IMG/VR virus record: IMGVR_UViG_3300025886_000021
Location: 1-60,968 of that record
Length of the DNA: 60,968 bases
DNA from: a virus
Strand: one strand, 5' to 3'
Numbering within the stretch: position 1 is the first letter of the stretch; each line of letters begins with the position of its first letter. Below are positions 1 to 60,968 of this stretch, in pieces. The translations under genes and the position numbers were made by a program. Under the pieces are notes generated by a model. It was not told the origin of the DNA and did not search any database. It was given only the letters and a program-made list of their open reading frames with translations.

Positions 1-2541
1 TGCTGCTGAGGCTGATGTCGATCCAGATGCTATAAAGGTTGGGGTTGGTGTTCCTGCACCTTCCAATGTTGTTACTCTTGTACTAAACGAAGCGCTTGGT
101 GCCGTAAATGATCCAGATATTCCAGCTGCGGTAAATGGAGATGCTACATTAGTTAGTTGTGAACCATCACCTACAAAATATGCTGCCGAAGCTGTACTAG
201 CAAATATTATGTCTCCGGTTTCTAGTGAAGCGGATATTGTGGTTAAAGTATTACCATGACCAATTCTAAGTTGGTTTGATTCTCCTGCTATGCCTTGGCT
301 CCCCGATCCTATTGTTATGTTTCCAGTGCCAGTGGTTTGGAGATTTCCTGCACTTCTTCCTATACCAATATTGTTTTGACCTGTACTAGTGCTACTTAAT
401 GCAGCGTCGCCAAATGCTATATTATATGTACCTGATGATATGTTTCGCATTGTACGAAATCCAAAGCCTATGTTACTATCTCCACTTGTAAGATACAATA
501 GTGCTTCTTGGCCTATACCAATATTATAATTAGCATCACTCATTCTAGCTACAGGACTTGTTCCTCCTGCTCCTGCTAACCTACCTATAAAAACATTAAA
601 GTCTGATGCATTTGTGCTTAATGCATATCCTGCTGCATAGCCAATACAAACATTATCATCTCCAGTTGTATTTGTATACCCCGCATTTTGTCCCAAAAAT
701 ACATTTCTAGGCCCATTAATAGTATTATTAAACCCAGCCCCCGATCCTAATGATAAGTTAGTAGAATTTACTCTAAATGCGTTAAATTCCCCAAGTACAG
801 TTAAAGACCCAGTTATTATAGCCGAACCTGTAAATGGAAATGGGGTGGATGATATACCAGATAATTGAGAACCATCACCTAAATATGTTCCAAATGATGC
901 GGTTGAAGCTGCACTCGAAGATACATCAGCTATAAAGGTAGCTTTTGTTGAAGACATATCTAACCACGTATTACCTCCAGCTACAATTGTAAAGTCGACT
1001 GCTGCGGTTCTAGAAGATAACGCAACACCAGTTCCTGCTACTCCAGTAGTTGTTCCTAGCTCTAGTGTCGATCGTGTAGCTCCTCCATTAGTAATAAATA
1101 TTAAGTCTGTTCCAGAGTTGGAGGAATTAAGGTTCCAACCCCAAGCTGTACCTCTGATTTTTATATTCTGGCCAGTTGATGCGGCAGCGGCAGTAATGTT
1201 TAAGGTTTCACTTGATCTGATAAACGTCTGTTCATTATTACTACCACCATTAGCAGATCCAACTGCTGACATTTCTAATATTGATTGAGCAGCGCCTTCA
1301 CCACCAGTTAACACAATACCAGCTCCTTCTGTATAAACTGGACTTAAATTATCTTCAGTATCATATATGCGTAATCTCGTTCCATCATTACTGCCTGATA
1401 TTACTATGGCAGCTTTTGGAGCATCTGGCAGTGACAGTAAAGGCAAAGATCCAGATAAGATTAATGATCCAGTTATAACTGCATCGCCGGTAAATGGAAA
1501 TGGGGTGGATGATATACCAGATAATTGTGAACCATCGCCTAAATATGTTCCAAATGATGCGGTTGACGCGGCACTTGAACTAATGTTACCTGATGATGTT
1601 ATGCTTCCGAGTACAGTTATAGGATGATTGGTGAATTGGAATCCAACATCACCATATCCAGCATCTGCGTTTATCAACAGTTTAGTATCATTTCCAGAAG
1701 ACCCCTCCATATCACCAATCTCAACTGTCGATGCTCCTAAAGCCAATTCAGCTGTTGTCGATGTATTTGAAGAATACGCTATTTGAAACAAATCCGGATC
1801 CGTGAATGGCCTTGCATATATATTCATGAAGGTTGAATCATCAGCATTTTTACCAAAAATAAAATGCTCGTATCCATTCTTTCCAATTTGAAGCGTATTT
1901 GAGGTAGTGCCGGATGAAGCAGATAATATCAATGATCCGGTTATAGATGCATTTCCAAGATGACTACCATCCCATTCTGCAGTGATACCGGTTAATCCAG
2001 ATCCATCTCCTTCAAAGCTTCCGCTAAACGATCCACTAACACCTAATGCGTTTCGAAGATCAACTCGTCCACCACTAACAATTAACTGTCTATTTGTAGC
2101 TAAATCAATATTAACTGAATCTTTAAACTGCGCTTCAGATTCTACCACAAATGCAGATGTACCTGTAGATATAACAACATCATCACCGTTACCAGCAATA
2201 TTAAAGTTGCCACCACCAGTATTCAATATTCCAGATGCAGATACTGTCGTAAATGGTTGATCGATATTAGCTGCTAATATATAGCTAGCTGATTGGGCTG
2301 ATGTAACATAACTTGCTGTTGCAACACTCATCGATGCGGTTTGTGAATTAGTTACAAATGATGACGTTGCGCTACTTGTAACAAATCCTAATTCTGTGAT
2401 TTGTGCTGATCCTGAAACTGTGCCGGATGGAACCCCGCCACCACCTCCATTCATTGCATATGATGCTGTAACAGCATAACTTGCTGATATATTATATAAT
2501 ACATTTTCCTGGAGCTGGCCTGGTCTAATTTGTCTAGCCAT
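1..2541 (-). CDS. Tail-fibre-like protein, 3' end outside window
   Basis: Reading the minus strand from ATG at 2541, the frame stays open for 847 codons to the left edge, so the C-terminus is missing. The start overlaps the stop of the upstream gene (TAATG). The protein is Ser/Thr/Ala/Gly-rich with low-complexity TASY and ISGS elements. It carries two near-identical copies of a GDGSQLSGISSTPFPFTG segment. A later stretch has repeats of the form NVFLGQNAGY..TTG..N..IG..AG, as in trimeric fibre and adhesin shafts of phages and Bacteroidota. It follows the neck genes gp13-gp14-gp15 and is probably a host-recognition or long fibre component. The repeat architecture supports a fibre; the exact position on the virion is unknown. 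Confidence 0.72.
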   Translation of the reverse strand, partial: MARQIRPGQLQENVLYNISASYAVTASYAMNGGGGGVPSGTVSGSAQITELGFVTSSATSSFVTNSQTASMSVATASYVTSAQSASYILAANIDQPFTTVSASGILNTGGGNFNIAGNGDDVVISTGTSAFVVESEAQFKDSVNIDLATNRQLIVSGGRVDLRNALGVSGSFSGSFEGDGSGLTGITAEWDGSHLGNASITGSLILSASSGTTSNTLQIGKNGYEHFIFGKNADDSTFMNIYARPFTDPDLFQIAYSSNTSTTAELALGASTVEIGDMEGSSGNDTKLLINADAGYGDVGFQFTNHPITVLGSITSSGNISSSAASTASFGTYLGDGSQLSGISSTPFPFTGDAVITGSLILSGSLPLLSLPDAPKAAIVISGSNDGTRLRIYDTEDNLSPVYTEGAGIVLTGGEGAAQSILEMSAVGSANGGSNNEQTFIRSSETLNITAAAASTGQNIKIRGTAWGWNLNSSNSGTDLIFITNGGATRSTLELGTTTGVAGTGVALSSRTAAVDFTIVAGGNTWLDMSSTKATFIADVSSSAASTASFGTYLGDGSQLSGISSTPFPFTGSAIITGSLTVLGEFNAFRVNSTNLSLGSGAGFNNTINGPRNVFLGQNAGYTNTTGDDNVCIGYAAGYALSTNASDFNVFIGRLAGAGGTSPVARMSDANYNIGIGQEALLYLTSGDSNIGFGFRTMRNISSGTYNIAFGDAALSSTSTGQNNIGIGRSAGNLQTTGTGNITIGSGSQGIAGESNQLRIGHGNTLTTISASLETGDIIFASTASAAYFVGDGSQLTNVASPFTAAGISGSFTAPSASFSTRVTTLEGAGTPTPTFIASGSTSASAA
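831..905. repeat. Intragenic direct repeat, copy 1
   Basis: About 75 bases are nearly identical to 1491..1565, exactly 660 bases away, inside the fibre gene. They encode the GDGSQLSGISSTPFPFTG segment. Confidence 0.85.
1491..1565. repeat. Intragenic direct repeat, copy 2
   Basis: Second copy of the repeat at 831..905. The few differences are mostly silent, so this looks like an in-frame modular duplication within a fibre gene. Confidence 0.85.
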
Positions 2542-3764
2542 TATGCCCATCTCCCATTAACAATAACAGTGTCTGTATTCAAAATATCATATCCCAATGT
2601 TCCTGTATTAAATACAATTGTTTGTGTTGTGTTTTCATCTGGTGTCCACGTATACGCTGCTTTGTCTATGTATTGACCATTTACATACACATCAAATTCA
2701 TTTTTAACGGCAAATTGCAAAGTGGTTGGATTTTGTGCTGGCGTAGCTGTAATGCTGACTTCCGTTGCAGAAACATATGTAGCAGTTTGATCTGTTAAAT
2801 TTGTTAGGTATAACATTGTAGTGCTATCAACAGATGTTTTACTTCCTCCGCCATTAACAATAACACTACCTCCGCCGGCAATCGTTTGTGATGCATTTAA
2901 TAATTGTTGCGGTACAATTGTAGTATTAAATATATTAGTATTTACATCTACTACCATATCGAATACTAATTTTTTAACTGAGTACATTTTTTTTAAAGTT
3001 GCAATTTTAGTTTCATGTTCTGATAAAAGAGTTCCTAATACTGTTAACGGTATAGTTGCTCTAACTAAACGATCTTCGCCTGTTGTATTAACAGTTTCAA
3101 AACTAACATTGCCTATAGAAGTTTCATATCGATTTTGTTCATTACCCCAAGCAAATCTACCATATGGTAATATTTGATCTATTACATCATTCATTTGAGT
3201 TGTAAAATCACACCAAATCATCATTTCATATTCAACTGTAACATATTTTGGTATATCAATTACATATACTTTATCCGAATTAGTTGGTATATTTGTTGGA
3301 ATTGGAAACAATTCATCTTCATACCTATTTCGTTTATTATATTTTGTTTTGTATATTATACGATTATCTGAAAGTGTACGATTAACATCTAATCCTTTTT
3401 TATTGTCTCGCTCTTGCATTGAACTACGTTTTATCATAATAAGCGGAGATTGAAGCATTCCTTTTTCATCTCTAATATATCCTAAACGACGAACATTATC
3501 CCATTTTTCTCCATTTGAAAATATAACAGGAATATTTATCAGGTTTTTATTAGCAGTAATTTGTGGTTCTATTTCATTTTCAATATACCATTTAATGGCA
3601 TAATCAATATCATATACTGTTCGCTGCGCACTTCGTATTACATCATCGTCGCGTCTTGTTTGCTCGGCCCGATTTAATATTGGATCATCAAATATACCTT
3701 CTGTGCGTTTAGGACTAGGTTTATTTGTTTTGCGATCTATATTTTTTCTGTTATATCTAGGCAC
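2541..3764 (-). CDS. gp15-like tail completion / sheath terminator protein
   Basis: 407 aa, starting at a GTG codon (3762..3764) with an AAAGGA Shine-Dalgarno upstream. It immediately follows the gp14-like gene in transcription order, the place gp15 occupies in T4. A central segment, VEYEMMIWCDFTTQMNDVID then QILPYG, resembles the T4 gp15 segment around IYELSIFTRYEDDMFQIVEQ. In T4, gp15 caps the tail tube and sheath and joins the tail to the neck. The protein is longer than T4 gp15 (272 aa), with an added N-terminus of about 70 residues and a C-terminal beta-rich region. The family call rests on that motif and on synteny. Confidence 0.65.
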   Translation of the reverse strand: MPRYNRKNIDRKTNKPSPKRTEGIFDDPILNRAEQTRRDDDVIRSAQRTVYDIDYAIKWYIENEIEPQITANKNLINIPVIFSNGEKWDNVRRLGYIRDEKGMLQSPLIMIKRSSMQERDNKKGLDVNRTLSDNRIIYKTKYNKRNRYEDELFPIPTNIPTNSDKVYVIDIPKYVTVEYEMMIWCDFTTQMNDVIDQILPYGRFAWGNEQNRYETSIGNVSFETVNTTGEDRLVRATIPLTVLGTLLSEHETKIATLKKMYSVKKLVFDMVVDVNTNIFNTTIVPQQLLNASQTIAGGGSVIVNGGGSKTSVDSTTMLYLTNLTDQTATYVSATEVSITATPAQNPTTLQFAVKNEFDVYVNGQYIDKAAYTWTPDENTTQTIVFNTGTLGYDILNTDTVIVNGRWA

Positions 3765-3766
3765 GG

Positions 3767-4285
3767 CTATCCTTTAAATGCTGGAGAAGCATTGTTGCCT
3801 CCAGTTCTTATATCTTTAATGCCTTGTGGTGTTTGACGAGTAACATGAGCGTCTACCATTACTGACACACTATATCCATGATCGTCGCCATTGGGCCATG
3901 TTTCTGGGTTTTTACCTACAAAATATTGATTTGCATCAACATTGTCTACTTCAAAATATTCATTGTCCCAAAGCAATATATCTCCAACTTCTGGATAAAA
4001 GTCTGCTCTAACTAATATATCTCTAGATATAGCAAATTTACCCGTTCTAGTATATGTGTGTCCATAATCGTCCATATTTGAATTTTTTTCGTCTTTGGTA
4101 ATCACACATGGTATTAATATAGAGTCATAATACGATTTATTTTCTGATTCTCCGTATATATTTGAGTTTGATGGTCCAACTATTAATTTGTAAAATTCTA
4201 TCTCAGTATCAATTATTGCGTTGATTAATTCTGAGTTAATTGCTGCTACAAATTTAGCATCTCGTTGTCCACCAAATAATGCCAT
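3767..4285 (-). CDS. gp14-like neck protein
   Basis: 172 aa, ATG with AGGATAAAAC upstream. The start MALFGGQRDAKF and the segment YGESENKSYYDSILIPC are characteristic of the T4-like gp14 head-completion/neck family. T4 gp14 is larger (256 aa). It lies between the gp13-like and gp15-like genes with 2-3 base gaps, so the three are surely co-translated. In T4, gp13 and gp14 bind the portal after packaging and form the site where the tail attaches. Confidence 0.75.
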   Translation of the reverse strand: MALFGGQRDAKFVAAINSELINAIIDTEIEFYKLIVGPSNSNIYGESENKSYYDSILIPCVITKDEKNSNMDDYGHTYTRTGKFAISRDILVRADFYPEVGDILLWDNEYFEVDNVDANQYFVGKNPETWPNGDDHGYSVSVMVDAHVTRQTPQGIKDIRTGGNNASPAFKG

Positions 4286-4288
4286 GTT

Positions 4289-5512
4289 TTATCCTATATA
4301 TATTTTTAATGGAACTTTGCTTAATATTTCCATTTGTTGAGTAGCTTCCGCCCCTTGCCTTGTGAGCATTTGTTCTTTTGTCAATTTTTCTAAAAATTCT
4401 CGAAGCTGAGTAATTAATGCTTCTTTTTCAGACTGACCTTGACTAACCAAATCTCCTCCGTTTAGTGTTACTTCTCCTCCCGGGATTGGTACATTTGAAT
4501 ATTTGCTACGAATATATCCCAATGTTTCTTTGACTTGAGCCGCTCCATATCTATATATCCAACTACGCCCCATATCATTAATATTGGTGTACTTTTGATA
4601 TGAGTATGGTATATTAGATGCGTCTGTGACTACACCGTTTAAAAGTGCGCTATTCCCAAATAATACCCCATCATTCGTTTTGTCTTTTTCATACATAAAT
4701 TCAAACCAAACTTTGTCATAAAATGGTGTAGATATAGTACCTTGTGTTCCTGGTACTGGATATAATTTGATATCATCTCCATGAATTTCAAATGAAAATG
4801 CGGATTTTCTAATTCGATCGTTCATTTCAATAGTTTGAATTCGGAATAAATCCATATGCAATGGCATCATCATGAAATTGACACTAGGAGAAAATCCTCC
4901 AAAATCAAATGCATCTAAAAGTTGTTGTGAACCTAATCCAGTTCCTACGAATGGATCAAAATATCTTACTATTGCTGGAGGCGTATTATGAAGAACTTTT
5001 CTAATTTCGATACCATTATTATTGGTAATGTCTACACCTAATGATGCAGATACAGCTTTTCTAATACTATATGTTTGTTGTCCGTCTTGTACGTCAATTG
5101 ATGCAGTATGCCATTTTACATTACCTCCGGAGTCTGCTTCTGTTCCATATGTTTTTGATAGCTTAGTAATATAACCTAAATTACCTCCTACTAATGCTCC
5201 AGTAAATCCATCGCCAGTTAAAAAACTCGATCCAGTGTCTACGCCTAATGTGTTTATTAAATTGTTAACAATGTTATTTTGATTAACTTGATTGGAATAT
5301 TCTATAACTGCAGTTTCAAATGCCGTATAAAAATTTATGTCTAATAGTTCAACATCCATGATTGGATATCCAACATGATTGGCAGCAAAGACAGCAAAAC
5401 TATCTGCTTCACTTTGAAATGCATTATCATTATCAAAAAATCCAAATGGTGTTTTTCCAGGCGCAAATGACGAACTACCGGGCCAAATTGGTTTATTTTC
5501 TGAATAGTCCAT
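4289..5512 (-). CDS. gp13-like neck protein
   Basis: 407 aa, ATG with AAAAGGA upstream and a late-promoter-like element at 5526..5534. The N-terminal region has YPIMDVELLDINFYTAFETA and the C-terminal region has KETLGYIRSKYSN followed by a Gln/Glu-rich helix, a pattern seen in gp13 head-completion proteins of marine T4-like phages. T4 gp13 is shorter (309 aa). Synteny with gp14 and gp15 directly downstream supports the call. Confidence 0.7.
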   Translation of the reverse strand: MDYSENKPIWPGSSSFAPGKTPFGFFDNDNAFQSEADSFAVFAANHVGYPIMDVELLDINFYTAFETAVIEYSNQVNQNNIVNNLINTLGVDTGSSFLTGDGFTGALVGGNLGYITKLSKTYGTEADSGGNVKWHTASIDVQDGQQTYSIRKAVSASLGVDITNNNGIEIRKVLHNTPPAIVRYFDPFVGTGLGSQQLLDAFDFGGFSPSVNFMMMPLHMDLFRIQTIEMNDRIRKSAFSFEIHGDDIKLYPVPGTQGTISTPFYDKVWFEFMYEKDKTNDGVLFGNSALLNGVVTDASNIPYSYQKYTNINDMGRSWIYRYGAAQVKETLGYIRSKYSNVPIPGGEVTLNGGDLVSQGQSEKEALITQLREFLEKLTKEQMLTRQGAEATQQMEILSKVPLKIYIG

Positions 5513-5525
5513 ATTTTCCTTTTAT

Positions 5526-5534
5526 TATAAATAT
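5526..5534 (-). promoter_or_regulatory. Late-promoter-like element upstream of gp13
   Basis: ATATTTATA on the coding strand, 13 bases before the ATG. It is one of about 20 same-oriented copies in the window. Confidence 0.55.
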
Positions 5535-6199
5535 CAATACTTTTCATTTAGAAGGTTCAAAATCTCTTCTAAAGATTCATGTCGGTGGTTATCTGTTAAA
5601 ATAATTTCATTAACATATTTCGATTCTTTAATTTTTGGTACCTCATGTATAGCAGAATCGTTGGTATATTTTAAATCAATTTGATACCGGTCTCCACATA
5701 ATATCATAGTGCTATGTTTGCCTAACCGACTCACAACCATTTGTAGTTGTTGTTTAGTTAGGTTTTGAAATTCATCTACAATACATATTGAATGATCAAA
5801 AGTACGTCCTCTAAAATGGGCTAATGAAACTAATTCAATATTTTCTTCTTTTTCCATTTTTTCTAATAATTCTGGTTTATTGTAAACTTTTCTCATGTTA
5901 CTTCGTATAGGAACAAGCCATTCGCTCATTTTTTCTTCCAAAGACCCAGGTAGGAATCCATTATCTTCAGTAGATACAGTAGGACGAGTAATAATAATTT
6001 TGTCAACTTCTCGTTTAAAATATTTGTCTAATGCTACTTGTACTGCTAACAATGTTTTACCTGAACCAGCTTTACCTAATATAAAGTTAAATGGTGTTTT
6101 TAATATTTTAGCTTTTGCTTGTTTTTGTTCTTCTGATAATGTTATAGAAAATTTAATACTGTTTTTTGGAGGGGTCTTGACCCGGTTTGGTGTCGACAT
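5534..6199 (-). CDS. phoH: PhoH-like P-loop ATPase
   Basis: 221 aa. Walker A is GKAGSGKT (residues 42-49), with a PhoH-type ITRP motif near 70-73 and Walker B CIVDEFQNL (about 138-146), followed by LGKHSTMILCGD. This is the classical PhoH/RhaB-like ATPase core without extra domains. PhoH is widespread in marine phages; in cells it is linked to phosphate starvation and RNA metabolism, but its phage role is unsettled. The ATG has AAAAGG upstream. It is embedded in the head/neck operon between the 91-aa gene and gp13. Confidence 0.92.
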   Translation of the reverse strand: MSTPNRVKTPPKNSIKFSITLSEEQKQAKAKILKTPFNFILGKAGSGKTLLAVQVALDKYFKREVDKIIITRPTVSTEDNGFLPGSLEEKMSEWLVPIRSNMRKVYNKPELLEKMEKEENIELVSLAHFRGRTFDHSICIVDEFQNLTKQQLQMVVSRLGKHSTMILCGDRYQIDLKYTNDSAIHEVPKIKESKYVNEIILTDNHRHESLEEILNLLNEKY

Positions 6200-6211
6200 A
6201 TTATAACCTTT

Positions 6212-6487
6212 TTAGCTTAATTTAGTAAGTGTTGTTTGACGATATGACATATCTTTAAGTGTTTCAATTTTACCTAAACATAGTTGTCGAATTGCTTGAA
6301 ATGTTTTATTTGCTGGGTACGGTGTTAAGATTTTAATTTTAACCAACTCTTTATTAGGTCCCAAGTCTTGTTCTATATGAACCATTAAAACTAAACGTAT
6401 TGCTCTGATTCGATCTAACACGTCTACAAGTCGGCCGTCATACCGTATATCTGCAAACATTTCGTATTTGATTCTTGGAACTGCCAT
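6212..6487 (-). CDS. Small conserved phage protein next to the capsid gene
   Basis: 91 aa, beginning MAVPRIKYEMFADIRYD; mixed charged and hydrophobic, with no signal peptide or membrane segment. A late-promoter-like element at 6503..6511 and the capsid-gene terminator at 6523..6548 lie just upstream, so it probably starts a new transcript leading into phoH and the neck genes. I do not recognise the family. Its basic residues (KIKILTPYP, SYRQTTLTK) would allow nucleic-acid or capsid binding, but that is a guess. Confidence 0.75.
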   Translation of the reverse strand: MAVPRIKYEMFADIRYDGRLVDVLDRIRAIRLVLMVHIEQDLGPNKELVKIKILTPYPANKTFQAIRQLCLGKIETLKDMSYRQTTLTKLS

Positions 6488-6502
6488 ATTATTTCTTTTT
6501 TA

Positions 6503-6511
6503 TATAAATAT
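6503..6511 (-). promoter_or_regulatory. Late-promoter-like element
   Basis: ATATTTATA on the coding strand, 15 bases before the ATG of the 91-aa gene and just past the capsid terminator. Confidence 0.6.
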
Positions 6512-6522
6512 CAAAACAGTAA

Positions 6523-6548
6523 AAAAGGGGAGCCGAAGCCCCCCTTTT
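6523..6548 (-). terminator. Intrinsic terminator after the major capsid gene
   Basis: Stem AAAAGGGG/CCCCTTTT with a short loop, flanked by a T-run on the minus strand. It lies about 50 bases past the capsid stop and is G+C-rich in an AT-rich background. Confidence 0.85.
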
Positions 6549-6599
6549 CCCATTCAATTGTTAATTCTTTAAATTAAAAAGTGTTTAACTGTTTAACTA

Positions 6600-8285
6600 T
6601 TAAAGAGTCTCCAATCCTTTCACATATACTTTTCCGTAGAATTCTGGACGAACTACTTTCTTCGCGTAACGTGTCATGACACCTTTACGTGGAGTGAAGT
6701 TTACCGGATCATATACTAATGGAGTCATGATAAGAGGTACATATGGAGAGAAAACTGCTCCTGTTTCTAGGAATTGTGCTCCTCTGAAGCCCATAAGAAT
6801 TACATTTTCTTTCATGTATGGATTTTTATAAACAGTGTATCTGTTATTGATTGCACCAATCTTTTGTACACCTGCGGCAAATTCCATTTTGTCACCATTT
6901 GTGTCTGCAGCAAATCCAGGAATAGATTCAAGGATAGTTGCAACTGCTGGAGATGTAACTAAGAAGTTAGCACCACCACGCAATGTCTTTTGGTGAATTT
7001 TATTTGAAACTTTCTGCAATTTCGTACCAAGAGTTTGGAACCATCCACCTTGCGTGTTATAGAACCCACCAGTAACAGCAGACGTTTGATCGAATGCCGA
7101 TCCATTCCAGATCTCATTGTTAACAGCTGACCAATACTCAGTAGTTGGAGCAGATGAAATCAACATATCAAGAATCTCTAAATCGATCTCCATTGATACA
7201 TACTCAGATAACATTGAAGTTAATTCTGCTTCTGCATCGATAGAGTGATAAGCGTTAAGGTCTTGAGCGAACTCAGGAGTCCATACAGCCTTTAACTTAC
7301 GAGTCTTAGCAACGATTGGCTCACTTTGAAGTTCCAAGTTAACTTCTGGAATATCAATATCTGTACCTTCGTTAATACCACTTGTTCCACCAGCGTTACC
7401 TTTGAATGGATTTTTGTCTTCAAAATCACCTCTAGTTGTATCCGTTGGAGCCAAGCTATAGTTGATGTTAAATGTATTATTCGTGATCGCATCTTGAATT
7501 CCAGCTGCCAATGACATTGTTACTACCATTGATGCAGTAAAGTTAGCATCAATTGTTGAGAATGCTTGTACTGGAACAACTTCTGTAGATCCGGAAATCA
7601 CTGTAAATGATCTAACAGCCAATGGATCAGCGTTAACTGGTACTGGTACTGTTAAATTAAAATACTGACCAGAATTGGCAGTGTAAAGTGAATCAAAGTT
7701 TAATGATGCACTAGTTGCAGATGCAGCTGCTGCTAAAGAACCTGTAGAGGCTCCTGCAGATACAGTTGCGGCAGTACCAGTTTGAGTTGGAATTGAATAT
7801 CCAAATCTACCAGCACCATAAAGACCACCGGTTGGATCACCTGATGTATTAGTTACACCAAACATTGAATCGTCAGCTTCTGGAGTTCCAAATGGATGTC
7901 CATTGTCTCCAGGAACATCAGCATTGTCATCATCAAATCCAGGTACAGCTGTACCATATTTAAAGTCTAAGTAAAATACTAGACCTGATGGCAAGTTCAT
8001 TGGTTGAACTGATACGAATTCTTTAGCTGCAAATTCAGCAAAGATTCTTCTTACTAATGGAAGAGCAACTCCTGCCCATTCCTCAGAACCTGCTGCGGTA
8101 CCCGTAGCATTTGATTCTTTTACTAGTTGTCTTGCTTGATTTTCAAGCAGAGTAGCCATTCCGGCTTTTTCAGTCTCACTAGTAAGACCTTCTAATAGAC
8201 CTGTTCTTTCCCATTTTGAAACGTGTGCTTTAACAGCATTTCTTTGAGAAGCGTCAGGACTTTGTAATAATGAATTTAAACTCAT
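6600..8285 (-). CDS. Major capsid protein, gp23-like
   Basis: 561 aa, near the T4 gp23 length (521 aa). The N-terminal pro-region ends near LLENQARQLVKES, a plausible processing zone with an L-x-E site (LLE). It is followed by GSEEWAGVALPLVRRIFAEF and LPSGLVFYLDFKYGT, both typical of gp23. The C-terminal part has TRYAKKVVRPEFYGKVYVKG. AAAGGAAAAC precedes the ATG. It follows the scaffold gene by 24 bases and ends at a strong terminator, as expected for the most expressed gene. Like the scaffold gene, it is visibly less AT-rich than the tail genes. Confidence 0.95.
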   Translation of the reverse strand: MSLNSLLQSPDASQRNAVKAHVSKWERTGLLEGLTSETEKAGMATLLENQARQLVKESNATGTAAGSEEWAGVALPLVRRIFAEFAAKEFVSVQPMNLPSGLVFYLDFKYGTAVPGFDDDNADVPGDNGHPFGTPEADDSMFGVTNTSGDPTGGLYGAGRFGYSIPTQTGTAATVSAGASTGSLAAAASATSASLNFDSLYTANSGQYFNLTVPVPVNADPLAVRSFTVISGSTEVVPVQAFSTIDANFTASMVVTMSLAAGIQDAITNNTFNINYSLAPTDTTRGDFEDKNPFKGNAGGTSGINEGTDIDIPEVNLELQSEPIVAKTRKLKAVWTPEFAQDLNAYHSIDAEAELTSMLSEYVSMEIDLEILDMLISSAPTTEYWSAVNNEIWNGSAFDQTSAVTGGFYNTQGGWFQTLGTKLQKVSNKIHQKTLRGGANFLVTSPAVATILESIPGFAADTNGDKMEFAAGVQKIGAINNRYTVYKNPYMKENVILMGFRGAQFLETGAVFSPYVPLIMTPLVYDPVNFTPRKGVMTRYAKKVVRPEFYGKVYVKGLETL

Positions 8286-8309
8286 TTTTTGTTTTCCTTT
8301 TTTTAAAGT

Positions 8310-9470
8310 TTATTTAATTAAACCCGCTAGTTTCTTCCAACGGTTGGCTTGTTCAAAGCCTTCAGTTAATACTTGAGTTGTTGCTTTGCTTGGAGCAGTT
8401 GTTGCAACAGGTTTAGATGCTAATGATCTTGATTCTTTAACTACCTTTCTTTTACCTCTACTAGGCTTTTTGAAAGATTCTGCCAAAGTACTAAATACTA
8501 GTTTAGCTTCTCTTGTGTTTGCTGCTCTATCAAAGTTTTCAATAACTTTCATTTTTTGACCTTCGTTAAGATCAAAGTTTCTGAACAATTTGTTCGTGTA
8601 AAGAAGTTTTGCGTTTAGAAGATTAACTTCGTTGATTACCGATTTAAGATGACCAACCGTACGATATGCTTCGTCAAGTTCTTCTTTAACAACTTTAGAT
8701 TCACTTTCGTTACATCCACATCCGCTTGTTTTGCCTTCTGCCATTGGTTTACCGCAATCTGGGCATTCTTTTTCTTTGTCTTCTTCGTCTTCTTCTTCTG
8801 CTAGAATTGCTTCAATAAGTTCGTCGATCGATTGATTGGTAGATTCTACAACTTGTCCTGGGTCAAGTCCATTGTCTTTTTCGGAATAATTTTCTGGTAT
8901 CATATTATCATCATACTCTGCATAATCGCCTTCGCCATATATACCCTCTTCTTGGGAGTCAGCTTCTAGATCTTCTTCAAGCTCTCGAATAATTTCTTCA
9001 AGACCCAAATCTTCTTCCGCACCCATGGGTCCAACTTCTTCATCTTCGATGCCCATTTGCATTTCCGCGTCATCTTCCATATCAACATCCATTTCTGGTT
9101 CTACATCCATGTCATCCATTCCTGGTTTTGACATAATATCACCAGTAAAGTCAATTTCGCCGTCCATGTCAGTGTCAATTTCGATATCACCAACATCCAT
9201 TGGTTCGCCGTCCATTTCTGGTTCCATTTCCATGCCGTCCATTTCTGGTTCCATTTCCATGTCACCTTCCATGTCATCCATTCCTGGTTCCAAAGCCATA
9301 CCGCCTTCCAACTCTTCGTCTTCTAACTCACTCATCAATTCATTTTCTAGCATACTCTTCATTCTAGGGGCAAATGCCTCTTGAAGAGCAACTTTTGCAT
9401 TCGCTAACGCAGTTTCTTTAACGGCTTTAGCATCCGCAATTGCTTCTTTTAGCAAATCTGATTTTGCCAT
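8310..9470 (-). CDS. Prohead core scaffold protein, gp22-like
   Basis: 386 aa with the strongest Shine-Dalgarno in the region (AAGGAG). The N-terminus DLLKEAIADAKAVKETALAN followed by AKVALQEAFAPRMKSMLENE resembles gp22-type core proteins of T4-like phages. A very acidic Met/Asp/Glu repeat region follows (about residues 50-190, MEPEMDG units), then a Cys cluster CPDCGKP..CGCN like a zinc ribbon. The C-terminal helix ends RWKKLAGLIK. Several L-x-E sites (LQE, LEN) fit degradation by gp21 during maturation, as in T4. It sits immediately upstream of gp23, as in T4. Confidence 0.82.
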   Translation of the reverse strand: MAKSDLLKEAIADAKAVKETALANAKVALQEAFAPRMKSMLENELMSELEDEELEGGMALEPGMDDMEGDMEMEPEMDGMEMEPEMDGEPMDVGDIEIDTDMDGEIDFTGDIMSKPGMDDMDVEPEMDVDMEDDAEMQMGIEDEEVGPMGAEEDLGLEEIIRELEEDLEADSQEEGIYGEGDYAEYDDNMIPENYSEKDNGLDPGQVVESTNQSIDELIEAILAEEEDEEDKEKECPDCGKPMAEGKTSGCGCNESESKVVKEELDEAYRTVGHLKSVINEVNLLNAKLLYTNKLFRNFDLNEGQKMKVIENFDRAANTREAKLVFSTLAESFKKPSRGKRKVVKESRSLASKPVATTAPSKATTQVLTEGFEQANRWKKLAGLIK

Positions 9471-9571
9471 TTGTTTTCTCCTTAAATTTGTTTTTTGGAA
9501 ATAAGATTATTTTAAATCTTAATAGAATTATTTTATTTAATAGACACTATATAGGGATAGCGTATTTCCAA

Positions 9572-9580
9572 TATAAATAT
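9572..9580 (-). promoter_or_regulatory. Late-promoter-like element upstream of scaffold/capsid genes
   Basis: ATATTTATA on the coding strand, between the bS21 terminator and the scaffold gene. It is about 100 bases from the start, an unusually long leader for this genome. Confidence 0.55.
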
Positions 9581-9604
9581 ACCGCTACTTAGAAAACAGT
9601 AAAA

Positions 9605-9630
9605 AAGTCCTAACATTTCTGCTAGGACTT
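9605..9630 (-). terminator. Intrinsic terminator after bS21 gene
   Basis: Inverted repeat AAGTCCTA/TAGGACTT with a 10-base loop, followed on the minus strand by a T-run; A/T runs on both sides could make it bidirectional. It separates the bS21 operon from the gp22-gp23 operon. Confidence 0.85.
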
Positions 9631-9649
9631 GTAAAAAAACTTTAAATAT

Positions 9650-9889
9650 TTAATCGTATTGATGTATATCTCGGATTTTCTGCATATATTTTGCATTAAT
9701 TAATTGAGCTCTACGCTTTACACTAGGTTTTGAAAATGTTCTATTTTCTTTAACTGCGTCTAATACGCCTAGTTGTTTCATTTTTCGTTTAAATGATCTC
9801 AATGCAAATGATATGTCTCGATCTACAACTGCTATTGCCGTAGGTGCACCTGGTACGATGCTTTTGTGATGTTTTTGTTTTTTACTCAT
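9650..9889 (-). CDS. rpsU: Ribosomal protein bS21 homologue
   Basis: 79 aa from the ATG at 9887..9889 (MSKKQKHHKS). An open frame extends further upstream, but the extra codons overlap the preceding gene and have no Shine-Dalgarno. The core VDRDISFALRSFKRKMKQLG, then VLDAVKENRTFSKPSVKRR, matches the bS21 pattern (FxxALRxFKRxxxxxGVLxxxRxRxxxxKPSxxRR). bS21 sits at the mRNA exit/anti-Shine-Dalgarno region of the 30S subunit and exchanges readily. Phage-encoded copies are known from marine and large phages and are thought to bias initiation toward phage mRNAs. It lies in the prohead operon, followed by a terminator. Confidence 0.88.
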   Translation of the reverse strand: MSKKQKHHKSIVPGAPTAIAVVDRDISFALRSFKRKMKQLGVLDAVKENRTFSKPSVKRRAQLINAKYMQKIRDIHQYD

Positions 9890-9899
9890 ATAACTTGTT

Positions 9900-10391
9900 T
9901 TAAATTTTTCTTTTAGGTGGCATTCTTCTTGCAGGTGGTTTCTTTTTGCTTCTTGGTGCTTGAAATGCAAATTTAACTAGTTCTGGCATTTGTGAAAAAT
10001 ATCCTTGAATCTTTTGTGATTCGCTGCCTGGATCTTCTCCTAAACGAAAATAAAAGTATCCTGTTAATCCAGATCGAGAACGTTCGTGTTTGATAATAGT
10101 AAAGCCTTTTTTAGTAGTCCAACGTTGCAAATCTTTAGCAACTGCGGCAGCTTCTTGTGGATCTCGCAATCGATACATAACATGACCATTATAGTCTGTA
10201 ATGTTGTTAGTTAATTGAGCTTCGTCTAATGATGGGTTATAACTGCCGTTCACTTCTAATTTTGCTGCGTCTTTGAAATCTTTCATATTTTGCGTTAAAT
10301 CTGGAAGTATTGTATTTAATTCTTTTGCTTCTGCAGAAGAAATTTCATTCAACCCAAAAAAGTCTCGATACAATTTTTTAAACTTACTCAT
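9900..10391 (-). CDS. Putative head-internal or core protein
   Basis: I place the start at the second ATG (MSKFKKLYRDFFGLNEISSAE), which has AAAAG at a proper distance; the other ATG is six bases upstream. The protein is 163 aa. The N-terminal amphipathic stretch ending GLNE has an L-x-E site like a T4 capsid-targeting peptide. The middle has GHVMYRLRDPQEAAAVAKDL and the C-terminus is a very basic Lys/Arg/Pro tail suited to DNA contact. It is flanked by prohead genes. The family is not recognised; a core role is inferred from tag and neighbourhood. Confidence 0.65.
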   Translation of the reverse strand: MSKFKKLYRDFFGLNEISSAEAKELNTILPDLTQNMKDFKDAAKLEVNGSYNPSLDEAQLTNNITDYNGHVMYRLRDPQEAAAVAKDLQRWTTKKGFTIIKHERSRSGLTGYFYFRLGEDPGSESQKIQGYFSQMPELVKFAFQAPRSKKKPPARRMPPKRKI

Positions 10392-10409
10392 TATCATTCT
10401 TTTATATTA

Positions 10410-10418
10410 TATAAATAT
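10410..10418 (-). promoter_or_regulatory. Late-promoter-like element
   Basis: ATATTTATA on the coding strand within an AT-rich gap, just upstream of the 163-aa gene that leads into bS21. Confidence 0.55.
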
Positions 10419-10435
10419 ATATTCAATTATCCAAA

Positions 10436-10843
10436 TTAAAAGTATTTATTTAATCCTTCGCCAATATCATTTAGTGCAGCTTCCATTTTACGTTCATTAA
10501 TAACAACTTCTGTTGCAGCTTTTTTTAGCTCATTAACTGCGGCTGTTACATAATTCAGTCTGCGCTTTTCCGCTACTTTCTCTAACATTTCATTTTGCGA
10601 TTCACCAATCATACGTTCCGCAGTCTCAACCATTTTGCTAACACCGTTAACCATTTTTTCTAGATTTCTTTTAGTTACCATCGCATCAACTGTTTCTTCA
10701 TATCTAGATATAGCTTCTGAAAATTCTTGTTTTTCTTCTTCTGTTAATGCAGCCGGTTGCTCACCGAATACCGTTTCTTTTTTCAAATGTTGCTCATACA
10801 ATATATCTCGTATAGCGTTTAAATTTTTAGATTCAAATTTCAT
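10436..10843 (-). CDS. Small helical prohead-operon protein
   Basis: I choose the ATG at 10843 (MKFESKNLNAIRDILYEQ, 135 aa) because AGGATATAAC precedes it. A start at 10870 would lie inside the protease gene without a Shine-Dalgarno. The protein is almost entirely charged and probably helical (KRNLEKMVNGVSKMVETAER, NYVTAAVNELKKAATEVV). ILYE near the N-terminus fits the gp21 L-x-E consensus. It lies directly after the protease gene (TAAC-ATG), so it may be a small core or scaffold component like T4 gp67/gp68. No specific homology was recognised. Confidence 0.68.
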   Translation of the reverse strand: MKFESKNLNAIRDILYEQHLKKETVFGEQPAALTEEEKQEFSEAISRYEETVDAMVTKRNLEKMVNGVSKMVETAERMIGESQNEMLEKVAEKRRLNYVTAAVNELKKAATEVVINERKMEAALNDIGEGLNKYF

Positions 10844-10844
10844 G

Positions 10845-11465
10845 TTATATCCTACATTTACCATCTTCACATAGTATTGATGTGATTATGTCGTTTACTT
10901 TTTTATATTTATTTGTTTTATTTTTTTCGACTGACTCTTTCATCATTCCCATGAATGCACCTTGCGTCGACGGGTTACTAACAAAATCCCAACAAATCAA
11001 TTCAAAATCGTCTTGTACTTCTACAATGCCTTCATTTCTAAGTTCTTTTACGCTACCGAGGCCTCTACTAGAAATACCCAACGTAATACCTTCTTTAAAC
11101 AATGACTTTAATATTTTTCCAGATGGTGTATCTAATACTTGAACTACGCCTTTTAAATCGTCGCCTTCCCACCATATTTTTAAAACATTGTGAGACACGT
11201 TGTTTAAATTGACAACACTTGACTCTGGATGATCTAATTCACCTAGAGCTCTGTTTTGATCTATATATTCTTTCTGATATCTCTGACATTCTCGCATTAA
11301 TATATTTTTAGGATAGACTCTACCATTTTGGTTTTTTGCACCTGAACGTTGCAATATACCTTGAACTACAAATCCTCCTGGGATTCCATATTTAGCACCA
11401 TTTGACTCATTGAGTGACCCAATTGGATTAAATTGCATGTATTCTACTAATAATGGTTTTGACAT
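10845..11465 (-). CDS. Prohead protease, gp21-like
   Basis: 206 aa, ATG with AGGAGAG upstream. It carries the prohead serine-protease signature: His in GELDHPES (H79), the nucleophile Ser in LGISSRGLGS (about residues 132-133), and an acidic partner in the ELICWDFVSNPS segment. T4 gp21 (212 aa) has the same size and cleaves scaffold, capsid and internal proteins after (L/I)-x-E. The protease contains its own SLNES site near residue 20, so it may process itself. It sits downstream of the portal and two core genes and upstream of scaffold and capsid, the T4 order. Confidence 0.92.
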   Translation of the reverse strand: MSKPLLVEYMQFNPIGSLNESNGAKYGIPGGFVVQGILQRSGAKNQNGRVYPKNILMRECQRYQKEYIDQNRALGELDHPESSVVNLNNVSHNVLKIWWEGDDLKGVVQVLDTPSGKILKSLFKEGITLGISSRGLGSVKELRNEGIVEVQDDFELICWDFVSNPSTQGAFMGMMKESVEKNKTNKYKKVNDIITSILCEDGKCRI

Positions 11466-11466
11466 C

Positions 11467-12267
11467 TTACTCTCCTAATGATCTAACTCGCTCTGATATT
11501 TTAATTAATCGCTCTGATATTTTTCTTAAAGCATTATGTGTTCCGCTACTAAAGCCAGAATGTGATATTCCAGACTCAGTTTTTAATCTGCCAGTATATT
11601 TAACAGTCTCTTCAATTTCTTTTAGTTTTTTAGCTACTTCTCTAATAGACGCATTAACAGTTTTAGAAGGACTAGAATTTTTTTTGCCTAAAGCAAAATC
11701 TCGATATCCTTCTATAAGTTGTTCATATTTAGTATCCATGGCTTCCTGTACATAATCATATTCCGTATGAAGTTTTGTTTTAGGAGCATCAGTATATCCT
11801 GTGCTTTGGTTAAGGTTAGGATTTGTTTGTTTTCGTTTAGCAACAAAATTCTTCGTCATATATGCACCAGCTCCAGCTGATGTGGAAGCTTCGTCTACTT
11901 CTTTATCCATTGCTGCGTCTATTGCTTCTCCGCGTGCTTGTTCCCAACTAGACAATTCTCCATCATCATTTAAATCGGATTTTGCATCTACTGCTTCGTT
12001 TTTAGCACATCGTTGACATTCGTCTTTTATATGTGACGTTAATTTTCCAGAACATTTTTCACAAGTTTTATATTCCCAATCATCTCGATTTTTACCAGCG
12101 GCACTTTGCATAGCAGCTTTTGAAGTTTTACTCATGGCTTTTTTAATAGCATTATCTTTTACACCTCTATACTCGTCTGAATCAGATTCTTGGTTGCCAT
12201 CACCGTCCCAATCTTTTTCAGTAAGAGCTTTAAAGCTTTCGTCTATTTGTTTCAAAAATGATTTCAT
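11467..12267 (-). CDS. Tagged head-core protein with EF-hand-like loops and Cys4 cluster
   Basis: 266 aa. The N-terminus MKSFLKQIDESFKALTEKD carries I-x-E and L-x-E sites and resembles T4 capsid-targeting peptides. Residues 19-29 (DWDGDGNQESD) and 98-109 (DLNDDGELSSWE) look like EF-hand/dockerin calcium loops. Between them is CEKC..CQRC (C69, C72, C84, C87), a probable zinc-binding knuckle. The C-terminal 80 residues are Lys/Arg-rich helices. The gene lies in the gp67/gp68 position between portal and protease and overlaps the upstream gene by 4 bases. The core-protein role is inferred. Confidence 0.7.
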   Translation of the reverse strand: MKSFLKQIDESFKALTEKDWDGDGNQESDSDEYRGVKDNAIKKAMSKTSKAAMQSAAGKNRDDWEYKTCEKCSGKLTSHIKDECQRCAKNEAVDAKSDLNDDGELSSWEQARGEAIDAAMDKEVDEASTSAGAGAYMTKNFVAKRKQTNPNLNQSTGYTDAPKTKLHTEYDYVQEAMDTKYEQLIEGYRDFALGKKNSSPSKTVNASIREVAKKLKEIEETVKYTGRLKTESGISHSGFSSGTHNALRKISERLIKISERVRSLGE

Positions 12268-13115
12268 TTGTGCACTCCATTTAATTCATCTATCAAGTCC
12301 ATGTAACGCATTAAAGAAACTATATTAGATTCATTTAAATGTTTCATTGTTTCTACATTGCATAGCATTTCAGAAAGCCGTTGTACTTTAATTTTAGTTA
12401 CCTTTTCGTTGATGCGATTTGCATGTTCCGATAATCTCTTTTTCAATGTTGGTATAACTTTGCTAACATATTGTTTTAGTGATTCTGAATCATTGACATT
12501 GGTAATATATTGATTCAACAATTGTTTTTGTGATTCAGATAATACCGAATACTTGTCATTGAATTTGTCTATCATTATTTTATATGTTAATAAACGATCG
12601 GTTTTTTCTTGTTTCGAAAATGTTTCTAACAATGTGTCTTGTTTAGGTTTCGAATTTGCTTTTGGCAATGTGTTTTCAACAATAACATTTTTACATTGCA
12701 TCAAGCGTTTTGGGTTGTCTGTTTCTTTGTATTCAAACAACAAGTATATGGATGCCAATTCTTTGTAATTATTGATATGCATCTTAGCCAAGTCTTCAAA
12801 AACAAATTGTTCTGATATTTCTTTGACTAAATTATATTTCTGTCTTTTTAATACACTCTGATTTATTTTTGAATGTGTATGTTTGATAGTATTAATATAA
12901 TCTAAAGCACGTGCTTCTGTTTTATGTTGTTCTTTCAATAATCCATTATACAATTGGAGCTCTTTGGCTAACTCAGTGTTTTTGCCAAAATACTTTTTAA
13001 TAATGTCTATAGTTACTGATTTGTCTGACGTCATTGTTTCAGACGTTAACTTGCGAACTAGCATTTCAAATAAAATGCCGGTGTTCTTGTATTTTGAATG
13101 TTTTAGTTTTTTCAT
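12264..13115 (-). CDS. Conserved head-operon protein downstream of portal
   Basis: 283 aa, lysine-rich and probably all-helical, beginning MKKLKHSKYKNTGILFEMLV. No signal peptide, membrane segment or catalytic motif was noticed. Its 3' end overlaps the next core gene by 4 bases (ATGA type), implying translational coupling. Position between portal and protease matches the T4 gp67/gp68 slot, but it is much larger than either. Likely a head-assembly factor; no confident family assignment. Confidence 0.72.
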   Translation of the reverse strand: MKKLKHSKYKNTGILFEMLVRKLTSETMTSDKSVTIDIIKKYFGKNTELAKELQLYNGLLKEQHKTEARALDYINTIKHTHSKINQSVLKRQKYNLVKEISEQFVFEDLAKMHINNYKELASIYLLFEYKETDNPKRLMQCKNVIVENTLPKANSKPKQDTLLETFSKQEKTDRLLTYKIMIDKFNDKYSVLSESQKQLLNQYITNVNDSESLKQYVSKVIPTLKKRLSEHANRINEKVTKIKVQRLSEMLCNVETMKHLNESNIVSLMRYMDLIDELNGVHK

Positions 13116-13141
13116 ACTGAAGCCAGTAGTTTTCTTTTATT

Positions 13142-13150
13142 TATAAATAT
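13142..13150 (-). promoter_or_regulatory. Late-promoter-like element
   Basis: ATATTTATA on the coding strand, 26 bases before the 283-aa gene, in the gap after the portal stop. Confidence 0.5.
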
Positions 13151-13158
13151 GTACGAAT

Positions 13159-14988
13159 CTATAAAATATTGTTCTCATCTAACATTGTTCCTGAATCTTC
13201 GTCATTACTAGATGATTTAAGTGTCTCTGTTATGATTTTTGATCCTTTTTTCTTCTTAAAATAATTGATAACGCTTTTACTTTCAGACGTCATTGACATT
13301 TTTCTTTGTCGAACATCTGGTTGAAATGCAGTTTTTTGATTTTCTGGGTCAAATGCCTGTTTAATTGTTTTGTTACCAAGCGGATCCCATCCCATTTCAT
13401 TTTGATGTTGTCCCGACTTGATTCCTTCATATGGTCGACCTCCTACGTCTTTATCTTCAACTTCATCAGAGCTCATATGCATTGATGCTAAGTCGTGTGG
13501 AGTGCCATAAGATGCTCCAGTTATTGTAGGATCATTTCCTTCTTGTTCAATTTGATTTTGTCGGAAACGAAGTTTCAAGTCTTCTATAACATTGGTTCTT
13601 TCTTGCAGCCATTGTTCTTCGGACATGTTGAATATGAATTCATATATGTATTTATCTGATACCAACTTGCTGTCTTTCATTGTGTTAGCAAGATTTATTT
13701 TTTCGTTCATCAATGCAACTTTTTGTTGATCATATATGATGGATGGTGATGTTAGTGACAAGTCAAAATTAACCAGATCTTCGCCTTCATATCCTTGCGA
13801 TGCAAGATGCACTATACCAATTTTATATAGTTCAGAAACAATAATTTTTTGTATGCGTTCTATTGTTCGGGCGAATCGCATATCCATTGATGCTAATGTA
13901 GTTTTACCTTCAACACCTTCATCAAAACCTAGGAAAGGCTTTGGTATCTTGAGAGCAGCCATCATCTTGTTTTTCACATACTCAATATCTTCAGTACCAG
14001 TCCATGTCATTCCTGGTAGTGTGTCTATTTGCGTTTGTGAATTGCCTCCCCTAACCGGTAAAAAGAAGTCTTCAATCATGTTATTGAGATTGAATTTCAA
14101 ATTGTAATTACCTGTTTTTTGATCGACGTGTGGAATTTTTTTCATCTTGTTGATAATTTGTTCCATGAATGTGTCTACTTCATTAGGTGGTATGTTACCT
14201 ATGTCTATCTTGAATATACGCTTCTCTGGTGCTCTCATTATTCTGTGTATGAGCATTGCATCTTCAAGCATGGTTAGTTTTTGAAACTCTTGTCTTGCTC
14301 CTTCTAACATGGAACGGCCATATGGTAAAAAGTTAGAATCTGATAGCAGTCGGAAATGGGCAATTTCGAAAGTATCATACCATTCTTCTGCGGTTGATAT
14401 ATGTTTAAACTTTATATCATATTCGCCAGTTTCACTATCATATTCTTCATAACGTTCAATTTCATAAGTAGAAAGTGGATGTGCATTTATTATTCCAATC
14501 TCGTCTGCAATATCTAGTTTTAAGAAGAAATCTCCATACTTTGTTACGTTTCTAATCCATGACCACATATTAAAGTCAATGTTTAATATGTCGTAAAACA
14601 AGTTGTAAAGTACTTTTTGCAGCTTACTATCATTGGTCTTGATAGTCAATATATCTCCGAATTGGTCTTCCAATGTAGATTCATCAGAATATATATCTAA
14701 TGCAGAATGAATAATTGGATCGCGGTCCATCATTTCATAATCAGTATACAATTGTATACGATTTTGGTGCATATAGTAATTAGAGTCATACCCACCATGT
14801 AGCCCTCCAACTTTGTGTTTAGTTGAACCATGAAGCCTGGTATATCTGTCGGCTAATTTAGTATGAGCTAAGTTTCCGCCGTTCTGTAATCGATTAGTAT
14901 CAACTACTCGGAGCTTATCTTTTCCAACTGCTCGTACTATAACATTGGTACGAAACAAATTTCTTAAACGTTTTCTTAACGACGCCAT
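13159..14988 (-). CDS. Portal protein, gp20-like
   Basis: 609 aa (T4 gp20: 524 aa). T4-like portal hallmarks include DPIIHSALDIYSDEST near residue 90, HRIMRAPEKRIFKIDIGNIP and LPGMTWTGTEDIEYVKNKM in the middle, and KIPKPFLGFDEGVEGK. The C-terminus is extended and polar and includes IITETLKSS. Portals form the dodecameric DNA channel at one capsid vertex, bind the terminase during packaging and nucleate prohead assembly. It lies directly downstream of the large terminase gene with a late-promoter-like element between them. Confidence 0.94.
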   Translation of the reverse strand: MASLRKRLRNLFRTNVIVRAVGKDKLRVVDTNRLQNGGNLAHTKLADRYTRLHGSTKHKVGGLHGGYDSNYYMHQNRIQLYTDYEMMDRDPIIHSALDIYSDESTLEDQFGDILTIKTNDSKLQKVLYNLFYDILNIDFNMWSWIRNVTKYGDFFLKLDIADEIGIINAHPLSTYEIERYEEYDSETGEYDIKFKHISTAEEWYDTFEIAHFRLLSDSNFLPYGRSMLEGARQEFQKLTMLEDAMLIHRIMRAPEKRIFKIDIGNIPPNEVDTFMEQIINKMKKIPHVDQKTGNYNLKFNLNNMIEDFFLPVRGGNSQTQIDTLPGMTWTGTEDIEYVKNKMMAALKIPKPFLGFDEGVEGKTTLASMDMRFARTIERIQKIIVSELYKIGIVHLASQGYEGEDLVNFDLSLTSPSIIYDQQKVALMNEKINLANTMKDSKLVSDKYIYEFIFNMSEEQWLQERTNVIEDLKLRFRQNQIEQEGNDPTITGASYGTPHDLASMHMSSDEVEDKDVGGRPYEGIKSGQHQNEMGWDPLGNKTIKQAFDPENQKTAFQPDVRQRKMSMTSESKSVINYFKKKKGSKIITETLKSSSNDEDSGTMLDENNIL

Positions 14989-15004
14989 AATGTATTTCTT
15001 TTAT

Positions 15005-15013
15005 TATAAATAT
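15005..15013 (-). promoter_or_regulatory. Late-promoter-like element upstream of portal
   Basis: ATATTTATA on the coding strand, 16 bases before the portal ATG, in a 50-base gap after terminase. Confidence 0.6.
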
Positions 15014-15038
15014 AACTAATTAAAGATCCAAGCAATTT

Positions 15039-16619
15039 TTATATTAACCAGGTTAAATCTTCGCCATCTTTGCCATTGTGCCAATCCCACCCTGAATCTT
15101 TGGGTCTGTTATTTGCAGTGTATATAACATTGTCGGATTTCTGAAATTGCGATAATGCTCGCTTGTTTAAATCAATTCCATGTTGTCTTAATTTTAAAGA
15201 AGTATCTCTGAGCCATAATCCTATACAAAAAGCCATTACTAAATCATCATTGTAACCTACTTGACTTTGTGCTTTGCCATTTAACCATATAAATACAAAT
15301 AGCTCTTGTATGAGTCGTTTACTGCGTATAACCGGTGTGTTTTCTCGCATATACATTTCTAATGCAGATATCATTAATGGACGAGTTCTGCTTGTTGTCG
15401 ACACTCCGGGAACCATTTTTGACTTGTCTTTCATGTCATATCCCTTTTGAAGTTGAACGTCTACATCTACATATCCATCGTCTTTATATGTATAAAATAA
15501 ATTTTCATAGTTTCTGTCTAATGCTGGTTGAATTGCTGCCCACCCTATATTTGCATTTTCAATTGCAAGTAAAGCATTGTTCCATTCTGTTGCAACTGTT
15601 ACTAACATGTTACCAAAATCTTTAGGTGGTATCTTGCCTTTATATTCAGCAACTTGTGTTACTGTTTCGACATCTAGAACGTGAAATGTAGACCAGTCTG
15701 CCGCATCGCCCCGAGCAACGTCAGCTACTACCACATAGTCTTTTGAATAGTCAGGATATTCCCATACCCAATATCCATTGTCAAATCCACGCTTTTCAAT
15801 TGGCTCACAGCATTTTTCTTCATATGATAAAAGTATTTTACCATCAACTACAGTGTGACCTGAACTAACAAAATCACAATCACATTCTTGAGCAGCACCA
15901 CGTTCACCTAATAATTGTGTTTGTTCATTACGCCATATTTGATCTCGATCTGGATGAACTGTCCAATGCAATTTAATGTTGTGCCATTGGGTTTGAGCAT
16001 TAGTCTCTCCATCTACCCAAGTTTTATGAAACCAATTACCGACACCATTTGGAGTAGATAAAACTACAGCGCCACCACCAGTTGATAGTGTTGCTTGTGA
16101 TGCTATCCATATCTCTTCAATGTTTCTGATAAAAGCGGCTTCATCTATTATTAATAAGGATAATGCTTCCGAACGTGCTCCTGTACCTGCACTTGATACT
16201 GCTTTAATTTGAGAACCATTTTTAAATTTTAAAGATAATTTGTTGTCTGCTTCTATAGTACCTTTCAACCAACTTGGTAAATTGTCATGCATTACTCGAA
16301 CTTTAGTTACCAGGTTCTTTGCTACTTCTTGTGTAGTTGCAATAACTAACACGTTAAAGTCTTCGTTAAACAACATGCTCCATAAAGCAAATCCTGCTGC
16401 TAATGTTGATATACCTAACTGTCTAGACTTCAATATAACACTGTATCTGTTGTCTCTGAGTTGTGATAATGAATCCTCTTGAAAGTCATATAAATTAAAT
16501 TTTATTTTGCCTCGCTTAGGATGTTGTATATAACAATATTGTCGCATAAAGAAAATTGGATCGGCAGCACACATTTGATATTGCTGTTGAATGATTTCTT
16601 TTATACTTGGATTTGCCAT
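15039..16619 (-). CDS. Terminase large subunit, gp17-like
   Basis: 526 aa (T4 gp17: 610). The ATPase domain has Walker A SRQLGIST (residues 65-72), the usual T4-like variant of SRQLGKT, Walker B LLIIDEAAF (about 155-163) and the coupling motif VVLSTPNG. The RNase-H-like nuclease domain has VVVADVARGD (D300), LLAIENANIG (E354) and a late acidic residue in YNDDLVMAFCIGLW. It pumps and cuts DNA at the portal. Ile replaces the usual Walker A lysine position, but R66 is present as in T4-type terminases. The start overlaps the stop of the upstream signal-peptide gene by one base. Confidence 0.96.
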   Translation of the reverse strand: MANPSIKEIIQQQYQMCAADPIFFMRQYCYIQHPKRGKIKFNLYDFQEDSLSQLRDNRYSVILKSRQLGISTLAAGFALWSMLFNEDFNVLVIATTQEVAKNLVTKVRVMHDNLPSWLKGTIEADNKLSLKFKNGSQIKAVSSAGTGARSEALSLLIIDEAAFIRNIEEIWIASQATLSTGGGAVVLSTPNGVGNWFHKTWVDGETNAQTQWHNIKLHWTVHPDRDQIWRNEQTQLLGERGAAQECDCDFVSSGHTVVDGKILLSYEEKCCEPIEKRGFDNGYWVWEYPDYSKDYVVVADVARGDAADWSTFHVLDVETVTQVAEYKGKIPPKDFGNMLVTVATEWNNALLAIENANIGWAAIQPALDRNYENLFYTYKDDGYVDVDVQLQKGYDMKDKSKMVPGVSTTSRTRPLMISALEMYMRENTPVIRSKRLIQELFVFIWLNGKAQSQVGYNDDLVMAFCIGLWLRDTSLKLRQHGIDLNKRALSQFQKSDNVIYTANNRPKDSGWDWHNGKDGEDLTWLI

Positions 16620-16999
16620 TATTGTATTACCTCTACTATAAATTTACCTGTTAATACTGTAGTTAATATTCCGGCACTAAACCATATAAATTTATGATTA
16701 TACCATTTAGGTTGTAAATGTTTTTGTTGTTTAACATATAGATTTATGTTTTCTTCAAGCAGATCAACTTGTTGTTGTTTGAATTGTAAATGTAATGAAT
16801 CCAATTGCAATAACTCATCTTGTTTTTGTATAACTGCATCTTGTTGATATATTAATGCATTGTTAACTGAGTCTTGATAATACAGTTCATTTAATGTTTC
16901 TGATATGTTTATTAATTGTTGTTCTGTGAAACAAGTATCAGATACAGTTTGTCCGAATACAGTTATTGGAAATAATATTGCAAAAATTAATTGTTTCAT
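16619..16999 (-). CDS. Exported coiled-coil protein with C-terminal membrane anchor (lysis candidate)
   Basis: 126 aa. A cleavable signal peptide (MKQLIFAILFPITVFGQ) is followed by a Gln/Leu-rich coiled coil (about residues 25-95, e.g. QQDAVIQKQDELLQLDSLHL). A transmembrane helix near the C-terminus (HKFIWFSAGILTTVLTGKFI) follows. The FGQ cleavage context resembles flavobacterial signal peptides. Coding overlaps both neighbours by a few bases. Together with the next membrane protein it resembles a spanin-like or envelope-disruption pair, but no family was recognised and a holin or receptor role is possible. Confidence 0.6.
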   Translation of the reverse strand: MKQLIFAILFPITVFGQTVSDTCFTEQQLINISETLNELYYQDSVNNALIYQQDAVIQKQDELLQLDSLHLQFKQQQVDLLEENINLYVKQQKHLQPKWYNHKFIWFSAGILTTVLTGKFIVEVIQ

Positions 17000-17331
17000 T
17001 TTTTTCTTTTAGTTTTTGAAACAATATTCTTTTTTGCGTCTGTTACAGATTTTTTTGGACGGCCGGGTTTACGTTTTACCGTTTTAGTTTTTTTGACTGT
17101 TTCTTTAAGATCAGTCAAATCTTGTTTAACTTTATGTTTTTGAGTTTTTAATTGATCTTCTTTACCTTTGACTCGTTCAATCTTTTTTTCGTTATCATCA
17201 ATTTTTTCTTGAATTTTTTCAGATTTTTTTCGTTTGAATAATCCTCCAAATGCTGATATAATTGCTATAGCTGAAATTATACCTCCAACAATCCAAAACC
17301 AATACATTTTAATCTTGTTCCAAATTTTCAT
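16996..17331 (-). CDS. Inner-membrane protein with long basic coiled-coil tail (lysis candidate)
   Basis: I prefer the ATG at 17331 (MKIWNKIKMYWFWIVGG, 111 aa) because GGAG lies 6 bases upstream; an ATG 12 bases earlier is possible. One transmembrane segment (about residues 9-28) is followed by a lysine/glutamate coiled coil and a very basic tail (KRKPGRPKKSV). KRKPGRPKK is an AT-hook-like GRP motif, so the tail could bind DNA or the membrane surface. It overlaps the upstream gene by about 20 bases and the downstream exported coiled-coil gene by 4. An inner-membrane plus exported coiled-coil pair suggests an i-spanin/o-spanin-like role; this is inference. Confidence 0.6.
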   Translation of the reverse strand: MKIWNKIKMYWFWIVGGIISAIAIISAFGGLFKRKKSEKIQEKIDDNEKKIERVKGKEDQLKTQKHKVKQDLTDLKETVKKTKTVKRKPGRPKKSVTDAKKNIVSKTKRKK

Positions 17332-17977
17332 TTTTTTCTCCATTTGTGTGTGTATCTAATTTATTTAAAAAGTTTTGTTTATACTCTTCAAATCCGTTTA
17401 TAACTTTTTCTTCAAACTCTTCGGGAGTCATTTGTGCTGCCCAAGACTCAGTATCTCCTTTGCCATTAATTACTAGTTTAGACGCTTCTGTATATACTTC
17501 CCGCAACATATTAACATCCTGTTCGGCTTTTTGCAACCATGCTAATGCATTAGCTCGAGTTTTTTCTTGAGCATATTCTTCAAATTTACCTTGTTTTTTT
17601 AATTCATGTTCCATGTCAATAACACAGTCAAAACACATTCCGTGTATTGCTCGCATTTTTTTGTTGAGATGATATGTTGGATCACACGTGCATGTTTCGT
17701 TTGGACAATTGGCAAATGTTTTTAATTCTTCTCGTACTTCACTTAATACTTCTGAATTTTTTGGCTTACGTGTTCGGAATCCATCGTGTTGCTCTACAAT
17801 GGTTATATTTCCATTTGCGTCGACAGTTTCCCACGTATCACCAATTTCATGATGTTCGTTTCGTTTTTGTGTTGCATCAGTATCACTGAATCCTACTGTT
17901 TTTTTGGTTTGAAATTTGTGTGTGCCATCGAGCATTTTTTCGATAGCTTTGATGTTTTGTAACTTGTTTTTTCCCAT
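17309..17977 (-). CDS. Cys-cluster protein upstream of terminase
   Basis: 222 aa. The central Cys-rich segment CPNETCTCDPTYHL...MCFDCV (C91, C96, C98, C115, C118, with H103) probably binds zinc. A helical C-terminal half follows (EKTRANALAWLQKAEQDVNM). The location just before the lysis-candidate pair and large terminase makes a packaging role, even a small-terminase function, conceivable. T4 gp16 has no such zinc cluster, so I do not assign it. The protein is soluble, with no signal peptide. Confidence 0.65.
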   Translation of the reverse strand: MGKNKLQNIKAIEKMLDGTHKFQTKKTVGFSDTDATQKRNEHHEIGDTWETVDANGNITIVEQHDGFRTRKPKNSEVLSEVREELKTFANCPNETCTCDPTYHLNKKMRAIHGMCFDCVIDMEHELKKQGKFEEYAQEKTRANALAWLQKAEQDVNMLREVYTEASKLVINGKGDTESWAAQMTPEEFEEKVINGFEEYKQNFLNKLDTHTNGEKNENLEQD

Positions 17978-17983
17978 ATTTTT

Positions 17984-18991
17984 CTATTTATTATCTGTAT
18001 AATCGTCTGATGGAGTTGGTGTTATTGATTTTAAATTTGTTCCATTATTTCTTGCAGCTGCAAGGAATGCAGATAAAAATTGTTTATTTTTTGAAGTTGA
18101 TTTTCCTTTTAATAATTTTAATAGTGTCGCAGCATATTTTGCGCCAGCTTCTTCAGGTGTAGAATTTTTAAAATATTTATTAAAATCAGTTTCATATTTT
18201 TTGGCAGTATTCTCTAAATTTGTTTCAGTTGCATCAATTGGTACTGGTTCTGAATCTGTTTCTGCAGCGTCATCGGTTGTTGCTGGTGCAACTGGACTTG
18301 GCGATGGACTAGATGATGACAAACCTCCGCCACCGCCTAGTGTAGCACCTCCACCCATATCTGCTGCTGGGTCTGCTCCGGCATCTGCACCTGGGTCTGC
18401 TGCTGGGTCTTCACCTGGATCTGTTGTTGGGTCTGCTGCTGGGTCTGCTGCTGGGTCTGCTGCTGGGTCTGCTGCTGGATCGGCGCCTGGATCGGCACCT
18501 AAGTCTGCTGCTGGCTCGGCACCTGGATCTGTTGTTGGGGGTGGATCTATTGTTCCTTGTTCCATTACATAATTTTCACGAATAACTTTGGCAATTTTAT
18601 TACGTACATATTGTCGAATAATTTGTTCTTTTTGTGATTCATTCATTTCATAAACGCCATTTTCCATTGCATCTAAATATCCTTCACTATCTTCAATTTG
18701 TAATTTTTTAAATACCTCTCGAGCTTGTTTTGGAGAATATTCACCGTCTTGTACTTTTTTATATAAACGATTTTTAATCTCCGGTACCATATTTTCTATG
18801 TCATTAATTACTTCGCCGTTAATATTTCTAGGTACTAATGGTTGTACACCATCTACTAAATTAGGCACCATACCATGAGCGTCAGGTGCAGTATAATCTT
18901 TAAGATCTTTTCTTGCTGCAATCTTTTGTGATGCTTCAAAGTTTTTTGGTTTTGTGTATTTGCTGTTATGCTTTGTTTCGTTTTTTGCCAT
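17984..18991 (-). CDS. ADP-repeat low-complexity protein, possible head-internal protein
   Basis: 335 aa. The N-terminal 150 residues are ordinary and charged and end with KIAKVIRENYVMEQGT, which includes an I-R-E site and may be an internal tag. A run of about 60 residues of (A/G)DPA repeats follows (12-base tandem DNA repeat at 18359..18540), then Gly and Ser/Pro stretches. The C-terminal helical domain includes AAKYAATLL-like KYAATLLKLLKGK. Such repeats are flexible linkers. The neighbourhood (nucleotidyltransferase and terminase-proximal genes) suggests a virion or assembly protein. Function unknown. Confidence 0.65.
   Translation of the reverse strand: MAKNETKHNSKYTKPKNFEASQKIAARKDLKDYTAPDAHGMVPNLVDGVQPLVPRNINGEVINDIENMVPEIKNRLYKKVQDGEYSPKQAREVFKKLQIEDSEGYLDAMENGVYEMNESQKEQIIRQYVRNKIAKVIRENYVMEQGTIDPPPTTDPGAEPAADLGADPGADPAADPAADPAADPAADPTTDPGEDPAADPGADAGADPAADMGGGATLGGGGGLSSSSPSPSPVAPATTDDAAETDSEPVPIDATETNLENTAKKYETDFNKYFKNSTPEEAGAKYAATLLKLLKGKSTSKNKQFLSAFLAAARNNGTNLKSITPTPSDDYTDNK
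18359..18540. repeat. 12-base tandem repeat encoding ADPA
   Basis: Degenerate copies of GCTGCTGGGTCT (plus strand), perfect in the middle and decayed at the edges, in frame within the 335-aa gene. This is a slippage-prone microsatellite-like region. Confidence 0.9.
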
Positions 18992-19011
18992 TGTTTTATC
19001 CGTTTATTTAA

Positions 19012-19020
19012 TATAAATAT
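19012..19020 (-). promoter_or_regulatory. Late-promoter-like element
   Basis: ATATTTATA on the coding strand, 20 bases before the ADP-repeat gene; its last base is shared with the preceding stop codon. Confidence 0.55.
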
Positions 19021-21482
19021 TACCTTGCGTATTTTAACACTCCTAGTATCTGATTTACTGGAGCAAATGAACCAGTTAGCTTGTATGTGTTACCACCATA
19101 TGTAAATACTATGCCTTCAATTGGCACTATAGTATCAAAGCCACCCATTCGTTCAATTTTCTTTAATTGTGTTTCTAATTTTTTAAGTGTGTCAGGATTA
19201 TCTGATGTTTGCAAATCTTTAACCAATGACATTAAATCTGATTTAATTTGTTTAACTGCTTTTTTGGGACTTGCTGCTAAATAGTTTGTTATGTTTTTTA
19301 ACACTACCGCGCCAAGTTTTAAAAATATGGATTCAAATGGTTCTATATTTTGTTTTTGGTATGACTTGAAATCTTTTTTATCAAATGCAGATACCCATTC
19401 AGAAAATGATTCATTGTCTATCATTTTAACAACATTGTTTATTCTGGTAGACTTATCATTGAATGCCCAACGGTTAGTTAGTATTTCTAAAACCTCTTGC
19501 GGTATAGCATAATCCAATTGATATGCCTTTTCACGTACTACGTCTTTCCACCATGCTCTATGATATTCAGATACTTGATCCGTTTCTTTTAATCCGAATT
19601 GATTTTGTAATCCGTCTATTTCAGCAAAGAATGCCGATTGTTGATCTTCAAAATCTTCTATTCGTCCCATTTTTAATTTGTTAGGAGGAATAAATGAAAA
19701 TGTATTTTGCATATGAGCATTTGCATCTTGTATTACTTGTTGAAGCATAGTGCCTCCGGTAACATCAGTTTCAACTACTCTTCCATTTTCATCGTATTCT
19801 ACTAAATTGTGAAATTGAAGAACTGCTTGTTCATATGCAATAACATTGGTTGTAGCAGGATATATAATTTCCATGTTTGCAAATACACGACCGTTTTTAA
19901 ATATGCGTTGCAATGTTTCGGGAGATAATTTGCTTAAAGCGGCCGTTAAATCTTCTGTAGTAGCTTGAAATGCGTCAACTACTAATTTATAACCAGCTGC
20001 ACCTTCTTTACCATTTGCATCAATTGATTTCTGATATTTTACTTGAAATTCTGCATTTAATTCGTCGGGAGTTAATGGTTGTTTTCTAGTTTTTATTCCT
20101 CGTGCAAAGCCTGGCCGGCCGTTCTTCCAAGTTACTTGAATGTTTTGTCCGTCTGTCTTTTCAGTAACAGCTTCTTCAATATCGAGTCGACCTTCCAATG
20201 CTCTAGATACTATTTCTTTCATGTCATTGAAAGTTAAGCCGTGAGAGTCATAAGGATGATTCATGTGGCCTGCTGCACCGCCCTCTGTTATCAAAGATTC
20301 TATTGTGTATATTTTATCTTGCGGATTATTTGATCTCCATGGTCGTCGTTGCGACTTAACTGTTCTAGGAATCAATTTAATTTGTCCTAAACTTTGATCG
20401 AAGTGTAATTGAAATGGCATATGAATAGGAACGTCAAATTGATAATCTGATGTTACTGCTGATGGATTACCTTTCATTACTTGTTGAACTATTTCTTCTC
20501 CGTATTCTGATGATAAATCTAAAAATAAATTTTCTAAATCGTCTAATGTAATTGTTCCTTCATTTCTAGGATCATTTAATCTATCCATAAAATGTGTTGC
20601 ATAGCCTTGAAAATCTACATCTATACCATAACGTTTAAAAAATCTGTCTACGGTTGGTTCTATAGATTTTAATTCATCGCGCGTAATATAATTTTCATAT
20701 AATGGTGCACCAAATACAGTTTTACCAAATTTATTAAAATTATATGTAAATTCTTCGCCTCGACTACGATCTAAATATTTTCTTAGTTTTTTTATTTTCT
20801 TGTCGTGAGCTTTAGCCATTTTTGGAGTTTGGTATCCTTCTACAACTTCATCGACATCTTCTGCCAATTGTTTACCCCACCAATCTTTGCTAAATAAAGA
20901 CTCTTGCATTCCTTTGAGCATTTGCCATATGTTTTTTATTATGGCTTCTCTAGCTCCAGGATATGATGATGCAAATGTTTCATAGTCATCATTAGCTATT
21001 GCTTGACGAACTGTGCTGGCTGATATTGGCTCGCCTCCTCCATATGCTAATGGATCTACATTTATTTCTAATGGATTGACTTCAACACCATTGGCAATTG
21101 TTCTGCCTTTTTTATCACCAACCGTTTTATACTTTTCCACGTTGCTACCAAAACTTAAAGTTCGGGCATAATCATCTCCTTTTTGAGAAGCTGCCATGGC
21201 ATATGTTCCTTGGTGATCTGGTGGTAATGCAAAAAGATATTCATATGCGGCCATTATTGGACTATTAAAATCTGTGGACTGTATGTATATATTTGAATTG
21301 TTGTTGAGTAGTTTGAATATTTCAATGCTATCTTCACGACTTACACCGTCTCGTTCTTTTGGACCGATAAGCATGATTACACGTTCTACATTAGAAGAAT
21401 TTGCATAGCGTTGTGCTAATGCTAAATGGGCACCTGTTAATGGTTTAAACCCGCCTGGAAAAAGTACTGTAGTTTCGTTCAT
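19020..21482 (-). CDS. Bifunctional nucleotidyltransferase and ligase-like protein
   Basis: 820 aa. The N-terminal domain (about 1-190) is a cytidylyltransferase-fold enzyme: LFPGGFKPLTGAHLALA has the (T/H)xGH-type motif (T16-H19), and ISASTVRQAI (153-162) is the ISxxxxR-type motif. The C-terminal domain (about 400-820) carries covalent-nucleotidyltransferase (RNA/DNA ligase) motifs: EKTDGQNI (K442 would be adenylylated), ANMEIIYP (motif III), and EGIVFTY with YKLTGSF near the end (motifs IV/V). Between the domains lies LITEGGAAGHMNHPYD, with an I-T-E site (398-400) where gp21 could separate the halves. An ATATTTATA element is only 4 bases from the ATG. Substrates are unknown; NAD or RNA-end chemistry is possible. 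Confidence 0.78.
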   Translation of the reverse strand: MNETTVLFPGGFKPLTGAHLALAQRYANSSNVERVIMLIGPKERDGVSREDSIEIFKLLNNNSNIYIQSTDFNSPIMAAYEYLFALPPDHQGTYAMAASQKGDDYARTLSFGSNVEKYKTVGDKKGRTIANGVEVNPLEINVDPLAYGGGEPISASTVRQAIANDDYETFASSYPGAREAIIKNIWQMLKGMQESLFSKDWWGKQLAEDVDEVVEGYQTPKMAKAHDKKIKKLRKYLDRSRGEEFTYNFNKFGKTVFGAPLYENYITRDELKSIEPTVDRFFKRYGIDVDFQGYATHFMDRLNDPRNEGTITLDDLENLFLDLSSEYGEEIVQQVMKGNPSAVTSDYQFDVPIHMPFQLHFDQSLGQIKLIPRTVKSQRRPWRSNNPQDKIYTIESLITEGGAAGHMNHPYDSHGLTFNDMKEIVSRALEGRLDIEEAVTEKTDGQNIQVTWKNGRPGFARGIKTRKQPLTPDELNAEFQVKYQKSIDANGKEGAAGYKLVVDAFQATTEDLTAALSKLSPETLQRIFKNGRVFANMEIIYPATTNVIAYEQAVLQFHNLVEYDENGRVVETDVTGGTMLQQVIQDANAHMQNTFSFIPPNKLKMGRIEDFEDQQSAFFAEIDGLQNQFGLKETDQVSEYHRAWWKDVVREKAYQLDYAIPQEVLEILTNRWAFNDKSTRINNVVKMIDNESFSEWVSAFDKKDFKSYQKQNIEPFESIFLKLGAVVLKNITNYLAASPKKAVKQIKSDLMSLVKDLQTSDNPDTLKKLETQLKKIERMGGFDTIVPIEGIVFTYGGNTYKLTGSFAPVNQILGVLKYAR

Positions 21483-21486
21483 TTTA

Positions 21487-21495
21487 TATAAATAT
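21487..21495 (-). promoter_or_regulatory. Late-promoter-like element abutting a start codon
   Basis: ATATTTATA on the coding strand, only 4 bases before the ATG at 21482 and with no room for a Shine-Dalgarno. If it is a promoter, the message would be nearly leaderless. Confidence 0.45.
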
Positions 21496-21506
21496 GTTTA
21501 ATTAAA

Positions 21507-24221
21507 TTATCCTGGTGGTAGTGGTGCTAAAGGTGGCGTTGTTGCTCCACCAACTGTTCTACTTGTTCTAAATACAAAATTTTTCATTTTTAATAATGAA
21601 TCTAGGTGTCCTGCGCCTGGATGTTGTGCTATTAAAAAAACTTTAACAAATGTACCTTGAAAATTATCTAAATTATTTCCTGAAACGAGTTCAGTAGTAC
21701 GACCAGTCGATCCTGTATCTCCAGCACCAATTACTGATAATAATGTTGTAGTACTTAATAAAGTAGAATTACTCCAAGAATCGTAATGATCTGCAGTATC
21801 ATCTGATATTGATGATGTATAGCTAGCAGATTGTATATATACAGCTGTTTGTAAACTTTTATTTGACCCAGCTGAGTTCCTAAATTCAAGCATACATGAT
21901 AATTGCATTCTTGTTTCTCCAGGTAGTATAAACGTTTCAAATACCGATGCCGTTACTGGAGTTCCTCCACTTGTTCCAATATTTCCGGTATGTGTAAATT
22001 CATCTCTATCAAAATAAACTACTCGGCCTATATTTTTTCCATCTACAAATTCATTGTTACTATCAAATAATGTGTTTCCTCCTTGCTGAGCGATAAAACT
22101 AGATGCAGTAACATCTCCTTCTGGTGTTAAATGAAATCCACTTGCAGATATTTCTATGTTGCTATCACTACCACTTATAAACGCAGTATTTGGATCACCT
22201 AGAAAGAAATTTTGTGTTGCTATATATATTTCATCGTCGGCAGTAGAATATCTAAAATAACTACTGTTGTCTAAATATAATTCTAAACCAACGCCACTAT
22301 ATGCAACTCCGCCTTTTGTTCCTGCACTTCCTTGTAACGCACTACCACTCCAAAGAAGAAATCCAGGGTATCCTGCAGCAAATCCGTCATACCCTAACGA
22401 TCTAACAAACCCTGTTCCTGCATTACCTGTTATAGCTACTCCACTATTCAATGAATCTGCTACATATAAAGATCCAGTAAGCATTGAAAAATCACCGTCA
22501 ACATAACGATTACCACCTTCCCAATCTTTGTCATATACATATGTTATTTGTTTACTAGCAACTCCGTCTACATTATAATATTCTACTTTAAAAGATATTT
22601 GATTGTCTATTTTATGTGTAGTTTCTACAAATGTTTTTATTCTAGTATAATTAGGAGTATAGCCAACATCATTATCTGTTGTTACGTGCGCATCTGCTAA
22701 TTGCCATTGTCCAGATTCTATTACAAATATTATGCTACCATGACCAGTTCCATCAGCATTAAAACTAAATGTTTTATTGTCAAATACTTGGGACTCCCCA
22801 TTCATTCGTATTTCACCAACACGTTTTCCTAACTGTTTTGGTAAATCTTGATTGAATAAATCAGTAGTGTCACCGTCAAAAGCACTTCCGGACATATATA
22901 CCGCTATAACTGGGTCTGCAAAATTGTCTGCAGATTGTTTTATTCCATATGCATCAAATGTAACTTTATATGCCGAGTCTTTAATAAATACTCCTTTATA
23001 TGCATCTTTATTTTGAAATGTTACAACATAATTATTTGGAGTAATATCTACACCACTAACAATTTTTACAGCGGCATCTAATTCTGTTACTTGTGAACTA
23101 GTTGTAGGAGTTGTTGTTTCCGTTGCCCCAGTATACACATGACCTTCCCAATATGTGTCGATTGTAGTTTGAGATTTTAATTCTCCTATACTAATGTCTG
23201 GTAACAAAGAAGATGTGCTAGGAACAAGTATTTCTGTTTCTTCTAATTCTACATCATTAACTAATTCCCAAGTACCAACTGTGCCTTTATTATTTGTATA
23301 AACTTTTGTTCGACTAACATCACCTGTTGCTGGTTCTAATCCTTCAAGTTGAATATATGCAAATGATTGTGAGTTTTCTGTTTCAACATATGTTGGAGTA
23401 GCTTCATATGTTAATGAAAATGAACTATTTTTGAATTCTGAGTATATATGTGGAAATATACTTTCGCTACTATACACCGTATACTCTTTGTCTAATAAAG
23501 CTGTAGTTGGAGTTAATATCTTTTTAATCGTCGACACGTAAGGTGTGGTAACAACCGGATACGCAGGTGTAGGCGTAGGATTTACTGGAGATGAAACAGT
23601 AATGGTTCCTGTATTCATGTCGGTAATAAATGTACCGCCGGTTAATTCCGCAACTGGTTGTCCGTTTAAGGATGTAAAATTAACTGTACCGGTACTATAT
23701 ACAGGAAACTGAGTAGTAGCATATTGTCTATCTAATTGAACTCCTATCTGTTCAGATATAGTAACTGTTGGTAATGTTTCAAATATTATTTCCGAATTAT
23801 TAGAAACCATTGGATTAATTGGAACTGTTCTTGTCCATTTAACATTTGCTTTACCTTGCCATTCAATTGGCGCAGGTACATCTTGTATTACAGATGCTTC
23901 GGCAATCAATGTAATAGTACAATCTCCTGGAGATGTATCTTCGTATATATAAATTGCAATTACTCGACTTTCATCTTCGTCTATATAATCTACAACTTCA
24001 GTATATATAGTATCTCCATTATAATCTAAAACCTCAATATTTAATATACCGCCGGTAGTTAAATTTGTAGGATGACCTCGTAGTTTAAAAAGATTTTTTC
24101 CAGCTGTAAGTCGTAATGGAAATTCTGATATCTGAAAATAGTCTGGAGATGTTAATGTTTTATCTATATAAAAAACTGGAATAAATTCTAAACCTTTATA
24201 GACTGCTTCTTTTCGTTCCAT
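21507..24221 (-). CDS. Large tail-fibre-like structural protein
   Basis: 904 aa, beta-rich. The N-terminal region has immunoglobulin-like segments (FPLRLTAGKNLFKLRGHPTN, TGGILNIEVLDYNGDTIYTE). A middle Ser/Thr-rich region follows. The C-terminal half resembles fibre proteins (GNAGTGFVRSLGYDGF, SNIEISASGFHLTPEGDVTA, then a domain ending VGGATTPPLAPLPPG). No enzymatic motif was seen. It is placed between recombination genes and the nucleotidyltransferase, apart from the baseplate block, with its own late-promoter-like element upstream. Probably a virion decoration or receptor-binding protein. Confidence 0.65.
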   Translation of the reverse strand: MERKEAVYKGLEFIPVFYIDKTLTSPDYFQISEFPLRLTAGKNLFKLRGHPTNLTTGGILNIEVLDYNGDTIYTEVVDYIDEDESRVIAIYIYEDTSPGDCTITLIAEASVIQDVPAPIEWQGKANVKWTRTVPINPMVSNNSEIIFETLPTVTISEQIGVQLDRQYATTQFPVYSTGTVNFTSLNGQPVAELTGGTFITDMNTGTITVSSPVNPTPTPAYPVVTTPYVSTIKKILTPTTALLDKEYTVYSSESIFPHIYSEFKNSSFSLTYEATPTYVETENSQSFAYIQLEGLEPATGDVSRTKVYTNNKGTVGTWELVNDVELEETEILVPSTSSLLPDISIGELKSQTTIDTYWEGHVYTGATETTTPTTSSQVTELDAAVKIVSGVDITPNNYVVTFQNKDAYKGVFIKDSAYKVTFDAYGIKQSADNFADPVIAVYMSGSAFDGDTTDLFNQDLPKQLGKRVGEIRMNGESQVFDNKTFSFNADGTGHGSIIFVIESGQWQLADAHVTTDNDVGYTPNYTRIKTFVETTHKIDNQISFKVEYYNVDGVASKQITYVYDKDWEGGNRYVDGDFSMLTGSLYVADSLNSGVAITGNAGTGFVRSLGYDGFAAGYPGFLLWSGSALQGSAGTKGGVAYSGVGLELYLDNSSYFRYSTADDEIYIATQNFFLGDPNTAFISGSDSNIEISASGFHLTPEGDVTASSFIAQQGGNTLFDSNNEFVDGKNIGRVVYFDRDEFTHTGNIGTSGGTPVTASVFETFILPGETRMQLSCMLEFRNSAGSNKSLQTAVYIQSASYTSSISDDTADHYDSWSNSTLLSTTTLLSVIGAGDTGSTGRTTELVSGNNLDNFQGTFVKVFLIAQHPGAGHLDSLLKMKNFVFRTSRTVGGATTPPLAPLPPG

Positions 24222-24239
24222 GGATATATATACTTTTTA

Positions 24240-24248
24240 TATAAATAT
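24240..24248 (-). promoter_or_regulatory. Late-promoter-like element
   Basis: ATATTTATA on the coding strand, 18 bases before the 904-aa structural gene. Confidence 0.55.
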
Positions 24249-27200
24249 CAAACATGAAGAATCTGGCTGTATCCGTCAGTTTTATTTACTTCTATTAAAT
24301 TGTCTACCATATCTCGCATAGTATCTACGTGTGATATAATAATTGAAAAATCAAATTTAGTTCGAAAATAATCAAATAGATTTGCAACGGCAGAAATATG
24401 TTCAGCATCTAAACTACCCCAGCCTTCATCTATTGCAATAAAATTAGGGCGAGGCAAAGCAGAAACATTGATAAGTGCTATTCGTATTGCTAAACTAGAT
24501 ATAAATCTTTCCATACCACTCGTTAATTCTAACGGCCAATAATTGTCTTGATCATATATAATATATCCGTTAATATTTTTACCATCAGTATTCATAACCA
24601 TGTTAAAATCTACTACTTGATTTAAAACATTGTTTATTTCTGATTCTATTTTAGGAATTGCCTTTGATATTAATTCATATGGGATACCATCTCGCTTAAC
24701 TGATTTTAAATAATATTCATATGCTTTATATTCTGTTTCTAATTGCTGATATGTTTCCAATTGCTCAAGTGCTGTTTTCTTTTTTGTTTTAGCAACTTGT
24801 ATTTCACCATGATTAGTTTTAATTTGATCTTGAAGTGTTTTTATCTGGCCGGTAATTGTATCAATTTTACCTTTACATTCACTAATAGTTGTATCTACAC
24901 TTTTATTCCAAACTATCGCAGATTCATTTCTTTTAAATGAGTCTTGCCGTTCTATGTTATTTTCTAATTCTGTTTCTTTAGTTTGAAGATCATTTTCATG
25001 GATTTGAAGTTGTAGTTCATATATTTCAATTTTATTTTTATATGTGTCAATATTACTATTTGATTGATTATATTCATCAAGGCGCGTTCGATATACAGTT
25101 AAACTATTATATATAATATTATTTAATTCAATATTATCTTGAATATCTGTTAATACTTTTCTATCTTGGTCAATATCGTTCTTGGCTTGAATTGCATCTT
25201 GCACGAAAACGTTAGACACACAGTATTCACAATTTGGGTCATATTTGTGCGTTTCAAGATGTTCAATTTTTGTTTGCTTATCATTTACTATTCTTTGTTG
25301 TTTTTTTAGTTCTTCTCGTAAACCGTCAATTTTAAATTCAGTATCTGTTAATTGTTTGTCTTTGTCTTTTAAGTCGTCGACATTGTAATTTTGTACATTT
25401 AACGCATTTTCAATGATATCAATTTTACGTTGATTATTTGAAATTGTTTGTTCTGTTTCTTCAATTGTTTGCTGAAGTTCTTCTATTTTTTCAGTTAAAT
25501 CAGTTTCAGCTTTCTGTAATGTTTTAATGTCATCACCGTCGTAACTCGTAGGCTTTTTTGTTTCAATTAATTGTACTATAGAATCTTGCAATTTGTTTCT
25601 TTTATCTTGTTTATCCGATTCTTTTTTATTAGTATCAGTAATTAATTTTTCATTATTTTTTATAATAGCATCTGTAGATGTTATTGTTTCTGCAAAATCA
25701 GTTTTCTTAAATGCTTTAAGGCGTCCTGATGTCTCTTTTATTTCATCTGTTGCTAAATGATAAAGTTGTTCAAATACAGTAATATCTAAAAATTGAGATA
25801 ACAAGTCTTTTCGTTCTCGTTGTGATTTTTCTATAAAATTATTATTATCTGCTTGTAAAGAAAATGCAGTTAAAATAAAATCATTATATGTTCCTAAATA
25901 ACGACGTATACTTTTATTTGTATCACTTCGTTCATCGCCATTTAAATTTTCTGTTTCAGTATAAAAGTTAACATCGACCTTTACATGTTTATCTTTCTTT
26001 TTTGTTCCAACACGTTCAATTGTATAAAGAACATCATTCATTTTAAATTTAAACACTCCGCGGAATCCAGATTTTTTATTGTTTAACACTTCATGAGCTT
26101 TGCTTGTTTTACTGCATTTGTCAAATATAGTATATGTTATAGCATCCAATAAACTTGACTTACCGCTTGTATTCGCAGCAAATAAACCACAGACATCACT
26201 CATTTTATTGAAGTCTACATTGTTACCAGAGCCATATGAAAACATGTTGTCAAATTCAAATGATACCGGATGCCATGTTATATGACGAACTGATTCAACT
26301 GCAGGTAGTTTAGAATTGATAGATCGATTAATATGTCTTATTGCATCTAACTCATCTGTAGTTGCTTGTGGAAATTTAGTGTTAATAAAGTCAGTTAACA
26401 GAGTATTTTGATATTCAACGTCTCGAACATTGCCAATCGTAATAGTTCCAGATTCAGTATTGTTTTGTGCGGATATGGTTCGTTGTATGGTAATGTCTTG
26501 AACATTGTATTTTTTACGAATCATGGTAACCAATCGTTTCATGTCTGATGCACTGGTTTCATTGAACTTGATTCTTATTCTAGGCTTGTTAGGCATCCGA
26601 TGTGGTGACTTGACAATTTGAGAGCCTTCTGTTTCTATAGTTACATATCCATAATCATTGTGTATTTCTACAAATTCAGCTTTGCGTGTTTCTACGTCCC
26701 AAACAAGTATTCCATGGTCTAATGCTTCACCGTGATTTTGTTGTATTAAAGATCCAGGGTATGCAATAGTTTCTGTTAAGAATTGAGCTGGTTTATGAAT
26801 GTCACCTAGTAGTGTCATGTCGTGTCCAGAAAACAAGTCAGTAGTAACATGCTCATTGGATATTTCATATCCTATATCTGTTTTAGCAGAATGCACGGCA
26901 CCATGGTGTAATGCAATCTTCAAGTTGTCTGTTACAATGTCTTCGCCTTTTATGTATTGAGCAGGCTCAATATCAACAGCCATATGATTCCAAGTTATTC
27001 CAGCAAAATCAAATATTCCATTATCTTTTATAAAAACAATATTGTCATTAGCAATCATGTCCAATACCGGAGACAATGCATCTTCACGATATAAATTGTT
27101 TAGATTCATGTCATGATTACCAAGAATAACAATTGTAGGAATATTGAATCCTCGAAAGAAATCAGTAAGCATTCTAATTAATTCGGGGGACATGTCCAAT

Positions 27201-27370
27201 TTACTATGAACAATATCTCCAGTAACTACTGCTATACTATTTTCAGTTTTAGTCTTATTAATATATTCAAACATGTTTTCAAATACATGTCGATATTCTT
27301 TGTGTCGTTTCAACGTACGAATATGCACGTCGGATATATGATAAATTTTATCTGCTTTTGTTATTTCCAT
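24248..27370 (-). CDS. Single-chain Mre11-Rad50 (gp47-gp46 / SbcD-SbcC) fusion
   Basis: 1040 aa. Residues 1-350 form an Mre11/SbcD metallophosphatase: ISDVHIR (D14, H16), GDIVHS (51-56), GNHDMN (84-89), LHHGAVHS (154-161), LLGDIHKP. Residues 360-1040 form the Rad50/SbcC ATPase: Walker A ANTSGKSS (399-406), coiled coils, a zinc hook CEYC (C714, C717), the ABC signature LTSGMERF (949-956), Walker B FIAIDEGWGSLD (977-988) and the H-loop ISHVD. In T4 these are separate gp47 and gp46, which resect DNA ends for recombination-dependent replication. The reading frame is continuous with no internal stop. It overlaps the primase gene by 10 bases. All catalytic motifs look intact. Confidence 0.93.
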   Translation of the reverse strand: MEITKADKIYHISDVHIRTLKRHKEYRHVFENMFEYINKTKTENSIAVVTGDIVHSKLDMSPELIRMLTDFFRGFNIPTIVILGNHDMNLNNLYREDALSPVLDMIANDNIVFIKDNGIFDFAGITWNHMAVDIEPAQYIKGEDIVTDNLKIALHHGAVHSAKTDIGYEISNEHVTTDLFSGHDMTLLGDIHKPAQFLTETIAYPGSLIQQNHGEALDHGILVWDVETRKAEFVEIHNDYGYVTIETEGSQIVKSPHRMPNKPRIRIKFNETSASDMKRLVTMIRKKYNVQDITIQRTISAQNNTESGTITIGNVRDVEYQNTLLTDFINTKFPQATTDELDAIRHINRSINSKLPAVESVRHITWHPVSFEFDNMFSYGSGNNVDFNKMSDVCGLFAANTSGKSSLLDAITYTIFDKCSKTSKAHEVLNNKKSGFRGVFKFKMNDVLYTIERVGTKKKDKHVKVDVNFYTETENLNGDERSDTNKSIRRYLGTYNDFILTAFSLQADNNNFIEKSQRERKDLLSQFLDITVFEQLYHLATDEIKETSGRLKAFKKTDFAETITSTDAIIKNNEKLITDTNKKESDKQDKRNKLQDSIVQLIETKKPTSYDGDDIKTLQKAETDLTEKIEELQQTIEETEQTISNNQRKIDIIENALNVQNYNVDDLKDKDKQLTDTEFKIDGLREELKKQQRIVNDKQTKIEHLETHKYDPNCEYCVSNVFVQDAIQAKNDIDQDRKVLTDIQDNIELNNIIYNSLTVYRTRLDEYNQSNSNIDTYKNKIEIYELQLQIHENDLQTKETELENNIERQDSFKRNESAIVWNKSVDTTISECKGKIDTITGQIKTLQDQIKTNHGEIQVAKTKKKTALEQLETYQQLETEYKAYEYYLKSVKRDGIPYELISKAIPKIESEINNVLNQVVDFNMVMNTDGKNINGYIIYDQDNYWPLELTSGMERFISSLAIRIALINVSALPRPNFIAIDEGWGSLDAEHISAVANLFDYFRTKFDFSIIISHVDTMRDMVDNLIEVNKTDGYSQILHV

Positions 27371-28305
27371 AAAATACCCATTCGGAGTTGCATTAGTTGT
27401 TCAAATGTCATTACTCTGGTTTGCTCTATAATTTCCGTTATACGATGAAATCCTAAATCGGATGCATCTTTATCTTTTAATTCTATAAAATATACATTTA
27501 ATCCTTCACCCATAAATCGTTCCGCAATACTCAATGCATTGCGAATGGCGTCAGAATCTAAACATATGTAAATGTCTTTGACTCGTTTTTCAATAATCTT
27601 TTTCTGTAATTGAGGTTGTATAATTTTACCAAATAATGGTATTGCATTTCTTTTAATTGCAATTGCATCAAATGCTCCTTCACAAAGTATAATTGGCTCA
27701 GACCAATTAATTGTTAAATCAAATCCTATAATATCTTTGCTTACCTTTGGATTCTTGTGTTTGTATTTATCTGCATTATAAAATGCTCTACTAACAAAAT
27801 AATTCAATTGTCCGTTACAATCATAACTAGGAATAACTATTTTACCATTATATACTCCACGTTCACAATACCCAATTCTATATTTTAAAATATCAAACAT
27901 TGTTACTCCTCGTCGTTTTAAATATGACATAGCATTACGAAAGTCAGGAGTCTTTTTATGTTTCCATAAAGGAACATATTCTTCGGGCAATGATATTGTT
28001 TCTACATGTTTAACTTCACTGTCAAAGTTTTTATATTTTGCTGATTTAATTATGCGAGATAATTGTTCAAAGTATTGTTTACCCAAGTTCATTTGTTTGA
28101 ATAAACTGTTTATACTTCTGCCTTTTTTGTCTGATATCCAACAGTGCCAAGCATTTTGACCTTCACTTGTTGTGTTAATATCTATTTCTAATTTAGGCTT
28201 GTAATGTGAAGTAAATGGGGAGAAAAATGCAACGTTATTACCTGATGTAGATTTACCTTTACCTAGGACAGATTCCAGTAACTGTAGTAATTTAAGATTT
28301 TGCAT
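27361..28305 (-). CDS. DnaG/gp61-type primase with degenerate zinc finger
   Basis: 314 aa. The Toprim domain is clear: CEGAFDAIA (E209, D213) and ICLDSDA (D250, D252). The DnaG-type segment KYRIGYCERGVYNGKIVIPS with LNYFVSRAFY precedes it. The N-terminal region (FFSPFTSHYKPKLEIDI..WHCWISDKKGRS) has the layout of a CHC2 zinc finger (CPFHxxxxPS..WxCFxCGxxG) but keeps only one of the cysteines. It may be structurally zinc-free, or help may come from a partner. T4 gp61 is similar in size (342 aa). It lies next to the recombination nuclease, suggesting a replication module. No replicative helicase is in this window. Confidence 0.85.
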   Translation of the reverse strand: MQNLKLLQLLESVLGKGKSTSGNNVAFFSPFTSHYKPKLEIDINTTSEGQNAWHCWISDKKGRSINSLFKQMNLGKQYFEQLSRIIKSAKYKNFDSEVKHVETISLPEEYVPLWKHKKTPDFRNAMSYLKRRGVTMFDILKYRIGYCERGVYNGKIVIPSYDCNGQLNYFVSRAFYNADKYKHKNPKVSKDIIGFDLTINWSEPIILCEGAFDAIAIKRNAIPLFGKIIQPQLQKKIIEKRVKDIYICLDSDAIRNALSIAERFMGEGLNVYFIELKDKDASDLGFHRITEIIEQTRVMTFEQLMQLRMGILWK

Positions 28306-28492
28306 ATATTATATAATAAGAAATAACTGTAATTAATCCAATTAATCCAATTAATAATATTATTATAATTAATTATAGTCAGACACATATATTACATATA
28401 TGGTCTAACGATCAATTCAAGTCTGAATCAATCATTTTAAATAATTAACATCATTTTAATGAATATATTATTTTTTTTTCACAAATCAAACC
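28306..28492. other. AT-rich intergenic gap in the replication module
   Basis: 187 bases, almost pure A/T, with tandem AATTAATCC units near 28333..28352, then palindromic TATTATTATAATTAATTATA-like sequence and an ATATATTACATATATGG segment. No open frame with start and Shine-Dalgarno was seen. It could hold a promoter for the primase operon or be an easily melted origin, but nothing decides between these. Confidence 0.4.
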
Positions 28493-28975
28493 TTATACGA
28501 AAAAACGTTTTGGATCTTGTGGTTTTTCGCCTGGTTTCAAACATTCCGCCATCCATTCAACTGGTATTTCTTTTTTTGCTACATTAGAAATACCCATCTT
28601 ATTTGCATATACTTCATATGTAGTTTTACTGGCTTTTGATATTTTTTGATTTGGATTTTGAAACACCATTCTTATATCCATACCAGGATTACATTGCAAT
28701 ACATGTTTCATTTTTTTACGATCCGTAGCTGTCCAACGACCTTTTGTTTCAATATACATCAATTCGCCGTTCTTTTTAGTGAACACAAAATCTGGTGTAT
28801 ATTTATGTTTTGATTCTGGAACGGTATAATGAATAGTTTCAGTTTCATAATTTACATCATAATCGTTTGATTTAATCTGTTCTGCTACAGTTAATTCTAA
28901 TCCTGATTTATAACCGTATTTATAAGCTGCTTGTCTTTTTTTACTACCAGCAGTATGCCAATGATTTTTTTTCAT
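28493..28975 (-). CDS. Endonuclease I, T7 gp3-like Holliday-junction resolvase
   Basis: 160 aa (T7 gp3: 149). The catalytic set is visible in order: SGLEL (E27), KYTPDFVF (D62), YIETKGRW (E76, K78), matching T7 E20, D55, E65, K67 with near-identical spacing. The C-terminal IPVEWMAECLKPG resembles the family's IPAEW segment. The enzyme cuts branched DNA and, in T7, also breaks down host DNA. T4 uses the unrelated gp49 for this, so a T7-type resolvase in a T4-like genome suggests a module exchange. It lies upstream of primase and the Mre11-Rad50 fusion. Confidence 0.92.
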   Translation of the reverse strand: MKKNHWHTAGSKKRQAAYKYGYKSGLELTVAEQIKSNDYDVNYETETIHYTVPESKHKYTPDFVFTKKNGELMYIETKGRWTATDRKKMKHVLQCNPGMDIRMVFQNPNQKISKASKTTYEVYANKMGISNVAKKEIPVEWMAECLKPGEKPQDPKRFFV

Positions 28976-28989
28976 ATAACTTTTTTTTA

Positions 28990-30834
28990 TTAAATATCAG
29001 TACTAACGGTATAATAATTTGTTCCAGAAGGATATTCTAATTTAAATGTTACATTATCATTAGCATCAAAACTGGACATCATCTTTCCTCGCATACTTAG
29101 CCAAGCATCTCTTATATTATTATAATTAATACTATCATATCTACATTGATTATATAGAGTTACATGATTAGTAGCTCCACATGATTTAATAACTGTGCCG
29201 TATTTTTTTCCTAACTCACTAGCTTTTTTTATATATTTACCAGATCGTCTCCAAAATTCAGATTTGGTATCAGTATGATAATTGTTACCAAAATACCATT
29301 TACCAGCTTCTGCATCATCATCTAAAATACCTACAAAACCTTGTACTTTCGCCCAATTAGGTTTACAATCATCATCACCTTCTGCCTTGCAAAAATCAGC
29401 TACTAAATGATTTACAGCTAACACATACAATCCCCACATATCATGAACTATTGCGGAAATTCCGCTTTTTAAATCATTTTGATTTTTATTTATAGGCGTC
29501 GTTCCATGGTACCACCAATTTTCATTTCCATTACCACGAAATCCACCACCTCGACCGGATGAATATTGAATTACTTGTTTGACTAAATCCATATCTAATT
29601 TGTCTACACATGGATTTGTCATTTTCGCAGCTTCTACAGCTTTCCGTTGCTGTTCGGCTTTCTGTGCGGCTTCAGCAGCTTTTCTTTGCTGTTCAGCTCC
29701 TTGAGCGGCTTCTGCATCCTTTTTTTGTTTAGCTTTGCGTTGTGCTGCATATGGATCTACTTCATCATGATCAGTCTCATTAATTAAATTTTTGCTTTGT
29801 TCTTGCAATAAATCTTTTAACTTTATATTCATATTAATTCCTTGAAAATAATTTGTTGACGTAATACCACTACTAATAGATTCATTAGCAATCGATGGCA
29901 TTAACGCCGTTAACCCTTGTATTACCTTCTGTTTCTCATCGTTATTCCAATCTTCAATCATAACATTGCTGTCGTATTCTTGTGTACTAATTTGACCTAA
30001 AACTTTCAAAGTCTCACTTTTAGTAGGATCTATATCTCCGTTCCAATTGGCAATTGCCTTCCATCCTGTACTCCGCTCCTGTCGCATTTGTTTTACAAAT
30101 TCGCCACCGATGCCAAGTTTATAAGCCACTAAATATACTAATTCTTGAAAAGCTTTTGTATCAATTGTTCCGCGCGTTAAATTGTTAACATCGATTGAAT
30201 TAGACAATTTCCCCAAGGCTTTATTTTTTATTTGTACATACTCTGCTTTAGCAGCATTGTACTTCTGCTTATTTAGCTCCGCATCTGCTTTTACTTTTTC
30301 ATCAGCTGCAGCTTTATCAGCTTTTTGCTTTGTTATATCTTGCAATAATTTATTATACTTAACAACACTCATTGTATAATTATTATCAATTTTTTTTAAA
30401 TCGATACTTACTTTTGAATCTAAATCAAAATTTTTAAAATCTGAATTTTTTAATGGAAATCTAACTACTGGATAAGATACATATGATTTTTTATATTTTT
30501 TATATTCAGCTTGCTTAATCTGTTGATTATTTTTGCCATTCCGATACATAGGTTGCATAACTACGTATACATATCCTCCCTCAGATTTCCAATACGGTGC
30601 ATGATTTAAATTTTTTAAAACAAATGGCATTCCAATTGGCGGGGTGTTTTTTCCCATTATCATGACAAATTGATAATTTTCGTCAATAATTTTAGAGTTT
30701 GCTAAAGATTGAACTTGTGATAATCCAGTGAAACTCGCATTTTGCTCTAATCTAATACTGCCATAATCACCCGCTTTCCACGTTGATGCTTGTGACTTAT
30801 ATTGTTCTAATATTATTTTTGTAAATCTATCCAT
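28990..30834 (-). CDS. Two-part protein with terminal and internal capsid-tag-like segments
   Basis: 614 aa. It begins MDRFTKIILEQYKS, with an L-E pair like an L-x-E tag. The first 320 residues are Lys/Tyr-rich without known motifs and contain an Ala/Lys helix. Near residue 330 a second tag-like segment, MNIKLKDLLQEQSKNLINET, precedes an Ala/Gln/Lys repeat (AEQQRKAAEAAQK) and a Cys-containing domain of about 200 residues (NPCVDKLDMDLVKQVIQYSS). Cleavage at LLQE or LINE would release two proteins. The start has an ATATTTATA element only 4 bases upstream. Function unknown; a packaged effector is inferred. Confidence 0.68.
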   Translation of the reverse strand: MDRFTKIILEQYKSQASTWKAGDYGSIRLEQNASFTGLSQVQSLANSKIIDENYQFVMIMGKNTPPIGMPFVLKNLNHAPYWKSEGGYVYVVMQPMYRNGKNNQQIKQAEYKKYKKSYVSYPVVRFPLKNSDFKNFDLDSKVSIDLKKIDNNYTMSVVKYNKLLQDITKQKADKAAADEKVKADAELNKQKYNAAKAEYVQIKNKALGKLSNSIDVNNLTRGTIDTKAFQELVYLVAYKLGIGGEFVKQMRQERSTGWKAIANWNGDIDPTKSETLKVLGQISTQEYDSNVMIEDWNNDEKQKVIQGLTALMPSIANESISSGITSTNYFQGINMNIKLKDLLQEQSKNLINETDHDEVDPYAAQRKAKQKKDAEAAQGAEQQRKAAEAAQKAEQQRKAVEAAKMTNPCVDKLDMDLVKQVIQYSSGRGGGFRGNGNENWWYHGTTPINKNQNDLKSGISAIVHDMWGLYVLAVNHLVADFCKAEGDDDCKPNWAKVQGFVGILDDDAEAGKWYFGNNYHTDTKSEFWRRSGKYIKKASELGKKYGTVIKSCGATNHVTLYNQCRYDSINYNNIRDAWLSMRGKMMSSFDANDNVTFKLEYPSGTNYYTVSTDI

Positions 30835-30838
30835 TTTA

Positions 30839-30847
30839 TATAAATAT
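30839..30847 (-). promoter_or_regulatory. Late-promoter-like element abutting a start codon
   Basis: ATATTTATA on the coding strand, 4 bases before the ATG at 30834, with the same spacing as at 21487..21495. Confidence 0.45.
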
Positions 30848-30861
30848 CCTATTTTTAAATT

Positions 30862-31413
30862 TTACCAATCAATTAATACCAACCGTCCTTGCCAACGCAT
30901 AACATTATCCGTTTTAAAATCTAAATCCAATGCTAAATCACCAGACAAGTTATCCATTTTACCAATATCTGTTTGTAATGCTCTAATAAACGATATCACC
31001 TCTTGATTGTTTTCACGTCCGCCTTCTGCATCCAAATAATCAAATATAGAAACTTCTCCTCCCATGTCTCGTGCATATTGTTTATATAATTTCATAAACT
31101 GTTCTATATTAATAGTGTCATTAACATTTAGCCGGTCTGCCTTAGACATAATATACAACATTTTTTTTTCATTTACATAATATACTGGAATAAAAGTACT
31201 AAACTCAGAATAACGTCCAACTATAGTACTTGCTATATCAAATTCATCTGATTCGGTAGTTATTTTAAAAAGTTTATCTTCTCCATCAATTTCATATACT
31301 CGACCATTATCTCCCTGATCAAAAAAACGAAATTCATTATTTTGTATCTTGTCAAGAAGCTGTTGAATATCCTGCTCTTTTAATTCTGTTAATAATTTCT
31401 TTAATCGTATCAT
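30862..31413 (-). CDS. Tagged minimal kinase-fold protein
   Basis: 183 aa. The N-terminus MIRLKKLLTELKEQ matches the capsid-tag pattern (LTE, LKE). The rest has protein-kinase-like elements in order: a glycine loop DQGDNGRVYEI (G34, G37), a lysine in KLFKIT (K50), a hinge-like MLYIMSKAD (85-93), a catalytic-loop-like DLDFKTDNVM (D165, N170), and LVLIDW, where D182 would be the DFG-type aspartate. The chain ends right after it, so the C-lobe is drastically shortened. The ATG overlaps the stop of the upstream gene (ATGA). It could be an injected kinase or a pseudokinase; the motifs are visible, activity is inferred. Confidence 0.66.
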   Translation of the reverse strand: MIRLKKLLTELKEQDIQQLLDKIQNNEFRFFDQGDNGRVYEIDGEDKLFKITTESDEFDIASTIVGRYSEFSTFIPVYYVNEKKMLYIMSKADRLNVNDTINIEQFMKLYKQYARDMGGEVSIFDYLDAEGGRENNQEVISFIRALQTDIGKMDNLSGDLALDLDFKTDNVMRWQGRLVLIDW

Positions 31414-32984
31414 TTAACTAACTTTTTATCTAAATCTATCCTAACTAAAAAATTAACATCTACATCATTACGTTTTCGAATTGGCTGTGCTAATTTTCCT
31501 ATAGCCAATAATTGACCAATATCATTATATAATCCAATTGTAGTAACATATGGTGCAAAACTACTAGACGCTACAAAACAACGATATGATTCATTATCGT
31601 CTTTTGTAAGACTTGTATTAGTAGACATATTAAATTCTCCTTGATCTAATCTCGCAGTTACGCCTAATTCATGTATTGTAACTGTACTTTGATATGATGC
31701 AGTAAATGGAAAATTCATCATATTATGATAACGATAATCCGTAGTAGAAATAACTCCTATCCCTTGTTTTTCAAAAATATTACCAACTACACCAGTTTGA
31801 ATAAACGCCCCGCCTTCGGTATGATCTGCTAAATATCCAACTTCTACATTTGTTAATGATTTATTATATATTCGTATTTCATCTAATTTACCAGATAAAT
31901 TAAATGACCCAGTTCCAAAACCACCAATATATAAATTATCTGTATTATCAATTCTTGCATCTGATGCAGTTACTGGAGAACATTGGGCTATTAATAATTC
32001 TGGATCAGATCCTGAAGAGTGTATAGTTCCGTCTATATACATGTTCAAAGAACTTCCTGATTTTTCACAAACAACATGACGCCACTGATCTGCTACAATT
32101 GATGATGTTATCTGCATTGAATATTCATTAGTACCAGCAACTGAAAATATAATTTGATTGCTACCACTTAATTCTAATTTAAATGGATATTGTGGTGAAT
32201 TTGAACTAGACGCTTTAGTCATAATCAATTGCGTATCATTTGAACTATTTGCACCAGATATATAAAACGATATAGAATAATTATTATCACGATTATACAT
32301 TCCTGGTATATATTTTTTTATATACGAACTACCAGTAAAATAAGCAGATAATCCAATTGGTAATTGATCTCCATTTGACGCATTTATTCCGTCGACATAT
32401 GTTATATTATTTGATTCATATAAAATTCTAGTAGTATCAAAATATTCATTAAATCCTTCATAAAATTTTACATCAGAAATAATAGAACTCGTATCAAATA
32501 TAGTATCATTAATATTACCATATTCGTCAGATGTAAAAGAAGCAGTATCAGGAACTGACAATGTAAATGAACCTAACTTAATTCCTTCTCCTACTTTATT
32601 TTGTGGAAATGAAAATATACTAGCAGTTTCATATAAATGTTTTTTAATTAAATTTAAATTAGTTTGACCAAAATTATTATAAGGTTGATTTTTATTTTTA
32701 TAATACAAATGATTAACTGAAAAATATATAACACTTTGTAAGCTACCATCAATATTAGCCGCATCATTATATGTTAATTCAGATCCAATCATTGGTAATA
32801 TATTTGTGTCTATATAAACACCTTGTAAAGGTAACATACTACTTGTTAGGCTACCACTAACAACTGTAAAAGTTTTATTAGCTTGAAATGGAGTGATTTG
32901 AATATCCGTAGTATCTATCTTTTTAAATACCGTTGGATATAATCCTTCATATATAGTAGTGTCATTTATTCTAGACTCGGACAT
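31410..32984 (-). CDS. LamG-domain tail protein
   Basis: 524 aa. A concanavalin/LamG-like domain spans about residues 205-385: YSISFYISGANSSNDTQLIM, VADQWRHVVCEKSGSSLNMY, IDGTIHSSG, LYIGGFGTGSFNLSGKLDEI, RIYNKSLTNVEV. The C-terminus TTIGLYNDIGQLLAIGKLAQ then PIRKRNDVDVNF is shared with the adjacent 33047 gene and is a recurring C-terminal module of T4-like tail proteins. LamG domains usually bind glycans, so host-surface or decoration binding is likely. The last gene of the tail block, it is coupled to the kinase-like gene. Confidence 0.78.
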   Translation of the reverse strand: MSESRINDTTIYEGLYPTVFKKIDTTDIQITPFQANKTFTVVSGSLTSSMLPLQGVYIDTNILPMIGSELTYNDAANIDGSLQSVIYFSVNHLYYKNKNQPYNNFGQTNLNLIKKHLYETASIFSFPQNKVGEGIKLGSFTLSVPDTASFTSDEYGNINDTIFDTSSIISDVKFYEGFNEYFDTTRILYESNNITYVDGINASNGDQLPIGLSAYFTGSSYIKKYIPGMYNRDNNYSISFYISGANSSNDTQLIMTKASSSNSPQYPFKLELSGSNQIIFSVAGTNEYSMQITSSIVADQWRHVVCEKSGSSLNMYIDGTIHSSGSDPELLIAQCSPVTASDARIDNTDNLYIGGFGTGSFNLSGKLDEIRIYNKSLTNVEVGYLADHTEGGAFIQTGVVGNIFEKQGIGVISTTDYRYHNMMNFPFTASYQSTVTIHELGVTARLDQGEFNMSTNTSLTKDDNESYRCFVASSSFAPYVTTIGLYNDIGQLLAIGKLAQPIRKRNDVDVNFLVRIDLDKKLVK

Positions 32985-33010
32985 AATAGTAAAAACCTCG
33001 CTATATTTAA

Positions 33011-33019
33011 TATAAATAT
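33011..33019 (-). promoter_or_regulatory. Late-promoter-like element
   Basis: ATATTTATA on the coding strand, 26 bases before the LamG gene. Confidence 0.5.
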
Positions 33020-33046
33020 AACGAGGCTCAAATACCTAATAAAATA

Positions 33047-34318
33047 TTAATAATCTAATTTAACTCGAATCAATGCTTCTCGCTGGAATGATTTCAATAA
33101 TGGTTTCGAAAGTTTAGCTACTGCTAATAATTCTTGTGAATCATTTAATAGTCCAACTGTTGTAATATAAGTTTTAGGATCATTAATAAAAGTAGACTCT
33201 CGTAACAATCCATCGCTTCCTGTAACATATGATGGATTATTAGAAAAATTATATTCTGCATTTTTAATTCTAACAAAATAATGTGTACTAGTAATTTTTT
33301 CTGAATTCCTTGCAAGGAATCCGAATGGGTCACTTGTTACTGGATTTGTTATTTCAGATGACCCAGACACAGAATGAAATAATCGGAAATGATTATTACC
33401 TTCTGAATCAGAACCAGTATTAGTTTGAAAATTCAATTGTTGATCTAACATTTTGCCGTCTAATACTAATGTACCATAATCAGGGTATGCTAATCCATAA
33501 TAAACAGGCGCAGACGAATTATAAATTCCTCCCGCAATAGATCCAGAAACAATATTGTATACATTACCAGCTGGCGTAGCATTTGCATTTGCTAATCCCG
33601 AATCATCAATTAATGAAACAATTACACTACTACTAACTGCTACATTACTACCAGTTGCATTAGCATCTAATGATGCCGACATATATCTTAAAGGCAATTC
33701 AAAATTACCAGCATCTAATCGTTCTTTTAATCGGTTACGTTTAAAATTAACAACATATATAGAATCAGTACTACCACTTCCAGCTGTAGTAAATCTACTA
33801 TCATTTGGTTTTAATAAAAGTTGTCGATATTGTGAATATACTGCTTTTGATGCAATATTTGCTCCAACTCCAGCTGAATCTGAACCACTACCTAAAGCAT
33901 TGCCATATGCAACAGAAAACTGTACAGCACTCCCGGTAGCTGCAGGATCTTTTTGATAGGTATCAACATAATATTGACGTTGTGAATTTGTTTGATCTGA
34001 AGCAGTGAAATACGTAGTTAAACTAGCTAGATTATCACTCCATACACCTGCAGTAACAGTTTCATTTTGATTATCAATTATATCATTTATAGGATCGAAT
34101 TTTGTAAATACACGTCCATTTCTAGATAATAATTGGGATTGATCTCGTTCAGCAATAATTTGATCTGCTAAAGCCCGGGCTAACTTTTGTACTTCTACTA
34201 ATGGTACCGTTGCCGTATTAGTCGCCGCATCTGTTACAGGCGACACAATAGGTTGTACAGGACGATTTGGAGTACCTCCAATTTTTTGTTGTTTTTTAAG
34301 TTGTTTAATATTTTTCAT
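33047..34318 (-). CDS. Tail structural protein with conserved C-terminal module
   Basis: I start at the ATG at 34316..34318 (MKNIKQLKKQQK, 423 aa). An upstream ATG at 34342 would overlap the previous gene and lacks a Shine-Dalgarno. The protein is Ser/Thr/Asn-rich, with segments such as SIYVVNFKRNRLKERLDAGN and HYFVRIKNAEYNFSNNPSYV. The C-terminus ITTVGLLNDSQELLAVAKLS with PLLKSFQREALIRVKLDY parallels the LamG protein downstream and tail proteins of marine T4-like phages. A virion tail or baseplate-associated role is likely. Confidence 0.7.
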   Translation of the reverse strand: MKNIKQLKKQQKIGGTPNRPVQPIVSPVTDAATNTATVPLVEVQKLARALADQIIAERDQSQLLSRNGRVFTKFDPINDIIDNQNETVTAGVWSDNLASLTTYFTASDQTNSQRQYYVDTYQKDPAATGSAVQFSVAYGNALGSGSDSAGVGANIASKAVYSQYRQLLLKPNDSRFTTAGSGSTDSIYVVNFKRNRLKERLDAGNFELPLRYMSASLDANATGSNVAVSSSVIVSLIDDSGLANANATPAGNVYNIVSGSIAGGIYNSSAPVYYGLAYPDYGTLVLDGKMLDQQLNFQTNTGSDSEGNNHFRLFHSVSGSSEITNPVTSDPFGFLARNSEKITSTHYFVRIKNAEYNFSNNPSYVTGSDGLLRESTFINDPKTYITTVGLLNDSQELLAVAKLSKPLLKSFQREALIRVKLDY

Positions 34319-34328
34319 ATTTACTTTT

Positions 34329-35012
34329 TTATGATGCCGCATTTGGTATTGTTGCAGTCGACGCTTTATTTACTGTTAAATTAATTGTTGCAGACCCACC
34401 TGTCTCGTTTCCTACAATTGTAATTGTTGCAGTTTTAGATTCTACTATTAATGTCTTAGCAATAATTCTAAATTCTAATCCAACTAATGCAACACTTTGT
34501 GCGTCTTCGCTATCACCAATAAAACTCGGAGTGGTAGGAAGTACTCCAGTAGCAAATTGAGGATTATTTGTTAATATTTTTGAGACTTGAATATCTGCGA
34601 CAGACGAATCAGATAATATAGCAGTATATCCTAGATTTGCATTACCTCCTTGCAAATTAGCAGTATTAGGTGCTATAACTGCACTAGTGCCAGGCCCTGG
34701 TAATATTATTGAACTATTACCAACTGTTACAACAGGAATATTAGTTGTGTCTTTTGGTAATGAAACTAATTTATATTTTAAAGCTTGTGTTTCATCTGGA
34801 ATTGCTTCTGTAATCGGCATATTTTCAATAATACTTCCATAATAACTAGATCCGCGACCATCTAATGGATTCCATAACGTATAGTCAATTTCATCATCTG
34901 CTAATGCAAATTGTGTAATATTAAATGCGTCGCCTCCCTTTGCTAATAGTTCACGTCCTTTCAATGTAAGTATTGCATCTACCGTTACACTTGAATTGTT
35001 TAAATATCCCAT
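34329..35012 (-). CDS. Tail-associated structural protein
   Basis: 227 aa. The N-terminus MGYLNNSSVTVDAILTLKGR with ELLAKGGDAFNITQFALADD is typical of structural proteins in this neighbourhood of T4-like phages. The remainder is Ala/Thr/Ile-rich and beta-like, ending STATIPNAAS. It lies in tight series with the flanking tail genes, with a weak variant of the late-promoter element (AATAAATAT on the plus strand) upstream. Specific function not recognised. Confidence 0.65.
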   Translation of the reverse strand: MGYLNNSSVTVDAILTLKGRELLAKGGDAFNITQFALADDEIDYTLWNPLDGRGSSYYGSIIENMPITEAIPDETQALKYKLVSLPKDTTNIPVVTVGNSSIILPGPGTSAVIAPNTANLQGGNANLGYTAILSDSSVADIQVSKILTNNPQFATGVLPTTPSFIGDSEDAQSVALVGLEFRIIAKTLIVESKTATITIVGNETGGSATINLTVNKASTATIPNAAS

Positions 35013-35055
35013 ATTGTTTTTCCTTTATTTTAAATAAATATATTTCAATTAGATT

Positions 35056-38000
35056 TTATGTTAAAATAAAACTTCCTTGACTACCCGGATTATTAGTATA
35101 TCTTAATTGATTTGGATTTGTTTGTGTAGTTTCTACAACAGGCCCGCCATCAACTGTATCTAAAGATGCTATATTAAAATTTCTACTAGTCATTTTAGCT
35201 CCACTATATCTTTGATTATCAATACCACGTGGTAAATAATCTTGAACTTCTGCAAATTTTAATATACTGCCAGATCCATATGTTGCTGAGCCATATGCAT
35301 AACTTCCATATGCCGTACCAACAGTATCAAGTATTTGTTTTATTTCTGATAAGCTAGAAGATAATATAACAGGTTGTAATGCATCAGATCTCCAATATGG
35401 AGACGATGCTGTAACATATGTACTTCCAGATCGTATTAAATAATTATATGAATATGTTGTTCCATCATATTTTTCAGCATTAGATGCAGTTAAATAGCCT
35501 TGCATTTGATCGTCATCTTCTGCTTGTAATTCAACAATTGACTCAATAGATCCTTGGTAATATATATATTCTGCGGAACTAGTAGGATGCACTTCTGTTA
35601 TAACGGTTTCATAAGTATTATTAAATCTTTCAACTGTTGGTAAAATTGTGTCTTTACTACGTTCTAATATATTAGGTTGTATTAGTAATCCAGTTAATGT
35701 GTTAGCACGAGCCGGCAATAATTGATCTAACTGATTAAAAAATGATAAATCGAATAATGTAAAAATTCTAATATAAGCATTTATATCATTTGACTCAGAA
35801 TATTTTTTCCAATATTTTTGAGCTCGTTGAATTAAATCAGGATATGATTTTGCATTAATATCACCCGGATCTCCAATATAATCATCTAATGATTGAAATC
35901 CTAGTTGTGCAATAATATCCTCATCTACCATTGTTTGTGGAGAAAAATAAACTCCTAATTTTGCACTATCTAATGGTGCTTTGTCAAATTGACTTCGTTC
36001 GGCTCTTGTTTTAATATCTAATGTGCCAATTAAATCATTATTTTCAAGTCGTACTTTATTATCGTCATATGTCCCAGCACCTAACGAAATTCCATCGTAA
36101 TAATATGTTTCTTCAATTGAATCATATGGTGTGTCATTTGTCCAACTAGCAAACGAAGCAGATATTCCGGAATTATTAGGTTCAACTCCTATTAAACTAG
36201 ACGTTACAGCATGATCTATTTTTTGTGTTAACGGCAATCTAAATACTAGTTCATCATATGCAGATATATTACCATCATATGCTCCTGGAGCTTTTACATG
36301 ATTATCAAAAGCAGAATCTTGTAAACTACTAGTCCATAATCGCAATTCCTGCAGTTGCCCTTGTAATCGACTACCACCCGTAGTGCCACCTAATGTTACT
36401 GTACCAGAAGTAGCAAATGTTGTAGTATCAGATGCAGAAACCGCTGCTACAATTTTTCCATATTTAGATTTTTTAGCAATTACTTCTAAATTTGATCCGT
36501 CTTTTCTTAATAATGCAGTTAACCAATCACCATCAAATAATTCAATTGGACTACTATCAACACCATTAATTTGTATTGTACCAACATTTCCAGATGTATA
36601 ATCTAACGTTACCGTATTACTTCCTATTGTAAACAAATTCATTGTACTAGGAAGTAGTGGATTCGTTATAACATTATCCGTACGGAAACGTAGTTCTACA
36701 GATTCAATTGTCTGATTATAATCGATTGTAACTGTTCCTGCAGAATTATTTATTAAATCTAAAGAATAATCGAAATTAAGTTTTTCATATACAGGCGCAC
36801 GTTCAAGCCTAGGTCCTCCATATTCATTAATACTAATCATAGATTGTGGAATTCCATAACAAGAAAGCAATGCTTGAACACTCCTTTTTGTTCCTTTAGA
36901 TTTCAGTAATAAAGGTAAATTATTTACTATACGTCTCCATATAGTATACATAGATTTTTCTCCAGATACAGATGGATCTCCTATACTATTTGATCCGGTA
37001 ATTGGAATACCTTGCTCATTAATACCTAAAGCATATTGCCATAAATCTTGACCTTGCGCGCCATTTGTTAATGTCCACCCGAATTGTTTTGCAACAGAAT
37101 ATAATAATTCATTTGGCATACCTAGTTTAGGATTTTCTTCACGCTTATTAATTGAAGACATATGATTAATATACGTGTAAAGTATATCATAGTGGTGTCC
37201 TAACATATTAACAAATGTAGTTAATTCAACACTATCATTTTGTAATTGTATATGTTCTGGTACTGTTCGTATTAATGAATTATTGTTCGATATATCATAT
37301 ATTGATGCCGATTCATATACTCCATTAAACCATGTTTCAAATTGACTTGACGATATTGAATATATCGCATATGGTACTGTAGAATTAGATTTAGGAATTG
37401 GTTGTATATAACTACCAGTAACAGTTGCTACATTAGCATCAATAACAGGAATATCATATGTTGTTAATTTTGATGACGATTCATAATAAAGATATTGTTC
37501 AAAATTATCAAATCCTCCAATTAATGAAGTTTTTAAATTAGTATAATCTTGTGAATTAGTCGTAGCATTACTTCCTGATATATCATTTAATGCTATACTT
37601 TGTGAATTATAATATTCAATTAATTGTAATTTATATTTAAAATTAACTAAACGTTCTGTTGCTGAACTATAAAATATAAAATTATTAAAATCAGAATAAT
37701 TTATATTTAATTGCATTCCAGATAAACTACCAGAAAAAAATCTGTCGACTAATTGTTGTGAAGTCGACGTAGATGAGCCTAGTAAATCTGACCAATTTTT
37801 TAATCCAGTTTCTGTAGATGTATTATATGAATAATTTGCTTGCCAATTGGGACCACTTAAAACATTAACAGGTTGCTCTTGTATAATTGGTTCAATATTA
37901 ATATTATCGATATAAGTAGGTTTTAGTTGTTTAACAACCCAACATTTAAAATCTTCTTGTATAGAATCTGGTAATGGTTCGTATAATTTAACATATAAAA

Positions 38001-38595
38001 AGTCATCGACTACAACACTATTGACAAACAATACACATTGATTTCTACTAAAATTCAATAAATAATCATGATATCTAACTGTATTACTTGTTTGTCGTAC
38101 GTTTTGTATGTAATTGTTTACTTGTAATAATTGTGGAGCTTTACGGTTAATTAATTTTAAACGTAATTCCGTACGGTCTGGTGATATTTCATCAATTCGT
38201 AAATATTGCTCATTATAATCTCCAATTAAATTTTCAAAAAAGTTAACTGCAATTTTATATGTACCGCCATTTAATTTTAAATCATCAATTTGTTTATGTA
38301 AATCTAATACATATGGAGTATATGGAAATCGAATTTCTTTATTCGTTACCGATTCTCGAAATCTAGGAGTTTGTAATAACGAAATTGTATTATGATTTCC
38401 AGTAATCCATGTTTCTCCAGAATAAACATGAAATTCGACTGAATTATTTTTAGTATTAATAATGTCATTATTAAACGTTACAGTATTTTGCCCAACAAGA
38501 TTAATATTATTTGTTTTAATCTGTGGTAAACGCTGAGCCGATAATGACTTTTTTGCGTTTAATATTTGATCTATATTTTTATATTGACTTAACAT
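35056..38595 (-). CDS. Large tail/baseplate-associated protein, 1179 aa
   Basis: The longest gene in the window. The N-terminal 600 residues are beta-rich with repeated SGS/YSYN elements. The middle has HYDILYTYINHMSSINKREE, NELLYSVAKQFGWTLTNGAQ and WRRIVNNLPLLLKSKGTKRS, recognisable as the conserved core of large tail proteins in T4-like marine phages. A lectin-like segment (VTLGGTTGGSRLQGQLQELR, LWTSSLQDSAFDNHVKAPGA) resembles LamG. The C-terminus has EYIYYQGSIESIVELQAEDD. A fibre or peripheral baseplate role is inferred. The start is one base from the upstream stop. Confidence 0.7.
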   Translation of the reverse strand: MLSQYKNIDQILNAKKSLSAQRLPQIKTNNINLVGQNTVTFNNDIINTKNNSVEFHVYSGETWITGNHNTISLLQTPRFRESVTNKEIRFPYTPYVLDLHKQIDDLKLNGGTYKIAVNFFENLIGDYNEQYLRIDEISPDRTELRLKLINRKAPQLLQVNNYIQNVRQTSNTVRYHDYLLNFSRNQCVLFVNSVVVDDFLYVKLYEPLPDSIQEDFKCWVVKQLKPTYIDNINIEPIIQEQPVNVLSGPNWQANYSYNTSTETGLKNWSDLLGSSTSTSQQLVDRFFSGSLSGMQLNINYSDFNNFIFYSSATERLVNFKYKLQLIEYYNSQSIALNDISGSNATTNSQDYTNLKTSLIGGFDNFEQYLYYESSSKLTTYDIPVIDANVATVTGSYIQPIPKSNSTVPYAIYSISSSQFETWFNGVYESASIYDISNNNSLIRTVPEHIQLQNDSVELTTFVNMLGHHYDILYTYINHMSSINKREENPKLGMPNELLYSVAKQFGWTLTNGAQGQDLWQYALGINEQGIPITGSNSIGDPSVSGEKSMYTIWRRIVNNLPLLLKSKGTKRSVQALLSCYGIPQSMISINEYGGPRLERAPVYEKLNFDYSLDLINNSAGTVTIDYNQTIESVELRFRTDNVITNPLLPSTMNLFTIGSNTVTLDYTSGNVGTIQINGVDSSPIELFDGDWLTALLRKDGSNLEVIAKKSKYGKIVAAVSASDTTTFATSGTVTLGGTTGGSRLQGQLQELRLWTSSLQDSAFDNHVKAPGAYDGNISAYDELVFRLPLTQKIDHAVTSSLIGVEPNNSGISASFASWTNDTPYDSIEETYYYDGISLGAGTYDDNKVRLENNDLIGTLDIKTRAERSQFDKAPLDSAKLGVYFSPQTMVDEDIIAQLGFQSLDDYIGDPGDINAKSYPDLIQRAQKYWKKYSESNDINAYIRIFTLFDLSFFNQLDQLLPARANTLTGLLIQPNILERSKDTILPTVERFNNTYETVITEVHPTSSAEYIYYQGSIESIVELQAEDDDQMQGYLTASNAEKYDGTTYSYNYLIRSGSTYVTASSPYWRSDALQPVILSSSLSEIKQILDTVGTAYGSYAYGSATYGSGSILKFAEVQDYLPRGIDNQRYSGAKMTSRNFNIASLDTVDGGPVVETTQTNPNQLRYTNNPGSQGSFILT

Positions 38596-39377
38596 TATTC
38601 AATCTCGCGATTCCATTCATCTACATTTTTTGCTGCATCTGATATTACCCAATAACTTTGTCCTCCATTAATACTATGATTAGCATCAATTGGTTTTGAT
38701 TGGGCTCCAATCTGAAATTCATCTCCAATTTCAAATTGAGAATTTAAAATAATAATATCTAACTCCGCATTTCTAACTGCATATTGACTTAAATTTTCTT
38801 GATCTGGAAATTTTCTAAATTCAGGATTAGGAGCATAATCCGGCCCGGACTTTATAATAGAAAATCCTGCAAATTGCTCTGGTAAATCTGAATCAACTCT
38901 ATAATTAATTTTCGATCGAAATCTTAAATCAATTCCAGATTCTTTAATTTCTTTAGTTATAGTATAACTGCTAGGCGAAACTTGAGGTAATCCTTCTACA
39001 ACTTCACTAAAATCAACTGGATCATATGAAGTAGCATTAAATAGAATTTCGCCTTCCCCATATCCATATGGTGGTTTATATCTAGCAAATACCGGGTCTA
39101 TGTCTATATTAATATCAATATCCGGTAAATCTTGTATAATCGTACGGGCCGGAAATTTAAAATAATTAAATCTTGTGTTTAATAAATCTAATACAGCAGA
39201 ATTATTAATATTAAATGAATTTGTTTCTATAACCAAATATGAATTTTCTTGTACAATAATATTTCCAGCTATATCGCGAGGCATAATATCTGTATTATTT
39301 GACGTAACAGTTAATCCGTCATTAATATATTTTGATATTTGCGATACGTATATTGGATCTTTTATATTGTTTGCCAT
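38595..39377 (-). CDS. Baseplate-region protein
   Basis: 260 aa, beginning MANNIKDPIYVSQISKYIND. It is beta-rich with an Asp/Ile-rich DLPDIDINIDIDPVFARY stretch. No catalytic or membrane motif. It overlaps both neighbours by one base (stop/start TAATG), so it is translated with the 400-aa and 1179-aa proteins and probably assembles with them. Not recognised beyond synteny. Confidence 0.65.
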   Translation of the reverse strand: MANNIKDPIYVSQISKYINDGLTVTSNNTDIMPRDIAGNIIVQENSYLVIETNSFNINNSAVLDLLNTRFNYFKFPARTIIQDLPDIDINIDIDPVFARYKPPYGYGEGEILFNATSYDPVDFSEVVEGLPQVSPSSYTITKEIKESGIDLRFRSKINYRVDSDLPEQFAGFSIIKSGPDYAPNPEFRKFPDQENLSQYAVRNAELDIIILNSQFEIGDEFQIGAQSKPIDANHSINGGQSYWVISDAAKNVDEWNREIE

Positions 39378-40579
39378 TATCTAACTACTTTAAAATAAAT
39401 TTGGTCGTCGATATATTCTTCTGTAAATCCATCTACCACTTTTAATTCTATGCGATAATATCTTTCTGGCATAAAACTATTCATGTCTACGTAAATGAAA
39501 TTACTTGTGTTATCACAACTTACTTTATTATAAATATTATCAAACGGAATTATGTACTCATCTGTAGCAGCATCGCGTATTGCATAATATGTAGTAGCAG
39601 GTAAATGTTTAACTGTTTGTGTAGGAAATAAATTAGTAGGAGATTTTTGAGGAAATTTATCTCGGGCATATATTCTAATTTTGGTTATTTCGGTATCCTT
39701 ATAAGTTGGCTTAGTTTTGCTATATGTTAAATATGACTCTAGCTCTACCGGTGACATCGATCCTGTTGTAAAAGTGCTGTTATCCCAATACATAGTTAAT
39801 CTAGGCACATATATAGTATGTGTTTCACGACTAAAAAATCTAATGATTCCTGTCTTAGTTCCATCAGCTTCATCCGCTTCTGAAAATTTAAGCAAGAACC
39901 CATTATTTTCAACAATTTCTCCTCCACTACCTGATATCCAAGTTCTTATTGCACCAGTAACATCCATGTTAATATCGGTCGGCCGGTAACTAAATGATTC
40001 ATCTTCATTTAAGCCAAGTTGATAAAAATACACTGAATCAAAAGAAGATGTATTAAAATATCCGCTACCCGATTGCCACAACCAACTACCGCCAGCTCCA
40101 CTTCCTGATATATATAAACTAGGAGCTCCGGTATTAATTGTTTGACTACTCGATATCCAAGCAGAACCAGACAACGTATCAGATCCATTTGGAGTGTAAG
40201 ACCAAGAATCAAATGGCGTAGCCCACGATATTCCATTAGTAGTAGCAACTCCTGCTGCTTCATATCCGGTTCCATTAGTCCACGGTTGTCCCATTAATTT
40301 AGCATCTAATGTATAATCAGCTGGTAAATTTTTTGCATGAGTCGTAAACAATTGTAATACGAATTTACAAGAATTAAGATCCGTAGAATATTTCGCAAGT
40401 GTCTTTGTAATTTCCGACATATCAAATTTTACAACAAATCTAGATTTAACCAACGTTTCTCCATCAGTATCAAGTTGTTTACTAACTTCTAGTATTTCAT
40501 CTAAACCAGTATTATACAATCGTAGGCGGTTTGCCTCATACATCGTCGCATCACTGTCTGCATAAAATATTCTAAACAT
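39377..40579 (-). CDS. DNRLRE-like structural protein in the baseplate block
   Basis: 400 aa. The start MFRIFYADSDATMYEANRLR followed by LYNTGLDEILEVSKQL and a RFVVKFDMSEIT strand resembles the DNRLRE-type beta-sandwich found in surface and fibre proteins. A Trp/Gly/Ser-rich segment (SGSGAGGSWLWQSGSGYFNT) follows, and the C-terminal third has FPQKSPTNLFPTQTVKHLPA. Probably a tail-fibre attachment or decoration protein. The domain call is tentative. Confidence 0.6.
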   Translation of the reverse strand: MFRIFYADSDATMYEANRLRLYNTGLDEILEVSKQLDTDGETLVKSRFVVKFDMSEITKTLAKYSTDLNSCKFVLQLFTTHAKNLPADYTLDAKLMGQPWTNGTGYEAAGVATTNGISWATPFDSWSYTPNGSDTLSGSAWISSSQTINTGAPSLYISGSGAGGSWLWQSGSGYFNTSSFDSVYFYQLGLNEDESFSYRPTDINMDVTGAIRTWISGSGGEIVENNGFLLKFSEADEADGTKTGIIRFFSRETHTIYVPRLTMYWDNSTFTTGSMSPVELESYLTYSKTKPTYKDTEITKIRIYARDKFPQKSPTNLFPTQTVKHLPATTYYAIRDAATDEYIIPFDNIYNKVSCDNTSNFIYVDMNSFMPERYYRIELKVVDGFTEEYIDDQIYFKVVR

Positions 40580-40581
40580 AA

Positions 40582-41034
40582 TTAACTTCCCGATCCGGTA
40601 CTAATCATTAAATAACTACCACTTCTCCATAATTGTCCTTGTGTAGCAGGATCTGCAACTGGCAAAGAAGCTGTATATATAAATGCTGTTCCTTGTGAAA
40701 TAAATTTATCGTTTACTGACATATAATTAATAGATGCAGATACAGATGTTATAGTTGATCCACTCATATATGAAGATGAAATAGCATTGACTACATATGA
40801 CGCAGTTTGTGCAGTATTTACATAAGATGCCGTTTGAGCTAGAGTTACATATGAAGCAGTATCAGCTGTTCCCGTTAAATTTGCAGTTAAACTTCCACTA
40901 ACGCCTAATGATCCAGATAATACTACATCTTCGACAGCATTAGCAGTTAACACATCATATACATCAGATACATAACTTGCCGATATTAATCCGCCGGCTA
41001 CAATATTTGTGCGATTATTTCGTATTACGCCCAT
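40582..41034 (-). CDS. Short tail-fibre-like protein
   Basis: 150 aa. TASYV repeats (TADTASYVTLAQTASYV, NTAQTASYVVN) in the N-terminal half match the style of the large fibre at the left edge. A small C-terminal region, TQGQLWRSGSYLMISTGSGS, follows. It is probably a trimeric fibre element. It sits directly after gp6 with a late-promoter-like element between them. Confidence 0.65.
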   Translation of the reverse strand: MGVIRNNRTNIVAGGLISASYVSDVYDVLTANAVEDVVLSGSLGVSGSLTANLTGTADTASYVTLAQTASYVNTAQTASYVVNAISSSYMSGSTITSVSASINYMSVNDKFISQGTAFIYTASLPVADPATQGQLWRSGSYLMISTGSGS

Positions 41035-41050
41035 TATATATTCCTTTTAG

Positions 41051-41059
41051 TATAAATAT
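41051..41059 (-). promoter_or_regulatory. Late-promoter-like element
   Basis: ATATTTATA on the coding strand, 16 bases before the 150-aa fibre-like gene. Confidence 0.55.
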
Positions 41060-41066
41060 AATGTTC

Positions 41067-42947
41067 TTAAGAACTTACAACTCTACCTCGGATATCTTGT
41101 TCTGGAAATTTTACTTCAAATATACTAGGATCTAAAGAAGGGTAAATTACGCCATTTCTGGTAGATGCTTCTAAATCATATAAATTTCCTGAATATCCAT
41201 TTTCTAATTTATATAAATTATTAATTCTAGTAGAAACAATTGTTTGAACCCCTTGTACATTACCTAATGTATTAACAATATCAGATTTTATAATTGGTTG
41301 ATTAACTTGCCAACGATCAATATCAAAATACTCCTTTAAAGAATTAATGCATTTTAATAAAACTTCATTACTATTATAGTTAGGTATAACTGAAATTTCA
41401 AATTGTACTCCCAAGTTAATAATAAATGCGTCTTTTATATTAACCGCATCCGTTAATATTCGATAATGATTTAAATAATTTTTTAAATTTTCTTTAACTG
41501 CTTGATTTAATTCAACTAATTGTTTACTAGCATTAAATCCTAATACATATAAATTCATTGCCAATGGGTTAGGAATACGTTTTTCGACTTGATCTTGTTG
41601 AAGTATCTGATCGTCTGGAACAATATATGCTTTTGATACACTTCCAAATTTACCCGGCATAGAATATGCTCTAACAATATAATCTTCTCTTGTAACTAAT
41701 CGATTTTGAGTGGCAAAATTTGCAAGAGCATTGTTCTTTATATCTTGTAATGAATCTTGATTTTTAGCTCCAGATGCCGGCTCAGGATTATTTGCCGATA
41801 CAGATGATTTAACAAAGTTAACAACATTAACATTATTCGTACTATTAACATCGTCTTCAAATTGAATAAAATCTACTTGTGTTAATACATTTGCTGGAAC
41901 ATTATCGGTAATACCATTTCCTATAGTATATTTAACAGTTAATGTAGTATTGGCAGGTACTTGTCCATATGTTCGAGTATATAAAAAATTAGATGGATCA
42001 ATATCAACATCAATTGATTTACGAAATCCAGACAACCCATTTCCAACATTGTCTGGATTTGGTATTATTTCTTCATCATTATTATCCGAAATACCACTTC
42101 CAAATTGTAATTCTAATAAATTATCACTACGTAATCTTGTTATAAATCTTTTAGCTGATTTACGAAGTTTTAATAAACTAGGAGCAGAGCTTCGAAATGG
42201 AGATAACTCTGGATCATTTTCTGCTAAATTAGGAACGGATTCAAATACTGTGTCTTGTGCTAAATATGGAACCATATACCAATTATCTCCGTCTGACTCT
42301 TCAACAGAAATAATATCAATAATATTTCTATCTGGTAATACAACTTTATCATAAGCAATTGGTGTACCAAATGTAAATGTAGTAGTTTTTACCGCACCCG
42401 ACACCGATCTTACTTTTTTCTTTAATAAATAATATATTGGTTGTTTAGTGGCATCATCCGTTTCATATATAGTTACATCGGTTGGACTACTACTTGATGA
42501 ATACGCAAAATCTATAGAATCTAATGTTCTAAAAACAGCCGGTCCATTTTCTTGTTTTATTTGAAATCCAGGTTTTATTGTTAATGCATAATTAAAATCA
42601 GGAGATACAGTATCACCACTTCCAATCGATGGTACCAATTGATATACATCCATATTAACATATGCTGGAATAGAATTTTTAGGAGTATATCCTAACTCGG
42701 TAGCAATATCAAATATATTATTTCGTTCAGATGCTTGTTCTAATAATGATTCTTTAAGATTATTATCAGCATAATAAGATAAAACGTCTCCCACATAAGA
42801 AGCCATTTCCATAAATAGCATACCCGGCGATGATTCATTAAAGTCAGAATATGAATTTGGAAAATATTGTTTCGTAAAGTCTATAAGATTTTTTCTAAAT
42901 TGTCCAAAATCTTTATTAATATATGTTATTTCTTTTTTTACTTCCAT
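41067..42947 (-). CDS. Baseplate wedge protein, gp6-like (baseplate J)
   Basis: 626 aa (T4 gp6: 660). The N-terminus is diagnostic: FPNSYSDFNESSPGMLFMEM followed by ASYVGDVLSYYADNNLKESL and LGYTPKNSIPAYVNM. The middle has NRLVTREDYIVRAYSMPGKF, conserved in gp6/J proteins. gp6 forms the wedge ring that joins with gp25 and gp53 and triggers sheath contraction. It lies 4 bases after gp25, the order found in many T4-like phages. Confidence 0.92.
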   Translation of the reverse strand: MEVKKEITYINKDFGQFRKNLIDFTKQYFPNSYSDFNESSPGMLFMEMASYVGDVLSYYADNNLKESLLEQASERNNIFDIATELGYTPKNSIPAYVNMDVYQLVPSIGSGDTVSPDFNYALTIKPGFQIKQENGPAVFRTLDSIDFAYSSSSSPTDVTIYETDDATKQPIYYLLKKKVRSVSGAVKTTTFTFGTPIAYDKVVLPDRNIIDIISVEESDGDNWYMVPYLAQDTVFESVPNLAENDPELSPFRSSAPSLLKLRKSAKRFITRLRSDNLLELQFGSGISDNNDEEIIPNPDNVGNGLSGFRKSIDVDIDPSNFLYTRTYGQVPANTTLTVKYTIGNGITDNVPANVLTQVDFIQFEDDVNSTNNVNVVNFVKSSVSANNPEPASGAKNQDSLQDIKNNALANFATQNRLVTREDYIVRAYSMPGKFGSVSKAYIVPDDQILQQDQVEKRIPNPLAMNLYVLGFNASKQLVELNQAVKENLKNYLNHYRILTDAVNIKDAFIINLGVQFEISVIPNYNSNEVLLKCINSLKEYFDIDRWQVNQPIIKSDIVNTLGNVQGVQTIVSTRINNLYKLENGYSGNLYDLEASTRNGVIYPSLDPSIFEVKFPEQDIRGRVVSS

Positions 42948-42951
42948 GAGT

Positions 42952-43395
42952 TTATTCTATAGTTAATTGAGACGAATCTTCATTAGCAAAAATAACTATA
43001 CTGTCGGTATCAAATTCATTAACACTGTATTTTAAAGTTATTTTTATAATGTGTATTAAAGTAGGATCGTCTTGTACGTCTAATATTTCTAAATTTTCTA
43101 TACGTATATATGGCAACCAAAAAGAAATAGCAGAAGTAATTTCTGTATTAATTAATTCTTTAGTTTCTGGAGTACTCGGTTGAAATACAACTGATAATAA
43201 ATTTGTTCCAAAATTCGGATGATTGTAACGTTCTCCTAATCTTGTTAGTAACAAATTTCTAATATTTGCTTTAGCTTGATTATTTGAAGTATATAATGTT
43301 TTAAAAATTCCTGGATTACCAAAAGACATATCTATACCTAATCCAATATCTGAATTAGTAGTATTATCGTCAATGGTTTGAATCCGATATGCCAT
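42952..43395 (-). CDS. Baseplate wedge protein, gp25-like
   Basis: 147 aa (T4 gp25: 132). The gp25/gpW-family core is clear: LLLTRLGERYNHPNFGTNLL followed by SVVFQPSTPETKELI. gp25 lies at the junction of baseplate and sheath and starts sheath polymerisation. It overlaps the upstream gene by one base and is followed at 4 bases by gp6. Confidence 0.92.
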   Translation of the reverse strand: MAYRIQTIDDNTTNSDIGLGIDMSFGNPGIFKTLYTSNNQAKANIRNLLLTRLGERYNHPNFGTNLLSVVFQPSTPETKELINTEITSAISFWLPYIRIENLEILDVQDDPTLIHIIKITLKYSVNEFDTDSIVIFANEDSSQLTIE

Positions 43396-43847
43396 TACTT
43401 ACCTTTCTTTTTGTCTATAGCTTTCATTAGCCCTCGATAATCACGATTCATAACATCTAAAATTAGCGGATCTACTTTCATGTTTTTACCAGTTTCAGGA
43501 TCTTCCATTATTTGTGGTGCTGCATTATTTCGCATCATTCCAAATCCTTGGGCATCATTCGCAGTAAATGACATATCTTCTTTCATTAAATCTGCGTATG
43601 CAGGAACGCCCATTTCCCGTAAACCATCTGTCTCATTTAATACGTCGGCAAATTTATTGCGTGTATACATGGTAGATTTACGTTTTTTTGGTTTAGACAC
43701 GCCCCCATTATTAACTGGTTGCGTTGTTTCTGTTTGTAATTCTGTAACTGTGGATTGTAATCCTTCGCGAAGAATATCTGCTAATTCTTCTTTAATAACT
43801 TCACGTACGGCTGTTTTAAGTGCTTGTACAAGTGCTTTAGATTCCAT
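43395..43847 (-). CDS. Conserved protein upstream of gp25
   Basis: 150 aa. A helical N-terminus (LVQALKTAVREVIKEELADI) is followed by a basic linker (KPKKRKSTMYTRNKFADVLN) and a conserved-looking C-terminal segment (MEDPETGKNMKVDPLILDVM, NRDYRGLMKAIDKKKGK). Not recognised. Tight coupling to gp25 suggests a baseplate assembly or chaperone role. Confidence 0.65.
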   Translation of the reverse strand: MESKALVQALKTAVREVIKEELADILREGLQSTVTELQTETTQPVNNGGVSKPKKRKSTMYTRNKFADVLNETDGLREMGVPAYADLMKEDMSFTANDAQGFGMMRNNAAPQIMEDPETGKNMKVDPLILDVMNRDYRGLMKAIDKKKGK

Positions 43848-43863
43848 ATGTATTCTTTTTTAA

Positions 43864-43872
43864 TATAAATAT
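43864..43872 (-). promoter_or_regulatory. Late-promoter-like element
   Basis: ATATTTATA on the coding strand, 16 bases before the gene leading into gp25 and gp6. Confidence 0.55.
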
Positions 43873-43877
43873 AAGTA

Positions 43878-44789
43878 TTAATAATTTAGCCCGGTTCCCC
43901 AATCAGTATCTGTGAGTTTTGGTCCATATAATGTCTTTGTCGTCTGATCTATATAATAGTCGCCAACATTTCCTAGATCAATATTAGGAGTGCCACTATT
44001 ATTAATGTCTTTGTTAATTATAGATTTACTTGGAGCTTCAATTATATTTTCTAGTAAATTTTTTTGACGTTCTAATAAATCATTAACAATTTGTTCCCTA
44101 TTTTCTGAATCCAAGTCAGATACATTAATAGACCGATAAAATTCAGAATTTATACTGTCTTGATATTGTGACGTATTAATTTTTGATATATCTAAGTTTC
44201 TATCCAGTAAATCTTGAGTTGAATTATTTTCTAATTCTGTTTTCACGTCATTTATTATAGACTCTTGCGTTTTACTATTAACTTCAAAGAGCTCATTTTG
44301 GCAAACTGAACTTAATGAATTAATAGCTGGGCCTAACTTCGATGATACTAAATCCAATTGGCTTGTTATTTTATTTACAATAACTCCAACTAATATTAAT
44401 GCTCCACCAATCGAAGCAATAGTTTCATTTTGTATAGTAATCGTTTGTCCAACAGCTGGGGGAGCTGGTACGAATAATAACAATTGTATAGATAAAACAA
44501 TGCCGGCAATTGATACTACTACTTTTGCAATCGTAAGTATAGATGAAAATGTATTAATTACCGATAATATATTATCTATAGTTTCTTTAATTTTAGCTAA
44601 CAATGATTTTGCTTGTTTTACGCGAGGGTCATCACATTTAATATTTTTAGAAAATGATGTTATTGTTTGTAGTAATTCATTAACCTTTTGCATTAAAAAA
44701 TTAATTAACTTATCCAACGCTGCTTGAACAGCAACGATCGCTATCGGAACAAGTTTTGGTAACTGGTCGTATGGAGGAGCCAATGCCAT
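43878..44789 (-). CDS. Membrane-type baseplate-block protein
   Basis: 303 aa. After an N-terminal amphipathic segment there are two strongly hydrophobic stretches (TIAKVVVSIAGIVLSIQLLL, ASIGGALILVGVIV; about residues 85-140). A long polar Asn/Ser/Glu-rich helical region follows, with the C-terminal end GPKLTDTDWGTGLNY. AGGAAAACATAAA precedes the ATG. It lies next to the gp5-like hub protein. Hydrophobic helices in a tail protein could serve tape-measure or membrane-penetration roles; not recognised. Confidence 0.62.
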   Translation of the reverse strand: MALAPPYDQLPKLVPIAIVAVQAALDKLINFLMQKVNELLQTITSFSKNIKCDDPRVKQAKSLLAKIKETIDNILSVINTFSSILTIAKVVVSIAGIVLSIQLLLFVPAPPAVGQTITIQNETIASIGGALILVGVIVNKITSQLDLVSSKLGPAINSLSSVCQNELFEVNSKTQESIINDVKTELENNSTQDLLDRNLDISKINTSQYQDSINSEFYRSINVSDLDSENREQIVNDLLERQKNLLENIIEAPSKSIINKDINNSGTPNIDLGNVGDYYIDQTTKTLYGPKLTDTDWGTGLNY

Positions 44790-44790
44790 T

Positions 44791-45828
44791 TTATGTTTTC
44801 CTTATTTTGTATTTTGTACTATTTAATGATTGTATTTTTTGTATTGCCTGTATACCTTCTAACGTAGCATTAGGAATACCCATAACACCCGAAACAGTTG
44901 TGCCTGCTAAAACTGCATTTGCTAAATGCATTAAAATTTCTTCTAATACAGTACCATGTGGTATAGGCTGATCTGCATCGTCTCCACCGATTAATACATC
45001 GCCTGGAGTATTCAATATAACTGCCTCGTTGGCATCAATAACAGCGGCTTCTGTCTTTGCTCGTAATATTACTCGATCTGCTACTCCTACAAACTGTGAA
45101 CCTTGGGATATTCCATATGTAGTCAATGGCTGCGAAAGTTTTAAAGTATTTAATGTTTGTGTACTTGTCAAATATAATGAAGAATTATCCTTACTAACGT
45201 CTTCGGTAACAAATTGTTTATCTGTTTTATACGGTCTTCCATTCGAAATAATCAGTATAGGATCTCCATTTTTATTACCAGACCATGTTCCTGTTACTGA
45301 ATAATCATTTTGGTAATCTATTGTACTTCCGAATCGTATACTATTTCCATATCTACCTTCAATTGTTAAATCACCTCTATATGGTTGTAATGGCGATACA
45401 TCTCTTGGTGTATATTTACTATCTTGTATAATATCGTCGACGAGTGTGGGTAATATATTAGTATTAACGTTAGACGGTATAGCAATTGGATACATATAAT
45501 ACCATTGCGGATATGATTCTGTTGGAGTACTTTCGTGATTAATTGTTTGAAAAACTAAAACCGATTCTCCAGTAATTGGAATTTGTTTTATATTTGAATT
45601 AAATGGTTTTACATTTTGTATATATTGCGGCCTGCCGGCTACTGTATAAGCAACGTCTATCGCAAATAACATATCAGCTGATGATATTTCAGTTTCTTCT
45701 CCATTATTACGTTTACCAGGCGGATATATAACTCCAGTTTTATTTCGTTTATATGTGTCACCTGGACTACGTTTATCGGTAACTTCAGCTACATATGTAA
45801 CAATATCAAATAATCCATCATGATTCAT
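44791..45828 (-). CDS. gp5-like baseplate hub/spike OB-fold protein
   Basis: 345 aa. It has GESVLVFQTINHES and the strongly conserved DLTIEGRYGNSIRFGSTIDY of phage baseplate OB-fold proteins, followed by GDPILIISNGRP. The C-terminal third (VADRVILRAKTEAAVIDANE, AVILNTPGDVLIGGDDADQP) looks like the start of a beta-helix spike. T4 gp5 (575 aa) also has a lysozyme domain; none was seen here, so the wall hydrolase is presumably another protein. Likely the spike or hub that first contacts the outer membrane. Confidence 0.75.
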   Translation of the reverse strand: MNHDGLFDIVTYVAEVTDKRSPGDTYKRNKTGVIYPPGKRNNGEETEISSADMLFAIDVAYTVAGRPQYIQNVKPFNSNIKQIPITGESVLVFQTINHESTPTESYPQWYYMYPIAIPSNVNTNILPTLVDDIIQDSKYTPRDVSPLQPYRGDLTIEGRYGNSIRFGSTIDYQNDYSVTGTWSGNKNGDPILIISNGRPYKTDKQFVTEDVSKDNSSLYLTSTQTLNTLKLSQPLTTYGISQGSQFVGVADRVILRAKTEAAVIDANEAVILNTPGDVLIGGDDADQPIPHGTVLEEILMHLANAVLAGTTVSGVMGIPNATLEGIQAIQKIQSLNSTKYKIRKT

Positions 45829-46252
45829 GATTATCCTTTAACTTTGTTTTAACGTGTTCGATTTTTTGTTTAATCTCTTGATCTTCCTGTTCAATTTTTT
45901 CTATCTCATCTTCGAGTTCATGAGTCAACGTTGTTTGTGCTATGTCAATCAATTGTTGTTTTTCAGCATCTGACAGCAATGAATCGGTGCCTGATATAGT
46001 CTGACTTGTTGATATATATCGTTGCACTATAGCAGTTAATTTTACCAAATGATCGTCATTTTTAACGGCTACGTCTAAGTATTCTTTTATAAGTGGTACT
46101 ATGATAGTAGCATCAGACGCATTACGTATAAGTGGTTGGAGTTGAGATATAAGTTGATTTATCTGTCTATCTTTCTTTTTTGAATTATGATAAACATCAT
46201 GCATTAAATCAGCAAAACTGGTTCCTTTGAATATTTCTTCATTCTTGTCCAT
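45818..46252 (-). CDS. Coiled-coil protein next to the hub gene
   Basis: 144 aa, starting MDKNEEIFKGTSFADLMHDV, with an acidic C-terminal coiled coil (LEDEIEKIEQEDQEIKQKIE). It overlaps the downstream gp5-like gene by 11 bases. No family recognised. Position and coupling suggest baseplate assembly. Confidence 0.65.
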   Translation of the reverse strand: MDKNEEIFKGTSFADLMHDVYHNSKKKDRQINQLISQLQPLIRNASDATIIVPLIKEYLDVAVKNDDHLVKLTAIVQRYISTSQTISGTDSLLSDAEKQQLIDIAQTTLTHELEDEIEKIEQEDQEIKQKIEHVKTKLKDNHES

Positions 46253-46276
46253 AACTTGCTCCTTTAATAATAAATA

Positions 46277-46981
46277 TCAAAAGGGCAATTTTATGAAATT
46301 TTTATTAGTATATTCTTGAAACTTTTCTTCATATAAATGTTTTAAAATTTTAACAACCCGTGTTATATTTGAAGTAGGAAGGCCTGTTCGTTCTCTTATA
46401 AAGATATATAACGCTTTTTTATTATAATCTTCAATATTAATACGTGTTTCGAAAAGATGCAATACTGAATCTGCAACGTGTATATCTGTCTGGCTTGTAA
46501 ATATTGTGTTTAAATTATCATAACAATAGTCTACAAATTCATCCATAAAATATTTCATAACTTCTCGCATATCATCATTATGCATTTCAGTAGTAATATT
46601 TCTTTGTTCATCTATATCAATTGGCTGTCTATTTTGTTTAACTTTAACATATGCTTTTTGATTTTCTGCAATCAAATAATTAAATGTAGTTCTAGTATAA
46701 TATGAATATGACTTACCGGCATTTGGTTTAAACTTTTCTAAACGAGCAGTTAAATATGTAACTATGTCTGTTTGTAAATCCTGAAATGAACATTTCTGTA
46801 ATACATATGTAGGTTTTACTTTGTTAATTAAATTTTCGGTAAGCTTCATGAATGGCGGATATATAAATCGCCTATATATACGTTCTCGTTGTACTGTACT
46901 TTCTGATTTATTATAAGCACAAATTGCTACATCTTGCAATCGTGTGTAATATGCATTACTCTTCTTCTTTTTCCTCGGCAT
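46277..46981 (-). CDS. Late sigma factor, gp55-like
   Basis: 234 aa from the ATG at 46979..46981, with GGAAT upstream; a TTG three bases earlier is a weaker choice. A region-2-like core is present: SYYTRTTFNYLIAENQKAYV, preceded by FQDLQTDIVTYLTARLEKF. The C-terminal helical domain (TGLPTSNITRVVKILKHLYE) fits a DNA-binding region. gp55 of T4 (185 aa) directs host RNA polymerase to late promoters (TATAAATA) with the sliding clamp. It would recognise the ATATTTATA elements described here. It lies among regulatory and membrane genes upstream of the baseplate block. Confidence 0.78.
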   Translation of the reverse strand: MPRKKKKSNAYYTRLQDVAICAYNKSESTVQRERIYRRFIYPPFMKLTENLINKVKPTYVLQKCSFQDLQTDIVTYLTARLEKFKPNAGKSYSYYTRTTFNYLIAENQKAYVKVKQNRQPIDIDEQRNITTEMHNDDMREVMKYFMDEFVDYCYDNLNTIFTSQTDIHVADSVLHLFETRINIEDYNKKALYIFIRERTGLPTSNITRVVKILKHLYEEKFQEYTNKNFIKLPF

Positions 46982-47252
46982 CAAATTCCTCTTTAAGTTG
47001 TTCTATTACTTGTTGTAACATGTTAAACGTTGTTCCTGCTTCATCATCTTTCTCAAATGCACCTAACCGATCAATATTTTGCATTGCTTCATAAGATTGT
47101 TTAATTTGCATGTACATGTATTCATTAGTTTGTGACACCGATTCATAATATTCTTCCTGGTCTGCTAAAACGCCTGCTAATACATATGCACGATAAGCAA
47201 AATATGCAGTAGTACCTAAAAACAATACGCTTAATATAATAAATGTTATCAT
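46956..47252 (-). CDS. Small membrane-anchored coiled-coil protein
   Basis: 98 aa. An N-terminal transmembrane helix (ITFIILSVLFLGTTAYFAYR) is followed by an acidic helix ending EEFDAEEKEEE. It overlaps the sigma gene and the HD-hydrolase gene. T4-like marine phages have similar small anchored proteins near gp55. Role unknown. Confidence 0.65.
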   Translation of the reverse strand: MITFIILSVLFLGTTAYFAYRAYVLAGVLADQEEYYESVSQTNEYMYMQIKQSYEAMQNIDRLGAFEKDDEAGTTFNMLQQVIEQLKEEFDAEEKEEE

Positions 47253-48019
47253 GATATATCCTTAAAAATGTCTGCAATCGAACTTCCTATATTTGGATTA
47301 TTCTCTGCTAAGTTTTTTATAGCTGTGCTTTTAGTTGCTTTACTTTTTTCGGATACTTTGGTAGGTGTTCCTGCTTTATGATTTTTCCATTGCTCATATT
47401 CTATCTGAGCAGCCATATGATCGCCATGATGCAAAACAACAGCCATATTGGTTTTCAATTTAGCTTGAGCACTTCTTGCAACGAAATATGGTTTATTAGC
47501 TTCATCATACATTCCATCATGAATCTTAATAGATTGATATTCATTCCAAGACATTGGGATATCATACTTTTGTAATAACCAAACAGATAAATCCGGCACC
47601 ATTGAAAAAGGAATATTTTCATTGTGCTTATACATTCGACCCATATTCTTTCTGTGCCAATCTGAAGTCTCTACTTGATAAACTTCATTACCATCTCCTG
47701 GAAATCCTACTTTGCCTAGGTCATGATGCATTGCTGCAAACATCAATTCTTCTAATGTATAACCTGACATATCAGCTCCTAACTTACTCCATAGATTATA
47801 TAATTCATGAGTGCAATTCATTACACGAAGTACATGGTCTATATAACCTCCTGCGAATGCGTTATGAAAGTGTGCTATAGAAGATGCTGGCATCATTGCA
47901 ATGCGATCTTCAAAGTCATCATACATTTTGTGAATTTGTTTGGCTCTTGTAGGAAACTGTAAATCGATTTCATCTCGAAAGTTTTCCCAATTTTCTTTTA
48001 TTTGATTTGCTTCTAACAT
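47249..48019 (-). CDS. HD-domain phosphohydrolase
   Basis: 256 aa. HD-superfamily metal ligands appear in order: GGYIDHVLRV (H62), AAMHHDLGKVGFPGDGNEVY (HD at 99-100), YQSIKIHDGMYDE, LHHGDHMAAQIEYE. The family includes cyclic-nucleotide phosphodiesterases and nucleotidases. Homologues are common in large T4-like phages. The substrate cannot be read from the sequence. The ATG overlaps the next gene by 4 bases. Confidence 0.85.
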   Translation of the reverse strand: MLEANQIKENWENFRDEIDLQFPTRAKQIHKMYDDFEDRIAMMPASSIAHFHNAFAGGYIDHVLRVMNCTHELYNLWSKLGADMSGYTLEELMFAAMHHDLGKVGFPGDGNEVYQVETSDWHRKNMGRMYKHNENIPFSMVPDLSVWLLQKYDIPMSWNEYQSIKIHDGMYDEANKPYFVARSAQAKLKTNMAVVLHHGDHMAAQIEYEQWKNHKAGTPTKVSEKSKATKSTAIKNLAENNPNIGSSIADIFKDIS

Positions 48020-48036
48020 ATTATTATAATATTAAA

Positions 48037-48201
48037 TTATTTTCGTAATTCCAATATCTTGCCGTTAACTAGGTCGTTAGTGCATTTCCAACATGTAACT
48101 GCGGTGGCATTAGCATCAACTCTTTCTGATATTCGATTGCAGTATTTGCACTGCATTTTTTGGTAACCTTGTTTGTTTTTTGTAACTTTGTTTTTCTTCA
48201 T
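48037..48201 (-). CDS. Small zinc-ribbon protein
   Basis: 54 aa, found by reading the gap by eye. ATG at 48201 overlaps the upstream membrane-protein stop by 4 bases. CKYC at residues 18-21 and CWKC at 37-40 form a Cys4 ribbon with a lysine-rich N-terminus (MKKNKVTKNKQGYQKM). It may bind nucleic acid or RNA polymerase. The position just upstream of the HD and sigma genes suggests a regulatory role, which is speculative. Confidence 0.8.
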   Translation of the reverse strand: MKKNKVTKNKQGYQKMQCKYCNRISERVDANATAVTCWKCTNDLVNGKILELRK

Positions 48202-49151
48202 TTTATTTCCGATCTTATTATAACTCGTTTTGGTTTTTGTTTTTCTTCTTGATATATGTCTTCCGTTGTATCTGGTATTTGCAAAGTCGGAGGAGTTGGG
48301 GCTTTAACCCGCTCGGCTTTACTCTCCTCCTCTGCGACTTCTGGTATCACCTCAGACAGGGGGTCTTTAGTTTCAAATAATCGATTTGAAGCAATTAATA
48401 ACATGACAGCTAATGGGTCAAATACAAATATAAAAAGCAGTATAAACCAATTCACAACACTATCAACTGGTTGGTTTACTTGTTGTGCTACATATTTAAT
48501 GGGGCCTACCTCGGCCGAAACTTTGCTCTGAGTTTGTATTTTGAGCATTCGTTGATCTAGGTTGCTAACTGAATCAGAATATGCAATTTCTCGGCTGTAT
48601 AATGTGTCTCTTCGCGATGTTGTTTGGTCTAACTGTTTTTCTAATACTCGTCTAGTTGCCGAACTGGTTGTTGTTATAACTTCGCCATCGGCATTAGTAT
48701 ATTGTATAACGTTATTAGATAATCCAGATGTCAATTCTGTAATATTTTTATTTAATGATTCCTTTTCAGTTCTAATATCATTGGCTGCGGTTTGGTATCT
48801 TTGTTTTTTTAATTCTAAAACAGAAATTTTTGATTCTTGGTTTGCAAGTTCATATGCCGTTTCTTGATATGCTGAAACTAAAAATCCATATATGCCTAAC
48901 GATGTAATACACATCAATATGAATACAGCTGTTACCAGATAGCTCTTAAGAAGCACGGATATGGCTTTCCATTGTTGATGTAGATAAGAAGCGGTTATTA
49001 GTTTGCTAACTTCTAATATTGAAGCCATAACAATAACCGCAGTTGCTTGAGCTGAAAATAATTTGCTAAGTCCAAATACACTGTAATAGGCAGCTGTCCC
49101 GGCTAATCCTAAGGATGCTGAAAATACAACATATGGAAAAAAGCGTTTCAT
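48198..49151 (-). CDS. Multi-pass membrane protein with coiled coil
   Basis: 317 aa. Three hydrophobic segments lie in the first 95 residues (FPYVVFSASLGLAGTAAYY, ATAVIVMASILEVSKLI, YLVTAVFILMCITSLGIYGF). A long coiled coil (about 105-210) and a fourth segment, WFILLFIFVFDPLAVMLLIA, follow, then a Pro-rich cytoplasmic tail. This architecture recurs in membrane proteins of large T4-like phages, where FDPLAVMLLIASN is conserved. Function unknown; superinfection exclusion or envelope remodelling are possibilities. Confidence 0.78.
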   Translation of the reverse strand: MKRFFPYVVFSASLGLAGTAAYYSVFGLSKLFSAQATAVIVMASILEVSKLITASYLHQQWKAISVLLKSYLVTAVFILMCITSLGIYGFLVSAYQETAYELANQESKISVLELKKQRYQTAANDIRTEKESLNKNITELTSGLSNNVIQYTNADGEVITTTSSATRRVLEKQLDQTTSRRDTLYSREIAYSDSVSNLDQRMLKIQTQSKVSAEVGPIKYVAQQVNQPVDSVVNWFILLFIFVFDPLAVMLLIASNRLFETKDPLSEVIPEVAEEESKAERVKAPTPPTLQIPDTTEDIYQEEKQKPKRVIIRSEIK

Positions 49152-49330
49152 TATGTTCTATCGATATAATACTTTGCTGATTCTAATTTACGAAATGCTC
49201 TTGCTAAATTATCGATTGCCGACTTTTTATCAATCTTGCCTTCCATTAACATTTTACCGGTTGTTCTAACCATTTCTTTTGCATCTTCGATGTCATCAGT
49301 TAATTTATTTTTGTAACGAAATTCTGCCAT
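49151..49330 (-). CDS. Small helical protein
   Basis: 59 aa, read by eye in the gap. ATG at 49330, and the stop overlaps the next start (TAATG at 49149..49153), which argues strongly for translation. Charged and helical (DDIEDAKEMVRTTGKMLMEG, SAIDNLARAFRKLES). A late-promoter-like element lies 33 bases upstream. No family recognised. Confidence 0.75.
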   Translation of the reverse strand: MAEFRYKNKLTDDIEDAKEMVRTTGKMLMEGKIDKKSAIDNLARAFRKLESAKYYIDRT

Positions 49331-49363
49331 TGTGACCTTTTTTATAAAATTAATACTATTTAA

Positions 49364-49372
49364 TATAAATAT
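49364..49372 (-). promoter_or_regulatory. Late-promoter-like element
   Basis: ATATTTATA on the coding strand, 33 bases before the 59-aa gene, just after the stop of the UV endonuclease gene. Confidence 0.5.
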
Positions 49373-49373
49373 G

Positions 49374-50396
49374 TTAGTCTAGGATTAATGGTGTTTGACA
49401 ACACTCTACATTGATATTAAGCAATGCCTGCTCTTTTGCCTTAGCTTCTACCACAACATCTAGACTGTCTACACCATATGTATTGGGAGTAGTCAATATA
49501 TAATCTGCATGAGCCTGCTCTCGAATCTTGCTAAACTCTTTGTATGCCTTAGCAAACGTTGGCCATTGTGGAAGATCTTCCCAAGCAATATTATGCTTTT
49601 CGCAAATACCTTCGATAAGCCGTTGCTGCTCGTGCCTGCGAGACTCGCTGTAATGAGTGCACTGAGTAACACCATGTTTCTGCCATGTCTCACGAGCCAT
49701 AAAGAATGCCTCCTCCTCGGATAAGTCACCGGTATTGAAAACGTGATGCCAATAGTCAAAAGTAATAGGAATATCAGTATGAACGTGAACCATTTCGTAT
49801 AAGTCACGAACGGAATACATAGACGCTTTGTCGTCATTCTCAATAACAAGACGAGCTTGAACTGAGTCTGATAGTCGATAATAATTACGAATCCACCGCT
49901 CAATAGTAGCCGGCTTATCATTATAAGTAGCACCTATATGAATATTGATCTTGTTGTCATAACTAGGAGCATAGCCAAGCATATCAAACATTTCGCTATG
50001 TCGTTCTAGACTAACAATACTATTTTCAACCACAACCGGATCGGGACTACCTAATATATGAAATGGGCCTGGATGTGTAGTGAGTCGAATACCATGCTCT
50101 CGAGCAAAGTCGCCAGCTTCTTGTAACACCTCACAGATACGATCATAGTCAGGCAAGTCCTTGATCTCGTAATGATTCCAACGAGGAAACATTTCACTGC
50201 CTATACGGAAGAGTCGAATGCCATGGGCTAAATTCCATTTGAGTATAGGGAGTAAATCTTCTGCGTTAAGCAGACTGCGCTCACTTGCCAAAGGCATACC
50301 ACCCTTTTCAAAGATGCGTTGAATCATTGTCCGGCCGGTGCGAATACCTGCCTTGCCTAATGTCATGTTGTTACAGGCATAACCAAATCTAATCAT
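49374..50396 (-). CDS. uvsE: UV damage endonuclease (UVDE family)
   Basis: 340 aa. UVDE TIM-barrel hallmarks: RFGYACNNMTLG at the start, LFRIGSEMFPRWNH, RLTTHPGPFHIL, NINIHIGA-like NKINIHIGATYNDK, RLVIENDDK, PITFDYWHHVFN and THYSESRR, carrying the expected His/Glu/Asp metal ligands. UvsE nicks 5' to cyclobutane dimers and 6-4 photoproducts. It is GC-richer than its neighbours: two 60-base lines I counted (49801..49920) have 25 G/C each, against 10 in one line of gp6 (41461..41520). This fits recent acquisition. It is preceded by the shared promoter-like motif at 50413..50446. Confidence 0.95.
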   Translation of the reverse strand: MIRFGYACNNMTLGKAGIRTGRTMIQRIFEKGGMPLASERSLLNAEDLLPILKWNLAHGIRLFRIGSEMFPRWNHYEIKDLPDYDRICEVLQEAGDFAREHGIRLTTHPGPFHILGSPDPVVVENSIVSLERHSEMFDMLGYAPSYDNKINIHIGATYNDKPATIERWIRNYYRLSDSVQARLVIENDDKASMYSVRDLYEMVHVHTDIPITFDYWHHVFNTGDLSEEEAFFMARETWQKHGVTQCTHYSESRRHEQQRLIEGICEKHNIAWEDLPQWPTFAKAYKEFSKIREQAHADYILTTPNTYGVDSLDVVVEAKAKEQALLNINVECCQTPLILD

Positions 50397-50412
50397 AACT
50401 TCTAATTTTATT

Positions 50413-50446
50413 ATTAATATAAGAAAAAAAATGCAGAAATCCTAAT
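50413..50446 (-). promoter_or_regulatory. Shared 34-base promoter-like motif, copy 1 (upstream of uvsE)
   Basis: On the minus strand it runs ATTAGGATTTCTGC, then eight T's, then a TATATTAAT box 17 bases from the ATG. It is identical over 34 bases to 51928..51961 and similar at 53372..53405. It is different from the ATATTTATA element and probably an earlier-class promoter. Confidence 0.6.
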
Positions 50447-50468
50447 ACATAGTATTTTAATAATCGTT

Positions 50469-50477
50469 ATATTTATA
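50469..50477 (+). promoter_or_regulatory. Late-promoter-like element, plus strand
   Basis: ATATTTATA followed by TAAAAG, 25 bases before the plus-strand ATG at 50503. It has the same orientation to its gene as the minus-strand copies. Confidence 0.6.
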
Positions 50478-50502
50478 TAAAAGAAACCTAATAGGATAAA
50501 CA

Positions 50503-51483
50503 ATGAAAAATATTTTATCAGAAAATATGCGCAGATTTGGTACTAAGAATTTAACTGAGTCCAACATAAAAAAATTACAAGAACAGGATCCTAAAATAGC
50601 GACAGATATCGCACAGCCAGGTGAAGAAGCCAATCCACTTCCAGATACTCCAAAGAGTCCAGAAAAATTAGTTACCATGTCTGGACCAGACCAAATTAAA
50701 CAACAGCTACAAGGAACGCATAAAGATGCAATTTTATCAATACCGGGATGGGATAAGTTTTTAAAATTAGTGCCTGTTAAAGAAACCACCGCTATGGTTA
50801 TAGATTATGCAGCATTTTCAAATGCATATGCAGCTTATTTGGGCGCTACCAATGGTAGGTTAACAACAATTGAGTCTATTATTGGTAAAAATATTTTCTT
50901 GTTCGTACCTGGTGTTTTTGATAATTATAGTCAAGGTGGGGCATTTAGTGATGCAAATAAAAATGCTAACTTAGTACAATACCTTAAAGGTAATAATATT
51001 GACACTATAATAAAACGAACATATGTTCCCGTTGCTGCTGTTAAATCATTCCATAATGGTGTACATGTATTCCTAAATACAAGAAAAGGTTTTAAAACAG
51101 ACTATTCAGGTAATCCGCAAAATCCGGTATCAACCGATACAGCTCCAGATGGAGATGGCAGTAAACCTGGTGGGACTTCTACATCGTATGGGTCATATTG
51201 GGGTCATAATGGCGAAAAAAGAAGAGGTGGTAATGGTCCAGGTTTGTTAGTACCAATGCAAAGCCCTAGAGCCAATACAAGTTCCGATCAGCAATTAACG
51301 ATCCCAAAAAATGCTGAATTTCGTCTGATGAACTATGGACGCGGAGTCCGAATGAAAATATGGCAAGCGTCAAAAGTTGGATGGGGAAGCAATTGGGAAA
51401 CGTTAATTAACGATTTAAATTCGTGGGATACGATTGCCGGCGGTAATATTACAAATATATACAACGGCAAACAATTAGGTTAA
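50503..51483 (+). CDS. Tagged putative capsid-internal protein, paralogue A
   Basis: 326 aa, one of only two plus-strand genes. ATG with AGGATAAAC upstream. The N-terminal tag MKNILSENMRRFGTKNLTES, then NIKKLQEQD, has three L-x-E sites (LSE, LTE, LQE) and is shared with the genes at 52017 and 59623. The body is not recognised; its C-terminus has a Gly/Arg-rich stretch (WGHNGEKRRGGNGPGLLVPM) and RLMNYGRGVRMKIWQASKVG. I infer a protein packaged in the prohead and processed by gp21. Divergent from uvsE and convergent with an exported-protein gene. Confidence 0.72.
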   Translation: MKNILSENMRRFGTKNLTESNIKKLQEQDPKIATDIAQPGEEANPLPDTPKSPEKLVTMSGPDQIKQQLQGTHKDAILSIPGWDKFLKLVPVKETTAMVIDYAAFSNAYAAYLGATNGRLTTIESIIGKNIFLFVPGVFDNYSQGGAFSDANKNANLVQYLKGNNIDTIIKRTYVPVAAVKSFHNGVHVFLNTRKGFKTDYSGNPQNPVSTDTAPDGDGSKPGGTSTSYGSYWGHNGEKRRGGNGPGLLVPMQSPRANTSSDQQLTIPKNAEFRLMNYGRGVRMKIWQASKVGWGSNWETLINDLNSWDTIAGGNITNIYNGKQLG

Positions 51484-51484
51484 A

Positions 51485-51904
51485 TTAATAATAAATTACC
51501 GCATCATTGAATAATATAATTGATGATTCATTTTTAATTAAATCATATGTTTTGTAATAAACACAATTATCAATAACTTCTATAGTAATATTATTATTAT
51601 CCGATTTCGAATTACAATATATATATTTTGAAACGTTGTCGACAATTAATGTATCATATGTAAAGTATCGTGTTTCATACCGATTATACATTACAATTTG
51701 TTGCCTTGATTGATCAAATCTAAAGTTATAGTAATAACTAGATTTAAAGTTTCGGTTTATATATTCTTTATTAAAAATAGATTCTTGTGATCCATCTCCT
51801 TCAATAATATATTCAATACCAGACGTAGTATGAATTTTACTTTGCCAATCTTGGCTAAATACAATTGAAGAATTAACTAATACTAATAATAATAACTTTT
51901 TCAT
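51485..51904 (-). CDS. Small exported protein
   Basis: 139 aa. Signal peptide MKKLLLLVLVNSSIVFSQ, with cleavage expected before or after the Gln as in flavobacterial exported proteins. The mature part is Tyr/Asn/Ser-rich and beta-like (YYYNFRFDQSRQQIVMYNRY), with no cysteine-type lipobox. Not recognised. It lies directly after the plus-strand gene, tail to tail, and its upstream region carries the shared 34-base motif. May modify the host envelope during infection. Confidence 0.72.
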   Translation of the reverse strand: MKKLLLLVLVNSSIVFSQDWQSKIHTTSGIEYIIEGDGSQESIFNKEYINRNFKSSYYYNFRFDQSRQQIVMYNRYETRYFTYDTLIVDNVSKYIYCNSKSDNNNITIEVIDNCVYYKTYDLIKNESSIILFNDAVIYY

Positions 51905-51927
51905 AATTTTATCTTTTAATTTATACT

Positions 51928-51961
51928 ATTAATATAAGAAAAAAAATGCAGAAATCCTAAT
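51928..51961 (-). promoter_or_regulatory. Shared 34-base promoter-like motif, copy 2
   Basis: Identical to 50413..50446, 24 bases before the exported-protein ATG, and oriented toward it. Confidence 0.6.
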
Positions 51962-51983
51962 TAGCAGTTTTTTAGTTATACAT

Positions 51984-51992
51984 ATATTTATA
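51984..51992 (+). promoter_or_regulatory. Late-promoter-like element, plus strand
   Basis: ATATTTATA followed by TAAAAGAAACC, 24 bases before the ATG at 52017. The whole leader is nearly the same as that of the paralogue at 50503. Confidence 0.6.
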
Positions 51993-52016
51993 TAAAAGAA
52001 ACCTATAGGATAAACA

Positions 52017-52826
52017 ATGAAAAATATTTTATCAGAAAATATGCAGCGGTTCGGAACCAAAAATTTAAACGAATCCAATATTGAAAAATTAAATGAAAAT
52101 CAGGGTCAGATAAGAATGACCGTAAGCGGCCGAAGGAATAAACAACCAATTGGAGATTTGAATCTCCAAAATAAAGTACAGATACCATATGATACCCGTT
52201 TCGTTACAGATACGGATAGTAGATCGATATCAACATTGGATCCTAAAGTTAAATATGTTAACGCAAATTACACGTTACGAATATACAACAAAACTCTCTT
52301 AAATGAATTTCGACAGCTCACCGGTGGAACTATTATTCTTGATAAATTAGAATTTGTTCCAAATGGAAACATGTTTGGAACATCATTAAATTGGAAAGAT
52401 ACTATAGAATTAAATCAACAAATACCTTTAAGTAAAGGCTCTATGACAACTACTCAAATTCAAATACCAATTCCAGCGCCGAAAGCTGCTGCAAGTCTTG
52501 ATTCGAGTAAAAATAAAGTCAACATTAGTTTTAAAGAGTCAGATGGCGGCAAGAGTCTTGGGATCGATGGAGCTAGATATACCTTAAGAGGTCGTATACA
52601 GTCACGAACGCGAGACCGAGCTACCCTGGTAGCCAATATAGAAAAAGCCATTGCAAGTGGGAAATTAAAAGATACAGATGGCGGTAAAGCTAGAATGGCA
52701 CAATGGGATGCAGCTAATCCTAGTGGCACCAGTGCCGCAACTACTTCTGGAGCATTTTATGTACAAATTCCAGTTAGTCTTTCTAGTATTGCTATTCCAG
52801 TTAGCCCAAGTCAAGGACGTGGATAA
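52017..52826 (+). CDS. Tagged putative capsid-internal protein, paralogue B
   Basis: 269 aa. The leader and the first 20 codons match the 50503 gene (MKNILSENMQRFGTKNLNES, then NIEKLNENQ; L-x-E sites LSE, LNE, LNE), but the bodies differ. The body has repeated-looking basic regions (KYVNANYTLRIYNKTLLNEF, RIQSRTRDRATLVANIEKAI) and ends with SLSSIAIPVSPSQGRG. A terminator follows at 52847..52872. The tag with variable cargo points to a head-internal protein; function of the cargo is unknown. Confidence 0.72.
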   Translation: MKNILSENMQRFGTKNLNESNIEKLNENQGQIRMTVSGRRNKQPIGDLNLQNKVQIPYDTRFVTDTDSRSISTLDPKVKYVNANYTLRIYNKTLLNEFRQLTGGTIILDKLEFVPNGNMFGTSLNWKDTIELNQQIPLSKGSMTTTQIQIPIPAPKAAASLDSSKNKVNISFKESDGGKSLGIDGARYTLRGRIQSRTRDRATLVANIEKAIASGKLKDTDGGKARMAQWDAANPSGTSAATTSGAFYVQIPVSLSSIAIPVSPSQGRG

Positions 52827-52846
52827 TAATATTATATAAACGTAGT

Positions 52847-52872
52847 AAAGCCCCTTAATTGGGGCTTTTTTT
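52847..52872 (+). terminator. Intrinsic terminator after the plus-strand gene
   Basis: AAAGCCCC/GGGGCTTT stem with a TTAATT loop and a following T-run, 20 bases past the plus-strand stop. It could also act on the convergent exported-protein gene. Confidence 0.9.
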
Positions 52873-52886
52873 ATGACCGTAACGTC

Positions 52887-53348
52887 TTATTGCATATCAA
52901 CTACACTCATAGTAATAGTACCGGTTGGATTTACTATAGTTGCATCAATGCTAGAATCATACCATATATGAGTCATGGTCTTTTCAGATGTATCAATATA
53001 TACTTTAATAAAAAATGTACGATTAGGATCAGTTCTACCATAATCCGTCAATGTTAAAACATATTCACTTCCATTTCGTTCAACATTATTAATTGGAATA
53101 GTACTACCAATATTGCCCAATGATCTGCTAAAAAATGTGCTTGTCATTTCTTGAAGATCGAATGTATAATCGCAATCTGCAGGAGTTATACCCGAATCAT
53201 GATCTGGATTATTAATAATTGTTTCTGGATTTGTAATATATCCGGACTTATAATATGTCTGAACATCTTTACATGTAACTTTGATTTTTTGTGAAAAACT
53301 CACAGCGGCAATCAACAACGACACGGATAATAATAATAACTTTTTCAT
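52887..53348 (-). CDS. Small exported protein
   Basis: 153 aa. Signal peptide MKKLLLLSVSLLIAAVSFSQ, a typical Bacteroidota FSQ ending. The mature region has two cysteines in VTCKDV and PADCDYTF, possibly one disulfide, and a beta-rich end (TIVNPTGTITMSVVDMQ). Not homologous by eye to the 139-aa exported protein apart from the signal peptide. It starts behind the third copy of the 34-base motif. Function unknown. Confidence 0.72.
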   Translation of the reverse strand: MKKLLLLSVSLLIAAVSFSQKIKVTCKDVQTYYKSGYITNPETIINNPDHDSGITPADCDYTFDLQEMTSTFFSRSLGNIGSTIPINNVERNGSEYVLTLTDYGRTDPNRTFFIKVYIDTSEKTMTHIWYDSSIDATIVNPTGTITMSVVDMQ

Positions 53349-53371
53349 AATTCTTTCTTTTAATTTATAAT

Positions 53372-53405
53372 ATAAATATAAGAAAAAAAATGCGTATATC
53401 CTAAT
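53372..53405 (-). promoter_or_regulatory. Shared promoter-like motif, copy 3 (variant)
   Basis: Similar to copies 1 and 2: an AGGATATACGC block, eight T's, then TATATTTATA in place of TATATTAATA. Here the box also matches the ATATTTATA element (53371..53379). Confidence 0.55.
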
Positions 53406-53953
53406 TATTTCTTAACAAATCCTTTCAGAAAATCTTTTTGACGATCTATTGCATTGTCGAGATCTTTTTTTGATGCTTTTGCATTGCTTGTGCGCTTTCG
53501 TGTAGAGCTAGGCTTAGCAACATCTTTGTGTGTAGTGGATGATCTTCGCTTTGTATTTTTTCTACTATTGCTATCATCATTTCCTCCGCCGCTTGAATTG
53601 TCATTTCGCTGCGGATCCTTGTCGCTTCCGGAGTTTTCATAAATTGCGATACTCTGCGGCCAATCTCCGCTTTGTGTTCTGTCGTGGAGTATGAATCCGA
53701 CGTCATATTGAGTTCGATATCCTTTGATTTCGAACTCAATTGGGTATCTGGTGATATAGTCATTTGGGTTGAGTCCCTTTTCGTGGACTTCAACCATGTA
53801 ACTACGGCCCCAACCATTTTCTTTACTGCTTTTAACATAACCTGTCTTTATTTGTCCTAACCATTGAATGATTACCAATTCGCCGGACTTATACATAGCC
53901 TTTTCGAACTGTTTAAGCACATATGCTGGTATTTTATTCTTCTTCTTTGCCAT
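53405..53953 (-). CDS. Basic-tailed small protein
   Basis: 182 aa. The N-terminal 100 residues form a compact, probably beta-rich domain (YKSGELVIIQWLGQIKTGYV, GRSYMVEVHEKGLNPNDYIT). A disordered Ser/Asn-rich linker and a Lys/Arg-rich tail (KNTKRRSSTTHKDVAKPSST, RKRTSNAKASKKDLDNA) follow, likely to bind nucleic acid. A second long frame overlaps it in another phase (53446..53838) but lacks a Shine-Dalgarno. Family unrecognised. Confidence 0.62.
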   Translation of the reverse strand: MAKKKNKIPAYVLKQFEKAMYKSGELVIIQWLGQIKTGYVKSSKENGWGRSYMVEVHEKGLNPNDYITRYPIEFEIKGYRTQYDVGFILHDRTQSGDWPQSIAIYENSGSDKDPQRNDNSSGGGNDDSNSRKNTKRRSSTTHKDVAKPSSTRKRTSNAKASKKDLDNAIDRQKDFLKGFVKK

Positions 53954-54001
53954 TTTAATAAGATTTAATCGATATCGTTATACTGTGTTATTTGGGGCTT
54001 A

Positions 54002-54433
54002 TTAACTAAGACTTACACCTGGTATTTGACCTACTATGGTATATACTCGCAAATACCTGGTAGTTTTATCTGGTTTAAACATTGTTTCGGATTTTTTGTC
54101 CCGACTCATTACATATCCAGACTCCATAAACTTTGTCATCACAATACGAACAGCTTTTAAACTGTTAGACTCGATTAATAAATATTCATCATCAATCATT
54201 ATATCCACTCTATTGGAATGATCTGGAATATCATTTTTTAATTGAACTAATGGCTCATCATTTATATATTCTTCATTGATTTGTGTGAAAAACCCGCCTA
54301 AATCTAATTTAGACTTTGCTGACTGACCTTCGAATAATTGAAAAAAATAATCTACGGCTTCAGAGTCAGACAGATAATCAAAATAACAATATTCTGAATA
54401 ATTAACGTGAATGTTTTTTATTTTGTTGTTCAT
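54002..54433 (-). CDS. Hypothetical protein
   Basis: 143 aa, beginning MNNKIKNIHVNYSEYCYFDY; acidic and soluble. Its start overlaps the preceding gene by 32 bases. No recognised motif. The C-terminus has KPDKTTRYLRVYTIVGQIPG. Confidence 0.6.
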   Translation of the reverse strand: MNNKIKNIHVNYSEYCYFDYLSDSEAVDYFFQLFEGQSAKSKLDLGGFFTQINEEYINDEPLVQLKNDIPDHSNRVDIMIDDEYLLIESNSLKAVRIVMTKFMESGYVMSRDKKSETMFKPDKTTRYLRVYTIVGQIPGVSLS

Positions 54434-54596
54434 GGTCGCTAAGTTTTTTTATAATATACAAATTATCAACTAAATCAATGTCTAATCGTTTAACTAGACT
54501 AACTTTTCTTCGTGCGTCTAACAATCCCGTTGCCTGTACACGACCAATTGGTTCATTGGATGAATCATTTCGAAAAAGGTATACATATGTATCCAT
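54402..54596 (-). CDS. Small hypothetical protein
   Basis: 64 aa, starting MDTYVYLFRNDSSNEPIGRV. A late-promoter-like element lies 10 bases upstream (54607..54615). The segment ATGLLDARRKVSLVKRLD is basic and helical. The overlap with the next gene argues for coupling. No family recognised. Confidence 0.58.
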   Translation of the reverse strand: MDTYVYLFRNDSSNEPIGRVQATGLLDARRKVSLVKRLDIDLVDNLYIIKKLSDHEQQNKKHSR

Positions 54597-54605
54597 ATTT
54601 CTTTA

Positions 54606-54992
54606 TTATAAATATAAACCTAACTCATAAGAACGCTGTATTGTTACCAATGCATCGTCTAATGTTTCCCGTAATCTGTTTATTTCCTGTCTATTTAATA
54701 AAATAGTTTTAGATTTTACTTCAAATTCGAATTTTTCTTCTAAATCTGCCTTATGTGTAGCTCCTCCTAACTTGGTTGCTTTTTTAGCATAGTTAATCAA
54801 GTCTTTGTATCTAAAAGGAATCGAAGTTCCTGCCAATTGTAATGCACCTACATTAGTATTCATTGGATCTGTCTTAAAAGTACCAGCAGAAACTTTGTCT
54901 TTAAAGAAAAAGTCTAAATCTGCCCATGTTGAGCCATACCGGGTTCTAAATTTGCGGCTCACTGACCACGATTGGTTAACGCTTTTTGTCAT
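54606..54992 (-). CDS. Hypothetical protein
   Basis: 128 aa, starting MTKSVNQSWSVSRKFRTRYG. Basic N-terminus, then KDLINYAKKATKLGGATHKA and a C-terminal helix RQEINRLRETLDDALVTIQR. The last codons abut the late-promoter-like element of the next gene. Not recognised. Confidence 0.6.
   Translation of the reverse strand: MTKSVNQSWSVSRKFRTRYGSTWADLDFFFKDKVSAGTFKTDPMNTNVGALQLAGTSIPFRYKDLINYAKKATKLGGATHKADLEEKFEFEVKSKTILLNRQEINRLRETLDDALVTIQRSYELGLYL
54607..54615 (-). promoter_or_regulatory. Late-promoter-like element
   Basis: ATATTTATA on the coding strand, 10 bases before the 64-aa gene. It lies over the last codons of the upstream gene. Confidence 0.5.
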
Positions 54993-54999
54993 TCTTGTT

Positions 55000-55650
55000 T
55001 TATATTTTATAAATTGTTACTGTGTACACGTCTTTTGAGTAATTGTTGCGTAAAACAACGTTTTGATATTTTTCTATGAGCATATCTAACACTAATCCTG
55101 GGTGGACGTAAAAAAACCCGTCATGATGTGTAGTGTTTATTGGATTAAGCAGATTAAATGAAACAACACTTGTTGCATGATTATAAAGTAAATCAATATC
55201 TTCGAATAATTTCTGTAAATCAGCATCTTCTGTTTCACAACGGCGCTGAGTAAACAATCCATTTGCTATAACCCATGATGTTTCTGGTAATTTTGCAACT
55301 TCAAATGCATTTGTTAAGCAATCTATATCATATTTTTGCTTTGCAATATTAGTCATTACCGGATTATGATCAACTCCATGATATGAATATACAGAATCTG
55401 TATAAAATTCATTGATAAACCCATATAAATCTCCTCTACCACATCCTACATCTAATATAGAGTTATTATTCCACCCAATTAATAGATTTTGCATTAAATA
55501 ACGTTGTTCAGCCGTTGTGTTGTATCCAACTGGTATTGGACTATACATCATATAGTCTTCATCATGAACCGTTAATTTATCCCATATATTAAATCTGTCA
55601 GAACTTGACAAATTTTCAGATATCTTGTCTGCTAATTCTTTGTGATTCAT
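55000..55650 (-). CDS. SAM-dependent methyltransferase-like protein
   Basis: 216 aa. Motif I ILDVGCGRGDLYGF (about residues 65-78) and an acidic strand SYHGVDHNPVM are typical of class I Rossmann methyltransferases. No DPPY-type motif was seen, so DNA adenine methylation is not indicated. The substrate is unknown; a protein, RNA or small molecule is possible. The start overlaps the upstream gene by 4 bases. Confidence 0.8.
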   Translation of the reverse strand: MNHKELADKISENLSSSDRFNIWDKLTVHDEDYMMYSPIPVGYNTTAEQRYLMQNLLIGWNNNSILDVGCGRGDLYGFINEFYTDSVYSYHGVDHNPVMTNIAKQKYDIDCLTNAFEVAKLPETSWVIANGLFTQRRCETEDADLQKLFEDIDLLYNHATSVVSFNLLNPINTTHHDGFFYVHPGLVLDMLIEKYQNVVLRNNYSKDVYTVTIYKI

Positions 55651-55925
55651 GATTTTGTAAACGGTAATGATTCAGTTTCTACTAATTCTCGATATGGAAC
55701 TTTAGCTTCAATCGGCCCTCCATTGTCAATTGACAAATTACTAGTAAGACTACGGTTAATTCTTGTCGTATGTTTAGGTGCAGTGGTAATCATACAAAGT
55801 GCACTACGATTTTCCAATAGAACATCATATACTGTTTGCTTGTTTACTTTGTATTGATCAATAACTACACCAACTTTGTTAACATCATCTTGTGTTACTA
55901 TAACTGTTTCTCCTGGATTATACAT
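55647..55925 (-). CDS. Small hypothetical protein
   Basis: 92 aa, beginning MYNPGETVIVTQDDVNKVGV, with KOW/SH3-like beta character (VVIDQYKVNKQTVYDVLLEN). It overlaps both neighbours by 1-4 bases. No family recognised. Confidence 0.62.
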   Translation of the reverse strand: MYNPGETVIVTQDDVNKVGVVIDQYKVNKQTVYDVLLENRSALCMITTAPKHTTRINRSLTSNLSIDNGGPIEAKVPYRELVETESLPFTKS

Positions 55926-56134
55926 TAGTCGATGATTTTAATGATTTTACTATTAGTTACTGCTTTAACTTCAAAGTCAAATGTAACCCCTTGGAAATCT
56001 TTAACGACTTTTGCTTCAGCTTCTGTCACAGACATTGCTTCAACTAAATACATTTCAGTTGCTTTCTTTTCTTTTGTACCGTTTGCGGTATCTGTCAACG
56101 TTGTTAGTTGAACTTTTGCGGTATAATACGCCAT
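55925..56134 (-). CDS. DUF4494-like small protein
   Basis: 69 aa. MAYYTAKVQLTTLTDTANGT, then EKKATEMYLVEAMSVTEAEA and the ending VTNSKIIKIID fit the DUF4494 pattern (xxYLVDAxSxTEAEAxxxxxF), a family I associate mainly with Bacteroidota. Function unknown. This is a useful host clue. Confidence 0.7.
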   Translation of the reverse strand: MAYYTAKVQLTTLTDTANGTKEKKATEMYLVEAMSVTEAEAKVVKDFQGVTFDFEVKAVTNSKIIKIID

Positions 56135-56199
56135 ATTAAATTGATTTTTAAGATTTATAACTTATATATAATATATGAAAAAATATTCAATAACCAAAA

Positions 56200-56472
56200 T
56201 TAATCTTTGTCTAAAAATTTCTGTAATCGTTTTTGATTTCGATGAAATTCAAAAGACTTTCTCATTTGTTTATCAGAAAGATTAAAATTTAATTGCATTG
56301 TATCTAGTATATCAGCAATTAATCGTTCTTGATCATACTTATTAAATGTTTTACCTCGAAGTTTTTTAATAACGCGTTTTAAATGATATATAAAATCTGT
56401 TGGAACTCTTGATAATATTCTAGATTTAGATAAATGAATTTTTATTTTTGAGTCTTTTGAACTTTTTTTTTT
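56200..56472 (-). other. Frame-shifted 3' extension of the tagged 186-aa gene
   Basis: In the -1 frame relative to the gene at 56442..57002, an open stretch of about 87 codons follows a run of ten A's (56463..56472). It ends with TAA at 56200 and has no ATG, GTG or TTG before residue 55 or so. The protein looks real: IHLSKSRILSRVPTDFIYHL, KRVIKKLRGKTFNKYDQERL, LSDKQMRKSFEFHRNQKRLQ. A -1 slip at A-AAA-AAA would fuse it to the upstream protein. A sequencing error in the homopolymer or a decayed gene are alternatives. Confidence 0.6.
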
Positions 56473-57002
56473 GACTTGGCTTTTTCAAATAGAATTTTTT
56501 TTGCAATTTTAGCAGATTCACTTAATAGATCTCCATATTTAACAACATGTGCTAATTCAGGTCCAGGCGGAAGTGGAGCTCCTCCTTCCATATCAGTACT
56601 AGCAGCATCAGCACCATCGGATTTGTCAGAAAATTTATCTTTATATTTTTCAACAGCATCAAGTGGTAATCGTAATTCTATAGTATAATCGGTATTTTGT
56701 CCATATCCGGTATATGGAACTATTTTAACATGTTTACCTCGTACTAAAGAAAGTAAAACTGCCGGAGTGCAACTGTATTGACTGCCAGATCTAGCAATAA
56801 ATTCTCTAATTCCTATATCCGATACAGAATATATTATTCCTACATGTTGCGATCCTGCTTTAGCAAATGAAGATAAGAATTTTTGTTGTGGTTCAGTAAA
56901 CACATCTACTTCATCAGTTTGTTCTGGAGCTGGCGCTTCAGTTTGTTCTGAAATCATTTCACTTAATACATTACGAATTATATTTGTTAATTGTATACTC
57001 AT
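56442..57002 (-). CDS. Tagged protein with poly-A slip site near its end
   Basis: 186 aa in the zero frame. The N-terminus SIQLTNIIRNVLSEMISEQT has two L/I-x-E sites (LSE, ISE), then a Pro/Glu linker. The body (SSFAKAGSQHVGIIYSVSDI, SGSQYSCTPAVLLSLVRGKH) is not recognised. The last codons (KKKVQKTQK) follow the A10 tract that could shift to the -1 frame described at 56200..56472. The start overlaps the histone-like gene stop (ATGA). Confidence 0.68.
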   Translation of the reverse strand: MSIQLTNIIRNVLSEMISEQTEAPAPEQTDEVDVFTEPQQKFLSSFAKAGSQHVGIIYSVSDIGIREFIARSGSQYSCTPAVLLSLVRGKHVKIVPYTGYGQNTDYTIELRLPLDAVEKYKDKFSDKSDGADAASTDMEGGAPLPPGPELAHVVKYGDLLSESAKIAKKILFEKAKSKKKVQKTQK

Positions 57003-57184
57003 ATCTTTTTTGATTCTGCTAATTGTGTGCTTCGGTATTTACTTGCTAATTTTCTAATTTCATTAATAGATTTACGAGCTCTGACACCTGCAGCTTTTAC
57101 TTGTTTTTCTGAAAATCTATTATGGTTATCTTTAAATGTATCCCATAATGACTCAATATCTTCAAATATTTCTTTAGATGTCAT
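56999..57184 (-). CDS. Hc1-like (histone H1-like) small protein
   Basis: 61 aa. FSEKQVKAAGVRARKSINEI with RKLASKYR closely follows the Hc1-like pattern (KxxKAAGTRARKxxxxLKKLAxxxR) of Bacteroidota and of many T4-like phages. Such proteins bind DNA or associate with nucleoid components. ATG with AAAGG upstream; its stop overlaps the tagged gene. Chromatin effects on host or phage DNA are an inference. Confidence 0.78.
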   Translation of the reverse strand: MTSKEIFEDIESLWDTFKDNHNRFSEKQVKAAGVRARKSINEIRKLASKYRSTQLAESKKI

Positions 57185-57200
57185 ATTAACCTTTATTTTA

Positions 57201-57209
57201 TATAAATAT
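57201..57209 (-). promoter_or_regulatory. Late-promoter-like element
   Basis: ATATTTATA on the coding strand, 16 bases before the Hc1-like gene. Confidence 0.6.
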
Positions 57210-57213
57210 GTTG

Positions 57214-57384
57214 CTATACAAAACGATCCATAAATACTAGTATATTTGTATCTGATACTATATATTCTGTTCCGTTATTCATTTCTACGACAACATCTGC
57301 ATCTAATTGATATATCCGTTGTATCAATTGTGTATTAATAAAAACTGTGGTATCTTGAATTGTTATATGAATAAATTTTTGCAT
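57214..57384 (-). CDS. Small hypothetical protein
   Basis: 56 aa, read by eye: MQKFIHITIQDTTVFINTQL, then IQRIYQLDADVVVEMNNGTE and a short end. The start overlaps the stop of the peptidase gene (TAATG), and the TAG stop lies just before the late-promoter-like element. Beta-rich; not recognised. Confidence 0.65.
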   Translation of the reverse strand: MQKFIHITIQDTTVFINTQLIQRIYQLDADVVVEMNNGTEYIVSDTNILVFMDRFV

Positions 57385-59387
57385 TAATCTCTGCTAAATC
57401 TTGGATTATCAATGCGATCCTGATCTATCCATGTTTTCATCGAGTTACGAGACTGTTCCTGCTCTTCTGGTGTAGGAGGTACAAATTTACTCATTGACGC
57501 TCGGAAGTCATGTGCTTTAAAAAATAAATCTCTAACTTGATCTTTGCTTAATTGATTGAGAGCTTTATATAGAGGACGATTTTGACTATAATCTATTTGT
57601 ATGTTTTGTTTTTTAAGATATGCTTCAATAAAACGTTTATAAGCATCATCTTCTTTTGATTGATATGACATACCTCTCATATCTCTGTCTTTTGACATAA
57701 AGTCTTGACGACTCAATTTTTCTTTTTCTGGTTTAGAATATGATCGTAAATCTATGCGATTGGTAATAACATCTGGAATCTTTAACCATGGTGTATCTGT
57801 AAATTCATCAGCAAAGTCAGGACCCATATCATCGTCTGCAGACATAAGTGCTTGAGATTTTTCTGGATCACTCATTGTGTTCCATATTTCTTCTTCATTG
57901 TATTCAAACATTAAAATTCTTGCTCGTTGTGTTTCTTCTTTAAGAATTTTTCTATACAAAGGCCATTGTTCAATCATTTCTTTTAATTCATCAACCGCTA
58001 AATCATTGTTAGTATCAGATTCCATATCTTGCCTTGGGTTTACAGTTACTGTTGGGAAATATTTATACAATGTCTTGTATGTATTTTGTCCTACAATACC
58101 ATCAACAGTTAATTTATTATCTCGTTGAAATTTCTTAACAGCTGTTTGAGTTTCTGATTTAAATTTACCATCCGCTCCATGTTTAGGTAAAATTTTATCT
58201 CCATATAAATTTATTAGTTTCAATTGTATATTTTTTACGTCAGGTCCAGTCGATCCATAACGCAATAATGGTAATTGAGATATTGTTTGCGGACGTTGTG
58301 TGTCAATTTCAGTTTCTTTGTCTGTATTTGGAGTAGTTGTAACATTTACAAACTTTTTCAGCTTCATTATAGGAACTAAGACCGGTCCAGGTTTTAAACC
58401 TGCTACGGCATCTTCTGCAGACATATCTATTTTTTCTAACTCAGCTTTTGTAACTGATGTTAACTTACCACTTACCGGTAAACCATGTTCACGTTGATAT
58501 TTTTTAAGCAAATCTCTTGTTTTTGGACCAAACTTTCCGTCAATACCCGAAGTACCTAATGGTGCGGTAGTGTATAATACTGCTAACTGATTTTGTAATT
58601 TTCTTACAGCTTTTCCACTATCCCCATATTGTAATACATTGGATTTCGTAGAAACTGCATCACTAGCCCCAGGAGTAAGTCTTAAATTTATATGTATATG
58701 ATTACCTTCATCTAATGCCTTATAAGCGTATTTTGATTTTCCGCTATTAACCCACGTTTTAATTGGTTCAAAATATTTGTTTCCTTTTACGATGTTAAGA
58801 TCAACCGCGGTATTCTTAAGGTGCCGAGATATGGTCATTGCAGACTGAGTAATAAATTTTTCTACTTCATCTAATGCCGTAGTCAGATTAGACGGCGAGA
58901 TCGTAGTTGTACCTGGAGTATAATAACTTGAAAATATTTTACTTATTTTGCCACCATTTCGACCGTATAAACCATTAAGATATCCAAATCGATACTGAGG
59001 CTTGCGCCTAAGCCAATTGACATACATTACTCGACCTTGATTATATGGATCTCGATATGCAGAAGTAATATCTACGTCAATACCGAATTTGGTCTTTAGT
59101 TCTGCTTTAAACTTCAACCAAAGTTCCCGGAATTTTAGTTGAACAAATTTAACACCGGTGTAAGTCTTGTTTTTATCTACACCGGCCGGCTCCCATTTTG
59201 ATTCATTTATAATTGGGTTCAAATCATCTTCTATTAATTGTTGTTTTGATTCTGTTAAATAGCTAGAAACCATACTTTTTATTACACCTGCTACTTCTTT
59301 GTCACTCTTACCATATAATGGATGAGCTGGCTGTTTATACCCACTTATAAGTGCTTTAATTTTATCTAGCAATGCTTCTGTAATCAT
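57384..59387 (-). CDS. M15/LAS-type peptidase with two peptidoglycan-binding domains
   Basis: 667 aa. An N-terminal tag-like region (MITEALLDKI, then SSYLTESKQQ near 41-50) is followed by a DD-peptidase-like domain with metal ligands H189 and D196 (SRHLKNTAVDLNI) and H230/H232 (GNHIHINL). Two peptidoglycan-binding repeats follow (about 255-313: LQYGDSGKAVRKLQNQLAVL; about 373-435: LRYGSTGPDVKNIQLKLINL). The C-terminal 230 residues are charged helices of unknown role. It could be an endolysin or a virion hydrolase; the ITE/LTE tags and lack of a lysis operon favour packaging with the virion. The gp5-like hub lacks a lysozyme domain, so this enzyme may fill that need. Confidence 0.86.
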   Translation of the reverse strand: MITEALLDKIKALISGYKQPAHPLYGKSDKEVAGVIKSMVSSYLTESKQQLIEDDLNPIINESKWEPAGVDKNKTYTGVKFVQLKFRELWLKFKAELKTKFGIDVDITSAYRDPYNQGRVMYVNWLRRKPQYRFGYLNGLYGRNGGKISKIFSSYYTPGTTTISPSNLTTALDEVEKFITQSAMTISRHLKNTAVDLNIVKGNKYFEPIKTWVNSGKSKYAYKALDEGNHIHINLRLTPGASDAVSTKSNVLQYGDSGKAVRKLQNQLAVLYTTAPLGTSGIDGKFGPKTRDLLKKYQREHGLPVSGKLTSVTKAELEKIDMSAEDAVAGLKPGPVLVPIMKLKKFVNVTTTPNTDKETEIDTQRPQTISQLPLLRYGSTGPDVKNIQLKLINLYGDKILPKHGADGKFKSETQTAVKKFQRDNKLTVDGIVGQNTYKTLYKYFPTVTVNPRQDMESDTNNDLAVDELKEMIEQWPLYRKILKEETQRARILMFEYNEEEIWNTMSDPEKSQALMSADDDMGPDFADEFTDTPWLKIPDVITNRIDLRSYSKPEKEKLSRQDFMSKDRDMRGMSYQSKEDDAYKRFIEAYLKKQNIQIDYSQNRPLYKALNQLSKDQVRDLFFKAHDFRASMSKFVPPTPEEQEQSRNSMKTWIDQDRIDNPRFSRD

Positions 59388-59626
59388 GTAAAAAACTCTG
59401 CTAATTGTTGTGATACTTTATATGCCTGGTCATCATCCATGCCTTTTGTGGCACTACGATACGCTTTAACTACTTCATTGAAAGCAGATACTACTGCAGA
59501 GTCTGGTTCAAACTCAACTTCATTTAAATTGGCTCGATGTTTTGCTGTTGAGTCAGCAAGTGTCGGTAAGCTCCCATCGGAGTTACGCTCCCAAGCATAT
59601 CCTTCTAGTAGTTGTTTTAGTTTCAT
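59384..59626 (-). CDS. Small tagged protein
   Basis: 80 aa. MKLKQLLEGYAWERNSDGSL has an L-L-E site after a short basic helix, as in other tagged proteins. The remainder (SAVVSAFNEVVKAYRSATKG) is helical. It overlaps the peptidase start and the next gene stop by 4 bases, so the three are coupled. Confidence 0.68.
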   Translation of the reverse strand: MKLKQLLEGYAWERNSDGSLPTLADSTAKHRANLNEVEFEPDSAVVSAFNEVVKAYRSATKGMDDDQAYKVSQQLAEFFT

Positions 59627-60135
59627 TTACTCTGTCCGTAATTGCTATCATACCCCGCTGTATCAGGTGGGGTTGTATTAGGTTCCGTCGCGTACTTCCT
59701 CTTATACTCTGTTTCTGCAAACTTATATGCTTTGGAATTGACTATGCGGTTCCACTGTGATTGGGATAATGTGTTTTCAACCGCTTTTCTAATATCCATA
59801 ATAATGCTTTCTGAAAACCTTGTCGTATTTAAAACCGAAGTTGCATACATCCCTGCATCTGCAGTTTGTGTAGTATCATCTCCTTTCGATAATGCGTCAT
59901 AGTCGACTTGCGTCAAGTTTTCCGCTGCTTTTCTAACCCTAGGGTCACTTTCCTCAGCTGATTTAGTTTTAATATTCTGCAGAGAAGCAGGAGCTTGGTT
60001 CCCATCTCCACCATATTGTTGTAAAGCCATGCGTATAAAATCTAAATTTATATCTCGGTTGTAAGTGCTTTCAATACTTTCTTTAAGATTCTTGGTACCA
60101 AATCTTCTCATGTTTTCTCGTAATATGTTTTTCAT
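59623..60135 (-). CDS. Tagged putative capsid-internal protein, paralogue C
   Basis: 170 aa. MKNILRENMRRFGTKNLKES repeats the tag of the genes at 50503 and 52017 (17 of its 20 residues match 50503), with L-R-E and L-K-E sites. The rest is different: LDFIRMALQQYGGDGNQAPA, AKFxxxxxR-like helical parts and a Gln/Ser/Asn-rich end. ATG has AAAGGAAACA upstream and a late-promoter-like element at 60161..60169. I infer head packaging. Confidence 0.72.
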   Translation of the reverse strand: MKNILRENMRRFGTKNLKESIESTYNRDINLDFIRMALQQYGGDGNQAPASLQNIKTKSAEESDPRVRKAAENLTQVDYDALSKGDDTTQTADAGMYATSVLNTTRFSESIIMDIRKAVENTLSQSQWNRIVNSKAYKFAETEYKRKYATEPNTTPPDTAGYDSNYGQSK

Positions 60136-60160
60136 TGTTTCCTTTAAGGGTTTTATTTAT

Positions 60161-60169
60161 TATAAATAT
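60161..60169 (-). promoter_or_regulatory. Late-promoter-like element
   Basis: ATATTTATA on the coding strand, 25 bases before the tagged 170-aa gene. Confidence 0.6.
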
Positions 60170-60207
60170 AGTACGTTGTAAAAAGAACGCTAGTACGCCC
60201 TTTCAGG

Positions 60208-60678
60208 TCATACTTGAATACGTGCGGCAATTAATGGGGCAACATAATCTAATACAGTAACTTTAGAGCCGTTACTCGAAGCATGGGGGTATTTGTTAGG
60301 AACATCATTTCCTTCAATACCAGCTCCACGATAATCATGTACCGGATGCCTCCACATATTTGCAGCCGGTATTCCTCGAAGTGAAGGCGGCTTATAAGGT
60401 TCAATTGCATATATTTTTTCAGGTTGTATATACGCACTATATGTTTTGGTGTCACTAACCGATCGGCTATACAATATGAGAGCAGCAGGTTTATTTTCTT
60501 CAAGATACTTGATTATGGCTTGCATTTGCGTGTATTTAAATGCTACAACGGTGAATTGAGTCATACCACGTTGTATTCTAGCAGCTTGTTGTGCAACCGA
60601 TTCATATTTTGTTAAACCACTAACAAATACTACTACGGGTTGATTTTGTTCCGTTAATATGTCGGCTAATTTAATCAT
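60208..60678 (-). CDS. Tagged protein with alpha/beta-like domain
   Basis: 156 aa. The N-terminus MIKLADILTEQNQ has an L-T-E site. The body (VVVFVSGLTKYESVAQQAAR, TVVAFKYTQMQAIIKYLEEN, AALILYSRSVSD) alternates strands and helices in an alpha/beta fashion. HPVHDYRGAGIEGNDVPNKY and HASSNGSKVTVLDYVAPLI hold polar residues but no recognised catalytic set. It overlaps the 90-aa gene by 4 bases. Confidence 0.66.
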   Translation of the reverse strand: MIKLADILTEQNQPVVVFVSGLTKYESVAQQAARIQRGMTQFTVVAFKYTQMQAIIKYLEENKPAALILYSRSVSDTKTYSAYIQPEKIYAIEPYKPPSLRGIPAANMWRHPVHDYRGAGIEGNDVPNKYPHASSNGSKVTVLDYVAPLIAARIQV

Positions 60679-60947
60679 ACAGGTTCATATCCAGTTTCTT
60701 CTTCATCCGGGTCATCATATTGTAATCCCGGATCACTTTCAGTGTCGTCATCAGTATCATATGTATCGGGTTCAGCCATGCCATCGGCAGTCCCCGGATG
60801 CAGATGATGATGTTGCCACATATCTTTTACGTCTTCCGGTTCGTCGTCACTAATAGTTATATTTTTTACACGTCGCATTGCGTCGACGGTGATTGGTAAG
60901 CTACCTTCGGCTTTTAATTGGTTCAATATGTCGGCTAATCTAATCAT
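60675..60947 (-). CDS. Acidic tagged protein
   Basis: 90 aa. MIRLADILNQLKAEGSLPIT parallels the tag of the next gene (MIKLADILTEQ). The C-terminal half is very acidic (DTYDTDDDTESDPGLQYDDP) after a His-rich MWQHHHLHPG. Probably capsid-associated by its tag; function unknown. Upstream the window ends after 21 bases. Confidence 0.62.
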   Translation of the reverse strand: MIRLADILNQLKAEGSLPITVDAMRRVKNITISDDEPEDVKDMWQHHHLHPGTADGMAEPDTYDTDDDTESDPGLQYDDPDEEETGYEPV

Positions 60948-60968
60948 ACAACATCCGCGATACCCGTC

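Follow-up and report, generated by a model that had tools for sequence, protein, structure and literature searches.

The stretch of DNA studied here (hereafter the window) is the 60,968-base IMG/VR virus record IMGVR_UViG_3300025886_000021, which comes from a T4-like phage and carries genes in the gp21, gp23 and gp22 positions. A gp23-like major capsid protein with a conserved propeptide segment (LLENQARQLVKES) is encoded at 6600..8285 on the minus strand, and the scaffold, in the gp22 position, at 8310..9470 on the same strand, its C-terminal tail NRWKKLAGLIK lying at 8313-8360. The scaffold contains 14 copies of L/I-x-E, the motif after which gp21 of T4 cuts (PMC9026906), compared with 7.9 expected (p=0.014). 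The gp21-like prohead protease that the first-pass annotation had placed at 10845..11465 (minus strand) is confirmed by a match to Peptidase_S77 (E = 2e-30) and by a sequence alignment in which His85 and Ser140 of T4 are both aligned. The protease itself has L/I-x-E at residues 8 and 20 of its N-terminus, a spacing of 12 that is also the layout of tag A described below, and the N-terminal site is kept in 12 of 13 homologues. The neighbouring gene (11467..12267, minus strand) had been proposed to encode tagged cargo, and its translation does begin with MKSFLKQIDE, with a site at residue 10; however, because it adjoins gp21 and has 9 L/I-x-E sites against an expectation of 2.3, its product is probably a prohead core protein rather than tagged cargo. 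Amid the head and tail genes, 19020-21482 encodes a protein with a nucleotidyltransferase-like N-terminus (FPGGFKPLTGAHLALAQRY) and with relatives in other contigs. The capsid protein of Mel-JY01 (PP395634.1), a phage whose recorded host is Microcystis, is 52% identical to that of the window, and the two phages have the same type of scaffold tail, a likeness that bears on its host record or on the host range of the group.

Three otherwise unrelated proteins of the window start with the same peptide, which we will henceforth refer to as tag A (consensus MKNIL(S/R)ENM(R/Q)RFGTKNL(T/N/K)E). They are 326 residues (50503..51483, plus strand; tag at 50503-50559), 269 residues (52017..52826, plus strand; tag at 52017-52073) and 170 residues long (59623..60135, minus strand; tag at 60079-60135). 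The first-pass annotation had read the tag on these proteins as MKNILSEN..NLTE, and all three indeed have one L/I-x-E site ending at residue 7 and another ending at residue 19. The proteins have their first 19 residues in common and little beyond; specifically, BLAST detected the likeness with E-values of 9e-10 and 1e-5, in alignments spanning only the first 29-37 residues. The body of the longest protein is weakly related to one tag-A protein in another contig (L072), and the bodies of the other two are singletons.

The idea that all the tagged proteins of the window form one family holds for these three; the others carry generic L/I-x-E leaders, and one protein that had been counted among them (60675-60947, starting MIRLADILNQ) shows no L/I-x-E anywhere in residues 1-60. 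Among the generic leaders, MIKLADILTE (site at residue 10) begins the protein encoded at 60208..60678 (minus strand; tag at 60649-60678), a homologue of which in G005 starts with MIKLKSILTE; the structural model has an alpha/beta fold with a pLDDT of 74.5, residues 1-10 fall below pLDDT 50, and a fold search with it gave no match at E <= 0.001. The leader MKLKQLLE (site at residue 8) is found at 59384..59626 (minus strand; tag at 59603-59626), while the protein at 56442..57002 (minus strand; leader at 56946-57002) has sites at residues 15 and 19, with a site kept in 3 of 6 homologues. A 614-residue protein (28990..30834, minus strand) has the leader MDRFTKIILE at 30805-30834, with a site at residue 10, and also a second, internal tag-like stretch (MNIKLKDLLQEQSKNLINE) at 29776-29832, which may mark a cleavable joint between two packaged proteins. 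The cargo had further been said to include a kinase-like protein and a peptidoglycan hydrolase. The former (30862..31413, minus strand; leader MIRLKKLLTE at 31384-31413, site at residue 10) is indeed kinase-like and has a leader, which is kept as L/I-x-E in all 4 homologues found; its model (pLDDT 82) is disordered at residues 1-9, and the closest solved folds are APH/choline-kinase-like, with a best E-value of 2.5e-4 and modest TM-scores, mostly of 0.3-0.46. By contrast, the tag of the latter, a putative peptidoglycan hydrolase (57384..59387, minus strand) with two PG_binding_1 repeats and M15-like His/Asp motifs recognised by eye, is doubtful: its only early site is an ITE at residue 4, and the next ones lie at residues 46 and 53. 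Genes on the minus strand had been quoted by their low coordinate (i.e., the 3' end of the gene).

Of the 11 proteins listed at that stage, 9 have a site in translation. The observation of shared tags is real and reaches further than had been noticed. Across the window, L/I-x-E ends at residues 6-14 in 14 of 60 genes, the frequency behind internal Met being 7.4% (p=6e-4); N-terminal shuffles of the same genes left 4.9±2.0 of them with a site, none of 500 shuffles reaching 14. We found N-terminal L/I-x-E to be enriched also in 14 further genomes or contigs that were analysed alongside the window (p of about 0.05 or lower) and in T4 (p=0.0045), where this filter picks up the internal proteins, gp24 and Alt. 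There was no such enrichment in crAss001 (p=0.2) or phi38:1 (p=0.46), both of which lack gp21. Of two relatives that have gp21, RM378 showed no significant excess against internal Met (p=0.65); in Mel-JY01 the excess was likewise not significant by that measure (p=0.23), yet only 3 of 200 shuffles reached it. Homologues of site-bearing window genes had a site in 38 of 85 cases, compared with 30 of 275 for the other genes (p=9e-11, an optimistic value as homologues are non-independent). Large tagged contigs (25 contigs picked by size, not randomly) encoded gp21 in 19 cases and gp23 in 18, and the 6 without a detected gp21 are fragments.

A search of IMG/VR with a degenerate DNA pattern for ENMxRFGTKN returned at least 119 stretches and at least 116 distinct copies of tag A, nearly all of them N-terminal and followed by very diverse bodies. 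Outside the search pattern, and among the matches listed, position P3 of the first site is Leu in 114 of 116 copies, the second site is L/I-x-E in 108 of 116, and conservation stops at the second-site Glu. The codons for the tag vary freely and synonymously (Arg, Gly, Lys), with, for example, six Arg and four Gly codons at invariant positions, which means that selection acts on the peptide. Nearly the same DNA pattern gave no tag A match in 257 Gb of GTDB genomes, and a search of isolate phages gave no convincing one. In a 21-protein alignment (e.g., L102:5936-6631) the tag-A leader is longer, at about 50 residues, and has a further L-x-E, its third, near residue 50; the bodies that follow are unrelated. 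Many tag-A proteins also have an acidic DQNNNGYPDxTE stretch C-terminal to the tag (e.g., in L012 and L068), which by eye resembles the EF-hand-like DWDGDGNQ of 11467-12267.

Relatives of this phage have two further tag families, B and C, which, like the scaffold-tail motif and the promoter-like element described below, lie beyond what the first-pass annotation had noticed. In the consensus of each of the three tags, a spacing of 12-14 residues separates two glutamate sites. In scans of IMG/VR, tag B was found in at least 120 stretches and tag C in 77. Among the matches listed, tag B has Glu at the second site in 69 of 92 cases (a position-specific count) and Met within 15 residues in 89 of 92; in tag C, P3 is L/I in 59 of 60, and most contexts then run I/L-T-E or similar. 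Tag C had a single, internal chance match in GTDB genomes, in a GC-rich actinobacterium. The nearest isolate, Flavobacterium phage immuto, whose capsid protein is 55% identical to that of the window, has no tag A; tag B is present on four of its proteins (at 1803, 103806, 117631 and 118632) and tag C on two others (at 25061 and 111675). Its laboratory host is Flavobacterium sp. LMO8.

At the level of sequence, tag C contains the motif found at the C-terminus of the scaffold that the phage itself encodes. This motif, R[MWFY]xxLAG[ILV] in its loose form, ends the scaffold of the window and those of its relatives and is present in tag C, not in tag A. Among 2,241 ORFs from 15 genomes or contigs we counted 37 copies, 21 near the N-terminus, 16 at the C-terminus and none internal, whereas shuffles gave 0.15, 0.05 and 1.15, respectively. 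Scaffolds ending in a tail of this type adjoin gp23; the tail of the adjoining ORF is of the RWKKLAGLL type in tag-A phages and mostly of the ARMQKLAGI type in tag-C phages. In a ranking of all C-termini by their likeness to tag C, the top place went to a scaffold tail or to another LAG/IAG-tailed protein in all 14 genomes examined. We also asked whether tag A copies the scaffold tail or another head protein, and rejected both ideas: the phage's own scaffold tail ranks 25th of 63 in the window, and no match stood out across three genomes. Two large proteins (L308:16471-19251 and L191:512-2929; 805-926 residues) have the motif at or near both ends.

The proteins behind the tags are highly diverse. 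Among the matches listed, tag A or C is found on 194 distinct proteins; 177 of their bodies, taken past residue 60, form 115 clusters (84 singletons) and the 87 tag-B bodies 32 clusters, so that the proposal of varying cargo behind a fixed tag in related phages is strongly borne out. These clusters were recounted from residue 60, initial tag-A clusters of 26 and 21 members having been joined partly by extended leaders, not by bodies. Searches of 94 cargo representatives against Pfam and PHROGs gave single marginal matches only (E of about 1e-3 or weaker). The median net charge per residue is -0.018 for tag A cargo, equal to the background, and -0.061 for tag C cargo, compared with +0.055 for IPII/IPIII of T4. 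A few ORFs have two tags or an internal tag, an arrangement that would fit joined proteins which are later cut apart.

We consider it very probable that the tags are a new, multi-family type of T4-like capsid-targeting propeptide, whose cargo is loaded into the head and cut by a gp21-type protease. A tag would take its protein into the prohead core during core assembly, with tag C likely docking by imitation of the scaffold tail; the gp21-type protease would then cleave the tag behind its L/I-x-E sites and release the cargo inside the head, where it would remain with the DNA and from where it may enter the next host. Packaging and cleavage of the tagged proteins are strongly suggested by the sequences, their injection into the host is plausible, and anti-host or anti-defence roles of the cargo are speculative. 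The best-surviving alternative, which we nevertheless regard as rather unlikely, is that the tagged proteins are themselves scaffold-like parts of the prohead core that are cut and then mostly lost, or kept structurally, and are not host effectors. In T4, core proteins are substrates of the same protease and are for the most part removed (PMC9026906), and a role in the core would agree with the scaffold-tail motif in tag C, with its presence at both ends of some large proteins and with cargo that is not basic; it is hard to reconcile with bodies that are extremely diverse and often confined to a single contig, which poorly fits a fixed structural role. Moreover, the proteins resembling a kinase and a peptidoglycan hydrolase look enzymatic, though their leaders are generic or doubtful and not tag A.

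Promoter-like elements were found upstream of all three tag-A genes of the window: TATATTTATA at 50468..50477 and at 51983..51992 (both plus strand), upstream of the genes starting at 50503 and 52017, and TATATTTATAA at 60160..60170 (minus strand), upstream of the gene at 59623-60135. The core TATTTATA lies upstream of 65 of 128 tag-A genes, compared with 244 of 1772 genes. Elements like TATATTTATA are also found ahead of portal, sheath, tube and neck genes, as well as some non-structural genes, and from their placement are probably the late promoter of this phage group; across tag-A phages, leader-site genes were not clearly richer in the element (p=0.055). The T4 late promoter TATAAATA was looked for 5' of tagged genes and is rare there, the common element TATTTATA being its reverse complement. 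Tag-A genes have both the element and an upstream T-run in common, and the DNA upstream of the gene at 50503 is to a large extent the same as that upstream of the gene at 52017. Such shared 5' ends, together with the mosaicism of leaders and bodies, would be expected of a recombination platform (i.e., promoter and leader DNA that aids gene swaps, encoding a peptide with no role in packaging), but we find this explanation improbable, given that residues are fixed while synonymous codons vary, that L/I-x-E is retained with P2 free, and that the scaffold-tail motif is found at C-termini too. Slightly less probable still is that the tag addresses a target other than the head (tail, membrane or host factor) and that L/I-x-E is incidental, as might be suspected from tag A having no clear match in head proteins: against it stand the fixed positions of the two sites, the co-occurrence with gp21, the finding that two gp21-less phages have no N-terminal enrichment, and the presence in tag C of the scaffold-tail motif.

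If the tags are indeed capsid-targeting propeptides, a simple sequence search lists hundreds of candidate virion-packaged proteins, most of them without a known family, and a T4-like group common in environmental viral contigs packages tagged cargo on a scale far beyond that of T4. Tag C suggests a concrete route by which such tags are recognised, namely imitation of the scaffold tail, and immuto, as an isolate with tags B and C, makes the idea testable now. A broader reading, to which we assign about an even chance, is that many unrelated proteins are loaded through a copy of the scaffold tail (tag C) and at least two other tags (A and B), which would amount to a natural modular delivery system with a cargo repertoire that can be read from metagenomes.

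The principle of a T4-style propeptide is known, and what appears from the sequences to be new are the tag families A, B and C, one of them with the scaffold-tail motif. In the open-access literature, a full-text search found no paper with RFGTKNL, and further searches listed none on tags A-C. The internal proteins characterised in T4 act against restriction enzymes of the host. In that phage, the ten N-terminal residues of IPIII are enough for targeting, and the internal proteins co-purify with gp22 (PMC9026906), while Ip1-3 have the leader alone in common and block distinct GmrSD enzymes (PMC12373910). The leader of IPI-IPIII (MKTYQEFIAE|A) resembles our tags in being a short L/I-x-E leader on unrelated, variable cargo of a gp21 phage (PMC9026906, PMC3012670, PMC12373910). 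However, tags A, B and C are dissimilar to it in sequence (by inspection), are about twice as long and have two sites; they also come in several families, one a scaffold-tail copy, and their cargo is not basic. The tags share with T4-type capsid-targeting propeptides their position as leaders of unrelated proteins, their L/I-x-E end and the presence of gp21 in the same phage, and they fall outside the T4 internal protein family, showing neither homology to MKTYQEFIAE (by inspection) nor small basic proteins behind them. The head propeptides of SPN3US and phiKZ are likewise N-terminal and thought to target proteins to the prohead, and a gp21-related protease takes them off, in some cases with cuts at several sites (PMC5694885), but they are mostly longer than 100 residues and belong to virion proteins of giant phages, and the cleavage motif of phiKZ is S/A-x-E (PMC9026906). 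Finally, in engineered loading of P22, cargo is fused to a truncated scaffold that keeps its C-terminal part (PMC9962691), and tag C resembles a natural version of this arrangement; the P22 fusion is engineered and uses an unrelated scaffold, whereas tag C is short, usually forms the N-terminus of its cargo and is flanked by protease sites.
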